A stretch of DNA of 64,000 bases, taken from positions 1 to 64,000 of the forward strand of contig NZ_JAGTAS010000055.1 in assembly GCF_025685425.1 (NCBI RefSeq). Reading direction: 5' to 3'. This document shows, piece by piece, positions 1 through 64,000 of the stretch (the first letter of the stretch is position 1; each line of letters starts with the position of its first letter). The DNA comes from Terriglobus albidus. Its GTDB lineage: Bacteria > Acidobacteriota > Terriglobia > Terriglobales > Acidobacteriaceae. The notes beneath the pieces were generated by a model, which ran no database searches, was not told where the DNA came from, and saw only the letters and a list, made by a program, of their open reading frames with translations. The position numbers were made by a program, and so were the translations under genes.

Positions 1-112
1 CTCAGACCATGGATCCATCAGTACAACTGGCACCGACCTCATGCTAGCCTCAATCAAGCTCCACCCATCAGCAGATCCGGCCTCAAAGACAACAACCTGT
101 TGAGACACCACA

Positions 113-256
113 TTTAGCCGCTGAGGTCGACTATCGGAAACTTAACCTCAGCGGCTAAAGCCGCCGTCTGTGTGGGTTCTCTTACGGGACGGCTGAAGCC
201 GTCCCCTTAAGCAAAGCATCGCACCTGCGGTGCGAAACGGTTGCGCGCCGCGCAAC
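113..256. repeat. Cluster of intergenic palindromes
   Basis: Four inverted repeats lie close together. There is a 15-bp perfect arm pair (113-127 and 145-159), a 9-bp hairpin GGGACGGCT/AGCCGTCCC (186-205), a CGCACC/GGTGCG pair (220-234), and GTTGCGCG/CGCGCAAC (240-256). The GGCTGAAGCC core recurs in other gaps of the window. No gene is convincing between 1 and 376; the short open frames there run through these palindromes. Confidence 0.7.
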
Positions 257-376
257 GGCTGGAGCATAAGCGAAAGACCTGCTTTTTAGCTTTGGATGGC
301 AACCGCTCTTCAATATTTATGGCGCGAACTTTAGATTCAGGACCATCGATGCCTCGGCCCCTTCCCCGATAATCTC

Positions 377-673
377 TCAGTTGACCGGCCCGTCCGCAGG
401 AAAGTTCTCGAAGGTCTCTTCGGCAAAGGCATCCGTTCCTGATTGAAGGAGTATGTGCCATATCCGGCTGTATTGCTCCTTCATCTTCCCCCGCATTACC
501 GGATCGGCAAGAGCGCTCTCCTTGGCCTGATGAATCTCCCGTGAGGTCGCGCCTTTTGAGATTGCCAGCTTTTCACAAGCGCCCGACTCGATTGCCAGCT
601 TCTCGATCTCGCCGGCCAGCCGTTGCAGCAGCTCCTGAAACAGCAGGAATTTGGCATTGGTGTCGTTTCCCAT
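377..673 (-). CDS. Small hypothetical protein (98 aa)
   Basis: This small acidic-to-neutral, mostly helical protein has no cysteines apart from one near residue 33, no signal peptide and no membrane segment. I do not recognise a family. The start is well supported: a strong GGAGG ribosome-binding site lies about 10 nt upstream of the ATG at 673. It is transcribed away from riboflavin synthase and towards the palindrome cluster at the left edge. A cytosolic role is likely from composition alone; nothing more can be inferred. Confidence 0.6.
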   Translation of the reverse strand: MGNDTNAKFLLFQELLQRLAGEIEKLAIESGACEKLAISKGATSREIHQAKESALADPVMRGKMKEQYSRIWHILLQSGTDAFAEETFENFPADGPVN

Positions 674-820
674 GATTGCCCCGCCTCCTCAACTGGCTGT
701 TACACAAAATACAGGCGATACCGATTCGTGGATGGAATAAAGGACACCCGCAGCCAGATCCATTCCCACCCTGGGACTGGCGGTCTTTGATCGCAGATCT
801 CAGGCCCTAAAATAGAAACC

Positions 821-1483
821 ATGTTCACAGGCCTGATTGAGACATTGGGGACGATCCAGTCCGTCACCCCCACCGAAGGCGCTACCCGTATCACGCTGCA
901 GGCTCCGGTCTCGCTGACCTCGCGCTTAAAGGAAGGTGACAGCGTCGCCGTCTCCGGCGTTTGTTTGACAGCCCTCGATATCGCCGAAGGCGTCTTCTCC
1001 GCCGACCTGGCAACAGAGACCATCGCGCGCACCTCGCTGTCACGTCTTGCGCCGGGCCATATCGTGAACCTCGAGCTGCCGACACCGGCAGGAACTCCAC
1101 TTGGCGGACACATCGTGCAAGGCCATGTCGATGCCACCGGCACGCTGCTGGAGCTTACGCCCCTGCATCCTGCCACACCGGAGCACTCCGACTGGCGGCT
1201 GCGCATCCGTGTACCAGTCGCGCTGACACGCTTCATCGTGGAGAAAGGCTCCATCACCGTCGAAGGCATCTCTCTTACGGTCGCTGCCATTGAGGTGGAT
1301 GTCGTTACCGTCGCCATCATTCCCCACACCTACGGTGCGACCAATCTGCATGCGCTCAAGCCAGGCTCCGAGGTGAACCTCGAAACCGATGTCCTGGCTC
1401 GCTACGCCGAACAGATGCGATTACAGTCCCTGGCCGCGACGGGAACGCTGACAGAGGCCGGGCTGATTGCTCGGGGCTATTAA
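821..1483 (+). CDS. ribE: Riboflavin synthase, alpha subunit
   Basis: Riboflavin synthase dismutates two molecules of 6,7-dimethyl-8-ribityllumazine into riboflavin and 5-amino-6-ribitylamino-uracil, the last step of vitamin B2 synthesis in the cytosol. The 220-aa length fits the family. The N-terminus MFTGLIETLG is diagnostic, and the protein shows the expected two lumazine-binding repeats. The first covers about residues 1-95. The second starts near GGHIVQGHVDATGT (about residues 97-110) and includes EGISLTV. No other rib genes are adjacent, so the pathway is dispersed here. The gene lies on its own, 84 bp before the kinase gene. The symbol ribC is used for the same protein in some organisms. 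Confidence 0.95.
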   Translation: MFTGLIETLGTIQSVTPTEGATRITLQAPVSLTSRLKEGDSVAVSGVCLTALDIAEGVFSADLATETIARTSLSRLAPGHIVNLELPTPAGTPLGGHIVQGHVDATGTLLELTPLHPATPEHSDWRLRIRVPVALTRFIVEKGSITVEGISLTVAAIEVDVVTVAIIPHTYGATNLHALKPGSEVNLETDVLARYAEQMRLQSLAATGTLTEAGLIARGY

Positions 1484-1567
1484 TCAGCTAATCAGCTTTC
1501 AGCTTCCCTCTTAGCTGCTGTACCATTCGCGTATCCCATTTTTGTCGCACTTTGATTCCCATCTGCC

Positions 1568-4500
1568 ATGCGTACCTGCATTGTTTGTACCGCTGAGTTG
1601 CCGGATACACCTGGACCTTGCCCTGTCTGCAAGTCCGAGCCGGTCTATCGAACAGCAATTGCCTTAGCAGAATCGGGCCCCGGCACCAATGGAGCGACTG
1701 CTCACGGAGCAACTCCTTATGGCGTAACGCCTAGTGGCGCAACGCCTAATGGCGCAACGCCGACGCCTTCTTCCGGCACATCGAGCTCTTCAGCAGACGA
1801 AGCGACGTTGCTTTCTGTTCCCAGCCAATACCTGACACCCGCAGACGAAATGGATACGGGCATCTGGGCAGAAGAGACCCTGGTCACGGACGACGCGACA
1901 CCTACGCCTCCACTGCCGACACCGACCCCTCTCAGCAGCCTCCCGGGTGTAGTCGCACCGCCTTCTCCTACGCCCGTGCCCGCATCCATGGGTGAGGTAT
2001 CTACGGGTGGAACGCCGACCCCGAGCGACCTGCCCATCAGCCATAGCCATAACAGCGGCACGCCGATCACCGCCAGGTCTTCAAGCGCCACAGGCGGCTC
2101 GACCCCCTCCAGCAGCCAGACATCCCTTGAAGAGCAGGAACTGGTTCCAGGTACTTTGCTGGTCGGACGCTATCGCGTCGTATCTCCTCTTGGCCGGGGC
2201 GGCATGGGCCGCGTCTATCGTGCTGAGGACCTGAAGCTCGGGCAGACAGTCGCGTTGAAGTTTCTGCCCCCGGCGATGTCGAACGATCCAGCCTGGCTGG
2301 CCCGCTTCTTTGCCGAGGTTCGCACCGCGCGCGAGGTAACCCACTCCAACGTCTGCCGCGTGCACGATATCGTCGAGATTCCGAATCCCCACGGACACTC
2401 GGTTCACTTCCTGACGATGGAATACGTGGACGGCGAGAACCTTTCCGCTCTCCTCAAACGCTTCGGCCGCCTGCCAACGCAAAAGGCCATCGAGATGGCC
2501 GCGCAGATCACGGCGGGGCTGGCGGCAGCGCACTCCAAGGGAGTGCTGCATCGCGACCTGAAGCCGGCCAACATCATGGTCGACGGACGCGGCCACGCCA
2601 AGATCACCGACTTCGGCCTCGCCATAGTTGCCGGAGAGGGCCGTCTGAACGAAGTCGCGGGCACTCCCGGCTACATGGCTCCGGAGCTCTTCACAGGGGG
2701 ACAAGCTTCGGGACGGTCGGATCTGTTCGCTCTCGGCATCGTTCTCTACGAACTCTTTGCGGGACGCCAGCCGTGGAGTACCAAAAACTACAAGGAGCGC
2801 CAGCAGGCCGCACCCTCGCCGCTGCGGCGTTATGCTCCAAAGGTTCCCACCGACATCGAGCGGGTGATCATGCAGTGCCTCTCCACTGCAGTCACTGACC
2901 GGCCCATCTCCGCCGCGTACATGATGCAGGAGTTCCCTGCCGTGGATCTGGTCGCTTCCGCCATGGCACAGGGTGAGACGATCTCGATCGACGCACTCAC
3001 CTCAGCCGCGAATGAGTCAGAGCTGCCGCTGTTGCGTGCCTGGACACTGGTTGGAATTACGCTGCTCGGCTTTGTGAGCTGCTTTCTGTTCGCTCCGAAA
3101 GCTACAACGCTCGGCGTCGCGCCGCCCGCTCTGTCGTACGACGAGATGCTGCACCGCTCTCAGGAGCTGTTGCGCGAGCTGCATATCCCCGACCGGGCCA
3201 GAAATACCGCAGCCTGGCTGCAGACCAATGGAAGCATCGCCGAGTACTGGCAGACCGATCCAAAGAAGATGGCCTCAGCCAGTGAAGGTCCACTCATTCT
3301 TACCTATAGGACCTACCGCGACTCCCTGCTTCCAATACAGCTGAGCCCAAGAAACCTGCCGACGCAGACCGATCCGGCGGCGAACCGTCCGGGGATGGTC
3401 TCGATTGACGTCGACTCCAACGGCCGCCTGATCCGGTTGGTCAACATGCCCGCTCAGGAAGAGCTGAACGCGCAACACGAAGCCAGGCCCACGGACTGGA
3501 ATGCTGCCTTCGCCGCCGCCGGGCTCGATCCGAAGCTGATGCATGAGGTCACGCCCACCATTACGCCGCCCGTCGCCATGCACGAGCAGCGGGAGTGGGT
3601 CGGTACCTACCCCGGCCATCCGGAGACAGAGGTAAGTTTCACCGCGAGCTCCTGGTACGGCAAGTTCACCTATCTCCGCGTGATGCCGCCCTGGAACAAG
3701 CCGCTCTCGGTCGCAAAGGGTCTTATCGCCGCGACGTGGAGCCAGATCTTCCTCTATCTCGCCTTCTTCGCCACCGCTATTCCGCTGGTGCGTCGCAACC
3801 TCGCTATGCGTCGTGGCGATACACGGGGCGCTTACACGCTGGCCTCCGGAGTCTTCCTGCTCTTTGTCGCCGCTGCCTTCTGCGGATTCAAACCGACCGG
3901 CAGTCCGGATGCAACGTTCTCGTGGCTGCTTACCAAGCTGTCCTATGGACTGCTCACGGCCAGCATCGCATGGCTGGGCTATGTCGCCATGGAACCGTTC
4001 GCCCGCCGCCGGGTTCCACGTTTGCTGATCAGCATGGCTCTGCTGCTCAAGCGCCAGTTCACCTCCCTGACGGTGACACGCGACATCCTGCTGGGCACCA
4101 GTCTTGGCGTTGCCTGCGCCGGCGTCGAGTTCGCTCTCACCGCATTGCTCAAGCCCTGGATCCATTCCATCGAACTGTGGGAGGCTGAGCCACTGCTTCT
4201 TGGCGGTCCGATTCCCTGGCTCAATACGGTCCTGATCCTTGCCGGCACAGTGATGGTGAACACCGTGCTCGCCATTCCGGTCTTCGTCGCATTACGAGCC
4301 GTTCTGAAAAAGACCTACGTCGCCGCGGCGATACTTGCCGTCATCATGCTGCTGGCTCACGTGTCGGCCCACGGAGACTGGTGGAGCCTGCTGGTGGAAG
4401 CAGTATGGGCCGCCATGCTGGCTTATCTCATCTCGCATGTGGGAGCGCTCGCGGCCGCAGTCTTTGTCTTTACTTCCAAGCTGCTGGAACAGCTTCCGTG

Positions 4501-4636
4501 GACCGTCGATCCGGAGCACTGGCTGGCTCCGCCGATGTATACCGGGGTTGTCGTGATCACTGTGTTGATGATCTGGAGCTTCTATCACGCCATCGGCGAC
4601 CAGAAGGCCTTCGGCTTTATCAAGCTCGACGACTAG
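1568..4636 (+). CDS. Membrane Ser/Thr protein kinase with zinc ribbon
   Basis: This is a Hanks-type protein kinase of 1022 aa. Residues 4-22 carry two CxxC pairs (CIVC and CPVC) that look like a zinc ribbon. Residues 35-190 form a Pro/Thr/Ser-rich linker that starts with five G-A/V-T-x-x pentapeptides. The kinase domain spans about 200-460, with the glycine loop GRGGMG, the catalytic HRDLKPAN near residue 328, DFG near 348 and GTPGYMAPE in the activation segment. A first membrane helix lies near 490-510. A soluble, probably extracytoplasmic segment (510-715) follows, and then a cluster of several hydrophobic helices to the C-terminus. PASTA repeats are absent. The polytopic tail suggests a sensor or a fused membrane module of unknown function. 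Substrates are unknown. Confidence 0.9.
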   Translation: MRTCIVCTAELPDTPGPCPVCKSEPVYRTAIALAESGPGTNGATAHGATPYGVTPSGATPNGATPTPSSGTSSSSADEATLLSVPSQYLTPADEMDTGIWAEETLVTDDATPTPPLPTPTPLSSLPGVVAPPSPTPVPASMGEVSTGGTPTPSDLPISHSHNSGTPITARSSSATGGSTPSSSQTSLEEQELVPGTLLVGRYRVVSPLGRGGMGRVYRAEDLKLGQTVALKFLPPAMSNDPAWLARFFAEVRTAREVTHSNVCRVHDIVEIPNPHGHSVHFLTMEYVDGENLSALLKRFGRLPTQKAIEMAAQITAGLAAAHSKGVLHRDLKPANIMVDGRGHAKITDFGLAIVAGEGRLNEVAGTPGYMAPELFTGGQASGRSDLFALGIVLYELFAGRQPWSTKNYKERQQAAPSPLRRYAPKVPTDIERVIMQCLSTAVTDRPISAAYMMQEFPAVDLVASAMAQGETISIDALTSAANESELPLLRAWTLVGITLLGFVSCFLFAPKATTLGVAPPALSYDEMLHRSQELLRELHIPDRARNTAAWLQTNGSIAEYWQTDPKKMASASEGPLILTYRTYRDSLLPIQLSPRNLPTQTDPAANRPGMVSIDVDSNGRLIRLVNMPAQEELNAQHEARPTDWNAAFAAAGLDPKLMHEVTPTITPPVAMHEQREWVGTYPGHPETEVSFTASSWYGKFTYLRVMPPWNKPLSVAKGLIAATWSQIFLYLAFFATAIPLVRRNLAMRRGDTRGAYTLASGVFLLFVAAAFCGFKPTGSPDATFSWLLTKLSYGLLTASIAWLGYVAMEPFARRRVPRLLISMALLLKRQFTSLTVTRDILLGTSLGVACAGVEFALTALLKPWIHSIELWEAEPLLLGGPIPWLNTVLILAGTVMVNTVLAIPVFVALRAVLKKTYVAAAILAVIMLLAHVSAHGDWWSLLVEAVWAAMLAYLISHVGALAAAVFVFTSKLLEQLPWTVDPEHWLAPPMYTGVVVITVLMIWSFYHAIGDQKAFGFIKLDD
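1691..1765 (+). repeat. Five 15-bp in-frame tandem units
   Basis: Five consecutive 15-bp units lie in the kinase linker. The last three are GGCG(T/C)AACGCC followed by four variable bases. Each unit encodes a G-A/V-T-P/A-x pentapeptide and is itself a short inverted repeat, GGCG..CGCC. Expansion or contraction would keep the reading frame. Confidence 0.75.
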
Positions 4637-4740
4637 GATTTTTTTGTCATTTCGCAGCGAAGCAGAGAAATCTGCTTCTCTACCGATACTCTTCTGAGTT
4701 GCTAGGGCGTATCGAGAAATTCGGTTTATCTGGCACAGCA

Positions 4741-4985
4741 TGACCGAAACTGGTGGGAGCAGCGAGGTCCCCAACCAGCTTTGCTGGATGGGGTGTTCAG
4801 CGGGCTGAAGCCCGCTGATAAAGGCTTTTAAATAGACGCGCTTTAGCCCTGGGCCTCCTCTGTCCATAAGGAAAGAGCCCAGGGCTGAAGCCCATCTCTA
4901 TATCGAGCCGATAGACCGTGGGCTGAAGGCCCACGGCTCCCACCGATTCGAGCTTCGCTCGAACATCCCATCCATTGCGATGCAA
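4741..4985. repeat. Composite palindromic intergenic repeat, copy 1
   Basis: This block is a chain of short hairpins, among them GCGGGCTGAAGCCCGC, GCCCAGGGCTGAAGCCC, GTGGGCTGAAGGCCCAC and GAGCTTCGCTCGAA. The order and much of the sequence are shared with 21,998-22,190, including GGTGGGAGCAGCG at the left and CGATAGACCG near the right. It fills the gap between the kinase and acetyltransferase genes, and no gene is seen in it. Confidence 0.75.
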
Positions 4986-5024
4986 TAGAGCCGGTGCATG
5001 GGTATCTCGATCTGTCGATACCCT

Positions 5025-5852
5025 CTACGACTCAAACCGATAGAGGATTGCCTCGCCTACCGCTTTGTATCCGATCTTGCGGTAGATCGAATTTGACGTA
5101 GGATTGCCCAGGTCCGTGTAAAGGATGCAGCGGTAACCGGCGTCGGTGAGAAGCGAGGTGACTGCATGGACACAAGCGCCGGCATATCCGCAGCCTCGAT
5201 GCGTCTTGGGCGTGTACACCGCCGAGAGACGAACGACTCCTGCAATCGGCTTACTACTGACGGCCATCGACACTATGCCTCCGATGTCCCACAGCCAGAG
5301 CCTCTCTGCTGCGATAGCAGCGTCGATAAAGCTCTCAGCATCCACGGAGTGCATATGCGTCTCGGTATAGAACTTCTGCAGCCAGCTCACTGCCAGCTCC
5401 CGGTCGCCGTGATCGCCCTTTCGGAGCTGCCCATCCACTGGAGTCATTTCCTTGAGCCCGTCCAGCTCGTAGATGCGGAACCCTTGTATAGGGACCGCTC
5501 CTGACCGGCGCCGCTCCGTCCACCTGCCTGCGAAGCTTGCGGCTGTTGCGACTTCACCGTTCACTCCCGGCAGAACGATTCCTCCGTCGGTGATCGCGTC
5601 GACAAGAGCACCGGCTACCTCCGCTTCCATCGGCACGACGAGAGCCGGAAATGTCAGAGGAGACTGAAGCGCGAGACCAACAACGTGAGAATCGCGAAAC
5701 GCTACCCAGTAGCGGCCCGGCTCAGGCTGAGCCAACCTGGTATCCACAATCGTCAGGACCAGATTATGAAGCACAGCACGCGACAAGAGAAACTCTTCGG
5801 CAACGGCAAGGAATGACCGTGGATCTTCATAGAAGCGAACGCTGATACCCAT
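5025..5852 (-). CDS. GNAT-family N-acetyltransferase
   Basis: The C-terminal half has the GNAT fold signature. A beta strand ending VVRLSAVYTPKTHRGCGYA supplies the acetyl-CoA pyrophosphate loop (R-G-C-G-Y-A in place of Q/R-x-x-G-x-G/A), and LYTDLGNPTSNSIYRKIGY is the typical final strand-helix. Of 275 residues, the first 130 are less conserved and may be a second, degenerate GNAT-like half. I chose the ATG at 5852 because the upstream extension to 6032 runs through a repetitive ACGCGT array and looks non-coding; no good ribosome-binding site decides the matter. The acceptor substrate is unknown. Confidence 0.8.
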   Translation of the reverse strand: MGISVRFYEDPRSFLAVAEEFLLSRAVLHNLVLTIVDTRLAQPEPGRYWVAFRDSHVVGLALQSPLTFPALVVPMEAEVAGALVDAITDGGIVLPGVNGEVATAASFAGRWTERRRSGAVPIQGFRIYELDGLKEMTPVDGQLRKGDHGDRELAVSWLQKFYTETHMHSVDAESFIDAAIAAERLWLWDIGGIVSMAVSSKPIAGVVRLSAVYTPKTHRGCGYAGACVHAVTSLLTDAGYRCILYTDLGNPTSNSIYRKIGYKAVGEAILYRFES

Positions 5853-5903
5853 GCCATCCAGCTTATCGTCCGCCAGTGTGAGTCCTTCTCCCGGAATCGC
5901 ATG

Positions 5904-6069
5904 ACGCGTCCGCCACGCGTGAGCTACGCGTGCGTGACGTCGGCCAAGGCTTCCCTGTGCATGCACTAGAGGAAAGGAAGGGAACGGAATGGAAGAGAAC
6001 CACGCGTCATTCACGAGTGAATCGTCAGGCACGCGTGAACGACGCCCGATTGACGCGTAAGCGACGCGT
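5904..6069. repeat. Helically phased ACGCGT box array
   Basis: Seven exact ACGCGT boxes start at 5904, 5915, 5926, 6002, 6031, 6053 and 6064. Degenerate boxes start at 5937, 6013 and 6042. Within each block the spacing is 11 bp or a multiple of it. The array lies in the gap between the rho terminator and the acetyltransferase start. Because 11 is not a multiple of three, the periodicity is not coding. Confidence 0.75.
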
Positions 6070-6100
6070 GGTGTTCTTGCTCACCGAACCTCAGCAACGA

Positions 6101-6128
6101 AAAGGCGCAGCCCGAAGGCTGCGCCTTT
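6101..6128 (-). terminator. Intrinsic terminator of rho
   Basis: This is a perfect 12-bp stem (AAAGGCGCAGCC paired with GGCTGCGCCTTT) with a four-base loop. Read on the minus strand, the loop is the stable TTCG tetraloop and is followed by TTTTCG. It lies 66 bp past the rho stop codon. Confidence 0.85.
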
Positions 6129-6193
6129 GTCTCGCTCTCACCACCTGGACCACGCACCGCGTAAGCGATCTGCGCCAGAAGAGCGATACCTGA

Positions 6194-7444
6194 TTACAGT
6201 GAGTTCATGTTGTGCAGGAACTCGCTATTGTTGCGGGTCTTGCCGAGTTTGTCGGTGAGCAGTTCCATCGCTTCCACCGGGCTGAGCGGATTGAGGACCT
6301 TGCGCAGGATCCAGATACGCTGCAGATCTTCCTTCGCGATGAGCAGCTCTTCCTTACGCGTACCGGAGCGCTGGATGTCGATCGCCGGGAAGACGCGCTT
6401 GTCGACCAGCTTGCGCTCCAGAATCACTTCGGAGTTGCCGGTTCCCTTGAACTCTTCGAAGATCACTTCATCCATACGCGAGCCGGTATCGACCAGAGCC
6501 GTGGCGATGATAGTCAGGCTGCCGCCCTCTTCGATGTTGCGGGCCGCGCCGAAGAAGCGCTTCGGGCGCTGCAGGGCGTTGGAGTCCACACCGCCGGAGA
6601 GTACCTTGCCGCTGGGCGGAACGATGGTGTTATAGGCGCGTGCCAGACGGGTGATGGAATCGAGCAGGATCACGACGTCGCGCTTGTGCTCTACCAGGCG
6701 CTTCGCCTTCTCGATCACCATCTCGGCGACCTGGACGTGGCGGGCAGCGGGCTCATCGAAGGTCGAGGAGATCACCTCACCTTTGACCGAACGCTGCATG
6801 TCGGTGACTTCTTCCGGGCGCTCGTCGATCAGCAGAACGATCAGCACGATCTCTGGGTGGTTGGCAGTGATCGAGTTCGCGATCGACTGCAGCAGCATGG
6901 TCTTACCGGTACGCGGAGGAGCGACAATCAGGCCACGCTGGCCCTTGCCCATCGGCGTCAGCAGATCCATCACACGGCCGGAGATGTTGTCGCGCACCGT
7001 CTCCATCTTCACGCGTTCCTGCGGATAGAGCGGGGTCAAATTGTCGAACAGTATCTTCGAGCGGGTCTCTTCCGGAGACTCGAAGTTGATGGCCTCAATC
7101 TTGACCAGGGCAAAGTACTTTTCGCCCTCATGCGGAGGGCGGACGTTACCACTGATGGTGTCGCCGGTCTTGAGGTCAAACTTCCGGATCTGTGAAGGAG
7201 AGACGTAAATGTCATCCGGGCCGGGCAGGTAGTTGTAATCGGGAGAACGGAGAAATCCATAGCCGTCAGGCAGAATTTCAAGCACGCCTTCGGCGAAGAT
7301 ATGGCCTTCCTTCTCGCTTTGAGCCTGAAGAATCTTGAAGATAAGATCCTGCTTACGCAGTCCGCTGGTCCCAGGAATCTCAAGGCTGCGCGCAAGCTTG
7401 CCCAGCTCCTGGATATTCATTTCTTTGAGTTCTGAAATCGTCAT
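6194..7444 (-). CDS. rho: Transcription termination factor Rho
   Basis: Rho is the hexameric RNA-dependent ATPase and helicase that terminates transcripts in the cytosol. At 416 aa it has the normal family length. The protein shows an N-terminal Rho_N helical domain (1-45), an S1-like RNA-binding cold-shock domain (about 50-125, with GYGFLRSP) and an ATPase core with Walker A APPRTGKT near 175-182. The C-terminal secondary RNA-binding and coupling motifs are also present, including [12 protein letters not shown] and the GGVDSNAL region. The start at 7444 ([10 protein letters not shown]) was chosen because it matches the usual Rho N-terminus; the frame stays open upstream to 7576. It lies downstream of the omega-like gene on the same strand. 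Confidence 0.97.
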
Positions 7445-7602
7445 TGTTGCCTTTGTACGTAAATTGGGGAATGTCTTGCTGCGGGCGGGGATGTCCACTG
7501 CGGAACTACTGACTGCGATTTGCTGAAGGGGATGTTGCAGAAGAGGTATTACGGTGGCACTACGAACCAAATGCAAGGAAGCGGCAAATGCCGCGGGGCC
7601 GA

Positions 7603-7821
7603 TTAGGCCGCGCGGCGATTGTGCACGCGATCAGAGTGAGCCAGGCTGGCGGAGCCATGGACCGGCGACTCTGAGCGAAAACGACCGAGAACTTCGTTCG
7701 TGGTGTCCTGAACACGGGTGTTGGGCTTATGGAGCTTACGCGTTGCCTTGGAAGCGAGCTGGCAAAGCTGGTAACGGTTCTTGACGTGCGTAAGTGCCCC
7801 AAAGATAAGATCTGAGCGCAT
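7603..7821 (-). CDS. rpoZ: RNA polymerase omega subunit-like protein
   Basis: This 72-aa protein resembles the omega subunit, which helps fold and hold beta-prime in RNA polymerase. The resemblance is in the pattern A-L-x-H-V-x-N-R-Y-x-L-x-x-L-A-x-K-A-x-R-x-L (residues 9-29), which matches the NRF-x-L-x-x-x-A-x-R-x-R segment of known omegas, and in a following D-T-T motif. It lacks the long C-terminal extension of the E. coli protein. It is read in the same direction as rho, 158 bp upstream of the chosen rho start, so the two could be co-transcribed. The assignment rests on motif similarity only. Confidence 0.7.
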
Positions 7822-8009
7822 ACCTATTCCTCTCTATACCGGGGTGCAGTCCTCACCCGGCGCTGCTATCGACCGCAGGCTTCATTAGCTGCAAATCGTG
7901 TTTCTGTTCAATAGACGATGCGCCAGTACTTCAGGATGCACCTATCTTTTGTCCATTCAGGCGCGCGCAAATCTGCGCTCTGTCTACATCCACATCTGCC
8001 TTTGTGGAG

Positions 8010-8190
8010 ATGGCGCCGTGACAGATCCCCAGAGGAACCTCCAAACGGAACTGACGCCATGAGTCGGGGTTCTATCGCCCCGTGCTTACATTTGAACTCG
8101 ACTGGGTCACGCCTGGCCTGACGGGAAACCCTTGACCACCGTAGCGAACCGGAAATCCAGCCCGTCAACCGCGACCTTCCAGAAGGTAAC
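8010..8190 (-). ncRNA. Candidate structured non-coding RNA
   Basis: The gap of about 500 bp between comM and rpoZ contains no convincing gene but has ordered inverted repeats. A 7-bp closing stem TGACGGG/CCCGTCA (8119-8125 with 8161-8167) is followed on the minus strand by a CGGGG/CCCCG hairpin (8065-8082), itself enclosed by a GAGT/ACTC pairing (8061-8064 with 8096-8099). The predicted promoter just upstream would start transcription about 10 nt before the first stem. I could not place it in a known class. It lacks the conserved cores of RNase P, tmRNA and SRP RNA that I can check by eye. 6S RNA, an acidobacterial RNA motif or an rpoZ leader remain possible. Confidence 0.45.
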
Positions 8191-8212
8191 GCCTAATGAC
8201 CGGCGAGGTCAA
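8184..8212 (-). promoter_or_regulatory. Predicted sigma-70-type promoter
   Basis: On the minus strand, TTGACC (8212-8207) and TTACCT (8189-8184) are separated by 17 bp. The -35 is a good match and the -10 is weak. It precedes the structured region and could drive either the candidate RNA or the rpoZ-rho genes. Confidence 0.4.
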
Positions 8213-8319
8213 TACTTTTTTCGGGATTCGAGAGAATTCTCTCCTTCCAAAAATGGGAGATCTTTAATCCCATAAAATACAATAATTTACAAAGCGAGTG
8301 CCCCGAAAACAGGGCAACC

Positions 8320-9897
8320 TCAAGACCAGTATTGCCGGTCGAGTGTGCGATATTGGATCGCCTCGGCGATGTGTGGCACACCGATCTGTGCTTCACCAGA
8401 CAGATCGGCAATTGTCCGGGCGACCTTGAGAATGCGGTCATGCGCACGCGCGCTAAGTCCCTGCTGCTGCATGGCGCGCTCCAGAAGACGTTCAGCGTCC
8501 GAGGCAAGCTCGCAGTGCAGGCGAATCTGCTGCGTTGACATCTGGGCATTCGCGAAAATCCTGCGGCCGCGTTTGGCACCTTCGGGCGCCAGAGCAAAGC
8601 GTTCATGTTGCCGCCGGCGCGCCTCGAGCACCCGAGCCCGGATCTCCTTTGAACCTTCCGCCGCCGCTCCCGACCGCAGCTCCTTATATTGCACCGCCGG
8701 AACCTCGATGTGGATGTCGATGCGGTCCAGTAGCGGGCCGGAGACCTTGGAGACATACCGCTGGATCATCGGAGGCGTGCACATACATTCGCGGCTCTTG
8801 TCATTGAAGTAGCCGCAGGGGCATGGATTCATCGCAGCAATCAACATGAACCGTGCCGGAAAGCTCAAACTCATGGAAGCCCGCGAGATGGTCACCGTGC
8901 CATCCTCGAGCGGTTGGCGCATCACCTCCAGCACATTCCGCGGGAACTCCGGCAGTTCGTCCAGGAAGAGAACGCCGTTATGCGCCAGTGATACCTCTCC
9001 CGGACGTGGCACAGCTCCACCGCCGATCAGACCGGCATCACTGACGGTGTGGTGAGGAGAACGGAAGGGGCGATGTGTCACCAGACCCGTCTCGGCATTC
9101 AACACGCCTGCAACCGAATGGATCTTGGTTGTCTCCAGTGCTTCTTCAAACATCAACGGAGCCAGGACCGACGGGAATCGCTTTGCCAGCATCGTCTTGC
9201 CGCTGCCCGGAGGCCCGATCATCAGCACGTTGTGGCCACCGGCGGCGGCAACTTCCAAAGCGCGCTTAGCCGTATGCTGACCGCGAACGTCGGAGAAGTC
9301 CGGCACCGCCTCCTGAATCTCATCCAGCAGCGTGCTCCTATCCAGTTGTATCGGAGCGATGGTCTCCTGACCGGTGGCAATGCCGTTGATCAGTTCCCTT
9401 ACCTCAATCAGGCTCCGCACCGGATACACCATGAGACCATCAACGACGGCAGCCTCGCGCGCATTCACGGTTGGCACCACCAGCCGCTTCACGCCTTTTT
9501 GTCGTGCAGCAACAGCTACGGGAAGAATGCCCTGCACGGCACGGACCGTACCATCTAGTCCAAGCTCTCCTAGAAAGAGAAACTCCGTAAGATCCAGCGG
9601 CTGCAATGCGCCATACGCGCCGAGGATACCGAGAGCGATCGGTAGATCAAAACCCGAACCTTCCTTGCGAATATCTGCGGGAGCGAGGTTGATGGTGATG
9701 CGCACGGGAGGCATGTCGAAGCCGGAGTTGCGGATAGCGCTGCGTACACGATCACGACTTTCTTTCACGGCTGCATCGGGCAGGCCGACGGTCGAGAAGC
9801 TCTCCGCATCTCGGACCACTGTGGAAAAGTCAACCTCGACATCAATCAAATGAGCGTCGATACCGTAAACGGCAGCACTACGAGTCTTAAAGAGCAT
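8320..9897 (-). CDS. comM: ComM/YifB family Mg-chelatase-like ATPase
   Basis: This is a 525-aa AAA+ protein of the YifB/ComM family. ComM is a hexameric branch-migration helicase that helps integrate DNA during natural transformation. Residues 1-170 have the Lon-protease-like N-terminal fold ([18 protein letters not shown]). The AAA+ core starts with Walker [11 protein letters not shown] near 227-235. It continues through [17 protein letters not shown] and FLDELPEF (Walker B), and [17 protein letters not shown] gives the arginine-finger and sensor region. A conserved Cys-rich loop (NPCPCGY, then C-M-C) is present. The start [10 protein letters not shown] at 9897 is typical of the family; the frame is open further upstream to 10017. 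The gene is divergent from the HEAT-repeat gene. Confidence 0.93.
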
Positions 9898-10003
9898 GTA
9901 AACCTGTGTTTCGCCAAGGCAGTAAATTCTTCCGACTATAGCATCCAACCAAATAGTAAAACGCTGCAGGACTCTCCCCGCTGCAAGCGCCGGAAAGACA
10001 AAC

Positions 10004-10942
10004 ATGAAGGCATACACTTCTCCTTTGCGTCGGTCGCTGCATCTTCTTGCCTGGGTCGGCGGACTGATCGTCTTATTTCTCTGTATTCACGCGGTTGCGC
10101 CTGCGGAGATGCGACGTTCCGCAGAGGATGCAACTCCCGAACCGCCGAAGGCAACGCCCTCCCAGATCAATACGGATGCATGGAACATTCTGAACAGAGA
10201 GGCCTCCGAAAAGAAGACCGATACGCTCGTGATCGTCGTCGCTGCGCTTGGCGATCTTGGCGGAGAACCGAAGGCACAGAAGATGCTGCTGGAGGCGATC
10301 GGCAGCTCCGACCAGGACATACGCATGGCTGCGATCGCCGCCATGGGACAGACCAAGAATCCCATGTTCGTACCAACGTTGCGTAAACTGCTGGACGATC
10401 CCAAACCACAGATCGCGTTTGCCGCCGCGACCACGCTGTGGAGCATGGGAGACCACTCTGGACAAGATCTTCTTGTCGCTGTCGTTGAAGGCGATCGCAA
10501 AGGAAATGCGGGCGTACTAGGCGGAGCGATCCATCAGGCCAATAAAGACTTGCACTCCCCTACTGAACTCGCAAAGATGACGGCCCCCTTCGTCCTTGGG
10601 CCTTTCGGTATCGGCATCGCGGCTTACAACTACCTGCACAAGGCAGGCGGAGACAGCCCGCGTGTGATTGCGACTGAACTGATCGCACAGGACAAGACTC
10701 TGGAGGTCCGCAAAGAACTGGTTGATGCACTTGAAGATAAAGATCAGGAAGTACGGTTGACTGCGGCGCGCATGCTTGGCGACTTTCAGGATCCGGATCT
10801 CGCGGAGAATCTCATCCCTATGTTTCTCGACAGCAAACCGGCGGTACGGATCACGGCTGCGGCAGCAGCCATTCGCCTGACGTCAGTACGTACTTCCGCG
10901 CCGATTGCTCCGAAGCACAAGAGCAAGACGGTAAAGCGCTAG
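10004..10942 (+). CDS. Exported HEAT-repeat protein
   Basis: This 312-aa protein has an N-terminal hydrophobic segment (about residues 12-33), so it is either exported or anchored by one helix. Two blocks of HEAT-like repeats follow: about 65-180 ([41 protein letters not shown]) and about 225-300 ([40 protein letters not shown]). HEAT repeats are protein-binding scaffolds; no catalytic motif is visible. A hydrophobic stretch lies near residues 190-205. The C-terminus is Lys-rich. The stop codon TAG is the first part of a TAGGGCGTGTCATC motif that recurs elsewhere, and an intrinsic terminator follows. Confidence 0.8.
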
Positions 10943-10963
10943 GGCGTGTCATCGATGTACTCT

Positions 10964-10992
10964 GAAAGGCAGAGCCGGCGGCTCTGCCTTTC
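10964..10992 (+). terminator. Intrinsic terminator after HEAT-repeat gene
   Basis: This is a perfect 13-bp stem (GAAAGGCAGAGCC with GGCTCTGCCTTTC) with a 3-nt loop, starting 22 bp past the stop codon. The T-run is short and lies inside the stem arm. Confidence 0.75.
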
Positions 10993-11022
10993 TGCATTGG
11001 AACGGCCGGCCAGTGAACGACC

Positions 11023-12408
11023 GTGAATACTTCTCTCTTTGAGCTCTTCAAGATCGGCATCGGCCCCTCGTCATCACACACAGTCGGTCCCATGCGTGCG
11101 GCGCTGCAATTCACGCAACATCTGCGGCAGGCCGGTCTGCTCTCGCAAACCAGCCGGGTCTCTGTGGAGCTCTTCGGTTCCCTGGCGCTTACTGGACATG
11201 GACACGGCAGCGATAAAGCGATCGTGCTCGGCCTCTCGGGCGAAGCTCCAGATCAGGTAACACCCGAGACCATCGAGCGGGTCCTTACTGACTGGCAGAC
11301 AGATGGCCGCATCCAACTGGCGGCGGACCATGCCGTGACGCTGCGTGAAGGAGAGGAGCTTCTTTTTCGTCGCGACCAGATGTATCCCGATCCAGCAGTT
11401 CCCTCTCATCCGAATGGCATGCGGTTCACGGCATTTGGTGAGGACGGCAATACGCTGCATCAGGAGACGATCTTTTCGATCGGCGGTGGCTTCGTGGTGC
11501 AGGCAGAGGATTTCGGACGGCAAAGTGCTGTCGCAGCGCGTAATGTACCGTATCCGTTTCACTCGGCGGCTGAACTGCTGCAGATTACCGCGCAACATAG
11601 TCTGACGATTGCCCAAGCCGTGATGGCAAACGAGGTTGCACTCGCCGGCAGTGAAGCGGTGGTGCGGGAAGGTATTCTCGCCATCTGGAAGGTGATGCAG
11701 GAGTGCACGGAGAAAGGCATCACGACGGAAGGCATTCTTCCTGGCGGTCTTAATGTGCGGCGGCGCGCTCCCAGACTCGCGACCCGTCTGCGCGCTGAGG
11801 GCAGTAAAGATCCGCTGGCTCCAATGGACTGGGTCACGGTCTATGCCATGGCGGTCAATGAAGAAAATGCCGCGGGCGGGCGCGTGGTCACCGCACCGAC
11901 AAACGGAGCGGCGGGTATTATCCCTGCGGTCGCACACTACTACCTGAACTTCATTCCGGATGCGGACGTCGAAGGTATTCTGCGTTACTTCCTCACATCA
12001 GCCGCTATCGGTGTGTTGTACAAGGAGAACGCATCCATCTCCGGCGCCGAAGTGGGATGCCAGGGCGAAGTAGGTGTTGCCTGCAGCATGGCGGCAGGCG
12101 GACTCGTCGCCGCCTTGCATGGCAGCAACGACCAGGTGGAACACGCCGCGGAGATCGCCATGGAGCACAATCTCGGCATGACATGCGATCCCATTGGCGG
12201 CCTCGTACAGATTCCATGCATTGAACGCAATGCGATGGGAGCCGTAAAGGCAGTGAATGCTTCACGCATGGCAATGCATGAAACAGAGGGCCACAAAGTA
12301 TCACTCGATCAGGTGATCAAGACGATGTATCAGACAGGTCTCGACATGCAATCGCGCTATAAAGAGACCTCTCTCGCAGGTCTTGCATTGAATGTCATCG
12401 AATGTTGA
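11023..12408 (+). CDS. sdaA: L-serine ammonia-lyase (iron-sulfur type)
   Basis: This enzyme deaminates L-serine to pyruvate and ammonia using a [4Fe-4S] cluster, in the cytosol. It is the single-chain form (461 aa). The N-terminal beta domain begins [21 protein letters not shown], where the SSSHT motif is typical. The C-terminal alpha domain has the cysteines expected for the cluster in [16 protein letters not shown] and QIPCIERN. The start is a GTG at 11023, which places the family's usual N-terminus directly at the start. It is a single gene between two predicted terminator or promoter regions. Confidence 0.95.
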
Positions 12409-12441
12409 GACACCTTCTCGTTCCCGTCGTGACAAACTTCA

Positions 12442-12509
12442 TTGCAACTTTCTTCACTTTTCTCTTGACACAGTTTTTTCAGACTTCTATACATTCCCTA
12501 GTTGCAACT
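12442..12509 (+). promoter_or_regulatory. Near-consensus promoter flanked by TTGCAACT boxes
   Basis: TTGACA (12465-12470) and TATACA (12488-12493) are separated by 17 bp, close to the sigma-70 ideal. Two identical TTGCAACT boxes (12442-12449 and 12502-12509) bracket it, 60 bp apart. The second, as GTTGCAAC, is a perfect palindrome at the expected transcription start. They may be operator sites. Confidence 0.6.
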
Positions 12510-12616
12510 CAGCACCGCTGACTGCAGCAGGGAGAATAGAGAGGCGACAAGAACGGCGAAAAAGAAGACCGCCGGGAGTCAGCTTCCCAACCTAAGGCAA
12601 CAAACAAGGCAACACA

Positions 12617-12644
12617 TGTGGGGAGCGCGACAGCGCTCCCCACA
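12617..12644 (+). terminator. Perfect hairpin in rsmE leader
   Basis: A 12-bp perfect stem, TGTGGGGAGCGC with GCGCTCCCCACA, closes on GACA and is followed by GTGTTT. It ends 19 bp before the rsmE start, about 115 nt after the promoter. It could be an attenuator, the end of a small RNA, or a repeat. Confidence 0.5.
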
Positions 12645-12662
12645 GTGTTTAAGCTGGATGTG

Positions 12663-13373
12663 ATGACACGACGCCGCTGGATTGCCGATCGATGGAATGA
12701 CGAACGAACCTCTGCTTCCCTGCTTGGAGACCAAGCGCAACACCTCGCACGAGTGTTGCGCGCCGAGGTCGGTCAGACCTTTGACGTCGTTGCAGGTGGC
12801 TTTCTGCATCGCGCTACTGTAACGATTGTCGGCGAAGACGAGGTTCGTTTCGATCTGCACGAAGAGCAGGAGATCGACCACGCGCTTCCGGTACATCTGC
12901 TGCTGGCGGTCTTCAAGTTCGACCGCATGGAGTGGGCGATCGAAAAAGCGACGGAGCTCGGTGTCGAACGCATGACTCCCATCCTGGCTCGACGCACAGA
13001 GAAACACCTGGCGCAAGCTGCGGCCAAGCGCGTCGAGCGCTGGCGCCGTATCGCGCTTGAAGCGAGTAAGCAGTCGCGCCGCGCATCCGTGCCGGAGATC
13101 AGCGATCCCGTAACGTTGAAGTCCGCTCTGGGTAAGGAAACCTCCGCGGTCAGAATCCTGCTCTCGGAGACTGAACAGCAAACCACTATCGCGTCCGCAC
13201 TTCTGAAAGACGAGGTGACCGCGCTCGCTATCGGTCCCGAAGGTGGATGGACGCCTGAGGAGATGGCGCTCTTCCAGCAACATACCTGGACGCCGGTGAC
13301 CATCGGCCCCAGAATTCTGCGGGCAGAGACAGCTGCAATTGCGGCGCTGGCGATCGCCGGAGCTTTCCTATAG
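12663..13373 (+). CDS. rsmE: 16S rRNA m3U1498 methyltransferase RsmE
   Basis: RsmE methylates N3 of U1498 in 16S rRNA with S-adenosylmethionine, during or after 30S assembly. The 236-aa protein has the N-terminal PUA-like domain (HLARVLRAEVGQTFDV) and the C-terminal SPOUT knot, with AIGPEGGWTPEE near residues 187-199 and the signature IGPRILRAETA near 216-226. The ATG at 12663 gives the usual length and start (MTRRRW). An in-frame GTG at 12618 lies inside a perfect hairpin and is unlikely. A strong promoter is visible about 170 bp upstream. The gene is convergent with dnaJ. Confidence 0.95.
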   Translation: MTRRRWIADRWNDERTSASLLGDQAQHLARVLRAEVGQTFDVVAGGFLHRATVTIVGEDEVRFDLHEEQEIDHALPVHLLLAVFKFDRMEWAIEKATELGVERMTPILARRTEKHLAQAAAKRVERWRRIALEASKQSRRASVPEISDPVTLKSALGKETSAVRILLSETEQQTTIASALLKDEVTALAIGPEGGWTPEEMALFQQHTWTPVTIGPRILRAETAAIAALAIAGAFL

Positions 13374-13384
13374 GGCAAAGATGA

Positions 13385-13407
13385 AGGCGCGACCTCTGGT
13401 CGCGCCT
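13385..13407. terminator. Bidirectional terminator rsmE/dnaJ
   Basis: A 10-bp perfect stem AGGCGCGACC/GGTCGCGCCT with a 3-nt loop lies between the two convergent stop codons. No long T-tract follows on either strand. Confidence 0.6.
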
Positions 13408-13434
13408 GAAAGCTGATCGAAAGATTCCCGATCG

Positions 13435-14577
13435 CTAGCTGAACATATCCTTCATCTTGTCGAAGATGCCCCGTCCATGTGGTTCATTTTCAATCGACAT
13501 GCTCTCGCTGAGCTGCTCCAGAAGTTCACGCTGCTGTTTGCTGAGCTTGGTCGGTGTCTGCACCCGGATCTCCACCAGCAGATCGCCTTTGCCGCCGGCA
13601 TTGAGATGAGGCACACCCTTGCCCTTGAGTTTGATAACCTTGCCACTCTGCGTGCCCTCAGGAATCTTGATGGTTGCCGGACCTTCGAGCGTCGGAACTT
13701 CCAGCTCCGCGCCGAGAGCCGCCTGTGGGAACGAGACGGGCATGGAGCAGTGCAGGTCATCGCCATCACGCTCGAAGAACGCATGTGCCTTCACCGTAAG
13801 TACAACGTACAGATCGCCTGATGGTCCGCCGAAACGTCCCGCCTCACCTTCACCGCCATACCGGATGCGCGTGCCGTCCTCGACGCCTGCAGGGACCTTC
13901 ACCAGGATGACGTGATCGCGCTGCACACGGCTTTCGCCGCGGCAGGTCGGACACGGATCCACAATCAGTGTTCCGGTGCCCTGGCACGAGGTGCAGGTAC
14001 GCGCGATGGAGAAGAACCCCTGCTGCATCCGCACCTGTCCACGACCGCCGCAGTGCGGGCACGTGATGGGCTGCTTGCCTTTCGCCGCGCCGCTGCCGTG
14101 GCAGTCTTCGCAGACTTCCATGCGGCGGATCTTGATCTCCTGCTCTTTGCCGAAGGCGGCATCCTCGAACTCGATCTTGAGGTCGTAGCGAAGATCGCGT
14201 CCACGCTGCTCTCGCGTTGGGCGGCTGCCGCCACGCCCTCCACCGAACATCTCGCCAAAGAGGTCTCCAAAGATATCGCCGAGATCCTGCGCATCGCCGA
14301 ACGGGCTGCCGGTGAATCCGCCGCCAGCACCCGCACCGCTGACACCGGCATGACCGAAGCGGTCATAGGCAGCACGCTTATTCGGGTCGCTGAGCACCTG
14401 GTATGCCTCGCTGCAGGCCTTGAAGCGTTCTTCCGCATCCGCATTGTCTGGGTTGCGGTCGGGGTGATATTTCAGCGCCATCTTGCGATAGGCCGCTTTC
14501 AGTTCTGCATCTGTTGCTGTCCGCGATACTTCCAGGACTTCGTAGTAATCAATCTTCACGTTGGCCGTCGCACTCAT
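13435..14577 (-). CDS. dnaJ: Chaperone protein DnaJ
   Basis: DnaJ is the Hsp40 co-chaperone that delivers unfolded clients to DnaK and stimulates its ATPase. All canonical parts are present in 380 aa: the J domain with HPD at 38-40, a Gly/Phe-rich region (about 75-130), and four CxxCxGxG-type zinc motifs ([32 protein letters not shown]) near 150-215. The two C-terminal substrate-binding barrels complete it. The last zinc motif ends in E-S rather than G-x-G. It is the last gene of hrcA-grpE-dnaJ and is separated from grpE by a mobile-like repeat. The dnaK gene is not in the window. Confidence 0.97.
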
Positions 14578-14601
14578 CCGTACTGCATCCCTGCAAGATT
14601 G

Positions 14602-14719
14602 TTAGAGCAATTCTCCTAATACTGTAGCTCTGGATAAATCTGCGAATGCCGTTTTCTTTACCGGAAAACGGCGCAAACAGCCCAGACTCCGCTCCACGCC
14701 TTTAGGAGACTTGCTCTAG
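14602..14719. repeat. TAGAGCA-type inverted-repeat element, copy A
   Basis: This element of about 118 bp has imperfect terminal inverted repeats: TTAGAGCAATTCTCCTAA at one end and the complement of CTAGAGCAAGTCTCCTAA at the other. A central hairpin is built on GCCGTTTTC/GAAAACGGC. It sits between grpE and dnaJ, and its outer CTAG overlaps the grpE stop codon. Confidence 0.85.
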
Positions 14720-15246
14720 TCGTTTACCTGCGCATGGTTAACGGCGATCTTTACCATCGCCGGGCGCAGCAGTTTATCTTTGATGCGGTATCCGCGCCGC
14801 ACTTCCTCAAGTACCTGATGATCGGGATACTCGGAAGTTTCAATCGATCCCAAAGCCTCATGGAAGCGAGGGTCAAACTGCGCTCCGACGGTCTCAACCG
14901 GGGTAACGCCCAGCGCCTTCAACGCCTCTTCCATCTGCTTCAGAATCAACTCGACACCGGAACGAAGCTGCTCCGCGCTTCCCTGCGACTTCAGCGCAAG
15001 CTGGAAGTTATCCAGCACCGGCAGAAAATGTTCCACGGCGTTCGAGACGGCATAGTCGCGGAACTCCGAACGCTCTTTGGCTTCACGCTTGCGGAAATTA
15101 TCGAACTCCGCCTGCAGCCGCGCAAGGCGATCTACGAGGCTGTCACGCTCAGCCTTCAATGTCTCCAGCTCGGCCGCCATAGCGGCTTCGGTTCCTTCCA
15201 CCGGAGCAGCAACTGCCTGCTCCTGCATCTCAGTTTCTTGACTCAT
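14716..15246 (-). CDS. grpE: Nucleotide exchange factor GrpE
   Basis: GrpE is the dimeric exchange factor that releases ADP from DnaK. The 176-aa protein has a long N-terminal coiled-coil (about 28-75, LETLKAERDSLVDRLARLQAE and then FDNFRKREAKE). A C-terminal beta domain carries the family signature near GVTPVETVGAQFDPRFHEALG and the Y-R-I-K-D-K-L-L-R-P-A-M-V-K-I motif. The ATG at 15246 (MSQETEMQEQ) was chosen over an in-frame start 7 codons upstream. Its TAG stop lies inside the terminal repeat of the adjacent element, so the last codons may have been reshaped by the insertion. Confidence 0.95.
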   Translation of the reverse strand: MSQETEMQEQAVAAPVEGTEAAMAAELETLKAERDSLVDRLARLQAEFDNFRKREAKERSEFRDYAVSNAVEHFLPVLDNFQLALKSQGSAEQLRSGVELILKQMEEALKALGVTPVETVGAQFDPRFHEALGSIETSEYPDHQVLEEVRRGYRIKDKLLRPAMVKIAVNHAQVND

Positions 15247-15280
15247 ATTCCTGAAAATCCTTCTCATCTATTCTCTCGCA

Positions 15281-16378
15281 TCAGGGCAACTCTGTGGTGC
15301 CGCCGGTGTGGAGCATCCGGTTGAAGAGATGTGCGACGTAGCTGACGGCACCCATCGTCTGGTCGTAACGCATTCGTTGGGGTCCGATGACAGCCAGCGC
15401 TCCCCGGGTTTCCCCGGCTACCGATGCAGGAGCGGCTACCAGGACCAGCCCCTCCATTCCGGGAGCATGCTCTTCGAGATCGAAGACGACGCGAACGCTC
15501 TTCTGCTGCGCGTCGATATAGGCATTCAACAGATCGATCAACCGTTGTTTGGTCTCGAGCGCCTGCATCATGGCGCGCAGGCGATCTCTGTCCGCATGGC
15601 TGGCCACCAGATTGGCGACGCCGTCCACGTATACGGTCTGTATCACCGCCTCTCCGGAAGGCAGTGCCTGCCCCCAGAGTTCTTTCACGCGCTCGAGAAG
15701 CTGGTGGTATTCGCTGCGCTCGCTTTCAATGCGCAGTGCCAGCTCTTCTCGAATGGCATCGAGCGTCCATCCGCGAAAGTTTTCATTCAGATAGCTCGCC
15801 GCGATCTCCAGGTCGGTGACGGCAAGATCGTGACTTAAGGTCAGCATACGATCGCGCACGACGCCCGGCCGGGTTACGACGACCGCCATCACCCGGCCGG
15901 TTCCCAGCCGGGAGAAATAGATGTGTTCCAACTGGTCGCTGATGCGCGCGCTGGCAAATGCAATACCGACACCACTGGTGAGCGCTGCAAGAACCCGGCT
16001 GGTGCGTTCCAGAAAGTTCTGGGGATTGTCAGCTCCCTGCAACTGCTGATCGATCGCAAAACGCGACTGCTCCAGCAAGGTCGCTTGGTCAGAACGGATG
16101 CGCTCGACATAGACACGGAAACCAGAGGCAGTAGGAATGCGCCCAGCAGATGTATGCGGCTGCTCCAACAGGCCCTCATCCGAGAGGTCGGCCATCAGAT
16201 TGCGGATGGTTGCGGAGCTCAGCCCTGCGATCTCGCCGATGGCATTTCGCACAACGGCCTGGGACGATACGGGTTCGCCCGATGAAACATACTCTTCCAC
16301 GATGGCCGTAAGTACGGCCAGCTTGCGCAGAGAGAGGTTTGCAGTCACACCCTGCCCCATATCTCTATTGTGAACCAT
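15281..16378 (-). CDS. hrcA: Heat-inducible transcription repressor HrcA
   Basis: HrcA is a winged-helix repressor that normally binds CIRCE operators and is kept active by GroEL. The 365-aa protein has the N-terminal wHTH (VLTAIVEEYVSSGEPVSS then SSATIRNLMADLSDEGLLEQPHTSAGRIPT, about 19-75), a linker with a possible GAF-like core, and a C-terminal segment ending IGPQRMRYDQTMGAVSYVAHLFNRML. It is the first gene of hrcA-grpE-dnaJ. I see no CIRCE inverted repeat (TTAGCACTC-N9-GAGTGCTAA) in the 300 bp upstream, so control may differ here. The start may instead be the ATG 6 codons later (16,360). Confidence 0.95.
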   Translation of the reverse strand: MVHNRDMGQGVTANLSLRKLAVLTAIVEEYVSSGEPVSSQAVVRNAIGEIAGLSSATIRNLMADLSDEGLLEQPHTSAGRIPTASGFRVYVERIRSDQATLLEQSRFAIDQQLQGADNPQNFLERTSRVLAALTSGVGIAFASARISDQLEHIYFSRLGTGRVMAVVVTRPGVVRDRMLTLSHDLAVTDLEIAASYLNENFRGWTLDAIREELALRIESERSEYHQLLERVKELWGQALPSGEAVIQTVYVDGVANLVASHADRDRLRAMMQALETKQRLIDLLNAYIDAQQKSVRVVFDLEEHAPGMEGLVLVAAPASVAGETRGALAVIGPQRMRYDQTMGAVSYVAHLFNRMLHTGGTTELP

Positions 16379-16439
16379 TCCGGAGAGATAGCTCCACCGG
16401 AAAAAACTGGTCCCGGTGATTCACTCTCTGTAAAGCCTT

Positions 16440-16660
16440 TACATGCTGTGGTTTGAAGCTCGTTCTTGATTGAGCCGATAAAACCGTGGGCTAACAGCCT
16501 GGCTTCAGCCCACGGTTTTAACCAGCCTGTAAGCTGGCCGGCCCCGATGCTTCCACCGGTTCGAGCTTCGCTCGAATGGTTCACCCCAGCGAACAAGTTC
16601 GCTGGGGACCCCGAATGTCCCACATAAGCTTCGCGTATGTGGGGCCCCAGAGCATGGGCT
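16440..16660. repeat. Palindromic intergenic repeat, copy 2 (diverged)
   Basis: This run of inverted repeats includes CCGTGGGCT...AGCCCACGG (16,483-16,518), TTCGAGCTTCGCTCGAA, CCCAGCGAACAAGTTCGCTGGGG and CCCACATAAGCTTCGCGTATGTGGG. Several modules match those of the blocks at 4741 and 21,998. It fills the gap between hrcA and the Mrp gene and contains no plausible gene. Confidence 0.7.
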
Positions 16661-16682
16661 ATTCCGTATTCGTCGATATGCC

Positions 16683-17516
16683 TTAGGTGATCTCCAGCAC
16701 GTCGTCGGATTTGGCGCTGACCTCGGCGGCGCGTGCGATGACATTCCGGGCGATCTCATAGAAGCCCTTCGCACGTTCGGAAGTCTCGCCTCCGAGAGCC
16801 ACGGGAAGACCACGGTCTCCGCCGGAGCGAATCTCGGGATCGAGGTCGACGCTGCCGAGGAACGGCAGACCGAACTGCCGTGCTGTCTGCTCCGTGCCAC
16901 CGGCGCCGAAGATATCCAGCATGCTGCCATCGGGCATCCGCATCTGGCTCATGTTCTCTACCAAGCCGAGTACTTCCACGTTCACCTGGTGGAACATCTC
17001 CAATGCCTTACGCGCGTCCTGAAGCGCCACGCTGGAGCCGGTGGAAACCACGACAGCGCCGGTGAGAGGCACGGTCTGTACCAGTGAGATCACAACATCG
17101 CCGGTTCCCGGAGGCAGATCGACCACCAGGTAATCCAGCTCTCCCCACTCGACCTGCTGCAGGAACTGACGGATGATCTGGTGCAGCATCGGTCCGCGCA
17201 TCACCATCGGCTTGTCGCCGGGTGAGATGAGACCGATGGAGATGAACTTGACGCCGTGCGCCTGGATAGGCTCAATGCGGTTCTCACCAACTACGTTTGG
17301 CTGACGCTGTGTCCCGAGCATGATAGGTACGTTCGGGCCATAGATATCGGCATCCACCAGGCCGACACGATACCCAAGCTTCGCAAGCGCGATGGCCAGG
17401 TTGACACTGGTTGTGGTTTTTCCTACTCCGCCCTTACCGCTGCCGATGGCAATGACGTTGGCAATTCCAGGTAATCTTTGCGGGCCCTGAGGCGCGCCAT
17501 GTCCCATGTGTCCCAT
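16683..17516 (-). CDS. mrp: Mrp/ApbC-family P-loop ATPase lacking CxxC
   Basis: Mrp/ApbC/Nbp35 proteins are cytosolic P-loop dimers that assemble or carry [4Fe-4S] clusters. This 277-aa form has the deviant Walker A GSGKGGVGKTT (about 25-35), the switch sequences DADIYGPNVPIML and DLPPGTGD, and the family block GLVENMS. It lacks the N-terminal MIP18-like domain. It also lacks the C-terminal CxxC that binds the bridging cluster: the segment after VENMS reads QMRMPDGSM instead of containing cysteines. The ATG at 17,516 has GGGAG 8 nt upstream and is preferred over an upstream TTG. Residues 1-6 are Met/His/Gly-rich. Cluster carriage is therefore doubtful; a MinD-like role is possible. Confidence 0.88.
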   Translation of the reverse strand: MGHMGHGAPQGPQRLPGIANVIAIGSGKGGVGKTTTSVNLAIALAKLGYRVGLVDADIYGPNVPIMLGTQRQPNVVGENRIEPIQAHGVKFISIGLISPGDKPMVMRGPMLHQIIRQFLQQVEWGELDYLVVDLPPGTGDVVISLVQTVPLTGAVVVSTGSSVALQDARKALEMFHQVNVEVLGLVENMSQMRMPDGSMLDIFGAGGTEQTARQFGLPFLGSVDLDPEIRSGGDRGLPVALGGETSERAKGFYEIARNVIARAAEVSAKSDDVLEIT

Positions 17517-17551
17517 ATGGTTGACTCCCAAATCTCTTTCGGTTGCGGCGG

Positions 17552-17669
17552 TTAGAGCAATTCTCCTAAAGGTGTAGAGCAGAGTCTTAGCAGTTCGCGC
17601 CGTTTTCCTTCGAAGAAAACGGCATTCACCGATTTGTCCAACACTACAGTATTAGGAGAATTGCTCTAG
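17552..17669. repeat. TAGAGCA-type inverted-repeat element, copy B
   Basis: This is the same design as the element between grpE and dnaJ. TTAGAGCAATTCTCCTAA lies on the left and ATTAGGAGAATTGCTCTAG on the right, enclosing a GCCGTTTTC/GAAAACGGC hairpin, about 118 bp in all. Its right-hand CTAG supplies the TAG stop codon of the thioesterase gene. Confidence 0.9.
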
Positions 17670-18187
17670 AGATACCAGCCGGTTTCAAGACTTTTGCGGA
17701 CGCGCTTCTTTCGCTCGGTTTCGCCACTGCGCGCCTCGCGCCGCTTCAGTGCATCCTCATAGCGGCGTTTCTGATGCTCCGTCTCAGGAAGGATGCAGTC
17801 CACCGCGACCGGATTGCCCTTCTCATCCACGGCCACATAGGTGAGATACGCCGAGGAGACATGGCGCAGCTCGCCACTCTTCGGATCTTCCACCATCGCC
17901 TTCACCCCAACCTCCATGGAGGTGCGGAAGGCACGATTAACGCTCGCCTTCAGAATCAGCACCTCGCCCACGTGAACCGGTGCGACGAAATCGAGCGAGT
18001 CCATACTGGCGGTAACAACCGTTGTCGCTCGCGCGTGCCGGTAGGCGGCAACTGCGCCTACCAGATCGATAAACTGCATCAAACGTCCGCCGAAGAGGTT
18101 GCCGAGCCCATTTGCGTCGGCGGGAAAGATTACTTCGCTGCGCTCGGCCTGACTCTCGACGACCGTACGCTGTCGCTTCTCTTGCAT
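17666..18187 (-). CDS. Hotdog-fold acyl-CoA thioesterase
   Basis: This 173-aa protein of the YciA/acyl-CoA thioester hydrolase type hydrolyses acyl-CoA to free acid and CoA in the cytosol. Visible family features are the active-site region ANGLGNLFGGRLMQFIDLVGAVAAYRHA (about 25-52), TASMDSLDFVAPVHVGEVL, and AYLTYVAVDEKGNPVAV at the end of the hotdog sheet. The C-terminal 35 residues are Arg/Lys/Glu-rich. The TAG stop codon overlaps the terminal repeat of the adjacent element. The chain length specificity cannot be told from sequence. Confidence 0.9.
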   Translation of the reverse strand: MQEKRQRTVVESQAERSEVIFPADANGLGNLFGGRLMQFIDLVGAVAAYRHARATTVVTASMDSLDFVAPVHVGEVLILKASVNRAFRTSMEVGVKAMVEDPKSGELRHVSSAYLTYVAVDEKGNPVAVDCILPETEHQKRRYEDALKRREARSGETERKKRVRKSLETGWYL

Positions 18188-18245
18188 ACCAATAGTTTAC
18201 CGCCGTAGCCGTTTCGTTTGTCTTTGACCCAGTGCGCCAGGAACC

Positions 18246-18290
18246 TGTCATCAAATTGCTGACGGGCAGGAGCTTGATGACACGCTCTAG
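18246..18290. repeat. Short palindrome with TAGAGCGTGTCATC end
   Basis: TGTCATCAA (18,246-18,254) and TTGATGACA (18,274-18,282) form a perfect 9-bp inverted repeat. The right arm continues into the complement of CTAGAGCGTGTCATC. A one-base variant of this end, AGGGCGTGTCATC, is found at 10,941 and 31,248. Confidence 0.6.
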
Positions 18291-18307
18291 CTCGCTAAAC
18301 TATCGGT

Positions 18308-18616
18308 ATGGACAAGATTGCCGCACTGACCGAGATTCTCACCCAGGACCCCGCTAACCCCTTTGCCCGCTATGGACTCGCCATGGAGCACCTGGGCAAG
18401 GGTGATACGGAGACTGCCCTCCGTGAATTTCAGACATTGCGCGAGCATCAGCCGGACTATGTTCCCGGACATCAGATGGCGGCACAGACATTGATCAAGC
18501 TGGGCCGCTACAGCGAAGCGCGTGAGCGGTTGGAAGCCGGCCTGGCGGCAGCGGAGAAGACCGGCAATGGACATGCGCTTTCAGAGCTCTCCGGTTTGTT
18601 GGCCGATCTTCCCTAA
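18308..18616 (+). CDS. Small TPR-repeat protein
   Basis: This 102-aa protein consists of about two and a half tetratricopeptide repeats. Motifs fit the TPR pattern at PANPFARYGLAMEHLGKGD (about 16-34), FQTLREHQPDYVPGHQMAAQTLIKLGRYSEA (about 41-71) and a final helix pair. There is no signal peptide, so it is likely a cytosolic protein-interaction module. It precedes the MgtC-like gene by 54 bp in the same direction, but nothing links them functionally. Confidence 0.85.
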   Translation: MDKIAALTEILTQDPANPFARYGLAMEHLGKGDTETALREFQTLREHQPDYVPGHQMAAQTLIKLGRYSEARERLEAGLAAAEKTGNGHALSELSGLLADLP

Positions 18617-18670
18617 GACATAGTTACTACGGCGCTTTCGTCTATCGCGAACAGCAAAACCTCCGGTAGC

Positions 18671-19402
18671 ATGGTGGCCATGCTTGCTGCCCAACTGCCT
18701 GTAATGTCTCCTGTGGTGACGTGGACGGATGTCGCGTTGCGCCTGGGACTGGCTGCTCTGGCTTCCGCTGGAATCGGTTTCAATCGCGATGAGCGCTCGC
18801 ACCCCGCAGGCCTTCGCACCATCATGCTGGTCTGCCTTGCGGCCACTCTCGCCGCGATGCAGGCGAATCTGGTACTGCCGACGGTGGGCAAGGCGCTCAA
18901 CTCCTTTGTCCAGATTGATCCGATGCGATTGCCGCTGGGCGTGTTGACCGGCATCGGCTTCATCGGCGCTGGCGCAATTGTCCGCCGCGATAACTTCATC
19001 ACCGGTCTCACGACTGCAGCCACCATCTGGATCGTCACGATCCTTGGCATCCTGTTCGGCCTCGGTCAGCTCGTCCTGGCGAGCATCGGTTCTGTCCTGG
19101 CGCTCATCATCCTTTGGCTGCTGCGGTACATCGATGACGTACTTCCACGAAAGCGCCGCGGGACCTTAGCGGTATCGATGACGTACACGCCCACCATCGA
19201 GACCGAAGTGATGTTCCTGCTGGCCTCAACAGGATTCGTCGCTGACCGCTGGCATGTGACGCACGATGAGGTCAACGGAATCACAACGTTGCAATGCGAC
19301 GTCACCTGGAAGACCAGGGGAGGACACCAGCCGCATACGCCACGGCCGTTCACGGAACTGCGTGCTCTTCCGGGGATTCGAACCTTCTCCTGGGAAGAGT
19401 AA
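18671..19402 (+). CDS. MgtC/SapB family membrane protein
   Basis: The 243-aa protein has an N-terminal hydrophobic domain with about four or five transmembrane helices (residues 12-150). It carries the MgtC signatures GFNRDERSHPAGLRTIMLV near 32-51 and TGIGFIGAGAIVR near 95-108. The C-terminal ACT-like cytosolic domain (about 165-243) matches long MgtC/SapB members. Family members relate to growth in low magnesium and to modulation of a P-type ATPase or ATP synthase; no Mg transporter is adjacent here. The start may be the ATG at 18,671 or 18,680. Confidence 0.9.
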   Translation: MVAMLAAQLPVMSPVVTWTDVALRLGLAALASAGIGFNRDERSHPAGLRTIMLVCLAATLAAMQANLVLPTVGKALNSFVQIDPMRLPLGVLTGIGFIGAGAIVRRDNFITGLTTAATIWIVTILGILFGLGQLVLASIGSVLALIILWLLRYIDDVLPRKRRGTLAVSMTYTPTIETEVMFLLASTGFVADRWHVTHDEVNGITTLQCDVTWKTRGGHQPHTPRPFTELRALPGIRTFSWEE

Positions 19403-19436
19403 GACTGCTCCGATGCAGGAAGCCTATACTTAAGGC

Positions 19437-20969
19437 ATGCCGGTACCGACGAATCTGCCCCTGACCCTTGGAGCTTTGAAGAAGAGCGAATGGACTGCGG
19501 AACGCGTAAACCGCTCCGTCAAGGACGAGCTGCGCGAAAATCTGATCGCGCGTCTGCGCTCCCGGGAGACCATCTTTCCCGGCATCGTCGGGTATGAGGA
19601 CACCGTCGTTCCGCAGATTGTGAATGCCGTGTTGTCGCGGCATAACTTTATCCTTCTCGGTCTGCGCGGCCAGGCCAAGAGCCGTATCCTGCGCGCGCTG
19701 ACCGGCCTGCTGGATCCAGTCATCCCCTATGTCGCCGGCTCAGAGCTGCGCGACAATCCGTATAAGCCGCTGAGCAAGTTCTCGCGCGACCTGATCGCGG
19801 AACAGGGTGACGAGACGGCCATCGCCTGGCTCACACCCGACGAACGCTATGTTGAGAAGCTGGCGACTCCTGATGTCACCGTAGCCGATCTGGTTGGCGA
19901 CCTCGATCCCATCAAAGCAGCACGCGGCGGGCAGGAGCTCTCTTCCGAACTGACCATGCACTACGGTCTTCTTCCTCGCGCCAATCGCGGCCTGTTCATC
20001 ATCAATGAGCTACCTGACCTTGCCGGAAAGATCCAGGTGGCGCTTTTCAACATCATGCAGGAGGGCGACGTGCAGATTAAGGGCTATCCTGTCCGTCTGC
20101 AGTTGGATGTCGCCATTGCCTTCTCCGCCAATCCCGAGGACTATACCGCGCGCGGCAAAATTGTGACGCCGCTCAAGGACCGCATCGGCTCAGAGATCCG
20201 TACGCACTATCCCGAGTCGCTGGAAGAGGCCATCACGATCACCACACAGGAGGCTTGGGCTGCCCGCCCCAACGCCGAGATCGAGATTCCGCAGTACGTC
20301 CGCGAAGTCGTTGAGCTGATCGCCTTCCTTGCCCGTGAGGACAAGAAGGTGGACAAGCGCTCCGGCGTTTCACAGCGCCTGCCAATCTCGACGATGGAGC
20401 TTGTTCTGTCGAACGCCGAGCGACGTGCGCTGATGCATGATGAGACTCTGGCTGTGCCTCGGATCGGCGATATCTACACGGCGATGCCGGGCATCACCGG
20501 CAAGATCGAGCTGGAGTACGAAGGCGAGATGCGCGGCGCTGACGTGATTGTCCACGACATCATTCGCCAGGCGGTACAGCGCAGCTTCGATAAGTACTTC
20601 GCCGGCATCAACACGCAGCAGATTGAGGAGTGGTTCAACCTCGGCGGCACTGTTCAGTTGAACGATCAGCAGCCCGCATCCGCATCGCTGAAAGAACTGA
20701 AGCAGATTCAAGGGCTGATGGACAAGCTGGAGCCACTGGGTATCACCTCGAAGTCTTCTCCGGAGCTCGCTGTCTCGGCGGCGGAGTTTCTGCTGGAAGG
20801 TATGACGGCACACCGCCGCATCAGCCGGAGCGAAGAACGCAGCTTCTCTGCCGGAGAGAAGGCGCGTCGCACTGAGCAGGCTGCCAACTTCCATGAGACC
20901 GTACGCGAACGTGAGAAAGAACGCGCCGAGTGGGAAGCTAAGAACCGGACGCGGCGCGGCTTCAACTAG
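19437..20969 (+). CDS. MoxR/Mg-chelatase-like AAA+ ATPase
   Basis: This 510-aa AAA+ ATPase belongs to the family that pairs with von Willebrand A proteins. Walker A is GLRGQAKSR near residue 79. The Walker B segment reads FIINELPDL near 187-195, with Asn where Asp is usual. Sensor and arginine-finger regions follow (AFSANPEDYTARGK, LKDRIGSEIRTHYP). The C-terminal third is helical with a charged tail. Two genes downstream, on the same strand, is a VWA protein that is its likely partner in a chelatase-like remodelling complex. The target is unknown. Confidence 0.85.
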   Translation: MPVPTNLPLTLGALKKSEWTAERVNRSVKDELRENLIARLRSRETIFPGIVGYEDTVVPQIVNAVLSRHNFILLGLRGQAKSRILRALTGLLDPVIPYVAGSELRDNPYKPLSKFSRDLIAEQGDETAIAWLTPDERYVEKLATPDVTVADLVGDLDPIKAARGGQELSSELTMHYGLLPRANRGLFIINELPDLAGKIQVALFNIMQEGDVQIKGYPVRLQLDVAIAFSANPEDYTARGKIVTPLKDRIGSEIRTHYPESLEEAITITTQEAWAARPNAEIEIPQYVREVVELIAFLAREDKKVDKRSGVSQRLPISTMELVLSNAERRALMHDETLAVPRIGDIYTAMPGITGKIELEYEGEMRGADVIVHDIIRQAVQRSFDKYFAGINTQQIEEWFNLGGTVQLNDQQPASASLKELKQIQGLMDKLEPLGITSKSSPELAVSAAEFLLEGMTAHRRISRSEERSFSAGEKARRTEQAANFHETVREREKERAEWEAKNRTRRGFN

Positions 20970-20973
20970 TTAG

Positions 20974-21189
20974 ATGGAATTCAACGGGAAAGACGATTAT
21001 CTCGCACGTTGGATTCACGGGATCTCAGCTATCGTTCTGGGGCTTGCCGGTGTGATTCTGCTCCGTTTCTTCGGGAATGAAGATCGTTTTAGTTCACGCC
21101 TCAATGTGGCCGGCTTTTTCGCTCTTCTCCTTGCGATGCGGTGTGCGTGGTACGCCATCTCTGGAAGAGGCAACCCTAATAACGATTAG
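20974..21189 (+). CDS. Small two-helix membrane protein (71 aa)
   Basis: The product has two predicted transmembrane helices, ISAIVLGLAGVILLRFF (about 17-33) and NVAGFFALLLAMRCAWYAIS (about 44-63), with short polar ends. I recognise no family. It starts 4 bp after the AAA+ gene stop, which strongly suggests co-transcription and possibly translational coupling, so it may belong to the same system. Confidence 0.65.
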   Translation: MEFNGKDDYLARWIHGISAIVLGLAGVILLRFFGNEDRFSSRLNVAGFFALLLAMRCAWYAISGRGNPNND

Positions 21190-21273
21190 GGCCTGGTGCG
21201 CGGGGGAAAAGTAATTTCGAATTTCAAAATTACTCTTTCTTATAGGACCTTTCACTCCACTACATTCGCGCTT

Positions 21274-21960
21274 ATGGTTCAGGTCATGAACATCAGTGCC
21301 ACGCAGCTTGTCTTCGATACGACCGCCGCCACCTACGACCAGGACCGTGCAAAGCTGATTCCTCCGCACGATGACTTCTACGGCTGGGCCATCCGCCTGA
21401 TTCCGCCGGCAGCGAAAACCATCATCGATCTCGGAGCCGGTACAGGAATCCTGACCGCACTCATCCGGCAGCACTTTCCTGACGCACAGATTCATCTCGT
21501 CGATCTCTCGCCATCGATGCTCGATATCGCCCGCGTACGTCTCGCGCACGACAGCCGCATCCACTTCCATCAGCTCGACTACACCAGCGATTCCCTCCCC
21601 GGTGATGCCTGCGCCGTCGTCTCTGCTCTTTCGATCCATCACTCAACCGATGAAGCCAAACAGCAGGTCTTCCGCGCCGCCTTCAACGCATTGAAACCGC
21701 GTGGTGTCTTCATCAACGCCGATCAGGTGGCCGGGCCGACGCCTTCTGTCACCGATCGCTACCATGAGCTCTGGTTGCGCCAGGTACGGATGATCGGAGC
21801 TACCGAAGAGCAGATCAAAGCGAGTCTCTACCGTATGACTGACGACAAGTGTTCTCCGGTTGAAGAGCAGCTCCGCTGGATGCGCGAGGCAGGTTTTGCT
21901 GACGCCGACTGCTGGTACAAGGAAGCCCGCTTTGCGGTGATGGCAGGTACGCGTTTTTAG
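21274..21960 (+). CDS. Class I SAM-dependent methyltransferase
   Basis: This 228-aa Rossmann-fold methyltransferase has motif I IDLGAGTGILT (about residues 50-60), motif II LVDLSPSMLDIA, and the post-motif segment DACAVVSALSIHHSTDEAKQ. This pattern resembles small-molecule or tRNA-type methyltransferases of the UbiE/trans-aconitate class. The acceptor cannot be predicted. Two starts are possible, ATG 21,274 and ATG 21,286; neither has a clear ribosome-binding site. It lies between the AAA+ and VWA genes on the same strand. Confidence 0.85.
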   Translation: MVQVMNISATQLVFDTTAATYDQDRAKLIPPHDDFYGWAIRLIPPAAKTIIDLGAGTGILTALIRQHFPDAQIHLVDLSPSMLDIARVRLAHDSRIHFHQLDYTSDSLPGDACAVVSALSIHHSTDEAKQQVFRAAFNALKPRGVFINADQVAGPTPSVTDRYHELWLRQVRMIGATEEQIKASLYRMTDDKCSPVEEQLRWMREAGFADADCWYKEARFAVMAGTRF

Positions 21961-21997
21961 GGCATTGGATTGATCTGAGCGGTCAAAGGATGACTGA

Positions 21998-22190
21998 AAT
22001 TTGGTGGGAGCAGCGGGCTTCAGCCCGCTGATAAAGGCGTAAAAGTAAATGGGCTTTTAGCCGTGGGCCTTTTTTCTATTAGACAGAGAAGGCCCAGGGC
22101 TAAAGCCCATTTCTATTGAAGCGATAGACCGAGGGCTGGAAGCCCTCGGCTCCCACCCGTTCGAGCTCCGCTGGAATAGTTCACCTCAGC
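21998..22190. repeat. Composite palindromic intergenic repeat, copy 3
   Basis: This block matches the one at 4741-4985 module by module: GGTGGGAGCAGCG, GCGGGCTTCAGCCCGCTGATAAAGGC, a GGCCCAGGGCT/AAGCCCAT block, GCGATAGACCG, and then CGAGGGCTGGAAGCCCTCGG. It occupies the gap between the methyltransferase and VWA genes. No gene is seen. Confidence 0.8.
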
Positions 22191-22294
22191 AACCAGGTCT
22201 TTGTCGGGGACCCTGAGTTGCAATGGATGGAGCACGCAGAGTACGCGATCCAAGCTGTCAGCGCGCCCCAGAGGCGTATCATCGAAGCAGGCCG

Positions 22295-23536
22295 ATGAAG
22301 ACGACGCGCTACAAGAAGTACGAAGGCGACCTGGCCAGCGAGCTTGGCCTTGAAGAGCTGATGGAAGCGCTCGGCGATTTTCTGCTCGACTCCGGCTTCC
22401 AGAATCCTTACGCCGATTTCAGCGAGATGAACCTGGACCAGACGCTCGACGATCTGCGCGAGGCCATCCGCCAGGTGCTGGAGAATGGCGACTTCCTCGA
22501 CGAGCAGACACAGCAGCAGTACGACGAGATGTCTGCCGAGCAGCAGGAGAGCCTGGTCGACCGCCTGGTCGAGCGCATGCAGAACGAGAATATGATCCGC
22601 ACGGATGCGGAGACCTCGGACAGGACGCAGCAGTCCACCGCGCCAGGCGAAGTCGGACGCAACGAGTCGCAGGTCCGCTTCGAGGTCACCGACAAGTCGA
22701 TGGACTTTCTCGGGTACAAAGCGCTGCGCGATCTGCTTGGCTCTATGGGGCGGGCTAACTTCGGGCGTCATGACACGATCCAGGAAGCATCCGGTGTCGA
22801 AGCCAGCGGATCGTCCAAGCCTTACGAATTTGGCGACACACTCAATCTCGATGTCACCGCCACGTTGAAGTCCGCGATTGAACGCGAAGGACTGAACATG
22901 CCACTGAACATTGAGTACAGCGATCTGTACGTGCATCAATCAGAGTTCCAGGCTTCCTGCGATACGGTAGTAATGCTCGACTGCTCGCACTCGATGATCC
23001 TCTATGGAGAAGACCGCTTTACACCGGCGAAGCGGGTAGCGATGGCGCTTTCGCATCTGACGCGTACGCAGTTTCCCGGTGACTCGCTGCATCTGGTGCT
23101 CTTTCACGATTCGGCTGAGGAGATTCCCATCTCGCAGCTTGGCCGCGTGAAGGTCGGCCCCTGGTATACGAACACGCGCGAGGGCTTCAAGGTCGCCCGC
23201 CGTATTCTTTCCCGCTCCAACAAGCAGATGAAGCAGATCGTGATGATCACGGACGGTAAGCCATCGGCACTGACCTTGCCCGACGGGCGTATCTATAAAA
23301 ATGCCTTCGGCCTCGATCCGCTTGTGGTCTCTGAAACGCTGGAAGAGGTGGGGCGGTGTAAGAGGTCTGGCATTCAGATCAATACCTTCATGCTCACCAA
23401 CGACTTTGCCCTGGTGCAGTTTGTGCAGAAGGTGACGGCCATGTGCCGTGGGAAGGCTTACTTCACTACACCGCAGACGCTGGGGAATTATCTGCTAATG
23501 GATTTTATGCAGCGGCGGATGAGGACTGTGCACTAG
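22295..23536 (+). CDS. Von Willebrand factor A domain protein
   Basis: The 413-aa protein has a Gln/Glu-rich helical N-terminal half and a C-terminal VWA domain (about 220-410). The metal-ion-dependent adhesion site is seen as DCSHSM (DxSxS), a threonine-containing segment THLTR-like near residue 255, and [10 protein letters not shown]. Intracellular VWA proteins of this type work with MoxR/chelatase AAA+ ATPases such as the one at 19,437. The ATG at 22,295 gives [12 protein letters not shown]. An upstream in-frame extension to 22,223 lies in repetitive DNA and is rejected. Two strong hairpins follow the stop. Confidence 0.88.
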
Positions 23537-23565
23537 AAACAGGCCGACGTTTCATGGGTTCCTAG

Positions 23566-23643
23566 CCCACCCTCGCGTTGCGAGGGTGGGGCACCCAGGC
23601 AGGTAAAGATATAACCAAAGCCCCTCGTAACGAGGGGCTTTGG
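23566..23643. terminator. Two consecutive terminator-like hairpins
   Basis: CCCACCCTCGC/GCGAGGGTGGG with a 3-nt loop (23,566-23,590) and CCAAAGCCCCTCG/CGAGGGGCTTTGG with a 3-nt loop (23,615-23,643) are both perfect. They separate the convergent VWA and cytochrome genes and probably terminate both. Confidence 0.75.
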
Positions 23644-23663
23644 CTTTCTGCAATCTCTTCTGA

Positions 23664-24263
23664 TTAGAAGTCGATGATGTCTTTCTTGTCGTCGATCTTT
23701 TTGGCGTCCACATCCGGAACTTTCTTTAGATCGTCGATTGTTTTGAAGTCGCCGTTCTTGGTGCGGTAGTCCACGATGGCGGCCGCTTCCTTGTCGGTCA
23801 GGCTGAGAGCCTTGGCCAGGTCGGCGGCAGTCGCCTTATTTGCATTGACGTGTGCCGTCGCTGCAGCTCCTCCGGTACCGGGAGCGGGGAAGTTCTTGGA
23901 AACGTAGTCGAGGATGGCGGCGAAATCCTCATCACTGGCAGTGGCTCCCATGTCCACCATCTTGGCGATGGTTGCTTCCCAACCTTCGCGGTTCTGCGGG
24001 CGGCTCAGAATGTTGTTGGGCGAGTGGCAACGGCTGCACACACGCAGCGTCACATCGCGTCCCGGACCAGCGGGGAACTCAGGATGCTCATCCTGCTGAT
24101 AAGCGGACATGACGGCTGCCGGCGGATCGGCCGGCTTCGGCTCGGCGGTGACCGAAATGGCCACCAGACACAACGCAACCCCAATACCTGCAGCTGTGAA
24201 CTTCAGATACACCGGATTCAGCTTGCTTGTGAGCCGATTCCATTTCGTGTGTAAAGCGCTCAT
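23664..24263 (-). CDS. Cytochrome c fused to helix-hairpin-helix domain
   Basis: This 199-aa exported protein has an N-terminal hydrophobic segment (about residues 20-40) ending before AEPKPAD. A monohaem cytochrome c domain follows with CSRCH (CxxCH) near residue 78-82 and a possible distal Met in KMVDMGA. The C-terminal segment (about 138-199) has a ComEA-like helix-hairpin-helix pattern: VNANKATAADLAKAL, then TDKEAAAIVDYRTKNGDFKTIDDLKKV. The fold is expected to bind DNA or a protein in the periplasm. The ATG at 24,263 has GGAAGG 8 nt upstream and is preferred to a GTG three codons before. Confidence 0.87.
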   Translation of the reverse strand: MSALHTKWNRLTSKLNPVYLKFTAAGIGVALCLVAISVTAEPKPADPPAAVMSAYQQDEHPEFPAGPGRDVTLRVCSRCHSPNNILSRPQNREGWEATIAKMVDMGATASDEDFAAILDYVSKNFPAPGTGGAAATAHVNANKATAADLAKALSLTDKEAAAIVDYRTKNGDFKTIDDLKKVPDVDAKKIDDKKDIIDF

Positions 24264-24380
24264 TTCCCTCACCTTCCCATTGGTAGACCCTGCCGGGATT
24301 TTAACATTCTGACTTCTCCCCGGGCCACATGGTGAGCGGAGCGGGGAAGGTTCGGCCGGTATTCGCCCGTGACCTTGCGT

Positions 24381-24399
24381 CGACTCTCATATAGAGTCG
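24381..24399. promoter_or_regulatory. Palindrome upstream of lacI-type gene
   Basis: CGACTCT-catat-AGAGTCG is a perfect 7-bp inverted repeat 66 bp before the LacI regulator start. Its size and place fit an autoregulatory operator, but it lacks the central CG dyad usual for LacI-family sites. Confidence 0.4.
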
Positions 24400-24464
24400 C
24401 ATGTAGAGTTGGTTGATGTATCTGGACGCATAGCCAACGATCTAAAGGAATTGTTTTCCGGCCC

Positions 24465-25532
24465 ATGGCACCGAATCAGAAAGAACTCGCGAAGCTCGCC
24501 GGCGTCTCCGCCGGTACGGTTTCAAATGTTATTAGCGGATCTGCAAAGGTAAGCGAACGCTCGCGGCAGAAGGTGCTGGAAGCGATCCGCGTCCTAAACT
24601 ATCGGCCCAACCTGATCGCACGGAGTCTGAAAACCAATCGCACCTACACGCTGGGCATCGTGATCCCCGACATTACGATTCCCTTCTTCCCTAAGATCGT
24701 GCGAGGCGCAGAGGCTGCGGCGCGTGAGCGTGGATACTTCCTCATCGTGCTTGACTCCGAAGGAAGCCCGGAGCGCGAGGCCGACATGCTGGCGCTGCTG
24801 CGCGCACAGCGAGCAGAAGGCATTCTGCTGGTCACCGCGCAATCGCGCGACGCCGCCGAGACCGAAGATCCGCAAAGCGTCGCCGGTTCACCGATCGTCT
24901 GCGTCGACCGCGTGCCGGTTGACCTGGAGGTCGACTCGGTCTGCGTCGATGACGCCGGCGCCTCTGAGATGGCCACGGCCCATTTGATCGAGAACGGCCA
25001 TACCCGCATCGCCATTATCACCGGTCCGCTCTCACTGCAGAATGAGCGGGAACGTCTTCGCGGGTATCGCAATGCGTTGACCCGCGCGGGCCTGCCGGTG
25101 GATGACTCACTGATCTGGAATGGAGCGTTTGGCCAGGAGGTCGTCTCCGGTCTGTGTCAGCGTGGCTTTCGCACCGGCGACAACAAACCAACGGCACTGC
25201 TGGCTACCAATGGCGTTACCGGTATGGCCGCACTCCGCAGCCTTTACTCGCTCGGCCTGCGCACGCCGCGAGACTTCGCATTTGTGACCTTTGACCAGGT
25301 TAACGCTGAGGCCCTCTTCAAGCCCGGTATCTCTACCGTGGTACAACCCACCTACGAGATGGGTCACCGGGCAGTGGAAGTTTTGCTGCGGCGGATTGAA
25401 GGTGGCGAGCAGTCGCCGCCCCCCATCACCCGTGTACAGCTTCCGGCGGAGCTGGTTGTGCGCGAGTCCTCTTCAGGACGGCTGAAAGACGAACCCGTAA
25501 AGAGCGAGACAAAGAAGCACGCGAAGGAATAA
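24465..25532 (+). CDS. LacI-family transcriptional regulator
   Basis: This 355-aa repressor has the N-terminal LacI helix-turn-helix (KELAKLAGVSAGTVSNVISGS, about 6-26) and hinge region NYRPNLIARSLKTNRTY. A periplasmic-binding-protein-like effector domain (about 60-335) shows LGIVIPDI, VDRVPVDL and FAFVTFDQV. It should bind DNA as a dimer and release it or bind it when a sugar or sugar phosphate is present. It lies 21 bp upstream of a sugar ABC transporter operon on the same strand and is the likely regulator of that operon. The Lys-rich C-terminal tail of about 20 residues is extra. Confidence 0.95.
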   Translation: MAPNQKELAKLAGVSAGTVSNVISGSAKVSERSRQKVLEAIRVLNYRPNLIARSLKTNRTYTLGIVIPDITIPFFPKIVRGAEAAARERGYFLIVLDSEGSPEREADMLALLRAQRAEGILLVTAQSRDAAETEDPQSVAGSPIVCVDRVPVDLEVDSVCVDDAGASEMATAHLIENGHTRIAIITGPLSLQNERERLRGYRNALTRAGLPVDDSLIWNGAFGQEVVSGLCQRGFRTGDNKPTALLATNGVTGMAALRSLYSLGLRTPRDFAFVTFDQVNAEALFKPGISTVVQPTYEMGHRAVEVLLRRIEGGEQSPPPITRVQLPAELVVRESSSGRLKDEPVKSETKKHAKE

Positions 25533-25553
25533 GCTGGTGACCCAGTTTCCCGC

Positions 25554-27077
25554 ATGCAAAACGTCTCATCGAACAGTGCTCCACCGCTCGCCATCGCGGC
25601 GAAGTCTCTGACGAAGTCCTATGCCGGTGTGCGGGCGCTTCGTTCCGGTTCGCTGGAACTGCTGCCTGGTGAAGTTCATGCTCTCATCGGAGAAAACGGC
25701 GCCGGCAAATCGACCCTGACCAAGATCATTACCGGAGCCATTCAGCCGGACTCCGGTGAGTTAGAGATCTTTGGTCAACGGATTTCGGAGAACGATCCCA
25801 ATCGCTCCCGCGCTTTGGGCGTTGCTGCCATCTATCAGCAGCCGGCAATCTTTCCACATCTCACGGTCGCGGAAAACATCTGCATGCCGCTGGAGCGCGA
25901 ACGGGGCGGCATCACGGTGGATTGGCGCAGCCGCAAACAGCGGGCGAAAGAGCTGATTCACTCCATCGGCGCAAACATCGATCCGGACCGCCTTGCCGGA
26001 ACGCTCAGTATGGCGGAGCAGCAGGTGGTAGAGATCGCCAAGGCCATTGGGGCGAAGGCGCGCATTCTGCTGATGGATGAGCCTACCGCGCTGCTCTCCG
26101 AACGGGAGACAGAGAAGCTGTTCACGCTGGTAAAACGTCTCCGCTCCGAAGGCGTCGCCATCATCTACATCTCACACCGCCTGGAAGAGATTCTTTCCCT
26201 TGCCGATCGCATCACGGTGCTGCGCGATGGCGAGACCATCGCCTGCTGCAATGCCGGCGACGTTGACCGCGCAAAGCTGATCGAGCTGATGGTCGGCCGA
26301 TCGATTGAATCGGTCTTTCCCAAGCGGACGGTTGTTCCGGGGGATGTCGCTATTGCGGTGAAGGATCTCAATAATCCCGAGGCCGGGCTGCACGATATCT
26401 CGTTCTCGGTACGCAAGGGAGAGATCTTCGGTCTGGCCGGCCTGGTAGGCTCGGGCCGTACCGAACTGGCGCGTACACTCTTCGGAATTACTCCCGTACA
26501 TACATCGATCACATTGCACGGACGCGAGGTCACGATCGGCAGTCCTGCTGAGGCCATTGCAAAGGGTCTCGGCTATCTGCCAGAGGATCGCCGTCAGCAT
26601 GGCGTGATCCTGGACATGAGTATTGCCAGCAACATCACGCTTGCCAGTCTGAACGATGTAGCAAAACGTGGTCTGCTGGACAGCAATCGGGAACAGTCGG
26701 TTGCCGAGGCATACCGCACCAGTCTTCGCATCAAAGCCCCTGCGACTGATACCGTAGCCGGAGCACTCTCCGGCGGAAATCAGCAGAAAGTCGCACTGGC
26801 GCGTTGGCTGGCCATCAAACCGGGGATCATGATCCTGGATGAACCGACGCAGGGCGTGGACGTGGGTTCCAAGTCAGAGATCCATGAACTCATCGTGGAG
26901 TTCGCGGAACGCGGCATGGCGGTCATCCTCATCTCCTCGGAACTGCCGGAGGTGTTGGGGATGAGTGATCGTATCGGAGTCTTTTATAACGGCACTATCG
27001 TCGCTACGCTCAGCCGGGAAGAAGCCACACAGCAAAAGGTGATGTCGCTGGCCTTTGGCCATGAGGTGCAGGCATGA
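25554..27077 (+). CDS. CUT2 sugar ABC transporter, double ATPase
   Basis: This 507-aa ATPase of the RbsA/XylG/RhaT type has two nucleotide-binding halves in one chain. The first has Walker A GENGAGKST (46-54), the signature-like TLSMAEQQ and Walker B LLMDEPTAL. The second has the degenerate loop GLVGSGRTE, then LSGGNQQKVALARW and LILDEPTQGVDVG. It energises import of a monosaccharide through the permeases that follow. Its stop overlaps the next gene's start by 4 bp. The substrate class is ribose, xylose, rhamnose or autoinducer-2-like; sequence does not decide. Confidence 0.93.
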   Translation: MQNVSSNSAPPLAIAAKSLTKSYAGVRALRSGSLELLPGEVHALIGENGAGKSTLTKIITGAIQPDSGELEIFGQRISENDPNRSRALGVAAIYQQPAIFPHLTVAENICMPLERERGGITVDWRSRKQRAKELIHSIGANIDPDRLAGTLSMAEQQVVEIAKAIGAKARILLMDEPTALLSERETEKLFTLVKRLRSEGVAIIYISHRLEEILSLADRITVLRDGETIACCNAGDVDRAKLIELMVGRSIESVFPKRTVVPGDVAIAVKDLNNPEAGLHDISFSVRKGEIFGLAGLVGSGRTELARTLFGITPVHTSITLHGREVTIGSPAEAIAKGLGYLPEDRRQHGVILDMSIASNITLASLNDVAKRGLLDSNREQSVAEAYRTSLRIKAPATDTVAGALSGGNQQKVALARWLAIKPGIMILDEPTQGVDVGSKSEIHELIVEFAERGMAVILISSELPEVLGMSDRIGVFYNGTIVATLSREEATQQKVMSLAFGHEVQA

Positions 27078-28018
27078 AGGCGTACGCACGCGAACTTGCC
27101 GTAGCCGCAACCATTCTGCTGGTGCTGGCGCTGCTGGCTGCCACAACACACGGCTTCTTCACGGTGGACAATCTCTCGGACCTGTTTCTCGCGAATGTCC
27201 CGGTCCTGATCGTCTCTCTCGGAATGACCCTTATCATCCTGACGGGACAGATCGATATCTCGGTTGGATCTGTTTTTGCGGTCTGCAGCATTGTTACGGG
27301 AGTGGCCGCACGAGCGGGCCTGCCGGTATTGGTCGCCATGCTGATTGCCAGCGTTGTCGGCGCCCTTCTTGGCTCGTTTAATGGCGCACTGGTCGCCTGG
27401 ATGCGCATGCCTTCCATCGTCGTGACGTTGGCATCGATGGTGGCCATTCGCGACGGCCTGCGCTGGCAGACTCAGGGTGCATGGGTGGGAGATCTTCCGG
27501 CCAGCTTCCAGAGATTCGGCCTCTCGCAGACGGCCTATACGATTCTCATGCTGGTGGTTGCGGTACTGCTGATTGTCTTTTTCGCCGTAGGGCTGCGCTA
27601 CTTCCGAGGTGGGCGAAACATCTTCGCGACTGGCTCGAACGAAGCCGCGGCGCGCATCCTCGGTATCGACACCAACCGGGTGCTCTTCTCGGTCTTTGCC
27701 ATCACAGGTCTGCTCACCGGCTTCTCGGCGGCGTTGAATGCGGTGCGTTTCAATCAGATCCCGAGCAACTCCGGCATTGGCCTGGAACTGAAGACGATTG
27801 CTGCTGTGGCCGTCGGTGGGGCCACTATCACCGGCGGCTCCGGCACGATTGCCGGGACAGTGCTTGGTGTCGTTCTGTTGGGCATCATCGGGCCTGCGCT
27901 TACTTTCCTTGGTGTCAGCGCTTACTGGGAGCACGCGATTCAGGGGCTCATCATCCTGGCGGCTGTTTCGGTCAATGTCCTGAGTCACTATCGGCGGCGG
28001 CAGGTGAGCCATGCTTAG
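27074..28018 (+). CDS. CUT2 sugar ABC transporter permease
   Basis: This 314-aa polytopic inner-membrane protein belongs to the RbsC/XylH/AraH family. It has about 8-10 hydrophobic helices and the family loop IDISVGSVFAV (about 59-69), followed by the EAA-like stretch NEAAARILGID near 189-199. It overlaps the ATPase gene by 4 bp (ATGA) and the next permease gene by 8 bp, so the three are translationally coupled. It should pair with the second permease to form a heterodimeric channel. Confidence 0.93.
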   Translation: MKAYARELAVAATILLVLALLAATTHGFFTVDNLSDLFLANVPVLIVSLGMTLIILTGQIDISVGSVFAVCSIVTGVAARAGLPVLVAMLIASVVGALLGSFNGALVAWMRMPSIVVTLASMVAIRDGLRWQTQGAWVGDLPASFQRFGLSQTAYTILMLVVAVLLIVFFAVGLRYFRGGRNIFATGSNEAAARILGIDTNRVLFSVFAITGLLTGFSAALNAVRFNQIPSNSGIGLELKTIAAVAVGGATITGGSGTIAGTVLGVVLLGIIGPALTFLGVSAYWEHAIQGLIILAAVSVNVLSHYRRRQVSHA

Positions 28019-29996
28019 GCGCCTGCATATCTCCGCTGCGGAAGTTGCGCTGGTTGCGGCTCTGGTGCTCGAGTGCATTTACTTCAGCATTGCCGCGCCA
28101 AGCTTTGCTACCTGGGGAAACTTCTTTGAGATCATCCGCTTCTCGGTCGAGCTCGGCTTGTTGGTGATTGCCCTTACGCCGATCCTGATTACCGGCGGCA
28201 TCGATCTCTCCGTCGGTTCAGCCATCGGTATGACCGCCGTCCTCTTCGGCACGATGTGGCATGACGGGCATCTTCCGATTGCCGCCTGCGTTGCGCTGTC
28301 ACTCCTATTGGGCCTTGTTGCCGGTGGCCTGAATGCTCTCCTAATCGCCGGGCTGCGGCTGCCGCCGCTGATCGTAACTCTGGGCACCTTCTCGCTCTAT
28401 CGCGGCATCGCTGAGGGCATCACGCATGGCGCAGTGAGCTTTACCGGTTATCCCGCAGGCTTTCTCCATCTCGGACAGGGATACTTCTGGAAGCTCATCC
28501 CAGTACAGCTTCCGATCCTCATCGTCGTGCTGGCGGCCTACACCATCCTGCTGCACAAGTCGGTGATCGGCCGCTCCATCTATGCCATCGGCTTCAACGC
28601 CGAAGGCGCTCGCTATGCCGGAATTCCGGTACGCAAGCGGCTGGCGTTGCTGTATGTGCTCTCGGGCATCATCGCATCACTTGCCGCAGTGATCTATGTG
28701 GCCCACCTCGGTCTGGCAAAGTCCGATCTTGGGACCGGATATGAGCTGCAGGCCATCACTGCGGTAGTCGTCGGCGGAGTCTCGGTCTTTGGCGGCCGAG
28801 GCACGCTGCTGGGCTCTATGCTGGGGCTCTTCTTCCTCTCCGTACTGCAGAACGGCATGCATCTGATGGCGCTGCCGTCGGAGCTCACCGGAGTTCTGAT
28901 CGGCGTGTTGCTGTTGGCCATCGTCGCCGTCGACCGGCTGCGTTCTACCGGTACGTTCAAGGTCACGGCCGGCGAAACTCCTTTGCGGAAGCGGCCGGCA
29001 TTTGCTCTCGCTGCCGTTGTAGCACTCGGTGTCGTCTGCACGTTGCTCTTCCACGCTGCCGGTCATCGTAATGGTACGGTCGCCGCGGGACACCGCCTGA
29101 CCATCGCGGTCATGCCGAAGGCCAAGGGAGATCCGTACTTCATCAGTGCGCGCGCCGGAGCGGAAGAGGCCGCGAAAGAACTCGGAGTCGATCTCATCTG
29201 GGATGGCCCCACCAGCCTCGACGCCTCGCAGCAGAACGAGCTGGTGGAGAACTGGATCACGCGCGGCGTTGACGCCATCGTCGTTGCGGTGGAGAACAAA
29301 GGCAGCATCTCCACCGTACTTCGCAAAGCTCGCGCTCACGGCATCCCGGTACTGACCTGGGACGCAGACGCCGAACTCAACGCACGCGACTACTTCCTGA
29401 ACCAGGCCACGCCTGTCGGCATCGCCAACGCCCTGACCGATGAAGGCGCACGGTTGCTACCGAACGGCGGACAGTTCGCCATTGTGACCGGAGCGCTGAG
29501 CGCCGAGAACCAGAACGAGTGGATTGCCGATATCAAGAAGCGGGTCGCCTCAAACCATCCGAACCTGCAGCTCGCTACGATTCAGCCCAGCGACGACGAC
29601 CGCGACAAGGCCTTCAATCAGACCCAGGTCATCCTCAAGGCGTATCCGCAGGTAAAGCTGATTATTGCTATCTCTGCTCCAGCGGTTCCGGGAGCGGCTG
29701 AGGCCGTTGCACAGTCGGGCCGCATAGACGTCAAAGTGATCGGGCTCTCCCTGCCGTCGATCTGCCGCACTTATCTGCACGATGGATCAGTACAGACGAT
29801 CTTTCTCTGGAATACGCAGGATCTTGGATATCTGACCGTCTATGCGGGAGCGCTGAAGGCGGAGAAGAAGATTCAGGCTGGAGCCAACAGCGTGCATGTT
29901 GGCCGGTTGGGCAACCTGGAGATCAGTGGATCGGAGATTATTCTCGGCAAGCCGCTGCTTATCGATAAGAACAATGTCGACAGCCTGCATTTTTAG
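28011..29996 (+). CDS. Fused ABC permease and substrate-binding protein
   Basis: This 661-aa chain combines two parts normally made separately. Residues 1-310 are a CUT2 permease, with GIDLSVGSAIGMT near 64-76 and NAEGARYAGI near 197-206. A further membrane helix (about 325-350, AFALAAVVALGVVCTLLFH) leads into a periplasmic binding protein of the RhaS/LsrB type (about 362-661; RLTIAVMPKAKGDPYF, SARAGAEEAAKELGV, DAIVVAVENKGSI, GIPVLTWDAD). The binding protein is thus tethered to the transporter and needs no signal peptide. It closes the operon. No frameshift is needed; the junction is one open frame. Confidence 0.92.
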   Translation: MLRRLHISAAEVALVAALVLECIYFSIAAPSFATWGNFFEIIRFSVELGLLVIALTPILITGGIDLSVGSAIGMTAVLFGTMWHDGHLPIAACVALSLLLGLVAGGLNALLIAGLRLPPLIVTLGTFSLYRGIAEGITHGAVSFTGYPAGFLHLGQGYFWKLIPVQLPILIVVLAAYTILLHKSVIGRSIYAIGFNAEGARYAGIPVRKRLALLYVLSGIIASLAAVIYVAHLGLAKSDLGTGYELQAITAVVVGGVSVFGGRGTLLGSMLGLFFLSVLQNGMHLMALPSELTGVLIGVLLLAIVAVDRLRSTGTFKVTAGETPLRKRPAFALAAVVALGVVCTLLFHAAGHRNGTVAAGHRLTIAVMPKAKGDPYFISARAGAEEAAKELGVDLIWDGPTSLDASQQNELVENWITRGVDAIVVAVENKGSISTVLRKARAHGIPVLTWDADAELNARDYFLNQATPVGIANALTDEGARLLPNGGQFAIVTGALSAENQNEWIADIKKRVASNHPNLQLATIQPSDDDRDKAFNQTQVILKAYPQVKLIIAISAPAVPGAAEAVAQSGRIDVKVIGLSLPSICRTYLHDGSVQTIFLWNTQDLGYLTVYAGALKAEKKIQAGANSVHVGRLGNLEISGSEIILGKPLLIDKNNVDSLHF

Positions 29997-30026
29997 AACA
30001 GCCCATACACCGGGTGCATGGGTCAC

Positions 30027-31085
30027 CTAGACTTCGGTGGCTTTGATGGCGGCGGCTACTGCTTCTGCGCCGTCGTGGACAGTCAGCTCCACCCGCAGCA
30101 CGGTCTTTTCGCCTGGCTTCAGGCTCTTCAACGTTCCGCGCTCGCGCTCTTTTTTGCGACCGAGGCTGCGGCAGTTGGAGGGTTCCAGGCCCAGAACGTA
30201 GTGGTTTACCCCCGTCAGCTTCCATTGGACGAAATCAGGCAGCGTGCTGGCATCGTAGCGCACGCTTACGGCCCAGTCTTTCTTTTCCCGGTCGCTGACC
30301 AGCAGGGTGTTCACCCAGCCATCGGCTCCCGGCTTCATCTTGTGGAAGTAGACGCGCTCTTCGATGCCGCGTGTGGGCTCTTCAAAGACATTCCACTGTT
30401 TGAGGCTCTCCTGCGCATAAGGTGTAGCCGCGTCAGTCTTTGCCGGGCTGGCAAAAACCTCGCTCTTTCCTGTGAGCAGAGGGTATCCGAAGTTGAGGTG
30501 ATACAGCGCCATCAGCGGAGACTCGCTATAGCCGAGGTTCTCAATGGTGTCCTCTATCGAGATCGTGCTGGACTTCAGCGAGGTCGTGATCTTGCGGCTG
30601 AGCACCAGGTTTGGGCCAAAGACCGAGGCCTCACGTACCTTTCCTGTGATGGTGAAGATGCAGTCGTCGCCCTTCCACTCTTCTGACCAGCTCACCTGCT
30701 CAGCAGGCGTATTGGAGATGGGGCCATGCAGGCCGAGGTGCTGGCCACAGTCATCGCAGGGGGCGCCGGCGTGGGAGAGGCCGCAGAAACACAGCAGGCC
30801 GCCATGGAAGCCGCTCAGCCACTCCAGGCCGCGGTTTGAGTAATAGGATGAGTTCGTCACACCGGTCGGCGACTGCCAGCTCAATGACTTGCCCAGGTAA
30901 GTAGCCTCTCCGATATCCATACCGCGGCCCGGCATCACCCAGAACTCGAGGCCCGTGGCGGTACGCACCCGTAGAGCCGAAACCCCCTTGGACTTGCCTT
31001 CGGCGTACTCAAATGCGGTGACACCACCCACCTGCGACAACCGGCCGATACGTTCTTCGATATAAGTGCGAGTTTCGGAACTCAT
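30027..31085 (-). CDS. DUF4432-type aldose 1-epimerase family protein
   Basis: This 352-aa protein has the galactose-mutarotase-like beta-sandwich pattern of the DUF4432 group. Visible features are MPGRGMDIGEATYLGKSLSW (about 51-70), CGLSHAGAPC, LGLHGPISNTPAE, YHLNFGYPLL and a C-terminal GLEPSNC motif. Members probably interconvert anomers of a sugar acid or sugar. The ATG at 31,085 (MSSETRTYIEER) starts the conserved region; the upstream extension runs through a repeat element. It converges on the ABC transporter operon and shares strand with the three genes upstream, so it probably acts in the same sugar pathway. Confidence 0.85.
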   Translation of the reverse strand: MSSETRTYIEERIGRLSQVGGVTAFEYAEGKSKGVSALRVRTATGLEFWVMPGRGMDIGEATYLGKSLSWQSPTGVTNSSYYSNRGLEWLSGFHGGLLCFCGLSHAGAPCDDCGQHLGLHGPISNTPAEQVSWSEEWKGDDCIFTITGKVREASVFGPNLVLSRKITTSLKSSTISIEDTIENLGYSESPLMALYHLNFGYPLLTGKSEVFASPAKTDAATPYAQESLKQWNVFEEPTRGIEERVYFHKMKPGADGWVNTLLVSDREKKDWAVSVRYDASTLPDFVQWKLTGVNHYVLGLEPSNCRSLGRKKERERGTLKSLKPGEKTVLRVELTVHDGAEAVAAAIKATEV

Positions 31086-31133
31086 GTGCGTCCATCTCCC
31101 TTGGCCCATTCTAAAAACAAGTTGCGCGGTGGT

Positions 31134-31260
31134 TAGAGCATTTTCACTATTGCTGGGTGTCCCGGAAGAGGAGTGCAGCGGCGTTTTCATTGCGGAAAAC
31201 GCCCATAAATGCGGATCCTCTGGGTACACCCGCAGTGAAAATCCTCCAGGGCGTGTCATC
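31134..31260. repeat. TAGAGCA-type element, copy C (diverged)
   Basis: TTAGAGCATTTTCACT lies at the left and AGTGAAAATCCTCCAGG at the right, enclosing a GGCGTTTTC/GAAAACGCC hairpin and shared blocks such as GTCCCGGAAG. The left half matches the copies near 53,860. The right end is degenerate and abuts AGGGCGTGTCATC (31,248-31,260). It lies in the gap upstream of the epimerase gene. Confidence 0.8.
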
Positions 31261-31359
31261 GCCCTCACCCACCGCGCAAGCGTAAACCATCAGTCGGGGT
31301 TACGGAAGCTTCTTGATGTAAATGTTGCGATGAAGGATTCGCAGAGTTCCGGATATCCC

Positions 31360-32511
31360 CTACTCTTTCGGCGGAAGCGCCGACTCCCACTGCCTCGACT
31401 TCGCCGACTTCAGGACCGCGTCGGTGACATAGTCGCACCTCAGACCGTCCTCAAAGGTTGGCTCGGCACTTTTGCCCTCACCTGCGGCGATCAGGAAATC
31501 CGCAACCTGGTGGATGAAGGTGTGCTCGTAGCCGATCTGCAGACCCGGGACCCACCAGTTCTTCATGTACGGATGATCGCCATCGGTGATATGAATGCTC
31601 TTCCATCCACGCAGGCGGCCTTCGTCGCGATGATCGAAGAACTCCAGGCGATGCAGGTCGTGCAGATCCCAGCGAGCGGAAGCCTTCTCACCATTGATCT
31701 CCAGGGTGAAGAGCGCCTTGTGACCGCGGGCGTAGCGCGTCGACTCGAACAATGCCATCGATCCGTTCTCGAAGTGCCCAAGGAAGGCGGCAGCATCGTC
31801 AATGGTGACCGGCTGCTTCTTGCCGGTCTCATTGTGCATGCGCTCCTTGATGAAGGTCTCGGTCATGGCCGTCACATCGACGATCTGACCGTTGAGCCAC
31901 ATCGCCATATCGATGTTGTGCGCCAGCAGGTCGCCGGTAACACCGGAGCCTGAGACAGCGGAGTCGAGGCGCCACAGCGCTTGACCTCCCTGCGGGAGAT
32001 CTTCCGAGATCGTCCAGTCCTGCAGGAACTGCGAACGATAGTGGAAGATGCGCCCGAAGCGGCCCTCGTCGAGCAACTGCTTCAGCAGAACAACGGCGGG
32101 AACGCGGCGGTAGTTGTACCAGACCATGTTGGGCACGCCGGCTTTCTTAACCGCGTCCCACATAGGCTTACCCTCTTCAGCCGTACGGGCCAGAGGCTTT
32201 TCGCACAGGACCCACTTGCCTGCCTCGGCGGCGGCGATGGCGATCTCGGCGTGGGTGTTGTTCGGGCTGGCGATATCGATGACATCGATATCTTTGCGTT
32301 CGATCAGTTTGCGCCAATCGGTCTCAACCGACTCATAACCCCAGGTGTCGGCAAAGCCTTTGGCTTTTTCCGCACTGCGGGCACAGACGGCCTTCAATAC
32401 CGGCTGATAGGGCGTATCGAAGAAGCGCGGAGCCTGCAGGAAGGCGTTCGAGTGGGTCTTCCCCATGAAGCCATAGCCCACGAGGCCGACGTTCAATTTT
32501 TTCTTAGCCAT
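31360..32511 (-). CDS. Gfo/Idh/MocA family oxidoreductase
   Basis: This 383-aa NAD(P)-dependent sugar dehydrogenase-like protein has an N-terminal Rossmann motif [17 protein letters not shown] (about 8-24) and the family signature [12 protein letters not shown] (about 101-112, with the catalytic Lys of EKP). The C-terminal alpha/beta substrate domain contains [15 protein letters not shown], where Asp and His contribute to the active site. The product is likely a keto-sugar or keto-inositol. It is first in direction of the epimerase but second to the TIM-barrel gene (24-bp gap), which supports one operon from 34,811 leftwards. Confidence 0.93.
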
Positions 32512-32534
32512 GTCTTACTCCCACGTCCCTTCTT

Positions 32535-33578
<1,044 letters not shown>

Positions 33579-33590
33579 AACACGCTCCGG

Positions 33591-34811
33591 TTACTTTTTC
33601 TTTTTCAGCGGCTCGGCATCGGGGTTGCCGGGACCAAAGTGCTTGAGGATCACCAGCGGATCGCTGATGCTCTTGTTCTCGACCACGACGCCCTGGTTGG
33701 CAGCTGTCTTGGTGATGAAGTATTCGTCTTCTGTCAGTTGGCCGAAACGGATCATCGTCGGAGCGGAGACCGGCTGCTTGCCGAGCGATCCATGGCCTTG
33801 AACGACGATGCAACCATACGCTTCCGCATCGGTGATAGTCACCTTTTGGCCTGGCAGCACAGTGAGTTCCTTGGCTGAGTAGAAGCCCGTACCGTAGGTG
33901 ATCCATACTTCGCGGTAGCCCAGCTTTTCGGTCTCAGCGAATGGCTTCACAGGAGTTGGGAAGCACTTGTTCGACTTGCCGAACTCGGGGTTCACATTCG
34001 CATCCCAGTCGAGCATGGCAATCAGGTAATCCAGATCATGCTGCTTGTCTGCGGGAACATCCTTCACGAGCAGGCTCCAGTCGACGAGACGTCCGTCTAC
34101 TTCCGATTGGAACATCGCGAAGACGTCAGAGTTTACCTGCGGCTCGTAGGTAACAAGCGAGCCCGGAGCATGCAGAATGCCCGGATCGATCTGCCAGCCG
34201 GTGCCAGGCTCCAGCAGATAGGCGCGAGCGAAGCCGAGGATGCCGTTGTCGCCCTTGTTCCAGTTCTCCAGGCACTTGCGCACATCATCCTTCGTCGTGC
34301 CAGGTTCAAGGCCCATAAAGGTGTACGGGAAGTTGTTCTTGATCTGGTTGTACTGCGGCGGGAAGTAGTACGCCTCTGGCTTGCCCTTGAAGCCGACACG
34401 CGCCGCGAACTCGTCGTCCTGGTGCATGTGGTGAGGAATAGGCCCCATATTGTCAAAGAACTTGCAGAGGATGTTCCAGCCCTTCTCGCGGGCCATGACA
34501 TCGGCGCCCAGCAGCAGATCGCCGGCTTCGTCGACGGCATCCTTCAGAAGGAACTTCTCACCGGAGCTGGTCACGACGTAGCTCAGACCTTCGTCCTCAG
34601 TGGTCAGCGGGCCGTTCGAAGCCTTGGTCGTGGACGAAAACCAGCGTTCGTTGATGCCGCCACGATTCGCGCCAAAGGCATAAAGATCGTCCGGATGCAG
34701 CCGCAGACGGCGGCCGGGGATCATAAACGAACGGGGGACCCAGCAGGGAGCCAGCCGGAGGATGCCCTCACCGGCATTGACAGCGGCCTGAACGATAGAG
34801 CGATTCACCAT
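33591..34811 (-). CDS. Cupin sugar-isomerase-like protein
   Basis: This 406-aa protein resembles bicupin phosphomannose-isomerase-like enzymes. A likely metal site is PIPHHMHQDDEF near residues 125-136, with a further YFPPQYNQIKNNFPY segment, and PGILHAPGSLVTYEPQ near 216-231 provides a third histidine. A second cupin-like repeat near 320-380 (TVLPGQKVTITDAEAYGCIVVQGHG) lacks obvious ligands. The tail is Lys-rich. It is the first gene of the leftward operon and has a LacI-type palindrome 175 bp upstream. Substrate is not predictable beyond sugar or sugar phosphate. Confidence 0.75.
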   Translation of the reverse strand: MVNRSIVQAAVNAGEGILRLAPCWVPRSFMIPGRRLRLHPDDLYAFGANRGGINERWFSSTTKASNGPLTTEDEGLSYVVTSSGEKFLLKDAVDEAGDLLLGADVMAREKGWNILCKFFDNMGPIPHHMHQDDEFAARVGFKGKPEAYYFPPQYNQIKNNFPYTFMGLEPGTTKDDVRKCLENWNKGDNGILGFARAYLLEPGTGWQIDPGILHAPGSLVTYEPQVNSDVFAMFQSEVDGRLVDWSLLVKDVPADKQHDLDYLIAMLDWDANVNPEFGKSNKCFPTPVKPFAETEKLGYREVWITYGTGFYSAKELTVLPGQKVTITDAEAYGCIVVQGHGSLGKQPVSAPTMIRFGQLTEDEYFITKTAANQGVVVENKSISDPLVILKHFGPGNPDAEPLKKKK

Positions 34812-34985
34812 GTGACGTCTTCCTTCTTCTGTTGCGGAGAACTGGCTGCCCCACCGATGACAGGCAGAAACCAGCGAATCCGGTTGTTTGAGGACGCCAA
34901 CACTATAACGCCCACCCGGCCTTGCCCGGCACTGCGGGGAAACGCAGCGTATAAGGGCATTTGGGCAGAGTATTGAGCAGCATCG

Positions 34986-34997
34986 TGAGACGTCTCA
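34986..34997. promoter_or_regulatory. LacI-type operator candidate TGAGACGTCTCA
   Basis: This is a perfect 12-bp palindrome with a central CG dyad, the usual form of LacI/GalR-family sites. It lies in the divergent gap of 327 bp between the sugar operon and the peroxidase gene. The rest of the gap (34,812-35,138) shows no gene. Confidence 0.5.
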
Positions 34998-35138
34998 TTG
35001 TCGCGAGGATAGTATCGATGCGGAGAAGCCAATGTCAAGGACTTCCGAAAACGCTTCGGGTTTTCCCTCCGTTTCGATGATCGGCCACACTGGAACCCAA
35101 ACGGAACCTCGTACGTCCCATAACCGTTAGCATTCGAT

Positions 35139-36197
35139 ATGCCGTCACCACGCACGCTTACCTGTTTCGCCGTCCTGCTCCTGCTGCTCGCCGGATGCCG
35201 CTCCAGGACCCAGGACAACCCGATCGGGAAACCCATCGCGATCAAGGCGCCGCTCGGGCTTCCACCGGTTCCCGTCCCTGCCGACAATCCGCTTACGGCA
35301 GACTCAGTCGAGCTGGGACGGCGGCTCTTCTATGACAAGCGCCTCTCCAGCGACAACTCCCTGGCGTGCGCACATTGTCACGATCCGAAGTTCTACTTCA
35401 CCGATGGCCTGCGGCTCTCGAAGGGTGTGAACGATCAGCTTGGCGTTCGCAATGCCCCAACGCTTCTCAATTCGGCATATATGCCCTTCCAGTTCTGGGA
35501 CGGGCGTGCTATTTCCCTCGAACAGCAGTCAGTCGGCCCCATCGCCAATCCGGTCGAGATGAATAACGTCAAGCACGAGATCTTTCTCGACAAACTGAAG
35601 GACGATGCAGAGTATCCCAGGATGTTTCGCAAGGTGTACGGCTCGAAGGAGATCAATCTCGTGCGCGTCGAGAAGGCTCTGGCCAGCTTCGAACGCACAC
35701 TTTTGAGCGCGAACTCCGCATTTGATCGCTTTCAGTATGGCGGCGACAAGAATGCGCTAACACCGGCGCAGCTTCGCGGTCTGGCAGTTTTCCTGAATCC
35801 CGCAGGAGGCAACTGTGCCTCCTGCCATACCATCGGGCCGAAGGATGCGCTCTTCACCGATGGCAAGTTCCACAACATCGGCCAGGGCGTGAGCGGCGAT
35901 GGAGACTTCACGGACGTTGGCCGGTATCACGAGACCAAGGTCGAGACGGACAAGGGCGCTTTCAAAACGCCGACGCTGCGCAATATCGCACAGACCGCGC
36001 CTTATATGCACGATGGCAGCATCAAGACTCTGCCGGAGGTTGTGGACTTTTACGCCGGGCAGGGTAACTCCAACCCCTATCTCGATCCTGAGATCAAGAA
36101 GATTCATCTCAGTACGCAGGACCGCCTCGATCTGGTCGAATTTCTGAATGCCCTTACCGGCGACCTGCCGCCAAACTCGGGTCCGCCTGCAAAGTAG
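35139..36197 (+). CDS. Di-haem MauG/cytochrome c peroxidase lipoprotein
   Basis: This 352-aa lipoprotein has a lipobox LLAGC with Cys20, so it is predicted to be anchored in a membrane facing the periplasm. Two haem c sites are seen, CAHCH (77-81) and CASCH (226-230), with the family blocks VELGRRLFYDKRLSSDNSLAC and GAFKTPTLRNIAQTAPYMHDGS. This is the CcpA/MauG family: some reduce peroxide and others oxidise protein residues. It is 28 bp ahead of a cupredoxin gene and starts a three-gene operon of lipoproteins. Confidence 0.93.
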   Translation: MPSPRTLTCFAVLLLLLAGCRSRTQDNPIGKPIAIKAPLGLPPVPVPADNPLTADSVELGRRLFYDKRLSSDNSLACAHCHDPKFYFTDGLRLSKGVNDQLGVRNAPTLLNSAYMPFQFWDGRAISLEQQSVGPIANPVEMNNVKHEIFLDKLKDDAEYPRMFRKVYGSKEINLVRVEKALASFERTLLSANSAFDRFQYGGDKNALTPAQLRGLAVFLNPAGGNCASCHTIGPKDALFTDGKFHNIGQGVSGDGDFTDVGRYHETKVETDKGAFKTPTLRNIAQTAPYMHDGSIKTLPEVVDFYAGQGNSNPYLDPEIKKIHLSTQDRLDLVEFLNALTGDLPPNSGPPAK

Positions 36198-36225
36198 CCG
36201 TCGCAGGTAGTAAAGTGACGGTGAT

Positions 36226-36999
36226 ATGCGACTGAAGCCATCCTTCGCCCTGGTCCTGCTTACCGCGTCTCTCGCCGGTTGTAAGTCGAAGCCCACCGAA
36301 CCTGTCGCGACGACGGAGACATCGTCCGCTCCGGTCTTCTATCATGTCGACGCGGCAACGACCGGCTCCATCTCCGGCACCTTGAAGTACACTGGCAAAC
36401 GCCCGGCGCCGAAGCTGATCGACATCAGCCAGGACCCTACCTGCGTTAAGGCTCATAAAGGAAAGGCGTACGACGAGTCACTCGTCGTTGATAGCAAGGG
36501 GAATCTGGCCAACGCCTTCGTCTATATCCGGAAGGGGCTGGAAGGAAAGGTCTTCGAAGTTCCCACCACGCCGGTGACGCTGGATCAGTCCGGCTGCTGG
36601 TTCCGGCCACATGTATTGGGCATCATGGTCGGCCAGCAACTCACCATCACCAACTCCGACCCTGTGACGCACAACATTCATCCGGTGGCACAGATCAACC
36701 GCGAATGGAACCACAGCATGGGTCCGGGGGATGCTCCGCTGCAACGTAAATTCACCAAACCGGAGATCATGGTGCCGGTGAAGTGCAATATCCATGACTG
36801 GATGCATGCGTTTATCGGAGTCACGGATAATCCATACTTCGCGGTTTCGAAGGATGATGGCACCTTCAAGATCGAAAACCTGCCGCCCGGAACCTACACA
36901 CTGGGTGTATGGCACGAAAAACTTGGCGTCCAGGAGCAGACCATAAGCGTCTCTTCGAAGAGCGACACTCCTGCCAACTTCACCTTCAAGGGAGAATAG
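36226..36999 (+). CDS. Cupredoxin-domain lipoprotein
   Basis: This 257-aa lipoprotein (lipobox LAGC, Cys19) has a beta-sandwich with a blue-copper-like site: His149 or His152 in THNIHPV, then Cys187, His190 and Met193 in CNIHDWM (C-x2-H-x2-M). A short carboxypeptidase-regulatory-like beta segment (about 205-257, DDGTFKIENLPPGTYTLGVWH) follows. Such proteins carry electrons in the periplasm. The position between a di-haem peroxidase and a beta-propeller protein suggests it is their electron partner, but no partner interaction can be shown from sequence. The start ATG follows a GTGATATG context without a clear ribosome-binding site. Confidence 0.85.
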   Translation: MRLKPSFALVLLTASLAGCKSKPTEPVATTETSSAPVFYHVDAATTGSISGTLKYTGKRPAPKLIDISQDPTCVKAHKGKAYDESLVVDSKGNLANAFVYIRKGLEGKVFEVPTTPVTLDQSGCWFRPHVLGIMVGQQLTITNSDPVTHNIHPVAQINREWNHSMGPGDAPLQRKFTKPEIMVPVKCNIHDWMHAFIGVTDNPYFAVSKDDGTFKIENLPPGTYTLGVWHEKLGVQEQTISVSSKSDTPANFTFKGE

Positions 37000-37007
37000 T
37001 CAGAATC

Positions 37008-38072
37008 ATGCGGAAGCTTGCACTGCCTTTCGTTGCCACCACCTGCCTTGCTCTTGCAGCCCTGGGCTGCAAGTCGAGCGCACCTGCGCCTTCCGCCGAG
37101 AAGCCCGCACCGGAACCAACCGGACCGCGCGTGTATGCCACCAATGAAGTCTCGGGTGATCTGACGATCATTGACATTGGCACGGCTCAGACGATCGCGA
37201 ACGTGCATCTAGGCAAGCGGCCACGCGGCATTCATGCCGCGGCCGACGGCAAGCAACTGTATATCGCGCTCAGCGGAACGCCAATCGCCGGCCCTGGTGT
37301 GGATGAGAGCACGCTGCCTCCGCCGGATCACTCTGCAGACGGCATCGCGGTCTTCGATCTCGCGACACGTAAAATCGTTCGCACCATTCCCGGAGGTTCT
37401 GACCCTGAGAACTTCGATCTGAGCAAAGATGGGAAGAAGCTCTTTATCTCGAATGAAGATATCTCGTCCGTCAGCATCATTGACGTCGATTCCGGCACGG
37501 TTGAGAAGTCGTTCAAGATTGGCAGTGAGCCTGAGGGCGTGCGTGTCAGCCCTGATGGTAAGGAGGTCTGGGTGACTTCAGAAGGAACGGGAGAGATCTC
37601 CGTTCTGGATCCGGAGAAGGGCAAGATCATAGCCACCATCAAGGTCGGCCATCGTCCCCGCAACATAGCCTTCATGCCCGATGGCAAGACCGCTTATATC
37701 AACGCCGAGAATGATGGCAACGTGGTCGTCGTGGACGTGAAGTCACACAAGATGACCAAGACCATCACGCTTGGCCAGGCCGGAGTCATCAAGCCGATGT
37801 ATGTTCTGCTCTCGCCCGATGCATCGAAGCTTTACGTCAGCACAGGCCGCGGCAAGCAGGTCTTTGCGATTGACACCAAGGACAACAAGATCATCGGTTC
37901 GGTTGAGGTTGGCGCCCGTCCGTGGGGCATGACACTCTCGCCGGATGGCAAAACGCTGTTTACCGCCAACGGGCCGTCAAATGATGTCTCGTTTGTCGAC
38001 CTGGCGAGCTTTACTGTTACGAAGAAGGCAAAGGCTAGCGGCGGCCCTTGGGGCCTGGTGGCGCTGCCATAG
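37008..38072 (+). CDS. YVTN beta-propeller lipoprotein
   Basis: This 354-aa lipoprotein (lipobox LAALGC, Cys21) is built of about seven YVTN-type blades. Recurrent motifs are LTIIDIGTAQTIANV, IAVFDLATRKIVRTI, VSIIDVDSGTVEKSF, ISVLDPEKGKIIATI, VVVVDVKSHKMTKTI, VFAIDTKDNKIIGSV and VSFVDLASFTVTKKA, each followed by x-x-x-P-x-x-x-x-x-S-P-D-G-K. No catalytic residue is evident; the fold often binds proteins, metals or quinoprotein partners. The ATG at 37,008 lies 9 bp after the cupredoxin stop and follows a GGGAGA. It is the last gene of the module. Confidence 0.92.
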   Translation: MRKLALPFVATTCLALAALGCKSSAPAPSAEKPAPEPTGPRVYATNEVSGDLTIIDIGTAQTIANVHLGKRPRGIHAAADGKQLYIALSGTPIAGPGVDESTLPPPDHSADGIAVFDLATRKIVRTIPGGSDPENFDLSKDGKKLFISNEDISSVSIIDVDSGTVEKSFKIGSEPEGVRVSPDGKEVWVTSEGTGEISVLDPEKGKIIATIKVGHRPRNIAFMPDGKTAYINAENDGNVVVVDVKSHKMTKTITLGQAGVIKPMYVLLSPDASKLYVSTGRGKQVFAIDTKDNKIIGSVEVGARPWGMTLSPDGKTLFTANGPSNDVSFVDLASFTVTKKAKASGGPWGLVALP

Positions 38073-38076
38073 GCCT

Positions 38077-38862
38077 TTACGGTAGCAAAGGACGTTCAAG
38101 CCCCGCTTCCATACGAAGCGGGGCTTGCGTTTTAAACTCCTGCTTGTAGCTCTCGATCCAGTCGCCTGCAAGCTCATGCTGTGCTTGCTCCAGGGTCATG
38201 GAGCCACTGCAAACCATCCCATGTAGCCTGCGTTCCAGCATGTCCTTGGCATGTGCGTTCCACATGGTGCTGTAGGGCTGCGGCCACAGGTTCCGAATCT
38301 CTGCTGTTCCGCCGAGCTGTGGGCTGATCAGGTAGTCCACCTGGAACTCTTTGCCGCGCTGCTGTTGCGGTACGTGATACTCGGCGAAGACTACCTGCTG
38401 TGTCGTTGCCGGAACTGCGGGGTCAAAATCGTCGTCTTTCTCGCCACATACCTCACCCAAAGCCATGACGCGAACAGCTCCGGGAGTCAATTGCGGATTC
38501 GGCACGGGACGGTCTTCGAGGTAAGGCACGACCGCCTGATGAGTCCGATGCAGCGATATTCCGAGTCCGGCAGTTATCAATAGTCCCGCTGCAGCGGTGG
38601 CGAAGCCTATCGTCCAAGATCGCCGTCTTGCCAACATCATGCGATAGTGCAATGCGTCGCGCTGGGCCTCAGGCATCTTCGAGGTTTCGACAGCAATCGT
38701 CGCCGCAGCTGCAGCGAAAGTCCGTTCCGTTCTGAGCTTCAATGCGCGGCAAGCTTCACACTCACAGAGATGGAGCTCTGCGGCTGCTACCTCGCCGGCT
38801 GTCAGTTCTCCATCCTGCAATAACAGGAGGTCTTCGCGCGAAAGGTGTACATTATTGCCCAC
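38077..38862 (-). CDS. Anti-sigma factor with ZAS zinc motif
   Basis: This 261-aa protein has an N-terminal zinc-associated anti-sigma domain: HLCECEAC near residues 32-39 matches H-x3-C-x2-C, preceded by LLLLQDGELTAGE. A transmembrane helix lies near 82-103 (WTIGFATAAAGLLITAGLGISL). The C-terminal 155 residues are periplasmic with no recognised fold. It overlaps the ECF sigma gene by 11 bp and is expected to hold that sigma factor at the membrane until a signal. Its 3' end contains a perfect terminator hairpin for the converging gene. Confidence 0.9.
   Translation of the reverse strand: MGNNVHLSREDLLLLQDGELTAGEVAAAELHLCECEACRALKLRTERTFAAAAATIAVETSKMPEAQRDALHYRMMLARRRSWTIGFATAAAGLLITAGLGISLHRTHQAVVPYLEDRPVPNPQLTPGAVRVMALGEVCGEKDDDFDPAVPATTQQVVFAEYHVPQQQRGKEFQVDYLISPQLGGTAEIRNLWPQPYSTMWNAHAKDMLERRLHGMVCSGSMTLEQAQHELAGDWIESYKQEFKTQAPLRMEAGLERPLLP
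38098..38126 (+). terminator. Terminator nested in anti-sigma coding region
   Basis: A 12-bp perfect stem AAGCCCCGCTTC/GAAGCGGGGCTT with a 5-nt loop is followed by GCGTTTT. It serves the beta-propeller operon, yet lies inside the last codons of the convergent anti-sigma gene. Confidence 0.8.
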
Positions 38863-39424
38863 GGCTTACCTCCGATCGCTCCAGCCTCTCGATGGAACGC
38901 GCTACTGCCGCCGCAACTGAGCCAAGAGAGATTCCAATGACTTCGGCGATCTCGCGATATCGTAGCCCCTCAGCGCGAAGCTGCAGGCATGCACGGTCAA
39001 TCGCGGGCATCGCCTGCAACACGCGTCTCAAATGGAGCCTTCGTTCGCAGAAAAGCAAGGTCTCTTCCGGCCCGGGAGCAGGATCGGTGCACTCCAAAGA
39101 AACGTTGTCAGCTTCGGGCACTTCGCGGCTATATGCTCCACGGCGTTTCAAGGCCAGATTGTGGGTTACGCGGAAGAGCCAGCTACGAAGGTTATCCCGT
39201 GGTTTCTCTTCAACCAGATGCCGGAAGAGGGCCAGGAAGCTCTCCTGCACGACATCTTCCCCATCCTGCACGGCGATGCCAAACGAAACCGCATAGCGCA
39301 ACAACGCCGCGTGGTGCAGATCGAACATCGCAAGCACCTCAGTCTCGACGGCGCGTGCTCTTCCTTGACCTGCTATGGCAGGTACCAGAATCGCGAATCT
39401 CGACTGGCCGAAGCTGGAAGCCAT
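38852..39424 (-). CDS. ECF sigma factor
   Basis: This 190-aa sigma-70-family extracytoplasmic-function sigma factor has region 2 near LLRYAVSFGIAVQDGEDVVQESFLALFRHL (about 41-70) and region 4 near MPAIDRACLQLRAEGLRYREIAEVIGISLGSVAAAVARSIERL (about 138-180). The Pro-rich linker between them is short. It is released by the adjacent anti-sigma factor. The ATG at 39,424 (MASSFGQSRF) places region 2 at the normal distance; the frame is open further upstream without a family match. It is divergent from a TonB-dependent receptor. Confidence 0.92.
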   Translation of the reverse strand: MASSFGQSRFAILVPAIAGQGRARAVETEVLAMFDLHHAALLRYAVSFGIAVQDGEDVVQESFLALFRHLVEEKPRDNLRSWLFRVTHNLALKRRGAYSREVPEADNVSLECTDPAPGPEETLLFCERRLHLRRVLQAMPAIDRACLQLRAEGLRYREIAEVIGISLGSVAAAVARSIERLERSEVSRGQ

Positions 39425-39588
39425 AGGAATGCACTCATTATGAAGGACGACGGAGATAACAATCCATCTCCTCCTCATTGAAAAACTTTCCGAAAACACT
39501 GAACAAAGGGTCTTCGTCCGGAATATATCCATGCAGAAACATAAAAATTCAGAGTTATCGCCGGGTCACCCGCCCGGCCCAAGGTGTC

Positions 39589-42339
39589 ATGCGTCGTCTC
39601 CCCGGTCTTGTTTGCGGTTTATTGCTTGTTCTTCTCCATGTCTTCGCGGCGGCACAGTCTCGTGACTCCGGACAACTCCACCTGGTGGTGAAAGATACGT
39701 CAGGCTCAGGCCTGGCGGTGACCGGCACCTTGAGCGGTCCTGGGTCCGTGCGGCAGTTCCAGACCGCCCGAAATGGCGAGCATATGTTCACGGGGCTTAC
39801 CTTCGGCAGCTACAAACTTCAGCTCTACCGCAATGGATTCGCAACACAAACAGTCGCAATCGACGTGCGCTCTTCAGAGATGGTGGAACGCGTTGTCACG
39901 CTGACACTGTCCTCCCTCTCCACCTCAGTTACGGTCTTCTCAGAGACACCGATCGGTCAGGCCGATACGGACACCTCGACCGTTCCCGTGCCTGTGCAGA
40001 ACCTTTCGGCGCAACAGCTCTCTGACGTCAACTCGCTGAACATCGGCGATGGACTTAACAAGCGAGTAAGCGGCATCTACATCAGCGAGAACCAGGGCAA
40101 CCCGTATCAGATGGATGTGAACTACCGCGGTTATGCGGCTTCCCCACTCCTGGGCACGCCGCAGGGACTTTCGATTTATCTGGATGGAGTGCGGCAGAAT
40201 CAGCCCTTCGGCGATGTGGTCTCCTGGGATCTCATTCCTCAGGTCGCAGTTCAGGACATCGAGCTGATTCCAGGCGCGAATCCGTTGTATGGCCTTAACT
40301 CTCTGGGTGGAGCGCTTGCGATGCGCACCAAGGACGGCATCTCCAACGCCGGCCTGACAGTAAAGTCCATGGGCGGCAGCTTCGGCCGCCGCGCTCTCGA
40401 AGGTGAATGGGGAGGCTTTACCTCACGCGGCTTCAACTGGTACGTCGCCGGCAATCTGTATCACGAAGACGGTTGGCGGAAGTTCTCTCCGTCTGACGTG
40501 AAGCAGTCGTTCGCCAAAGCTGGATGGATGTTCGGCAGGACGACGATGTCGCTCTCCGGCGTCTATGCCATCAACAACCTCAGCGGAAACGGCACACAGG
40601 ACTTCCGGAATCTGAACAAAGACTACAGCAGCGTCTACACCATTCCCGACCAGACCAGAAATCATGCGCCATCGCTCACTTTCAATGTGACGCACGAGGT
40701 GAATAATGAGCTGACACTCTCGGCGAATGCCTACTATCGCTATATTCGCGCCAACACCTTCAATGGGGACTTGAATGATGATTCTTTCGATCAGGCACTC
40801 TACACGCTGAGCACCGCCGAGAAGAACATCCTTACCGCCAACGGCTATACCGACTTCCCCACCGGAACCAGCAACGCTCCGCAGCAGCCCTTCCCCTACT
40901 GGCGCTGTATTGCGCAGGGATTGCTGAGGGACGAACCATCAGAGAAGTGCACCGGCATTGAGACGTATACGCAGAACAAACAGAATGCCTATGGCCTCTC
41001 CGGCCTGCTGTCATATCGCACGACACGCAACCGCCTAGCCGCCGGTGTCTCCTGGGATCGCAGCGACATCAGCTACACGCAGATCTCTCAGTTCGCGTAC
41101 CTGAATACGGACGGGATAAGCTTCACCACTATTCCCAGCTATACCGATGGCTCGACCTACTCCGACGGCCTGCCGGTCGATACCCGGGCCAATCTGCACG
41201 GCACGGTCAACGTTCCCAGTTTCTACGCTACGGATACGGTCCTGCTGTCGAAGTTCACCGTTACCGTTTCAGGACGCTACAACCACGCAACGGTGGACAA
41301 CCTGGACCGGCTGCCGCCTTCCGCCGGTCGCGGAACATTGACCGGAAAATATACTTTCCAACGCTTCAATCCATCCGCCGGTCTGACGTATCGCGTCTCT
41401 CCGTTGGCGACGCTGTACTTCAACTACAGCGAAGGCAATCGCGCGCCGACCTCAACCGAATTAGGCTGCGCAGATCCGAACTTCCCGTGCCGCCTTCCCA
41501 ACGCAATGGTCAGCGATCCGCCGTTGAAGCAGGTCGTTAGCCGCACCTTCGAAGTGGGTATTCGAGGCAAGAACGAAAACCGTCTGCAGTGGAATGCCGG
41601 TTTCTTCAGAGGGACCAATTACGACGATCTGCTCTTCGTCTCGTCGACTACCACAGGTTTTGGCTACTTCACCAACTTCGGACGCACCATCCGCCAGGGA
41701 GCAGAGACCGGGATCATCTACCAGTTCCATCCGTTTACGCTCTCAGCAAACTACACCTTCCTGCAGGCGACTTATGGCGGCCCGCAGGTAGTCGACGGCA
41801 GTGCGAACAGCTCGAACCAGGCGGCTGTTGATGGAGCTCGCGGCATTGAAGGCGAACAAGATATCCGGGCCGGCAACACGCTACCGCAGACGCCATCACA
41901 CATTCTGAAATTCAACGCAGACCACCAGCCCACCCGCAAGCTGACGGTGAACTTCAATGTGGTCGCCACTTCGGGCTCCTATGCTCGCGGGAATGAGAAC
42001 AACCTCCATCGCCCTGACGGGACCTACTATCTCGGCTCCGGCCATACGGATGCATACGGCATCGCTAACATTGGAGCGAGATACGCCTTCTCGCCGAAAT
42101 TTGAGTTGTTTGCCCAAATCAACAATCTCTTCGACATGCGCTACGCTACGGCGGCACAGCTTGGTGGAACTCCGTTCGACAACAATGGAGCGTTCATAGG
42201 CCGCCCGTTTGCCTCCATCAGTTATGAAGGCGAGACACAATACCCAACCCGCCACTCAACCTTCCTGGCGCCTGGTGCTCCTATCAACATCTTCGGTGGT
42301 CTTCGCGTTACCCTCCAGAAGAAGGCGCCGAAGTCATAA
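39589..42339 (+). CDS. TonB-dependent outer-membrane receptor
   Basis: This 916-aa receptor is active in the outer membrane. A signal peptide (about 1-25, MRRLPGLVCGLLLVLLHVFAAAQ) is followed by a carboxypeptidase-regulatory-like domain (about 30-115). The plug domain (about 140-270) contains GLSIYLDGVRQNQPFGDVVSWDLIPQVAVQDIEL and NPLYGLNSLGGALAMRTKDG. The rest is a predicted 22-strand barrel. It lacks an N-terminal STN signalling domain. Unlike most such proteins it does not end in Phe but in APKS. It lies divergent from the ECF sigma gene. The ATG at 39,589 was chosen for the signal peptide. The ligand (metal complex or glycan) is unknown. Confidence 0.9.
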   Translation: MRRLPGLVCGLLLVLLHVFAAAQSRDSGQLHLVVKDTSGSGLAVTGTLSGPGSVRQFQTARNGEHMFTGLTFGSYKLQLYRNGFATQTVAIDVRSSEMVERVVTLTLSSLSTSVTVFSETPIGQADTDTSTVPVPVQNLSAQQLSDVNSLNIGDGLNKRVSGIYISENQGNPYQMDVNYRGYAASPLLGTPQGLSIYLDGVRQNQPFGDVVSWDLIPQVAVQDIELIPGANPLYGLNSLGGALAMRTKDGISNAGLTVKSMGGSFGRRALEGEWGGFTSRGFNWYVAGNLYHEDGWRKFSPSDVKQSFAKAGWMFGRTTMSLSGVYAINNLSGNGTQDFRNLNKDYSSVYTIPDQTRNHAPSLTFNVTHEVNNELTLSANAYYRYIRANTFNGDLNDDSFDQALYTLSTAEKNILTANGYTDFPTGTSNAPQQPFPYWRCIAQGLLRDEPSEKCTGIETYTQNKQNAYGLSGLLSYRTTRNRLAAGVSWDRSDISYTQISQFAYLNTDGISFTTIPSYTDGSTYSDGLPVDTRANLHGTVNVPSFYATDTVLLSKFTVTVSGRYNHATVDNLDRLPPSAGRGTLTGKYTFQRFNPSAGLTYRVSPLATLYFNYSEGNRAPTSTELGCADPNFPCRLPNAMVSDPPLKQVVSRTFEVGIRGKNENRLQWNAGFFRGTNYDDLLFVSSTTTGFGYFTNFGRTIRQGAETGIIYQFHPFTLSANYTFLQATYGGPQVVDGSANSSNQAAVDGARGIEGEQDIRAGNTLPQTPSHILKFNADHQPTRKLTVNFNVVATSGSYARGNENNLHRPDGTYYLGSGHTDAYGIANIGARYAFSPKFELFAQINNLFDMRYATAAQLGGTPFDNNGAFIGRPFASISYEGETQYPTRHSTFLAPGAPINIFGGLRVTLQKKAPKS

Positions 42340-42352
42340 CTGTACTGTTGCT

Positions 42353-43690
42353 CTACTGCATTTCAAGCACCAGCAGGTTCCAGTCCATAAAACCTTTGTG
42401 GCTCAGCGCCTTACCTGTATCCGGATCGTAGTATTCATTCAGCGATCCGTTGACACGCAGGTCCTGCGCCAGCAGTTGCGTTGTTGCCGCCGCAAGCGTC
42501 TGCGCCTCATGTGTGAATCCATATCGTTGCAGGCCACTCCATGCGAAGTAGTTTGCGATGATCCAGACTGGACCGAGCCAGTTGCTCGGGTTACTGCTGG
42601 CAGCCAGCGAATACATGCTCTCCGCACGGGATAAGGTGCGCACGCCATACTTGCCGCCGAAGGTTGTTGGATTTAGAAAGTGTTGCCGGAGATCTTCAGC
42701 CTGTTCCCTGGTTGCGAGTTCACACCAGAGAGGCAGAAAACCAGTAAAGGTCTGGATGCGGATTGGAATCGCGTTCCACGACATATCCATCCCGCGCCTG
42801 ATATTGGGAATCAGCTCAGCGCGGCGGTCCTGGCACTGGACATCGACGGTATAGAAGAATTTGTCGCGCGGATCCCAGCACTGCCGCTGCACTGCCTCAC
42901 CAAGCTGTTTCGCACTCGACGCAAATCGCGAGGCGGCATCTTCCTTCCCCAGCCTGCGCGCCAGTTCGGCCGCTGCTTTCAGGTCCTGGTAATACAGGCA
43001 GTTCAACAACAGATTCGCGGAAGAGAAGAACGGCCGGCCGAAGGTCGTTGGATCGTTGTCATTGCCGATAGCAACATCGTCGCCCCAGACCAGCAGGCCT
43101 ACCTTGCTCGTATTGTCCGCCGTCCAGGAATCGTAGAAGCGCTGCAGCCTATCCAGATACGGAGCGAACCACGCAGTATCACCACTTTCGTCGGCGGCCA
43201 GCAATGCCAGTTGTGCAAGGACGGGCTTGGCCTGGTTCTCCTTGTGAGGCCGGCTGCCGCTCAGACAGTGCAATGGATCGGGATCGTTCAGCTTGATCAG
43301 CATGGGAATGCGGCCTTCGCTCGATTGATGGTCGAAGAAGTTCGCGATGCTTCCCTGGGCATGGGCGATGATTGCCTGCCGCAATGAGGTATCCGAGGTT
43401 TGCTTCGCCATCGCGAACAGGCCGCGTGCTGTCCAAAGTGTGTCCCAATCCCATAGCTCCGAGGAATACGCAGCCTTGGGCAGGCTGGGAGAGATGCTCG
43501 GATACTTCAACAACCCAGCAGGTTCACGCAGCAACGCACGTGCATTCTTCGCAAAGTAGCCAAGCAGAAGCTCTTTGTCACCAGCAGCGCGGGACGCCGG
43601 CTGTGCGTATGCTGTGGCAACTTCAGAGAACAGAAGACTGTGAGCGGCAAGGCCCGCGAGGAAGCTGCGACGATCTGGGCGAAGGTTCAT
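42353..43690 (-). CDS. Tat-exported glycoside hydrolase-like protein
   Basis: This 445-aa protein has a twin-arginine signal (RPDRRSFLAGLA) and then an alpha/alpha-toroid glycosidase pattern of the GH63/GH37 (mannosylglycerate-hydrolase/trehalase-like) type. Blocks seen are ELWDWDTLWTARGLF (about 79-93), GWDPRDKFFYTVD-like, SLAASSNPSNWLGPVWIIANYF and a closing GSLNEYYDPDTGKALSHKGFMDWNLLVL. Acidic residues in these blocks are candidates for catalysis; I cannot assign the exact family or substrate. The start at 43,690 has GGAG 6 nt upstream. It converges on the TonB-dependent receptor. Confidence 0.75.
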   Translation of the reverse strand: MNLRPDRRSFLAGLAAHSLLFSEVATAYAQPASRAAGDKELLLGYFAKNARALLREPAGLLKYPSISPSLPKAAYSSELWDWDTLWTARGLFAMAKQTSDTSLRQAIIAHAQGSIANFFDHQSSEGRIPMLIKLNDPDPLHCLSGSRPHKENQAKPVLAQLALLAADESGDTAWFAPYLDRLQRFYDSWTADNTSKVGLLVWGDDVAIGNDNDPTTFGRPFFSSANLLLNCLYYQDLKAAAELARRLGKEDAASRFASSAKQLGEAVQRQCWDPRDKFFYTVDVQCQDRRAELIPNIRRGMDMSWNAIPIRIQTFTGFLPLWCELATREQAEDLRQHFLNPTTFGGKYGVRTLSRAESMYSLAASSNPSNWLGPVWIIANYFAWSGLQRYGFTHEAQTLAAATTQLLAQDLRVNGSLNEYYDPDTGKALSHKGFMDWNLLVLEMQ

Positions 43691-43725
43691 GGTCATCTCC
43701 GGATGACCGCATTCTACCTTCCGGT

Positions 43726-45156
43726 TCAGACGCGGGTCGCGATACGCGAGCGAACGAAGTAGACCATCAGTCCGCTAACGGCAACAATACCGGCAAGCTT
43801 GAGCTCTGCCGCGAAGTTTTGCCGTGAGAAGAGAATGAAGATGAATCCGCCGAGAGCGACCAAGGCGGGCAATGGATACAGCGGCATCCGGAAGCGGCCT
43901 TGCTTTTGCCGTTCTGCCCGATGCTTTGGCGTCATAACAGCAATTCCCTGCATCAGGAACTGGAAGACGATGCGGATGATGACCAGCGAGGCGATCACTT
44001 CCTGCAGCCGCAGCAGGCACAGCAGCATCGCAATGCCTCCCAGGGTAAAGAGCGAAATCGCTGGGATGTGGAAACGCGGGTGCACCCGACCGAAGACCCC
44101 AGGGAAGTTGCCATCCTGGGCGGCGGCAAAGGGGATGCGTGAGTATCCCAGCAGCAGTCCGAAGACCGAGGCCAGCGAAGCCGTCGCGATCAGCACCACC
44201 ACAACCGATGCTGCCGCGTGCGCCCAAGGATGAGAGGCAAACGCCATTTGCACAAAGGCTGCCATCGTGTACTGCCGGGCTGCAGCATCGTGCGTCAGAG
44301 CCATCATTGACTGCCAGGGCAGCACGCCCAGCACCGAGATATTCATCAGCACATAGAGCGTTCCAACGATAACGATAGACCCCAGCACGGCCCGAGGGAT
44401 GGTCTTCTCTGGCTTCTCAACCTCCGCTCCCAGGAAACAGGCGTTGTAATAGCCCCAGTAGTCATAGGCCGAGACCAGAAGGCCGGCGCCGAGGCCATAG
44501 AAGAAGGCTGCATCCAGGTGGAAAGCTCCGGCAGGAAACGAGAAAGCCAGGCGCGGAGAGAAGTGCGTAAAGCCGACCAGGATGACAGCGACCAGCGTTG
44601 CGACGACAACGATGCCGGTCACACGAGCAATGCGGCCTACATGTGCGACCGGCCGATACAACGCCACCAATGCAATGGCGCAAGCGCTCATCGCGATCAG
44701 AGTCTGGCCACTGAAGATGATCGGCGCATGGAAGAGGTGACTGCTGACGATCGGCTTTGAAGCGGATGGCACAAACCAAGAAACATACTGCGCAAAACCG
44801 ATACATCCTGAAGCAATCGAGAGTGGCGCGGAAAGAAGAAGCTGCCAGGCATACAGGAAAGCAAAGACTTTGCCCGCGCCATTCTTCCCATAGATATGTT
44901 TCAGATAGGCATAGGAGCCACCGGCCTCAGGATAGGCAGTGCCAAGCTCGCTCCAGACACATCCATCGCAGAGAGAGAGGACGGCTCCCAGAATCCACCC
45001 AAGCATGGCCTGGGGGCCACCCATCGCGGTCACGATCAGCGGAAGCGTGATGAACGGGCCCACGCCCACCATATCGATGATGTTGGCGCTGGTAGCCGCT
45101 GCGGTGGAAAGACCGCGTACGAGCTGCGGGTTCTTCTCAGCCACGGCCAAAGGCAT
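43726..45156 (-). CDS. APC-family amino acid permease
   Basis: This 476-aa inner-membrane protein has about 12 hydrophobic helices. The N-terminal APC signature is seen as GVGPFITLPLIVTAMGGPQ (about 31-49), and YPEAGGSYAYLKHIYG (about 75-90) is the conserved helix 3 region with EAGG. The C-terminus FVRSRIATRV is basic. It should import or exchange amino acids or polyamines using the proton or solute gradient. It begins 20 bp inside the end of the ArgH-like gene, so the two are co-expressed. Confidence 0.9.
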   Translation of the reverse strand: MPLAVAEKNPQLVRGLSTAAATSANIIDMVGVGPFITLPLIVTAMGGPQAMLGWILGAVLSLCDGCVWSELGTAYPEAGGSYAYLKHIYGKNGAGKVFAFLYAWQLLLSAPLSIASGCIGFAQYVSWFVPSASKPIVSSHLFHAPIIFSGQTLIAMSACAIALVALYRPVAHVGRIARVTGIVVVATLVAVILVGFTHFSPRLAFSFPAGAFHLDAAFFYGLGAGLLVSAYDYWGYYNACFLGAEVEKPEKTIPRAVLGSIVIVGTLYVLMNISVLGVLPWQSMMALTHDAAARQYTMAAFVQMAFASHPWAHAAASVVVVLIATASLASVFGLLLGYSRIPFAAAQDGNFPGVFGRVHPRFHIPAISLFTLGGIAMLLCLLRLQEVIASLVIIRIVFQFLMQGIAVMTPKHRAERQKQGRFRMPLYPLPALVALGGFIFILFSRQNFAAELKLAGIVAVSGLMVYFVRSRIATRV

Positions 45157-46618
45157 TCACCGCCGCGTGCAACCGTTGCGAAGAGGCGGCCAGGTGATCG
45201 ACCTCGTTCCGGTGCCATGCTGAATCTGCGTGAAGCTGCGAAGTTGCGCGATCGAGCTGCGGATTCAAGGCCGACAGAGCAGGCCCTCCCGTTGTCGTCC
45301 GAACGGAGACGAAGTTCTCCGGATCGAGAGCGCGCAGTAGCGTCGCACGCGCCATCGGCTTCGCCTGTTTTTCTCGAAGGGCGCTCTCCACAAAATCGAC
45401 CATCGCTTCTGGCTGGTACCTTCCCATCGACGCTTTGACTGCTGTCGAAACGATAGCATGCGCATCGTGGAAGGAGAGACCGGCCTCGCGGGCCAACGTA
45501 TCCGCCAATTCGGTCACCGCGAGGAAATCGCCATGTGCGCGGGCGGAGAGCCGTTCAAGATCAAACGAGGTCTCCTCCAGCACGCCCGCCATCAGCCGCA
45601 ACGCGCGAAGGCCGTCGGCAAAGGCAAGATCTACGAGCGGCTGCAATGAATCTTCACTGTCGTTCATATCGGCGAAGGGGGTGTTGTGCAGTGAGTTCAG
45701 CACCGCCTGAGACTCGCTCATGGCACGCGAAGCCAGAATACGAGTATGTTCCAGCGGAACGGGATTGCGCTTCTGCGGCATGATGCTGGAGACCTGCACA
45801 TATCCTTCCGAAAGCCGCAGGAAGCCGAACTCGGCGGTTGACCAGAGCAGCATCTCCTGGGTAAACCGGCCAAGGCTGACCATCAGCGTAGCAAGCACCG
45901 AACATGGCTCAGTGATGTAATCCACTGCTGCGATCGCGCCGTAGGTATTGATCTGCAGCCCCTTGAAACCGAGCAGTTCCGCAGTGCGCTCGCGGTTAAT
46001 CGGAAATCCTGTGCCTGTAATTGCACACGCGCCCAGCGGCGATTGATTGACGTGGGCATATGCGGCACGCAGACGTTCCGTGTCACGTTCCAGCACCTCG
46101 ATAATCGCCATCAGATAGTGCCCCATGGTTGTAGGCTGGGCAGGCTGATTGTGCGTGTAGGCCGGGATGAGAGCAGCACGATACTCCCCTGCGAGGCGCA
46201 GCAGGACTGAGCGTAGAGAGAGACAGGCCTCTGCTACCTCCAACAGGCGTCCACGCAAGACCATACGGTACATGGTCATATCGAGATCGTTGCGGGAGCG
46301 GGCTGTATGCATACGGCCCGCATCCTCTTCTCCGCAAAGCTCGGCAAGCTTGCGTTCGACCAAAAAGAACAGGTCCTCTACGGACCCGTCGTACTTCGCC
46401 GCAGCAATCTCCTGCAATGGGAGCGCCTTCAGTCCCTGAAAACAATGTGCTGCCGTTTCTTTGGAGATGATCTGTTGCTCGGCGAGCATCAGCACGTGTG
46501 CGTAGTCAATCTCCAGCATGGCCGGCAGAAACAGGCGCTTTGCGTCCTGAAAGACATGGGAGAGCACCTGATCACGATAGATAACTGCCGGAAATGTCGA
46601 ACTCTTTGAGAATGCCAT
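45137..46618 (-). CDS. Argininosuccinate lyase-like protein
   Basis: This 493-aa protein belongs to the fumarase/aspartase superfamily and is closest to argininosuccinate lyase, which splits argininosuccinate into arginine and fumarate. It has the substrate-binding HTARSRND motif near residues 107-114, AYTHNQPAQPTTMGHYL near 156-172 (catalytic His) and the signature SSIMPQKRNP (catalytic Ser loop) near 281-290. It is not in an arginine-biosynthesis cluster: its downstream partner is an amino acid permease with a 20-bp overlap. This may be a second, catabolic or specialised copy. The C-terminus diverges from the typical end. Confidence 0.85.
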   Translation of the reverse strand: MAFSKSSTFPAVIYRDQVLSHVFQDAKRLFLPAMLEIDYAHVLMLAEQQIISKETAAHCFQGLKALPLQEIAAAKYDGSVEDLFFLVERKLAELCGEEDAGRMHTARSRNDLDMTMYRMVLRGRLLEVAEACLSLRSVLLRLAGEYRAALIPAYTHNQPAQPTTMGHYLMAIIEVLERDTERLRAAYAHVNQSPLGACAITGTGFPINRERTAELLGFKGLQINTYGAIAAVDYITEPCSVLATLMVSLGRFTQEMLLWSTAEFGFLRLSEGYVQVSSIMPQKRNPVPLEHTRILASRAMSESQAVLNSLHNTPFADMNDSEDSLQPLVDLAFADGLRALRLMAGVLEETSFDLERLSARAHGDFLAVTELADTLAREAGLSFHDAHAIVSTAVKASMGRYQPEAMVDFVESALREKQAKPMARATLLRALDPENFVSVRTTTGGPALSALNPQLDRATSQLHADSAWHRNEVDHLAASSQRLHAAVNAFGRG

Positions 46619-46636
46619 GATGCCTTCTGCAAGTTG

Positions 46637-46670
46637 AAGGGCCGCAGGACAGTATGTACCCGCGGCCCTT
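46637..46670 (-). terminator. Terminator-like hairpin after receptor gene
   Basis: A 9-bp perfect stem AAGGGCCGC/GCGGCCCTT with a 16-nt loop lies between the receptor stop (46,682) and the ArgH-like start (46,618). No T-run follows, so read-through is possible. Confidence 0.5.
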
Positions 46671-46681
46671 GTGATGGATAG

Positions 46682-49570
46682 TTAGAAACGAATCGCAGCG
46701 CCCCACTGGACGATACGCTGTTCCAGAACGCTGGTGCGGGTCGTTGTGGTGGCGCCATTCGCAACACCGGTGGAGGTATTAACCGGCTGCGTGATAGCAA
46801 GCGTGCTTACGTTGTTCGTATTCAGGATGTTGTTCGCCTCCAGAAGGAAGGTCGGCGCGAAACGATCCTTGATCTTCGGGAAGGTGCGCGTGTAGCGGGC
46901 ATCGATCTGGGTGATCGAAGGTCCGCGAGCCGAATTCCGGCCAACGAAGGCAGGACGGGCCACGCCGCTGGTTGCAGCATCGCCGTAGAAGGTCGTGTTG
47001 CTTGCCAGGATGTTCGCCTGATCTCCGGAGGAGATGTTGCCGAGAATTGCGAGCATGTTGTGGTTCGCAATCTCACGGCCCACACGGTTGCTGACGTTGA
47101 ACTGTGGTTCGAGTACGGCGGACATATTGAACGCATTCGGCCGGTTTACCGAGGAATTGCCGCGATCAAACTTTCGGTTCAGCGTGTTCGAGACCCCAAG
47201 GTTCTGCTCAAAGGTGTTGACCTCCGGGGCATCGGAAATAACATGCGACCAGGTATAGCTGGCATTGAACTGCATACCGCGCATCGGCGACATCGTCACG
47301 TTGGTAAACATCGCATTAAAGCTCGAATTCGCTCCGGACTCGACGCGGTTTACCTGATCAAAGCGCGGATCGTATCGGGTCGACGAGTTTACCGCCGCGC
47401 TGAAGACCGGGCGGCCATCAGCCAGCGTTGCTCCCGTTGGGATGACGTTGATATTGTGCATCCACGGTAGATTGCGACCGTTCGACATAATGTAGCCAAT
47501 CGTCGCCGAGATGTGATTTGTGAGCTGCTGGGTCACCTGTGCGTTGATGTTCCAGGTGTACTCATTCTTGATATTCGGATTGATGGTCGTCACATTCTGC
47601 GTGGCGCCTGCACCCGAAGCAGGAACAGTGGGAAAAGCGGGGCGTCCCGGAGTACCGCTGGCTCCTCCAATATAGGTAAAGGAAGAGGTACGGTTCGAGC
47701 CGTCCAGGTTCAAGGCATTGAACCACAGGTTAGTTGGGGTCTGTTGGTAAAAGATTCCGGCGGAAACCTTCACCGTCGTCGTGTCGGTTGCACGATAGCT
47801 GAAGCCCAGGCGCGGGGCGAAGTTGGTGCTGGGGACATTGAACTTACGCGAATTCGGATAGAGTGCATTGGCATTCGCCTGGGGTGAAGAGAAGCGATCG
47901 TAACGAATGCCATATACCGCCGTCAGGCGAGGCGAAAGCTGCCACGTGTCCTGCGCGTATCCGCCATAGAAGAGCGAGGTATAGCCGATACCATTCACAT
48001 CCGTCTGGGAGGCATAGTTAGCGTAGCCGTAGGGATCGGTGCCATTCTTTGCATTCAGGTAGGCCTGGACGGTAGCGAAAGTGTAGCGGTTAAACGAGAC
48101 CAAACGCTGGCGGTTCTGCAACTGCGAGAGCACAAAGCCGGCCTTGATCGTATGCGGTCCACGAACATAACTGATGTTCTCAGAGCCGGAGGGCTGTTTG
48201 TCGTTGTACTGATCTCCGCCGCTGCTGGTTCCATTGAAGGCGGCGACGTTAGTGATCACGATCGCCGGTCCTTTCCCTGTGCTGGGTCCTGCGAAATGGG
48301 TATTGGAACGGAACGGCACCGAGAAGCGGAACTCATTCACCAGGCTGTTCGAGATCGTGGAGATCCACTGAAGCCCGAAGACATGCGCACGGTCTTTGAA
48401 GTCCACGTTGGCGCTGGTCGCGTTAATACCGCCGACCTGCGTATTGAACGGAAACGAGTTCCGGAAATAGTTGTAGCGCAGGAAGATGGAGTTCTTCGCG
48501 TCGATGTTGTAATCCGCACGAACATCTGTAAAGGTGCCATGCAACAGACCAGGAGCGGGTACAAGCTCTGATGCCGCCAGACCAATCGCCGCGGCATTTG
48601 CAGCCGTGATGGTAACCGGGGCAGGGCTGCCCCGCAGGACATGCTCGTACGATCCAAAGAAGAAGAGCTTATCTTTCTTGACTGGCCCGCCGACGTTAAA
48701 GGAGTGGTCCTCAAGAATCAGATTCGGCTTCGTCGGGCTCGTTACCTTGTTCTGCAGCAGCGGATAGGCCGTAGCATCCACCCAACGTTTGATAAATTGA
48801 TAGGTCCCGTGAAAGTCGTTTGTTCCGGAGTTTGAGATGACGTTGTAGACGTCGCCAGTCGTCCATCCATACTCGGGCGCGAAGGAGTTCGATACCGTCT
48901 GCACTTCCTTCACGAAGATATTGCCGATGGGGAAGAGGCGAAGACCAGTACGATCCGCCTCGGTGTTCACCATGCCGTCCATCTGGTAGTTGATACGGTC
49001 CATCAAGCCATTGGTGTTCAGCGTACGAGGAATACCAAGCTCCGGATTCGGATGACCTGATACGCCAGGCTGGAAGACGATGAAGTTATACGGATTGCGC
49101 GAGGTCAGCGGAACATTCTCAATCTCGGTCTGGGTGAGAGTACGCTGCACATTCAGATTGGTCGGATCGATCGAAGCAATGGAAGCCTCGACAGTAATGG
49201 CTGTATCGGCCGTGCCGACCTTCAGATCGCCGTCAATGACGGCTTCCGTACCGGCATTCAGGTTCACGCCCGATACTTTCAGAGGGGAGAACCCCGTTGA
49301 TGTGATATTGACGGTGTATTCACCCAGTGGCAAATTGACCAGCACATAATAGCCATCGTTGCCAGTAGTAACGGTGCGCGTAAATCCTACGGAAGCATTC
49401 GTTACGGTGACTGCCGCCCCCGCGACAGCTGCACCGCTCGGATCCGCGACACGGCCGCGGATCGTTCCATTGATGGATTGCGATTGTCCATATGCCGCGG
49501 GTCCTGTGAGAGCAACAGGCCCAAGCATGGCAAACGCTAGTAGAACTGATCGAACACGATGAGTTCTCAT
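46682..49570 (-). CDS. Oar-type TonB-dependent receptor
   Basis: This 962-aa outer-membrane protein carries a signal peptide (about 1-27). A carboxypeptidase-regulatory-like domain follows (about 31-115, GTIRGRVADPSGAAVAGAAVTVTN), then a plug-like region near 130-280 and a long barrel that ends in ...QWGAAIRF with a C-terminal Phe. Acidobacteria encode many such Oar-like proteins, thought to take up oligosaccharides or other large solutes. The ATG at 49,570 has GGGAGG 8-10 nt upstream. It lies upstream of the ArgH-like and permease genes on the same strand, so the three may be one transcription unit. Confidence 0.9.
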   Translation of the reverse strand: MRTHRVRSVLLAFAMLGPVALTGPAAYGQSQSINGTIRGRVADPSGAAVAGAAVTVTNASVGFTRTVTTGNDGYYVLVNLPLGEYTVNITSTGFSPLKVSGVNLNAGTEAVIDGDLKVGTADTAITVEASIASIDPTNLNVQRTLTQTEIENVPLTSRNPYNFIVFQPGVSGHPNPELGIPRTLNTNGLMDRINYQMDGMVNTEADRTGLRLFPIGNIFVKEVQTVSNSFAPEYGWTTGDVYNVISNSGTNDFHGTYQFIKRWVDATAYPLLQNKVTSPTKPNLILEDHSFNVGGPVKKDKLFFFGSYEHVLRGSPAPVTITAANAAAIGLAASELVPAPGLLHGTFTDVRADYNIDAKNSIFLRYNYFRNSFPFNTQVGGINATSANVDFKDRAHVFGLQWISTISNSLVNEFRFSVPFRSNTHFAGPSTGKGPAIVITNVAAFNGTSSGGDQYNDKQPSGSENISYVRGPHTIKAGFVLSQLQNRQRLVSFNRYTFATVQAYLNAKNGTDPYGYANYASQTDVNGIGYTSLFYGGYAQDTWQLSPRLTAVYGIRYDRFSSPQANANALYPNSRKFNVPSTNFAPRLGFSYRATDTTTVKVSAGIFYQQTPTNLWFNALNLDGSNRTSSFTYIGGASGTPGRPAFPTVPASGAGATQNVTTINPNIKNEYTWNINAQVTQQLTNHISATIGYIMSNGRNLPWMHNINVIPTGATLADGRPVFSAAVNSSTRYDPRFDQVNRVESGANSSFNAMFTNVTMSPMRGMQFNASYTWSHVISDAPEVNTFEQNLGVSNTLNRKFDRGNSSVNRPNAFNMSAVLEPQFNVSNRVGREIANHNMLAILGNISSGDQANILASNTTFYGDAATSGVARPAFVGRNSARGPSITQIDARYTRTFPKIKDRFAPTFLLEANNILNTNNVSTLAITQPVNTSTGVANGATTTTRTSVLEQRIVQWGAAIRF

Positions 49571-49676
49571 AGTTTTGACCTCCCCATTCAGCAACTGACC
49601 TTGAAATTTGAATCACGTCCCCGGATGGCCTGCCGCGACTACTCCAGCGCGACCTCCGTTACTGCTACCCCATCGT

Positions 49677-50891
49677 TCAACCCAGCAGCTTGCTGTCCAT
49701 AGCCTGAAGCGACAGGGCCACGGAACCATAGAGCTGGGCCTCGGGCCCAAGCACGCTACATCGAACCCGCGGATGCGGGAAGTCGCTCTCCGCGAGAACA
49801 CCACCCACGGCTTCACATAACGCCAGGTGCGATCCAATGCCCCCGCCCATGACTACCAGCGATGGGTTGAAGAGCAATGTGATGGTCGCAATGGCGTCAG
49901 CCAGAATGCGCGCCGTGTTCTTCAGGACGGCCTTCGCCTGTACATCGCCGGAGGCCACTCGATCAAAGATTTGCGAAGCACGCAAGGCACGAAGCTCGGC
50001 GTTATCGCGGGTTGCACGGTCCAGTTCCTCTCGCCATTGGGCTTCAATACCGGCGCCACCGATCACGCGCTCCAGTTGGCCAGTACGGTGCATCTCCAGA
50101 GGTTCGCGCGGCATTCCAGGAACACCGAGATAACCGATTTCGCCGGCGCTCCACGCGGAACCATGATGGATTTGCCCTCCAAGAAAAATACCCGCGCCGA
50201 CACCAGTCCCCATGGCGATAAACACAAAATCATCAACGTTCTCGGCTGCGCCGTGCCAGTGCTCCCCCACCGCAGCGAGATTCGTGTCATTCTCTGCAAT
50301 CACCTCAAACCCAAGCTGGTCTTCCAGCAGCGCACGCAACTGAACCTCGTCCCATCCGGTCAGGTTCGGGGCGGACAGAACCACGCCGCGCGCTACATCG
50401 GTCACGCCAGGCGCACCCACCGTTAGATGCTGCACCTTTTTGACAGAGACCTTTGCGTCTGCACACATCTGCGTCAGCCCGCCACGAAGCAGATGGCAGA
50501 TCGAGACCGGATCCTTCTCCCTTGTACCCAGCTTGCATGCCCACTGCGCCACCGGCCTGCCATCCAGGTCGGCGAGCATCATGCGCAAGCGTGTTCCTCC
50601 AATATCGGCGCCGGCGACATAGGCATGTTCCGGACGGAAGCGCAGCAACTCCGCCGGGCGCCCACCGGAAGAGATTCCCTCTCCCAGATACTCGATCAGC
50701 TCCAACGCTTCCAGATCTGCAATCGCGGCAGTGACGGTCGGAGCAGATAGCCCTGACATTCGTACGAGATCCGCACGCGAGCAGGGGGAGTTTTCCCGCA
50801 CCAGTTGAAGAAGGGCCCGATTGTTCGCACGGCGCAGATTTGCCGGACGAGAGATACGCGGCTCACGCGAATTGGCTAGCGTAGAGGACAT
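49677..50891 (-). CDS. ROK-family transcriptional repressor
   Basis: This 404-aa NagC/Mlc/XylR-type repressor has an N-terminal winged helix (RRANNRALLQLVRENSPCSRADLVRMSGLSAPTVTAAIADLEAL, about 19-62) and a C-terminal ROK sugar-kinase-like fold (ADIGGTRLRMML near 94-105, GTGVGAGIFLGGQIHHG near 223-239, SAGEIGY). The zinc-binding CxCGxxGCxE of typical ROK proteins is missing: the corresponding stretch reads GVPGMPREPLEMH and has no cysteine. It is divergent from the PIG-L gene, with a 12-bp palindrome in the shared 130-bp promoter region, and probably senses a sugar. Confidence 0.9.
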   Translation of the reverse strand: MSSTLANSREPRISRPANLRRANNRALLQLVRENSPCSRADLVRMSGLSAPTVTAAIADLEALELIEYLGEGISSGGRPAELLRFRPEHAYVAGADIGGTRLRMMLADLDGRPVAQWACKLGTREKDPVSICHLLRGGLTQMCADAKVSVKKVQHLTVGAPGVTDVARGVVLSAPNLTGWDEVQLRALLEDQLGFEVIAENDTNLAAVGEHWHGAAENVDDFVFIAMGTGVGAGIFLGGQIHHGSAWSAGEIGYLGVPGMPREPLEMHRTGQLERVIGGAGIEAQWREELDRATRDNAELRALRASQIFDRVASGDVQAKAVLKNTARILADAIATITLLFNPSLVVMGGGIGSHLALCEAVGGVLAESDFPHPRVRCSVLGPEAQLYGSVALSLQAMDSKLLG

Positions 50892-50918
50892 AGTCAGGTG
50901 TAGGCAGATTATAAACAA

Positions 50919-50930
50919 ACTTTACAAAGT
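50919..50930. promoter_or_regulatory. Palindrome ACTTTACAAAGT between divergent genes
   Basis: A perfect inverted repeat, ACTTT-AC-AAAGT, lies in the AT-rich gap between the ROK repressor and the PIG-L gene. Its place fits an autoregulatory operator. Confidence 0.4.
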
Positions 50931-51021
50931 AGCAAGTAGGGTGATATCTACAAGGACAATCCAACATCACTCATCGGCGGGCGCGGCCTCCTGTGTTCGT
51001 TCGCCGAGGAATGGCTCACAC

Positions 51022-53862
51022 ATGACGACGTGGAAGCACTGCATATCGTACTCCCTGGCCGTATGGCTTGCGTTCTCTCCAATGGCGGCTACGGCGCAGG
51101 CAGGTCCTCAGCCCCGCTATCTCTCTCCGGAGGCCTATCCACTTCCCCTGGACCGCGGCGCCTCCGGTTTGTGGCAATCGCTGCAAAAGCTGAAGACCCG
51201 CGCCAGCCTGATGATGGTTGTCGCCCATCCCGATGATGAAGACGGCGGCATGCTGGCTTATGAAAGCCGTGGGCAGGGCGCCGATACTACGCTGCTGACG
51301 CTCAATCGTGGTGAAGGCGGCCAGAATGTCATGACCGGCGATTACTGGGACCAGCTCGGCATTATGCGTACGCATGAGCTGCTCGCCGCAGGATCCTATT
51401 ATGGGGTACACCAGAACTGGACTCGCGTCGCCGACTATGGCTTTTCCAAAACGCTCGACGAAGCGCTGAAGAACTGGGGCCATGACCGTGTGCTCTACGA
51501 TGTCGTCCGGCAGGTGCGTATTAGCCGGCCGCTCGTCATCACCAGCGTCTTTGCCGGCAACGTCTCCGACGGACACGGACATCACCAGACCGCCGGCGTT
51601 ATGGCGCAAGAGGCCTACAAGCTCGCAGGGGACCCAAATATTTTTCCAGACCAGATCGCTGCCGGTCTGAAGCCATGGTCTCCCCTGAAGGTCTATGCCC
51701 GCGTTCCCTTCGCCCGCGTCACCAAGCAGGGTATCTTCGACTACGCTACCGGCAAGTGGGAGCCTGTGCGCTTCAAGAATTACGTCACCGGTTCGTGGAT
51801 TGAAGGAGTCCCCTCAAAGACCCTCGAAATCCCGGAAGGGGAGTACAACGCCCTCTTTGGGCGCAGCTATCTCGCGGTCGCTCGTGAGGGCCTGGCCAAC
51901 CAGAAGTCGCAGAACGACGGCGTCGGCATTCCGCTGCCCGCGCAGTTCAACTCGCCCTACCATCTCTATGCCTCGCGTGTGAACGGCGATACGTTGCCCG
52001 CTACGGAAAAGACCTTCTTCGACGGCATCGACATCTCGCTCGCCGGCATTGCCGACTACGCTCCCGCCACTGAGCGCGCACCCTGGCGCAAAGGTCTCGA
52101 AGAACTGCAGCAGATCGTCGGCGAAGCGACCGCGCAGTACAGCGCCGCAAATCCATCTCAATCTGCCGCTGCACTCGCTCGCGGCCTGGAGAAGACACGT
52201 TCTCTCCAGAACGAGATCAAACGCAGCAGCCTTCCTGCCGCGGCAAAGTATGACATGCTGCACGAGCTCTCCATCAAGGAAGATCAGTTCAACGATGCCC
52301 TGTCTCAGTCCCTCGGCGTCATGCTGGTCGCCAGCGTCAATCCGGTGGGCGAGAAACCGCGCATGGGCCCCTTCGGAGAACTACGCGGCAACACGCCGAC
52401 GTATCAGTTCGCCATCCCCGGGCAACCGGTCTCGATCAATGTCCATATTGCCAACCAGGGAACACAGAATGTCGCGATCGACGATCTTTCAGTCCTGGGT
52501 GACTCCGGTGACTGGAAGTGGTCTGCGCAAAGCAAACCCGCTGCGTCGATGAATGCCGGGCAGGCAGATGATCTAACAGTGGAGGGTGTCGTTCCAGACA
52601 ACGAGCCTATCACCAAGCCTTATTTCAGCCGGCCGACGCTGGAACAGTCCTACTACAACCTGGATAATCCGGCATATCTCGGACTGCCCACGATGCCCTA
52701 CCCCGTGACCGCGCGCCTGCAGTACAGCTTTCAAGGTGTGCAGGCAAGCGTGACCGGAACGGTACAGACAACACATCGTATCAATGGCATCGGTCCGGTT
52801 CCTGAGCCCTTGATGATCGCGCCGGCCATTTCGGTGCTGGTCTCTCCGGAGGCGGGCGTAATCCCTTCCAACAACGCAAAGCTTACCCTCAAGGTAACGT
52901 TGCGCAGCAACGTCAAAGGACCTGCCGAAGGAGAAGTTTCGCTGAAACTGCCCGAGGGCTGGACCTCATCGCCACGCTCCGCATCTTTTTCCACCGCGCG
53001 TGATGGCGATGAGAAGAATCTGTCCTTCGATGTCACCCCCAGGAACGTACAACTTAAGCCCTACACCATTACCACTGTCGCGAAGTATGCCGGCAAGGAG
53101 TACAAAGAAGGCTTCACCACGGTCACCTGGCCTGGTCTGCGGCCTTATCCTTCATACCGTCCGGCGACCTATCGTACGACGGGCGTGGATCTAAAGACGC
53201 CCGCCGACCTGAAGGTTGGCTACATCATGGGCACTGGCGAAGATGTACCTGCCTCGCTGAGCGATGCAGGTGTGCAGGTGACCCAGCTCTCCGCCGGTGA
53301 TCTCGCCTCTGCGAATCTGGACAAGTTCGATGCTGTGATCATCGGCATCCGAGCGTACGCCAACCGCCCTGACTTGCGAGCCAACAACAATCGCCTGCTG
53401 GAGTACGTCAAGAACGGCGGCACCGTGGTGGTGGAGTACCAGACCAACGAGTATGACCATAACTACGGCCCATACGCCATCTCTGTACCGGCTGACGCCG
53501 AGAAGGTTGTGGACGAAACCTCTACAGCAACCATCCTCGACTCGGCCGATCCGCTACTGAACTGGCCCAACAAGATCACCAGCGCAGACTTCAATAACTG
53601 GGTCGAAGAGCGCGGCCATGGCTTCGCACGCACCTGGGATCCGAAGTTCACGCCTCTGACTGAGATGCACGATGACGGACAGGACGCGCAAAAGGGTGGT
53701 CTGCTTTACGCCAAATACGGAAAGGGCCAGTACATCTACACCTCATTCGCCTTCTTCCGGCAGATTCCGGAGGGAGTCCCCGGCTCCTTCCGCATCTACA
53801 TGAACCTGATCAGCGCCTCCCGCAACCCGGCGTGGAACGCTTCTTTGACCGCTACGAAGTAG
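51022..53862 (+). CDS. Exported PIG-L deacetylase family protein
   Basis: This 946-aa protein starts with a signal peptide (about 1-27, ending ATAQA). The PIG-L/LmbE de-N-acetylase domain (about 60-250) has VVAHPDDEDGG near 67-77, RGEGGQN, and the second metal motif DGHGHHQTAGV. The middle part (about 450-720) is rich in beta sandwich segments. The C-terminal third (about 730-940) resembles a glutamine-amidotransferase-like fold (VGYIMGTGEDVPASL, DAVIIGIRAYANRPDL, VKNGGTVVVEYQ). It would remove acetyl groups from an amino sugar conjugate outside the cytoplasm. The ATG at 51,022 follows GAGGAATGG. Its TAG stop lies at the end of an inserted repeat element. Confidence 0.87.
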   Translation: MTTWKHCISYSLAVWLAFSPMAATAQAGPQPRYLSPEAYPLPLDRGASGLWQSLQKLKTRASLMMVVAHPDDEDGGMLAYESRGQGADTTLLTLNRGEGGQNVMTGDYWDQLGIMRTHELLAAGSYYGVHQNWTRVADYGFSKTLDEALKNWGHDRVLYDVVRQVRISRPLVITSVFAGNVSDGHGHHQTAGVMAQEAYKLAGDPNIFPDQIAAGLKPWSPLKVYARVPFARVTKQGIFDYATGKWEPVRFKNYVTGSWIEGVPSKTLEIPEGEYNALFGRSYLAVAREGLANQKSQNDGVGIPLPAQFNSPYHLYASRVNGDTLPATEKTFFDGIDISLAGIADYAPATERAPWRKGLEELQQIVGEATAQYSAANPSQSAAALARGLEKTRSLQNEIKRSSLPAAAKYDMLHELSIKEDQFNDALSQSLGVMLVASVNPVGEKPRMGPFGELRGNTPTYQFAIPGQPVSINVHIANQGTQNVAIDDLSVLGDSGDWKWSAQSKPAASMNAGQADDLTVEGVVPDNEPITKPYFSRPTLEQSYYNLDNPAYLGLPTMPYPVTARLQYSFQGVQASVTGTVQTTHRINGIGPVPEPLMIAPAISVLVSPEAGVIPSNNAKLTLKVTLRSNVKGPAEGEVSLKLPEGWTSSPRSASFSTARDGDEKNLSFDVTPRNVQLKPYTITTVAKYAGKEYKEGFTTVTWPGLRPYPSYRPATYRTTGVDLKTPADLKVGYIMGTGEDVPASLSDAGVQVTQLSAGDLASANLDKFDAVIIGIRAYANRPDLRANNNRLLEYVKNGGTVVVEYQTNEYDHNYGPYAISVPADAEKVVDETSTATILDSADPLLNWPNKITSADFNNWVEERGHGFARTWDPKFTPLTEMHDDGQDAQKGGLLYAKYGKGQYIYTSFAFFRQIPEGVPGSFRIYMNLISASRNPAWNASLTATK

Positions 53863-54092
53863 AGCATTTCCCCGGTTGCTAGGTATCCCGGAAGTGGAGT
53901 GCGACGGCGTTTTCATTGCGCAAAACGCCCATAGATGCGGAATCCCTACGCTACACCTACAGGGAAAATGCTTTAATCGCATTTTCCCTGTTGCTAGGTA
54001 TCCCGGAAGTGGAGTGCGACGGCGTTTTCATTGCGGAAAACGCCCATTAGATGCGGAATCCCTACGCTACATCTACAGGGAAAATGCTCTAG
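53860..54092. repeat. Tandem pair of TAGAGCA-type elements
   Basis: Two nearly identical copies lie head to tail, each about 115 bp: 53,860-53,975 and 53,976-54,092. Each has CGACGGCGTTTTCATTGCG then AAAACGCCCAT in the middle, a TATCCCGGAAGTGGAGTG block, and CAGGGAAAATGCT at the right. The first three bases of the left copy form the TAG stop of the PIG-L gene, and the right copy ends in TGCTCTAG. Confidence 0.92.
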
Positions 54093-54113
54093 CTCGCCCA
54101 CGCTTCGCATCGT

Positions 54114-54147
54114 GGCCCTTATCCCTTTCGTGGATAAGGGCCTTTTT
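54114..54147 (+). terminator. Intrinsic terminator after PIG-L gene
   Basis: An 11-bp perfect stem GGCCCTTATCC/GGATAAGGGCC with a 7-nt loop is followed by TTTTT. It lies 252 bp past the stop codon, beyond the repeat pair, so a long 3' untranslated region containing the elements would be transcribed. Confidence 0.85.
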
Positions 54148-54155
54148 GTGGATTG

Positions 54156-55925
54156 CTATTTGTGGCGGGAGAGTAGTGATTCTGTCTTTGGATTCCAGGT
54201 TAGCGTGACCCAGGCACTTCCATTCCGTTGCGGACCTGGCTGCAGCACTGGGATCAGCCAGCGCTCATACTGGGCAAATGCCGTCACAGTCCACTCTTTT
54301 GATAAAGCGTAGGTTCCAGTGAACGAAATATCCGTGATGGATTGACTTCCGGGGAGCATACGCCCCCCCTGTACATGGCGGAAGAGCGCCGTATATGTCG
54401 TCCGGCCCGATTGCCAGTACGTCGTGGAAACCTCGTAGCCACGAGCGTTGCGACCGATGGCGTTCCCCAGGAGGAAGCCCTTATTGGTATTGGAATCCAG
54501 GTATTGGTTGTTGAGAAAGAAACGGGTGCCACCTTCATCCTGGGCCATCTCCATCGTGCTGGGGACTTCAAAACGCAGGTCCATCTGGTGGAGAAACGGC
54601 AACTGAGAGAGGTAAAACCCAGGATTCCAGGCAGCACGACGGGGATTATCCATAGGATTCAAATCATCATCAGCATACCCATCTGCATAGACCGTCAGAT
54701 ATCGCTCAAGTCCTGGGACATGGAGGCGGAAATCGAATCCGCTCTTGCGATCTCCGGGATCTGTACGCTCGCCATAATTAAAGCTCGCCCCCGTCGAATT
54801 CGAACTAAAGATATTTCTCTTGAGAGAACCTAACGTCATGGGATGTCCCACTCCCCACAACAACGACCAGCGGGTTGCACTCATCTCAAGATGGCTTCCA
54901 AATGTGAGCTCGATCTTCTGGCCGTTGAAGTATGGGCGAGCTGGAAACTTATGCCCTGAAAGTTTTCCAAAGACAAAGTCATAGCGATAAGTCACGGCGC
55001 CTCCCAGAAATGGGACATTCCGTGGCCTGGTGGAAACTAACCGCAGGTTGTATGTCGGCTCCGCATTGCTGGAAAACGAAAATGGACCGCTTTTGTTGGG
55101 TCCCCAGTAAATCTGCTGTTTCCCGAAAGAGAGTTGCGTCCCCATGAATGAGATGCCGGCATACAATTCAATCGGCCGCTGACGCACTACGGCTCCGGTT
55201 GCGGGCGTAATGGGATAGGGATTTGCTGGCGTCCCGCTAAACGGGGCCATGTCGATCTCATTAAAGAGATTCGACAGTGCAGGAGTAATTGCCGTCTTGC
55301 CGGGTCCGTATTGCAACTCCTGCCGGTCATAGAAGAAAAAACGGCCGCGATTGGCGCGAACAGAGAAACCAGCAAGCGCGCTGTTTCCCCGCCCTAACGG
55401 ACGGCCATAATCGTTCCACCATGTCTGGCCGAAGTGAAATCCGTCGGAGAGGGCCGGCCCAGCGATCGTACCTGCGCGCACATAGATCGATTCGACTTCT
55501 GCAGCCGGTGTATCCGCGTCAACAGGATCAAACTCCCGTTTCAGGTCATGGATCAACGGCGCCACCTCGTCAATGAGAGGATCTCCCTGTGATGCGGCCA
55601 GATAGACGTAATTCGACTCCGCTTCCGCCAATTGCCGGCGGCACTCATTGCGGCTCCATGGTCGAATCGAGATACTTTGCGAAGGAATCAGGCCGACATT
55701 CGCCAACCGCTCGAGTGCGGGGTAAACCCAACTGTCCATCGGCACGTTCGTTGAGCCGTACGCATCCCGCTGTGTCAGTTCCTTCTCGTCATCGTGGAGC
55801 TGAATCGGAGATTCTTTTGCCTGGGCTATTGCATCCGCCGTATAAATAGCGAAAAGCATCGCCACGCTCGAGACGACAGGTAACCAGAGATACCTGCGTC
55901 CCCTCCAAGAATGAATTCCGATCAT
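54156..55925 (-). CDS. Wzi-like capsule assembly outer-membrane protein
   Basis: This 589-aa protein resembles the Wzi/capsule-assembly family, an outer-membrane beta-barrel that anchors surface polysaccharide. A signal segment (about 10-36) is followed by the family N-terminal block (NVPMDSWVYPALERLANVGLIPSQSISIRPWSRNECRRQLAEA, about 61-104). The rest has barrel-type strands, including FGKQQIYWGPNKSGPFSF and a C-terminal VTLTWNPKTESLLSRHK that lacks a terminal aromatic residue. The ATG at 55,925 has GGAGG upstream. It lies downstream of a large receptor gene but behind a strong terminator, so it probably has its own promoter. Confidence 0.83.
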   Translation of the reverse strand: MIGIHSWRGRRYLWLPVVSSVAMLFAIYTADAIAQAKESPIQLHDDEKELTQRDAYGSTNVPMDSWVYPALERLANVGLIPSQSISIRPWSRNECRRQLAEAESNYVYLAASQGDPLIDEVAPLIHDLKREFDPVDADTPAAEVESIYVRAGTIAGPALSDGFHFGQTWWNDYGRPLGRGNSALAGFSVRANRGRFFFYDRQELQYGPGKTAITPALSNLFNEIDMAPFSGTPANPYPITPATGAVVRQRPIELYAGISFMGTQLSFGKQQIYWGPNKSGPFSFSSNAEPTYNLRLVSTRPRNVPFLGGAVTYRYDFVFGKLSGHKFPARPYFNGQKIELTFGSHLEMSATRWSLLWGVGHPMTLGSLKRNIFSSNSTGASFNYGERTDPGDRKSGFDFRLHVPGLERYLTVYADGYADDDLNPMDNPRRAAWNPGFYLSQLPFLHQMDLRFEVPSTMEMAQDEGGTRFFLNNQYLDSNTNKGFLLGNAIGRNARGYEVSTTYWQSGRTTYTALFRHVQGGRMLPGSQSITDISFTGTYALSKEWTVTAFAQYERWLIPVLQPGPQRNGSAWVTLTWNPKTESLLSRHK

Positions 55926-56080
55926 CCAACCTCCGTCCTTATATATTTCTACAATCGAAACACGTTCAGCGCTAATATCCCCAGACTCCCGCTGGAGGCG
56001 TATTCTCGCCAGCACCCCCGTCTTTCTAGATAAACAATGGATCAGCCAGCGAGAAGGACGTCCCGGCCCCATCGACGCAC

Positions 56081-56115
56081 AAAAAAACTGGCCAGACGGG
56101 GCGGTGTCTGGCCAG
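56081..56115 (-). terminator. Intrinsic terminator after receptor gene
   Basis: A 10-bp perfect stem CTGGCCAGAC/GTCTGGCCAG with an 8-nt loop is followed on the minus strand by seven T. It ends the receptor transcript 22 bp past its stop codon. Confidence 0.9.
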
Positions 56116-56136
56116 ATAGAGTGAAACGGCGATGAA

Positions 56137-59100
56137 TTAGAAGGTGTACTTCACCGCCAACAGCATTGTGCGCTGCGTGTACTTCGCATCGGTGACGCCG
56201 CGTCCCACATTGGAGACCTGCGAAGTAAACGTTCTGTTATCTGTAGTCACCAACTTGGGCTGTACCAGGCTGCTGGAGCTGTAACCCGGCAGTGGATGGT
56301 TGAGGAAGTTGAATGCCGTTGCACGGAACTCCACTCCCCGGTGCTCCGTGATCTGGAACTTCTTGTAGATACCCAAATCTGAATTGACGTAGGAAGGCAG
56401 GCTCAGATACGGAAGCTGCCGCAATCCTACCTGTCCTAGCTGGGGAGCGGTAATGCAGTTCAGATTGATGTGCTGATAGGTTCCCAGGTTCGAGTTCGGA
56501 TTGCATGTCGTCACCGGAAGCACCGTCTGTGATGGTGTGCCGTAGTAGGTGTTCGAGGTGATGTAGTGCCCGAGTGCGCTGTTATAGACCGTCATTCCCA
56601 GGTTCTGCCCCAGGTTGGCCTGCATATTGCCGCCTGCCTGCCAGGTGGTCGTACCGGACAGCGTCCAACCATTCACCGCGCCGCCAAGCAAGGGATTCCC
56701 GTGCACCCACCGGCCGAGATCGAAGGCATAGGACGTATTGATCACATGGGGACGGTCAATATTCAAAACGCCATAGTTATTGCGGACATTGAACGCATCG
56801 AGCGTGCTGCTGACGATGCCCAGCGCCTTTGAGAAAGTGTAGTTGATATTGAATGTCGCTCGGCCGGTCATCCGAACCAGGCTGAACTGTGCTGCGTTGT
56901 AATTGGAGTACCCAAGATGGGAAGACATGGCAATGGCATTGCTTCCATAGCCCTTGTAGTAGGGAAAGTAGTTCACAAGATTGGGAACATTCTCTGGATC
57001 GCCGGGAGCCGCCGCACCGGTCACCGGATCTGGCTTGAACAGACCGCCAAGAGGGATCTTGTTCTGGTTGACGAAGTTCGATCCGCCGACGCCCGATCCG
57101 CTGCTCTGGCCTCCCATCAGGATGTTCTGCGTGTTATTACCGACATACGCTGCTTCCAGCAGCATCGCCTTCGGCAACCGTTGTGAGACGGTGAAGTTGT
57201 ATGCGCTGGTTACGCCGACCTTATCGTCATTGGGATCGGTGACGTAGACGCTGGATGGCAACGATCCCAGCGAAGAGCCGGAAGACGAGAGCGCACTGAT
57301 CTCTTTCAGAGTGATCGCCTGTCCCCCCGTCGAGTTGTAGGTCTTTACGCCGAGCGCTGTCTGCAGCGGGCCGCCGTAGTCATTGAACTGATCGTTCCAG
57401 CGATATTGTGCCCACCCACCGCGGAAGACGGTCTTGCCGTTCCGATGGAGATCGTAGGCCAGACCGAACCTTGGCTCCAGGAAGAGCATCTGTACCGGCG
57501 ATCCGCCATTCGGCAAGCTGGAATCCAGTGCATGCCAGGAGACACCGGGATAGGCCTTCCCTGCACCGAGTTCCGACGCATACTTATCGGCACGCCATAC
57601 CGCCATGCCTGTTCCTGAAGCATCCTGCCAGCGGCCCATGTGTTCGACACGCAGCCCCAGGTTGAGGGTAAGTCCCGGAATCACCTTCCAGTTATCCAGA
57701 AAATACCCGGCGCCGGTGTTGTAGTACATGTCAGTCACCGGATTCGTGCTGCTCTGCGAGAAGCCGCTGGTGATTCCCATCAGGAAATTCGCCAGCGGGT
57801 TCGCGGTGCCAATCTTCTTTCCGGTAACCTGATCGACCATCACACCGCTGCCGAAAGAGAGGGCTCCATTCGCTGAACCATAGGTACCCTGCTTGTTTCC
57901 TGCCTGACTCCAGTAGCCGCCCATCTTGAAAGTGTGAGTCTTGTAGACGACGGTAAAGTCGTCCGCCACGGAGGGGGACTTTTTGATGGAGTTATAGGTA
58001 TTGCCCTGCTGGAAGATGTCGGGCTGCGAGATGTCAGGAAGAGTACGAGCTCCCGGAGAATTGATCGACGGAACGAAGGACGACGCGCCGTTATACACGG
58101 TGTTGTAGTTGTACCCGACTGCACTCTTCGACATCGCCTGCAGATTTGAACCAGTGAATGGATTGTCGAGCCAACCAACTGCAACACGCAGCTCGTTGGT
58201 CGACGCCCCGTTGAAGACGTGGATATAGCTTCCACTCAGCACATGGGAATGCGTTGGGCTGATCAGCGGTCCGCCCGGATAGGCCACGGAGTACGAAGGT
58301 GTCCACCAGATATGCGCCGGCGACGTTGCAGAGTCACTGCCGTACTGATAGCTGACGAAAAACTTGTTACGGTCGCTCAGGTTGTAGTCAACACGTCCGC
58401 GATAGATGTAGCCGTTATGCACATTTGTCGGTTGCAGGTAGTAGTTGTAGCCGCCTGAGTTGCTCGATGGATCGGTATTCGCTGCCGGGAAGAGTTTGAG
58501 CAGCGCCAATGCGCCAGGATCGAGATAGGAGGATGGAACCTGTGTTCCGCTCAGTGGAGCTCCATCAGGAGCGTAGCCGCCATTCAGAGAAGAGCAGAAG
58601 TCATTGCCGGTGCTTGTCTTGCATAGCGCCGCATTGGCGGAGTCTGTCAGGCTGAAGTTTCCTGACCTCATTGCCGTGGAGGGCACATAGCTCTGAAGGG
58701 GTGACGATGCCGGCAGTGTCTGGCGAAACGCTTCATAGCCGGCCCAGAACAGAAGCTTGTGGTCCTTATTGAACCCAGTGCCGGGAATCAGGATCGGACC
58801 GCCGATGCTGCCACCTGGATAGTAGTAGGACGCTTCCGGGCGTGCCGTCGGCGAGGTGCTGTGCTTGTTCTGCCAGGTATTGGCGTTGAGAATCGCGTTG
58901 CGCGTGTACAAGTAAGCCTGACCGTGGAACGCCGCTCCACCGGACTTGCTGATGACATTGATCACGACCGGTCCCTGCGCCGCATCGGCTCCGAAGTTGG
59001 AGCTCTGGACCTTCACCTCCTGCGTCATATCGGGGTTCACAGTAGCGATCGACCAGCAGGCGCAACCGGGATCAATGATATTGGCGCCGTCCAGCAGATA

Positions 59101-59751
59101 CGCTGTTCCTCCGCGATACGGCGCGCCATTCGTATTCAAACCCACACCGACGGCCGATCCCGATGATCCCGCATCCGTGAAATCGAAGCCGGTGCCGTTC
59201 CCTGTTCCGGTCGAGGTTGTCGTTACGCCCGGCAATACCTTCAACAGCTCTGAGAAGTTTCGGCTTGCAAGCGGAATCCGCTCGATATCTTTCGCATCCA
59301 ACAAGGCTGAGCGTTCACCGGAGTCCTCAGGCGCAATCGCCTCTGCGCTGCTGTTGATGGTGACGGTTTCGGTCGCGGCTCCCGGCGAGAGCACCAGATT
59401 TGGGAGCGAACGCGTATCCCCAGGGTTCAGCACCACGCTCTCTTGCCGATATCCGCGGAAACCTTCCGCCGTGATGTCGACGGTATAGTTTCCCGGGACG
59501 ATCCCTGCAAAGTTGAAGTAGCCGGACGAATTCGTCTCCAGCCTTCGAACCTCGTTGGTGGACGTATTCGTTAGCACCACGCGAGCGCCGGGGATGATGG
59601 CGCCCGTACCATCCTGCACCGTCCCGGAGAGACTCGACGTTGTCTGCGCCATAAGCTTCCCTGAAAAATTGCCTAACATCAGCAGAAGCACGAAGAAGAT
59701 CGCAACACCGTGATAGCCCGGCATCGTCATTTTCCGTTGTCTTGTTTTCAT
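56137..59751 (-). CDS. Oar-type TonB-dependent receptor (large)
   Basis: This 1204-aa outer-membrane protein has a signal peptide (about 14-36, VAIFFVLLLMLGNFSGKLMAQ) and a carboxypeptidase-regulatory-like domain (about 40-125, SLSGTVQDGTGAIIPGARVVLTN). Next comes a plug-like region with SRNFSELLKVLPGV and QEVKVQSSNFGADAAQGPVVINVISKSG (about 140-275). A very long barrel, with a C-terminal LLAVKYTF ending in Phe, completes it. This architecture fits acidobacterial Oar-like receptors for oligosaccharides. The ATG at 59,751 follows GAGGGAGTC. It is 108 bp downstream of a GH31 glycosidase on the same strand, so a shared glycan is likely. Confidence 0.9.
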   Translation of the reverse strand: MKTRQRKMTMPGYHGVAIFFVLLLMLGNFSGKLMAQTTSSLSGTVQDGTGAIIPGARVVLTNTSTNEVRRLETNSSGYFNFAGIVPGNYTVDITAEGFRGYRQESVVLNPGDTRSLPNLVLSPGAATETVTINSSAEAIAPEDSGERSALLDAKDIERIPLASRNFSELLKVLPGVTTTSTGTGNGTGFDFTDAGSSGSAVGVGLNTNGAPYRGGTAYLLDGANIIDPGCACWSIATVNPDMTQEVKVQSSNFGADAAQGPVVINVISKSGGAAFHGQAYLYTRNAILNANTWQNKHSTSPTARPEASYYYPGGSIGGPILIPGTGFNKDHKLLFWAGYEAFRQTLPASSPLQSYVPSTAMRSGNFSLTDSANAALCKTSTGNDFCSSLNGGYAPDGAPLSGTQVPSSYLDPGALALLKLFPAANTDPSSNSGGYNYYLQPTNVHNGYIYRGRVDYNLSDRNKFFVSYQYGSDSATSPAHIWWTPSYSVAYPGGPLISPTHSHVLSGSYIHVFNGASTNELRVAVGWLDNPFTGSNLQAMSKSAVGYNYNTVYNGASSFVPSINSPGARTLPDISQPDIFQQGNTYNSIKKSPSVADDFTVVYKTHTFKMGGYWSQAGNKQGTYGSANGALSFGSGVMVDQVTGKKIGTANPLANFLMGITSGFSQSSTNPVTDMYYNTGAGYFLDNWKVIPGLTLNLGLRVEHMGRWQDASGTGMAVWRADKYASELGAGKAYPGVSWHALDSSLPNGGSPVQMLFLEPRFGLAYDLHRNGKTVFRGGWAQYRWNDQFNDYGGPLQTALGVKTYNSTGGQAITLKEISALSSSGSSLGSLPSSVYVTDPNDDKVGVTSAYNFTVSQRLPKAMLLEAAYVGNNTQNILMGGQSSGSGVGGSNFVNQNKIPLGGLFKPDPVTGAAAPGDPENVPNLVNYFPYYKGYGSNAIAMSSHLGYSNYNAAQFSLVRMTGRATFNINYTFSKALGIVSSTLDAFNVRNNYGVLNIDRPHVINTSYAFDLGRWVHGNPLLGGAVNGWTLSGTTTWQAGGNMQANLGQNLGMTVYNSALGHYITSNTYYGTPSQTVLPVTTCNPNSNLGTYQHINLNCITAPQLGQVGLRQLPYLSLPSYVNSDLGIYKKFQITEHRGVEFRATAFNFLNHPLPGYSSSSLVQPKLVTTDNRTFTSQVSNVGRGVTDAKYTQRTMLLAVKYTF

Positions 59752-59859
59752 GATGGACTCCCTCAAAACAGAACTTGATAGGCCTCTTGGAACGTCTCTA
59801 TATCGGAACGATTCGCAGAGTCGGCACGGGTGATGCCCTGATGGCAGAGACACAGTGCT

Positions 59860-62256
59860 TCATGGGTGCACCACCTGCACGACACCCTTTGCCGGATCGA
59901 CTGGAATCGACGCATCACTGGAATTCAGCCGTTGCGCATGGTTATCCCAATGCAGCTCGGCTATATGGTGCTTTCCGCTCTCGTAGGCATAGGTCGTGCC
60001 ATCGTCGTCATAGAGCGTGAACTGACCATCGGCGCCGGTATAGACCTTGATCGTCGAAATAGTCTGCTTGTCCTGCGTACTCTCCACCATGGAGCCCAGT
60101 GGAAGAATCGATCCTGCACGCACAAAGACAGGGATGGTATCGATCGGCGCAGCCACTGTTACACGCTGACCGCCCTGCAGACACTCGTTGGTCCAGAAGT
60201 TGTACCAGGAGGCTCCCGCGGGCAGATACACGCTGCGTGTCGTCACCCCCTGCTCCGTTACAGGAGCCACCAGGAGCGCAGGACCAAGCATGTATTCGTC
60301 TCCGAGATCGGCGACATTCGGATCGTTGCCGAAGTCGAGAAAGAGACCGCGCATGAAGGGAGCGCCGGTCAGATGTGACTGCCATCCCAGCGAATACAGA
60401 TAGGGCATCAGCTCGTAACGCAGCCGCAAATACTTTTCGAGGATCGGCTCGGCCTGCTTGCCATAGCTCCATACCTCGTTGTGCAGACGCGATCCGTGCG
60501 CGCGCATGTTGGGCTGGAAGGTTCCGTACTCGAACCAGCGGGTATACAGCTCCGGATAGTCGTCGAATCCACCGACGTTCTCGCGCGCATCGCTCGGATC
60601 GAGCAGGGGCGGATGCTCCGGTTTATGAGACTGCGGAAGGTACTGCCATCCGCCTATATCGGTAGACCAGTACGGCATACCGCTGGCAACAAAGTTCAAT
60701 CCGGTCGGGACCTGGCGGCGCAGGACATCCCAGCTCGGAGAGATATCGCTCGACCAGAAGATGGCGCCGTTGTGTTGCGCTCCCAGATAACTATCGCGGG
60801 AGAGGATCAGCGCTCGTCCTGGCATATCCTTGCGCATGCCGTTGTAGAAAGCAGCCGTATGAAATAGCGGATAGACGTTGAAGAACTGTGTTCCCGGCCC
60901 AACATGGAAGTAGCTGCCGTTCGGAGGGAGATCAGGCTCTGTTTCGTCTGCCCAGAAGGCGTCGAAGCCCTTGGAGACATAGTTATCGCGTACCGTGTTC
61001 CAGTACCACTGCGCCGCTTCCGGATTTGTGGTGTCGATGTCCGATCCGGCGCGATCGTAGGGCAAGCCGTTCGTCGGTGTTCCGTCGTCCTGATGCATCA
61101 GCCATCCCTTCTGCATCAGCGTGTTGTAATAGCGGCTCTCGGGGACAAACCTTGGCCAGACGCTGATCATCGTCTGGAAGTGCATCTGGTGCAGCTCACG
61201 ATTCATGGCTACCGGGTCCGGCCACTTCGCCGGATCCATATCCATCTGCCCCATCTTTGTGTAGTGGAACCAGTCGATCACCAGGTCATCGATCGGTAGA
61301 TGGCGCTCGCGGTATCCCCTGGCGACCTGCAGCAGCTCCTGCTGGCTCGTGTATCGCTGCTTCGACTGGATGTACCCGAAGGCCGACTTGGGCGGCATTG
61401 GCGTATCGCCGGTTAACAACCGGTAGCCCTTGTACTGCGCCTCATAGTCCCCGGCGATGATGAAGAAGCTTACCCGCTGGCCAACTTCGCTCAGGAAGGT
61501 GTTCTGGTCGTTGAAGCCAAAGCTGGCCGTAGTGCGTGACGGATTATCCCAGACGAGCCCGTACCCTTTATTCGTGACGACGAACGGCACACAAACGCTC
61601 TGCCCGCCGGGAGCGTTGTAGTCGTGCGCACAACGAAGCACGTGGCCGCGGCGGTCGAGGTAGCCCTCCTGGTTTTGCCCCATGCCGTAGTCATGCTCAT
61701 CGGCGGCGGCGCTAAAGCTGGCGCTTACGGTGAAGAAGGGAGGATCAGAGGGCCTGCGATCCGCGTTGAGCCAGGCCGTTCCGTCCTTGTAGTTCGGTAC
61801 GGCCATGCCCCAGCCTCTGAGGTCGACCAGCGACCGACCATCCACCGTAGCGATATGTAACCCTACCCATGGGGTCGATCCGTTGAAGAACTTCGCAATG
61901 TCTGCGTGCGTTCCTGACTCCGCTTTCTTCTCACTGGCAGGCGCCACCTGGATGTCCAGCGCCTGGGAGCGGAAATGAGCTCCGTCGGCTCCCTGTCGCT
62001 GTGTCCATCCATCTGCCACCGGACGGGCCAGGATGCCATAGCCCGCCGGGGCCACGGCATCCTGTTCCCGCAGGCTCAAGCTGACATGAACGATGTTCGG
62101 CGCGTAGGGTTCGACCACCACGGTGGCCTCATTGCGATGCAGGACAAACTGTGCCCTCGCACTTCCCTCCAGCGTAGCCAGCAACATAGCGGCCCCTACT
62201 GCCCAACGGCAGCCTCCTGCAAGGTGTCGAAACAGACTTTGTTTGCTAGCCGACAC
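59860..62256 (-). CDS. Exported GH31 family glycosidase
   Basis: This 798-aa glycoside hydrolase family 31 enzyme hydrolyses terminal alpha-linked glucose or xylose units. A signal peptide (about 14-36) leads into an N-terminal beta-sandwich. The (beta/alpha)8 catalytic core has GFDAFWADETEPD near residue 432-444, with the Asp nucleophile in the ADE segment, and FWSSDISPSWD near 508-518, the probable acid/base Asp. C-terminal beta domains follow. The sequence after the nucleophile differs from the usual W-x-D-M-N-E, so the exact linkage (alpha-glucosidase or alpha-xylosidase) is unclear. It is next to a large receptor, as in a glycan-use cluster. Confidence 0.92.
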   Translation of the reverse strand: MSASKQSLFRHLAGGCRWAVGAAMLLATLEGSARAQFVLHRNEATVVVEPYAPNIVHVSLSLREQDAVAPAGYGILARPVADGWTQRQGADGAHFRSQALDIQVAPASEKKAESGTHADIAKFFNGSTPWVGLHIATVDGRSLVDLRGWGMAVPNYKDGTAWLNADRRPSDPPFFTVSASFSAAADEHDYGMGQNQEGYLDRRGHVLRCAHDYNAPGGQSVCVPFVVTNKGYGLVWDNPSRTTASFGFNDQNTFLSEVGQRVSFFIIAGDYEAQYKGYRLLTGDTPMPPKSAFGYIQSKQRYTSQQELLQVARGYRERHLPIDDLVIDWFHYTKMGQMDMDPAKWPDPVAMNRELHQMHFQTMISVWPRFVPESRYYNTLMQKGWLMHQDDGTPTNGLPYDRAGSDIDTTNPEAAQWYWNTVRDNYVSKGFDAFWADETEPDLPPNGSYFHVGPGTQFFNVYPLFHTAAFYNGMRKDMPGRALILSRDSYLGAQHNGAIFWSSDISPSWDVLRRQVPTGLNFVASGMPYWSTDIGGWQYLPQSHKPEHPPLLDPSDARENVGGFDDYPELYTRWFEYGTFQPNMRAHGSRLHNEVWSYGKQAEPILEKYLRLRYELMPYLYSLGWQSHLTGAPFMRGLFLDFGNDPNVADLGDEYMLGPALLVAPVTEQGVTTRSVYLPAGASWYNFWTNECLQGGQRVTVAAPIDTIPVFVRAGSILPLGSMVESTQDKQTISTIKVYTGADGQFTLYDDDGTTYAYESGKHHIAELHWDNHAQRLNSSDASIPVDPAKGVVQVVHP

Positions 62257-62393
62257 ACTCTCTCTTTTCTTTTGGTCTCAAAAAATAAGAAGATTCAGAT
62301 GCCGAATCACTACACTTATCTGCAGATACATCCGACAAGGTGCAATACAGTACAGAGATTCAGGTAACGGAGCTAAGTCCTTTGAAATCAACT

Positions 62394-62430
62394 TTGACAG
62401 CCCGAGAAAGGGAGAGGTAGCATACCTCTC
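62394..62430 (+). promoter_or_regulatory. Promoter overlapped by an inverted repeat
   Basis: TTGACA (62,394-62,399) and TAGCAT (62,418-62,423) are separated by 18 bp. GAGAGGTA-gca-TACCTCTC (62,412-62,430) is a perfect 8-bp inverted repeat across the -10, 6 bp before the ATG of the next gene. This suggests an autoregulatory site and a leaderless or very short-leader mRNA. Confidence 0.6.
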
Positions 62431-62436
62431 TGTCCC

Positions 62437-63759
62437 ATGAAATCTGTCCCCCAGGTTGTGGACGCGCACGCGAAAGACATCTCTCCCCTCGCTTCAGGCG
62501 AGCGGGAGCAGATCTGGGCTGCGGTCCAGGAGATCCTGACGAGCTCCTCTTTCTCTTCTTCTTCGCAAAATCAGTCGCTGTTGCGATACGTGGTGGAACA
62601 CAGCATTGCGGGAGACGAAGCTCTGCTGCGGGAGCGCGTGATCGGGAAAGAGGTCTTCCATCGGCCGGCAGACTATGAGCCCGGCGAAGACCCTGTCGTC
62701 CGCATTCGTGTTGCGGACCTTCGGAAGCGACTGGCCATCTATTACCAGGCCAATCCGTCGGCCAGCCCCCGGATCTCTATCCCGGTGGGGGGATACCGGG
62801 CGGCCTTTGAATTTCTCGCTTCTCCCAAGCAGGAGGAAGCTTCGGCTGCCCGGGCGACCGAAGTCGCTCCTTCAGGCTTGCCCCCCGAGCTCCAGGTTGC
62901 GGTACCCACGGTTCAAGTTGTCCAAGATCACCCGAGACGCAATCGGCGAGTCATCCTCACAGCCGGCATTGTCTTGGCCGTCGTCCTTGCGGCACTCGGG
63001 ATCCGGTTTTACAGCGCTCGTCCTCATGGCGCCGTGCAGCAGTTCTGGTCACCTCTACTCACGACAAACTCTCCCGTACTGCTGTCCGTGGGAAGCAATG
63101 CGGTTTACCGGCTCTCAGAGGGTTTTTCCGACAACTATGTTAAAGAGCACCATCTGGAAGCTTCCGGCATGGAGTTCTTCCCCACGCTCGATCCCCATCA
63201 AACTGTGGACTCCATCGGCCTGCATTCTGCGCCGGACAGCTTTGTCGCTCTGGGTGACGTCGCCGCTGTTGCGGAGATTACGCGAACGCTGACTGGCTTC
63301 AATAAGCCACAGCAAATTCGCTTCTCGAACGATATCTCGTTCGCGGAGGTGCGCAGCAATCCGACTGTCTCCATCGGCGGCTTCAATAACCAGATGACGC
63401 GGGAGTTCACGAAGAAGCTGCGCTTCACCCTCACCAGCCGCAACCGCATCGACGATCATCTGAACCCCGGCCAGAGCTGGCTGCTCAACGCATCATCCGA
63501 CTCGCACGACACCGAAGACTATGCGCTGGTTACACGGTTGCTCTCCGGCAACGCCACGGGGCCGTTTCTCAGCCTTGCCGGCATGGGGCAATATGGCACT
63601 CTGGCGGCGACTGACTTTGCCTGTGATGAGGAGTCGATCAAAAAGCTCGACAGGCTTGCACCTAACTGGCAGCACAAGAACCTGCAGGCCGTACTCCGCA
63701 TCAAAGTCGTGGATTATAAAGCGGTCTCGACAGAACTCGTCTCTGTTCACACCTGGTGA
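62437..63759 (+). CDS. Membrane-anchored regulator, acidobacterial type
   Basis: This 440-aa protein has an N-terminal conserved block (about 20-130) typical of a family common in acidobacteria: QSLLRYVVEHSIAGD, LLRERVIGKEVFHRPADYEPGEDPVVRIRVADLRKRLAIYY and ISIPVGGYRAAFEF. That block looks like a winged-helix DNA-binding domain, in the manner of CadC-like regulators. A single transmembrane helix lies near 170-190 (VILTAGIVLAVVLAALGIRFY). The C-terminal 250 residues are extracytoplasmic and unrecognised. The gene has a promoter with an overlapping palindrome and almost no 5' leader, and is divergent from GH31. Confidence 0.8.
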   Translation: MKSVPQVVDAHAKDISPLASGEREQIWAAVQEILTSSSFSSSSQNQSLLRYVVEHSIAGDEALLRERVIGKEVFHRPADYEPGEDPVVRIRVADLRKRLAIYYQANPSASPRISIPVGGYRAAFEFLASPKQEEASAARATEVAPSGLPPELQVAVPTVQVVQDHPRRNRRVILTAGIVLAVVLAALGIRFYSARPHGAVQQFWSPLLTTNSPVLLSVGSNAVYRLSEGFSDNYVKEHHLEASGMEFFPTLDPHQTVDSIGLHSAPDSFVALGDVAAVAEITRTLTGFNKPQQIRFSNDISFAEVRSNPTVSIGGFNNQMTREFTKKLRFTLTSRNRIDDHLNPGQSWLLNASSDSHDTEDYALVTRLLSGNATGPFLSLAGMGQYGTLAATDFACDEESIKKLDRLAPNWQHKNLQAVLRIKVVDYKAVSTELVSVHTW

Positions 63760-63791
63760 CTTACGTTATTCCGAAGTCCGGCTTCCACGCC

Positions 63792-64000
63792 TCATGCAAT
63801 GTAGTCGCAGATCAGGACGGTAAGGTCGTCATTCTGGTGAGGAGCCCATCGCCGGATTGACTCAATGATGTGGTCTGCCGCTTCGGCGCAAGTTCGCCCA
63901 GCCGTATCGCGAACCAACGCACAAAGCCGGTCCTTGCCGAACTCTATCTTCTCCGCGTCTTCCGCTTCGAGAATTCCGTCGGTATACAGTACGAAACGGT
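63792..64000 (-). CDS. SpoIIE/RsbU-type phosphatase, C-terminal end (partial)
   Basis: A minus-strand open frame enters from the right edge and stops at TGA 63,792. Its 68 residues end the PP2C-like domain: FVLYTDGILEAED (residues 2-14) and HQNDDLTVLICDY (about 54-66) carry the metal-binding aspartates of SpoIIE/RsbU serine phosphatases, which often control anti-sigma antagonists. The start and any sensor domain lie outside the window. Confidence 0.85.
   Translation of the reverse strand, partial: RFVLYTDGILEAEDAEKIEFGKDRLCALVRDTAGRTCAEAADHIIESIRRWAPHQNDDLTVLICDYIA

What the first reader, a model, noticed from the sequence alone, without database searches (positions are those of the whole stretch)
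17660..53870. Element ends supply the stop codons of neighbouring genes
At three loci the outer TAG of the TAGAGCA end is the stop codon: grpE (14,716-14,718), thioesterase (17,666-17,668) and PIG-L (53,860-53,862). Either the elements insert at CTAG-like stops, or insertion replaced the original stop and reading ends in the repeat. The same pattern is seen where TAGGGCGTGTCATC begins with the HEAT-gene stop (10,940-10,942).
Basis: seen in the sequence. Interest (0 to 1): 0.75.

Follow-up and report, generated by a model that had tools for sequence, protein, structure and literature searches.

The report
Repeats that land in stop codons
In this soil bacterium a 116-base mobile repeat has often inserted inside gene stop codons, and because its own first base rebuilds the stop, the protein comes out unchanged, which may help explain how so many copies are tolerated.

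Summary
Confirmed at three loci: the outer TAG of a 116-bp inverted-repeat element is the stop of grpE, a thioesterase gene and a PIG-L-like gene. The fourth example (HEAT gene, 10,940) is an ancestral stop, not an insertion.

It is far above chance. Of 102 gene 3' ends facing 103 sampled insertions, 43 have the stop exactly at the element boundary. In 42 of 43 the base beyond the far TA is A or G, the displaced third base of TAA/TAG. Seven stop insertions had an alignable empty relative; all seven relatives carry a stop at that codon. So the element enters between TA and the third base, and its own G rebuilds TAG. For grpE and the thioesterase the protein end is unchanged.

Target preference plus tolerance explains most of the excess; about two-fold over matched sites remains. 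The preference for YTA lies at one defined end (107 of 122), suggesting strand-specific insertion, as by a Y1/HUH enzyme. No helper was identified.

Stop-donating repeats are already in print (GTAG REPs, pneumococcal BOX). This is a new and unusually clear case with a simple mechanism.

The parts
14603..14718 (.). family A element between grpE and dnaJ
   Evidence: empty in G018, shared with G001
14716..14718 (-). stop codon TAG of grpE (ORF 14716-15267), third base supplied by the element
   Evidence: G018 has TAA at this codon and the same protein end
17553..17668 (.). family A element between the thioesterase gene and the Mrp/ApbC-like gene
   Evidence: empty in G001, G008, G010, G018
17666..17668 (-). 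stop codon TAG of the thioesterase gene (ORF 17666-18187)
   Evidence: TAA in the four empty relatives
53860..54091 (+). head-to-tail pair of family B elements (second copy begins at about 53976)
53860..53862 (+). stop codon TAG of the PIG-L-like gene (ORF 50821-53862)
   Evidence: base beyond the far TA is G; no alignable empty site
31134..31248 (.). family B copy with a decayed right end, not at a gene stop (right limit judged by eye)
10940..10942 (+). ordinary ancestral stop of the HEAT-repeat gene; not an element boundary

Best explanation
These are non-coding mobile repeats (MITE-like, 116 bp counting both outer TAs) that insert directly after YTA, which is TAA or TAG read on the other strand. 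Every TAA/TAG stop offers such a site. Both ends of the element begin GAGC, so an insertion between TA and the third base of a stop rebuilds TAG in frame in either orientation and moves the old third base (A or G) to the far side. The protein is unchanged and the downstream flank stays whole, so such insertions are kept while most others are lost. Shown here: exact position at stops, empty sites, far-side base, TAR rule, one-sided target preference. Inferred: tolerance (purifying selection elsewhere) as the main filter, and a strand-specific Y1/HUH-type helper transposase.
For: 43 of 102 facing 3' ends exactly at the boundary, every other offset within 40 bp at most 2; replicate 26 of 62. Far-side base A 23, G 19, T 1. 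7 of 7 testable stop insertions have a stop at the same codon in an empty relative (the frames of L036, L062 and L112 read by eye). Third base of the end is G at 93% of 206 ends. 140 of 141 clean insertions have TAR on a side, whereas 27% of non-coding TA sites have none. Stop share 38/83, 23/46 and 5/10 against 9.4%, 10.5% and 7.2% expected. Stop triplet kept at 43 of 43 stop-facing ends against 139 of 163 other ends, p=0.0055. Base before the element's left TA is C/T in 107 of 122; among non-stop insertions left Y 57 of 66, right R 32 of 66, p=5e-6. Ten Y1_Tnp matches in the genome.
Against: Against context-matched TA sites in the 40 bp after stops an excess of about two-fold stays (36/292 vs 9/169, p=0.015; 25/352 vs 21/534, p=0.044); it is large in long tandem gaps and absent in short convergent gaps, so tolerance alone may not suffice. 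15 of 122 copies have a purine at the left, and orientation at one-sided stop sites follows the rule in only 18 of 25. None of the ten Y1 genes is flanked by A/B ends; 2 of the 10 loci hold a family B copy within 1.5 kb, about what copy density predicts. The 43-of-43 comparison is partly circular, since a stop-facing end is defined by having a stop. The gene finder is home-made and the copies sampled are not random.
Confidence: 0.8

Rival explanations
1. Classical DDE (IS630/Tc1-like) MITE with a TA target-site duplication. The effect on stops is the same (TA|R is split and G rebuilds TAG); only the chemistry of insertion differs.
For: Near-perfect terminal inverted repeats, TA at both outer ends, single TA in empty sites. 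RUP is a published TA-target MITE linked to IS630 (PMC2229807, passages). Two DDE_3 matches in the genome.
Against: A symmetric pair of ends should prefer the same base on both sides; the preference is one-sided. The two DDE_3 matches are a 204-aa open frame and a 72-aa fragment, and no A/B ends were found beside them. All 13 groups of family B copies lying 3-7 bp apart are head-to-tail.
Confidence: 0.3
2. Insertion is not tolerated but favoured: the hairpin placed directly after the stop serves the host as a terminator or mRNA stabiliser.
For: The thioesterase element folds strongly as RNA (-52.1 kcal/mol, z -8.05); two-fold residual excess at stops.
Against: The PIG-L copy folds only modestly (-39.2, z -2.54). 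Insertions differ between close relatives: G001 lacks the purH element that G008 has, and lacks the thioesterase one. No expression data.
Confidence: 0.1
3. The element truncates or extends proteins: it lands in a late coding TA and donates a new stop.
For: At L112 the convergent left-hand gene reads into the element and ends at an internal TAG, four residues longer than in G001 (G001 frame read by eye). The PIG-L tail differs from G018.
Against: A split Tyr codon would leave C/T on the far side; 42 of 43 have A/G. 7 of 7 testable cases show a stop at the same codon in the relative.
Confidence: 0.04

Closest known systems
GTAG-tagged REPs with RAYT transposases, and TIRYT genes (PMC3733652; passages and section 16 read)
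   Same: [quoted passage not shown] it describes TIR-flanked Y1 transposases in acidobacteria including G. mallensis.
   Different: REPs are 20-40 bp (abstract); these elements are 116 bp with ends GAGC, and no Y1 gene with A/B ends was found here.
Pneumococcal BOX repeats (PMC3049150, section 9 read)
   Same: In 36 genes the BOX encodes the stop codon, without strong evidence of truncation.
   Different: Other sequence and host; in the passages and section read I saw no target-site explanation.
TA-target MITEs: RUP and ERIC/RU elements (PMC2229807, PMC2759123, passages)
   Same: Short, multi-copy, inverted ends with TA, TA at the target.
   Different: RU fusions are reported to abolish the stop and extend a protein; here the end rebuilds the stop. 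The target preference here is one-sided.
IS5 target choice (PMC5493358, passages)
   Same: Pyrimidine-TA-purine target, most often CTAG.
   Different: IS5 duplicates four bases; here at most TA is duplicated.

Membership tests
MITE (non-autonomous inverted-repeat element) | short, multi-copy, terminal inverted repeats | tested here: met
   116 bp; 286 places for the family B left end against 0 for the reversed control; 111 exact end pairs against 2
MITE (non-autonomous inverted-repeat element) | target-site duplication | tested here: inconclusive
   single TA in empty sites, equally explained by an element that itself ends in TA
MITE (non-autonomous inverted-repeat element) | ends shared with an autonomous transposon in the genome | tested here: not met
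   PF13358, PF01797 and PF13340 searches found no partner with these ends; other transposase families not searched
IS630/Tc1-type MITE | symmetric TA target | tested here: not met
   YTA preference at one end only, p=5e-6
REP/RAYT or IS200/IS605-type (Y1/HUH) element | insertion 3' of a short target on one strand (recalled) | tested here: met
   Y before the left TA in 107 of 122, T enriched before that in family B, 46 of 107
REP/RAYT or IS200/IS605-type (Y1/HUH) element | Y1 transposase gene flanked by the same repeat | tested here: not met
   ten Y1 loci inspected; none is flanked by A/B ends; L211 is flanked by inverted TTATAGAGCGGG, sharing only TAGAGC
Pneumococcal BOX | boxA-boxB-boxC modules (recalled) | not tested
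   compared by published description only

The most novel reading that the evidence does not exclude
A single-strand (HUH-type) transposition system whose target, YTA, is the antisense of TAA/TAG and whose element begins with the base that rebuilds TAG, so that stop codons are self-healing landing sites, with a further attraction to stops beyond local sequence.
Probability: 0.2. Interest if true: 0.6.

Novelty: new member of a known kind. Interest (0 to 1): 0.45.

Why it matters
It offers a concrete, testable rule for how a repeat can reach hundreds of copies in a compact genome: the target rule and the terminal base together make stop codons harmless landing sites. In such genomes many stop codons are partly repeat-derived, and each insertion keeps a record of the old stop (TAA or TAG) on its far side.

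Tried and rejected
HEAT stop (10,940): rejected as an insertion. Anchor searches with L065 and L007 flanks gave no synteny: the first matched only 144 bases in 2 of 4 genomes, the second hit another repeat; purH and murF proteins were used instead. Autonomous partner: PF13358 (2 matches), PF01797 (10) and PF13340 (0) searched in the own genome; a scan for distant inverted end pairs in fetched sequence gave 22 candidate pairs, some the same place counted twice, none convincing by eye. I first read the far-side A/G bias as a symmetric YTAR target with TA duplication; two searches showed it is one-sided, so that reading became a rival. In one search the purH print-out was taken at the wrong place (loci not re-oriented); one search replaced it. 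PIG-L: no alignable empty site, left open.

Rows dropped before counts: 163 element groups, of which 103 were kept as distinct and complete at both ends; the pooled set of 141 also required TA at both outer ends; orientation tests used the 122 single-copy ones; one search needed a called gene downstream, leaving 61 of 66 stop insertions. Own loci come from listings that were capped or ranked, so the sample is not random. Of the 64 records, 4 non-acidobacterial ones and Bryocella gave no insertion and were left out.

Full report
What is there. The window lies in a 6.1-Mb genome of 58 contigs. Two families of 116-bp inverted-repeat elements occur in it: A (TAGAGCAATTCTCC...), 44 matches, four of them second pieces of split copies, and B (TAGAGCATTTTCCCTG...), 286 places for 28 bases of its left end at up to 3 mismatches against 0 for the reversed control. 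Exact TAGAGCA-N92-122-TGCTCTA pairs number 111 against 2 for the control. I infer an acidobacterium close to Granulicella; the genome itself is unnamed and may have been left out of that scan.

The loci of the finding. grpE, thioesterase and the PIG-L-like gene end on the TAG of an element. G001, G008 and G010 lack the thioesterase element and read CTC-TAA at that codon, G018 reads ATC-TAA, and the protein ends at the same residue. G018 lacks the grpE element, has TAA and the same protein end; G001 shares the element. For PIG-L the G018 orthologue has a longer, different tail and no alignable empty site. The HEAT stop at 10,940 is ancestral.

Counting. In 123 own-genome loci plus the window 163 element groups were found and 103 distinct insertions, complete at both ends, kept. 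Genes were called by codon usage trained on 21 long ORFs of the window. Of 206 ends 102 face a gene 3' end, 97 a 5' end, 5 none, 2 lie inside a gene. Of the 102, 43 have the stop exactly at the boundary; each other offset within 40 bp holds at most 2. In records from related organisms it is 26 of 62 (25 insertions, one at two convergent stops); in 360 contiguous kb of G001 5 of 13, in two further 20-kb G001 stretches 1 of 3 and 0 of 1. Among clean insertions with a TAR, outside genes or at stops, stops take 38 of 83 (own), 23 of 46 (related organisms) and 5 of 10 (G001), where 9.4%, 10.5% and 7.2% of such sites are stops (p=7e-18, 2e-11, 4e-4). With the site census of the element-free G018 stretch the share is 14.4% (p=7e-12). 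Own and related loci were fetched because they hold elements, so absolute rates are inflated and the tests are approximate.

At the stop. In 42 of 43 cases the base beyond the far TA is A or G; in the related records 25 of 26 (counted). Seven stop insertions have an alignable empty relative (thioesterase, grpE, murF, purH, L036, L062, L112); all seven relatives carry a stop at that codon, TAA or TAG, though the second purH relative, G018, has TGA. The element's G, present at 93% of ends, completes the new TAG. Stop-facing ends keep a stop triplet in 43 of 43, other ends in 139 of 163 (p=0.0055), partly by definition.

Target. 140 of 141 clean insertions have TAR on a side; 27% of non-coding TA sites have none. 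Oriented by the element, the base before the left TA is C or T in 107 of 122 (family A 15 of 15, family B 92 of 107). In family B a T is favoured before that, and G/T, C, G after the right TA. Among non-stop insertions left Y is 57 of 66 and right R 32 of 66, p=5e-6. A one-sided target points to strand-specific insertion. All 13 groups of family B copies 3-7 bp apart are head-to-tail, which fits, because the right end itself offers CTA. One-sided stop sites follow the rule in 18 of 25, one-sided non-stop sites in 33 of 41; the exceptions may have used the other, near-identical end.

Why stops. Every TAA/TAG stop is a YTA on the other strand. Only 1 of 141 clean insertions lies inside a called gene, so coding insertions are avoided or purged. 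Against matched TA sites in the 40 bp after stops the excess is about two-fold (36/292 vs 9/169, p=0.015; 25/352 vs 21/534, p=0.044). It is nine-fold in long tandem gaps and absent in short convergent gaps (odds ratio 0.6). I favour target preference plus tolerance and leave room for a further attraction.

Helper. PF13358 gave 2 matches, PF01797 10, PF13340 none. No match was flanked by A/B ends. Two of the ten Y1 loci hold a family B copy within 1.5 kb, about what copy density predicts. One Y1 gene (L211) is flanked by inverted TTATAGAGCGGG, sharing TAGAGC with the elements; this is only a lead.

Literature. GTAG REP termini often provide the TAG of flanking ORFs (PMC3733652, passages and section 16). 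BOX repeats encode the stop of 36 genes without strong evidence of truncation (PMC3049150, section 9). IS5 prefers Py-TA-Pu (PMC5493358, passages). ERIC/RU elements have TA ends and TA duplication (PMC2759123, passages). In the listings of eight paper searches, and the passages opened from seven papers, I saw no account of this acidobacterial family or of a stop rebuilt by the element's first base. The library lacks most subscription journals.

Limits. Home-made gene calls, a non-random list of copies, draft relatives, no helper, and a TA duplication that the empty sites cannot tell from an element ending in TA.

Noticed in passing
window 53860-54091; L060, L061, L076, L077, L079, L081, L083, L085, L088, L090, L095, L115: Head-to-tail arrays of 2-4 family B copies with a near-constant junction GCTYTA-RTC-GCATTTT (ACC in L077), unlike the normal left end TAGAGCATTTT; how this junction arises is unexplained.
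   Followed up: partly
contigs C55 (near base 220,284) and C42 (near base 16,260): Family B arrays lie at contig ends, so they probably break the assembly.
   Followed up: no
L025, L040, L043; window 16584-16607: A short palindrome (CAGCGAA..TTCGCTG) sits inside some family A copies and also stands alone in the window: a nested small repeat.
   Followed up: no
window 18276-18289 and 31247-31260: GCGTGTCATC stands beside a TAGAGC end at 18,289 and directly after the decayed family B copy at 31,248; possibly a third repeat family. Near 18,230-18,290 the alignment to relatives breaks off.
   Followed up: partly
L112 1600-1625: Convergent genes: the element rebuilds the stop of one and extends the other by four residues to an internal TAG.
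   Followed up: yes
L211 1470-1953: Y1 transposase gene flanked by inverted TTATAGAGCGGGCC repeats, like the published acidobacterial TIRYT genes.
   Followed up: partly
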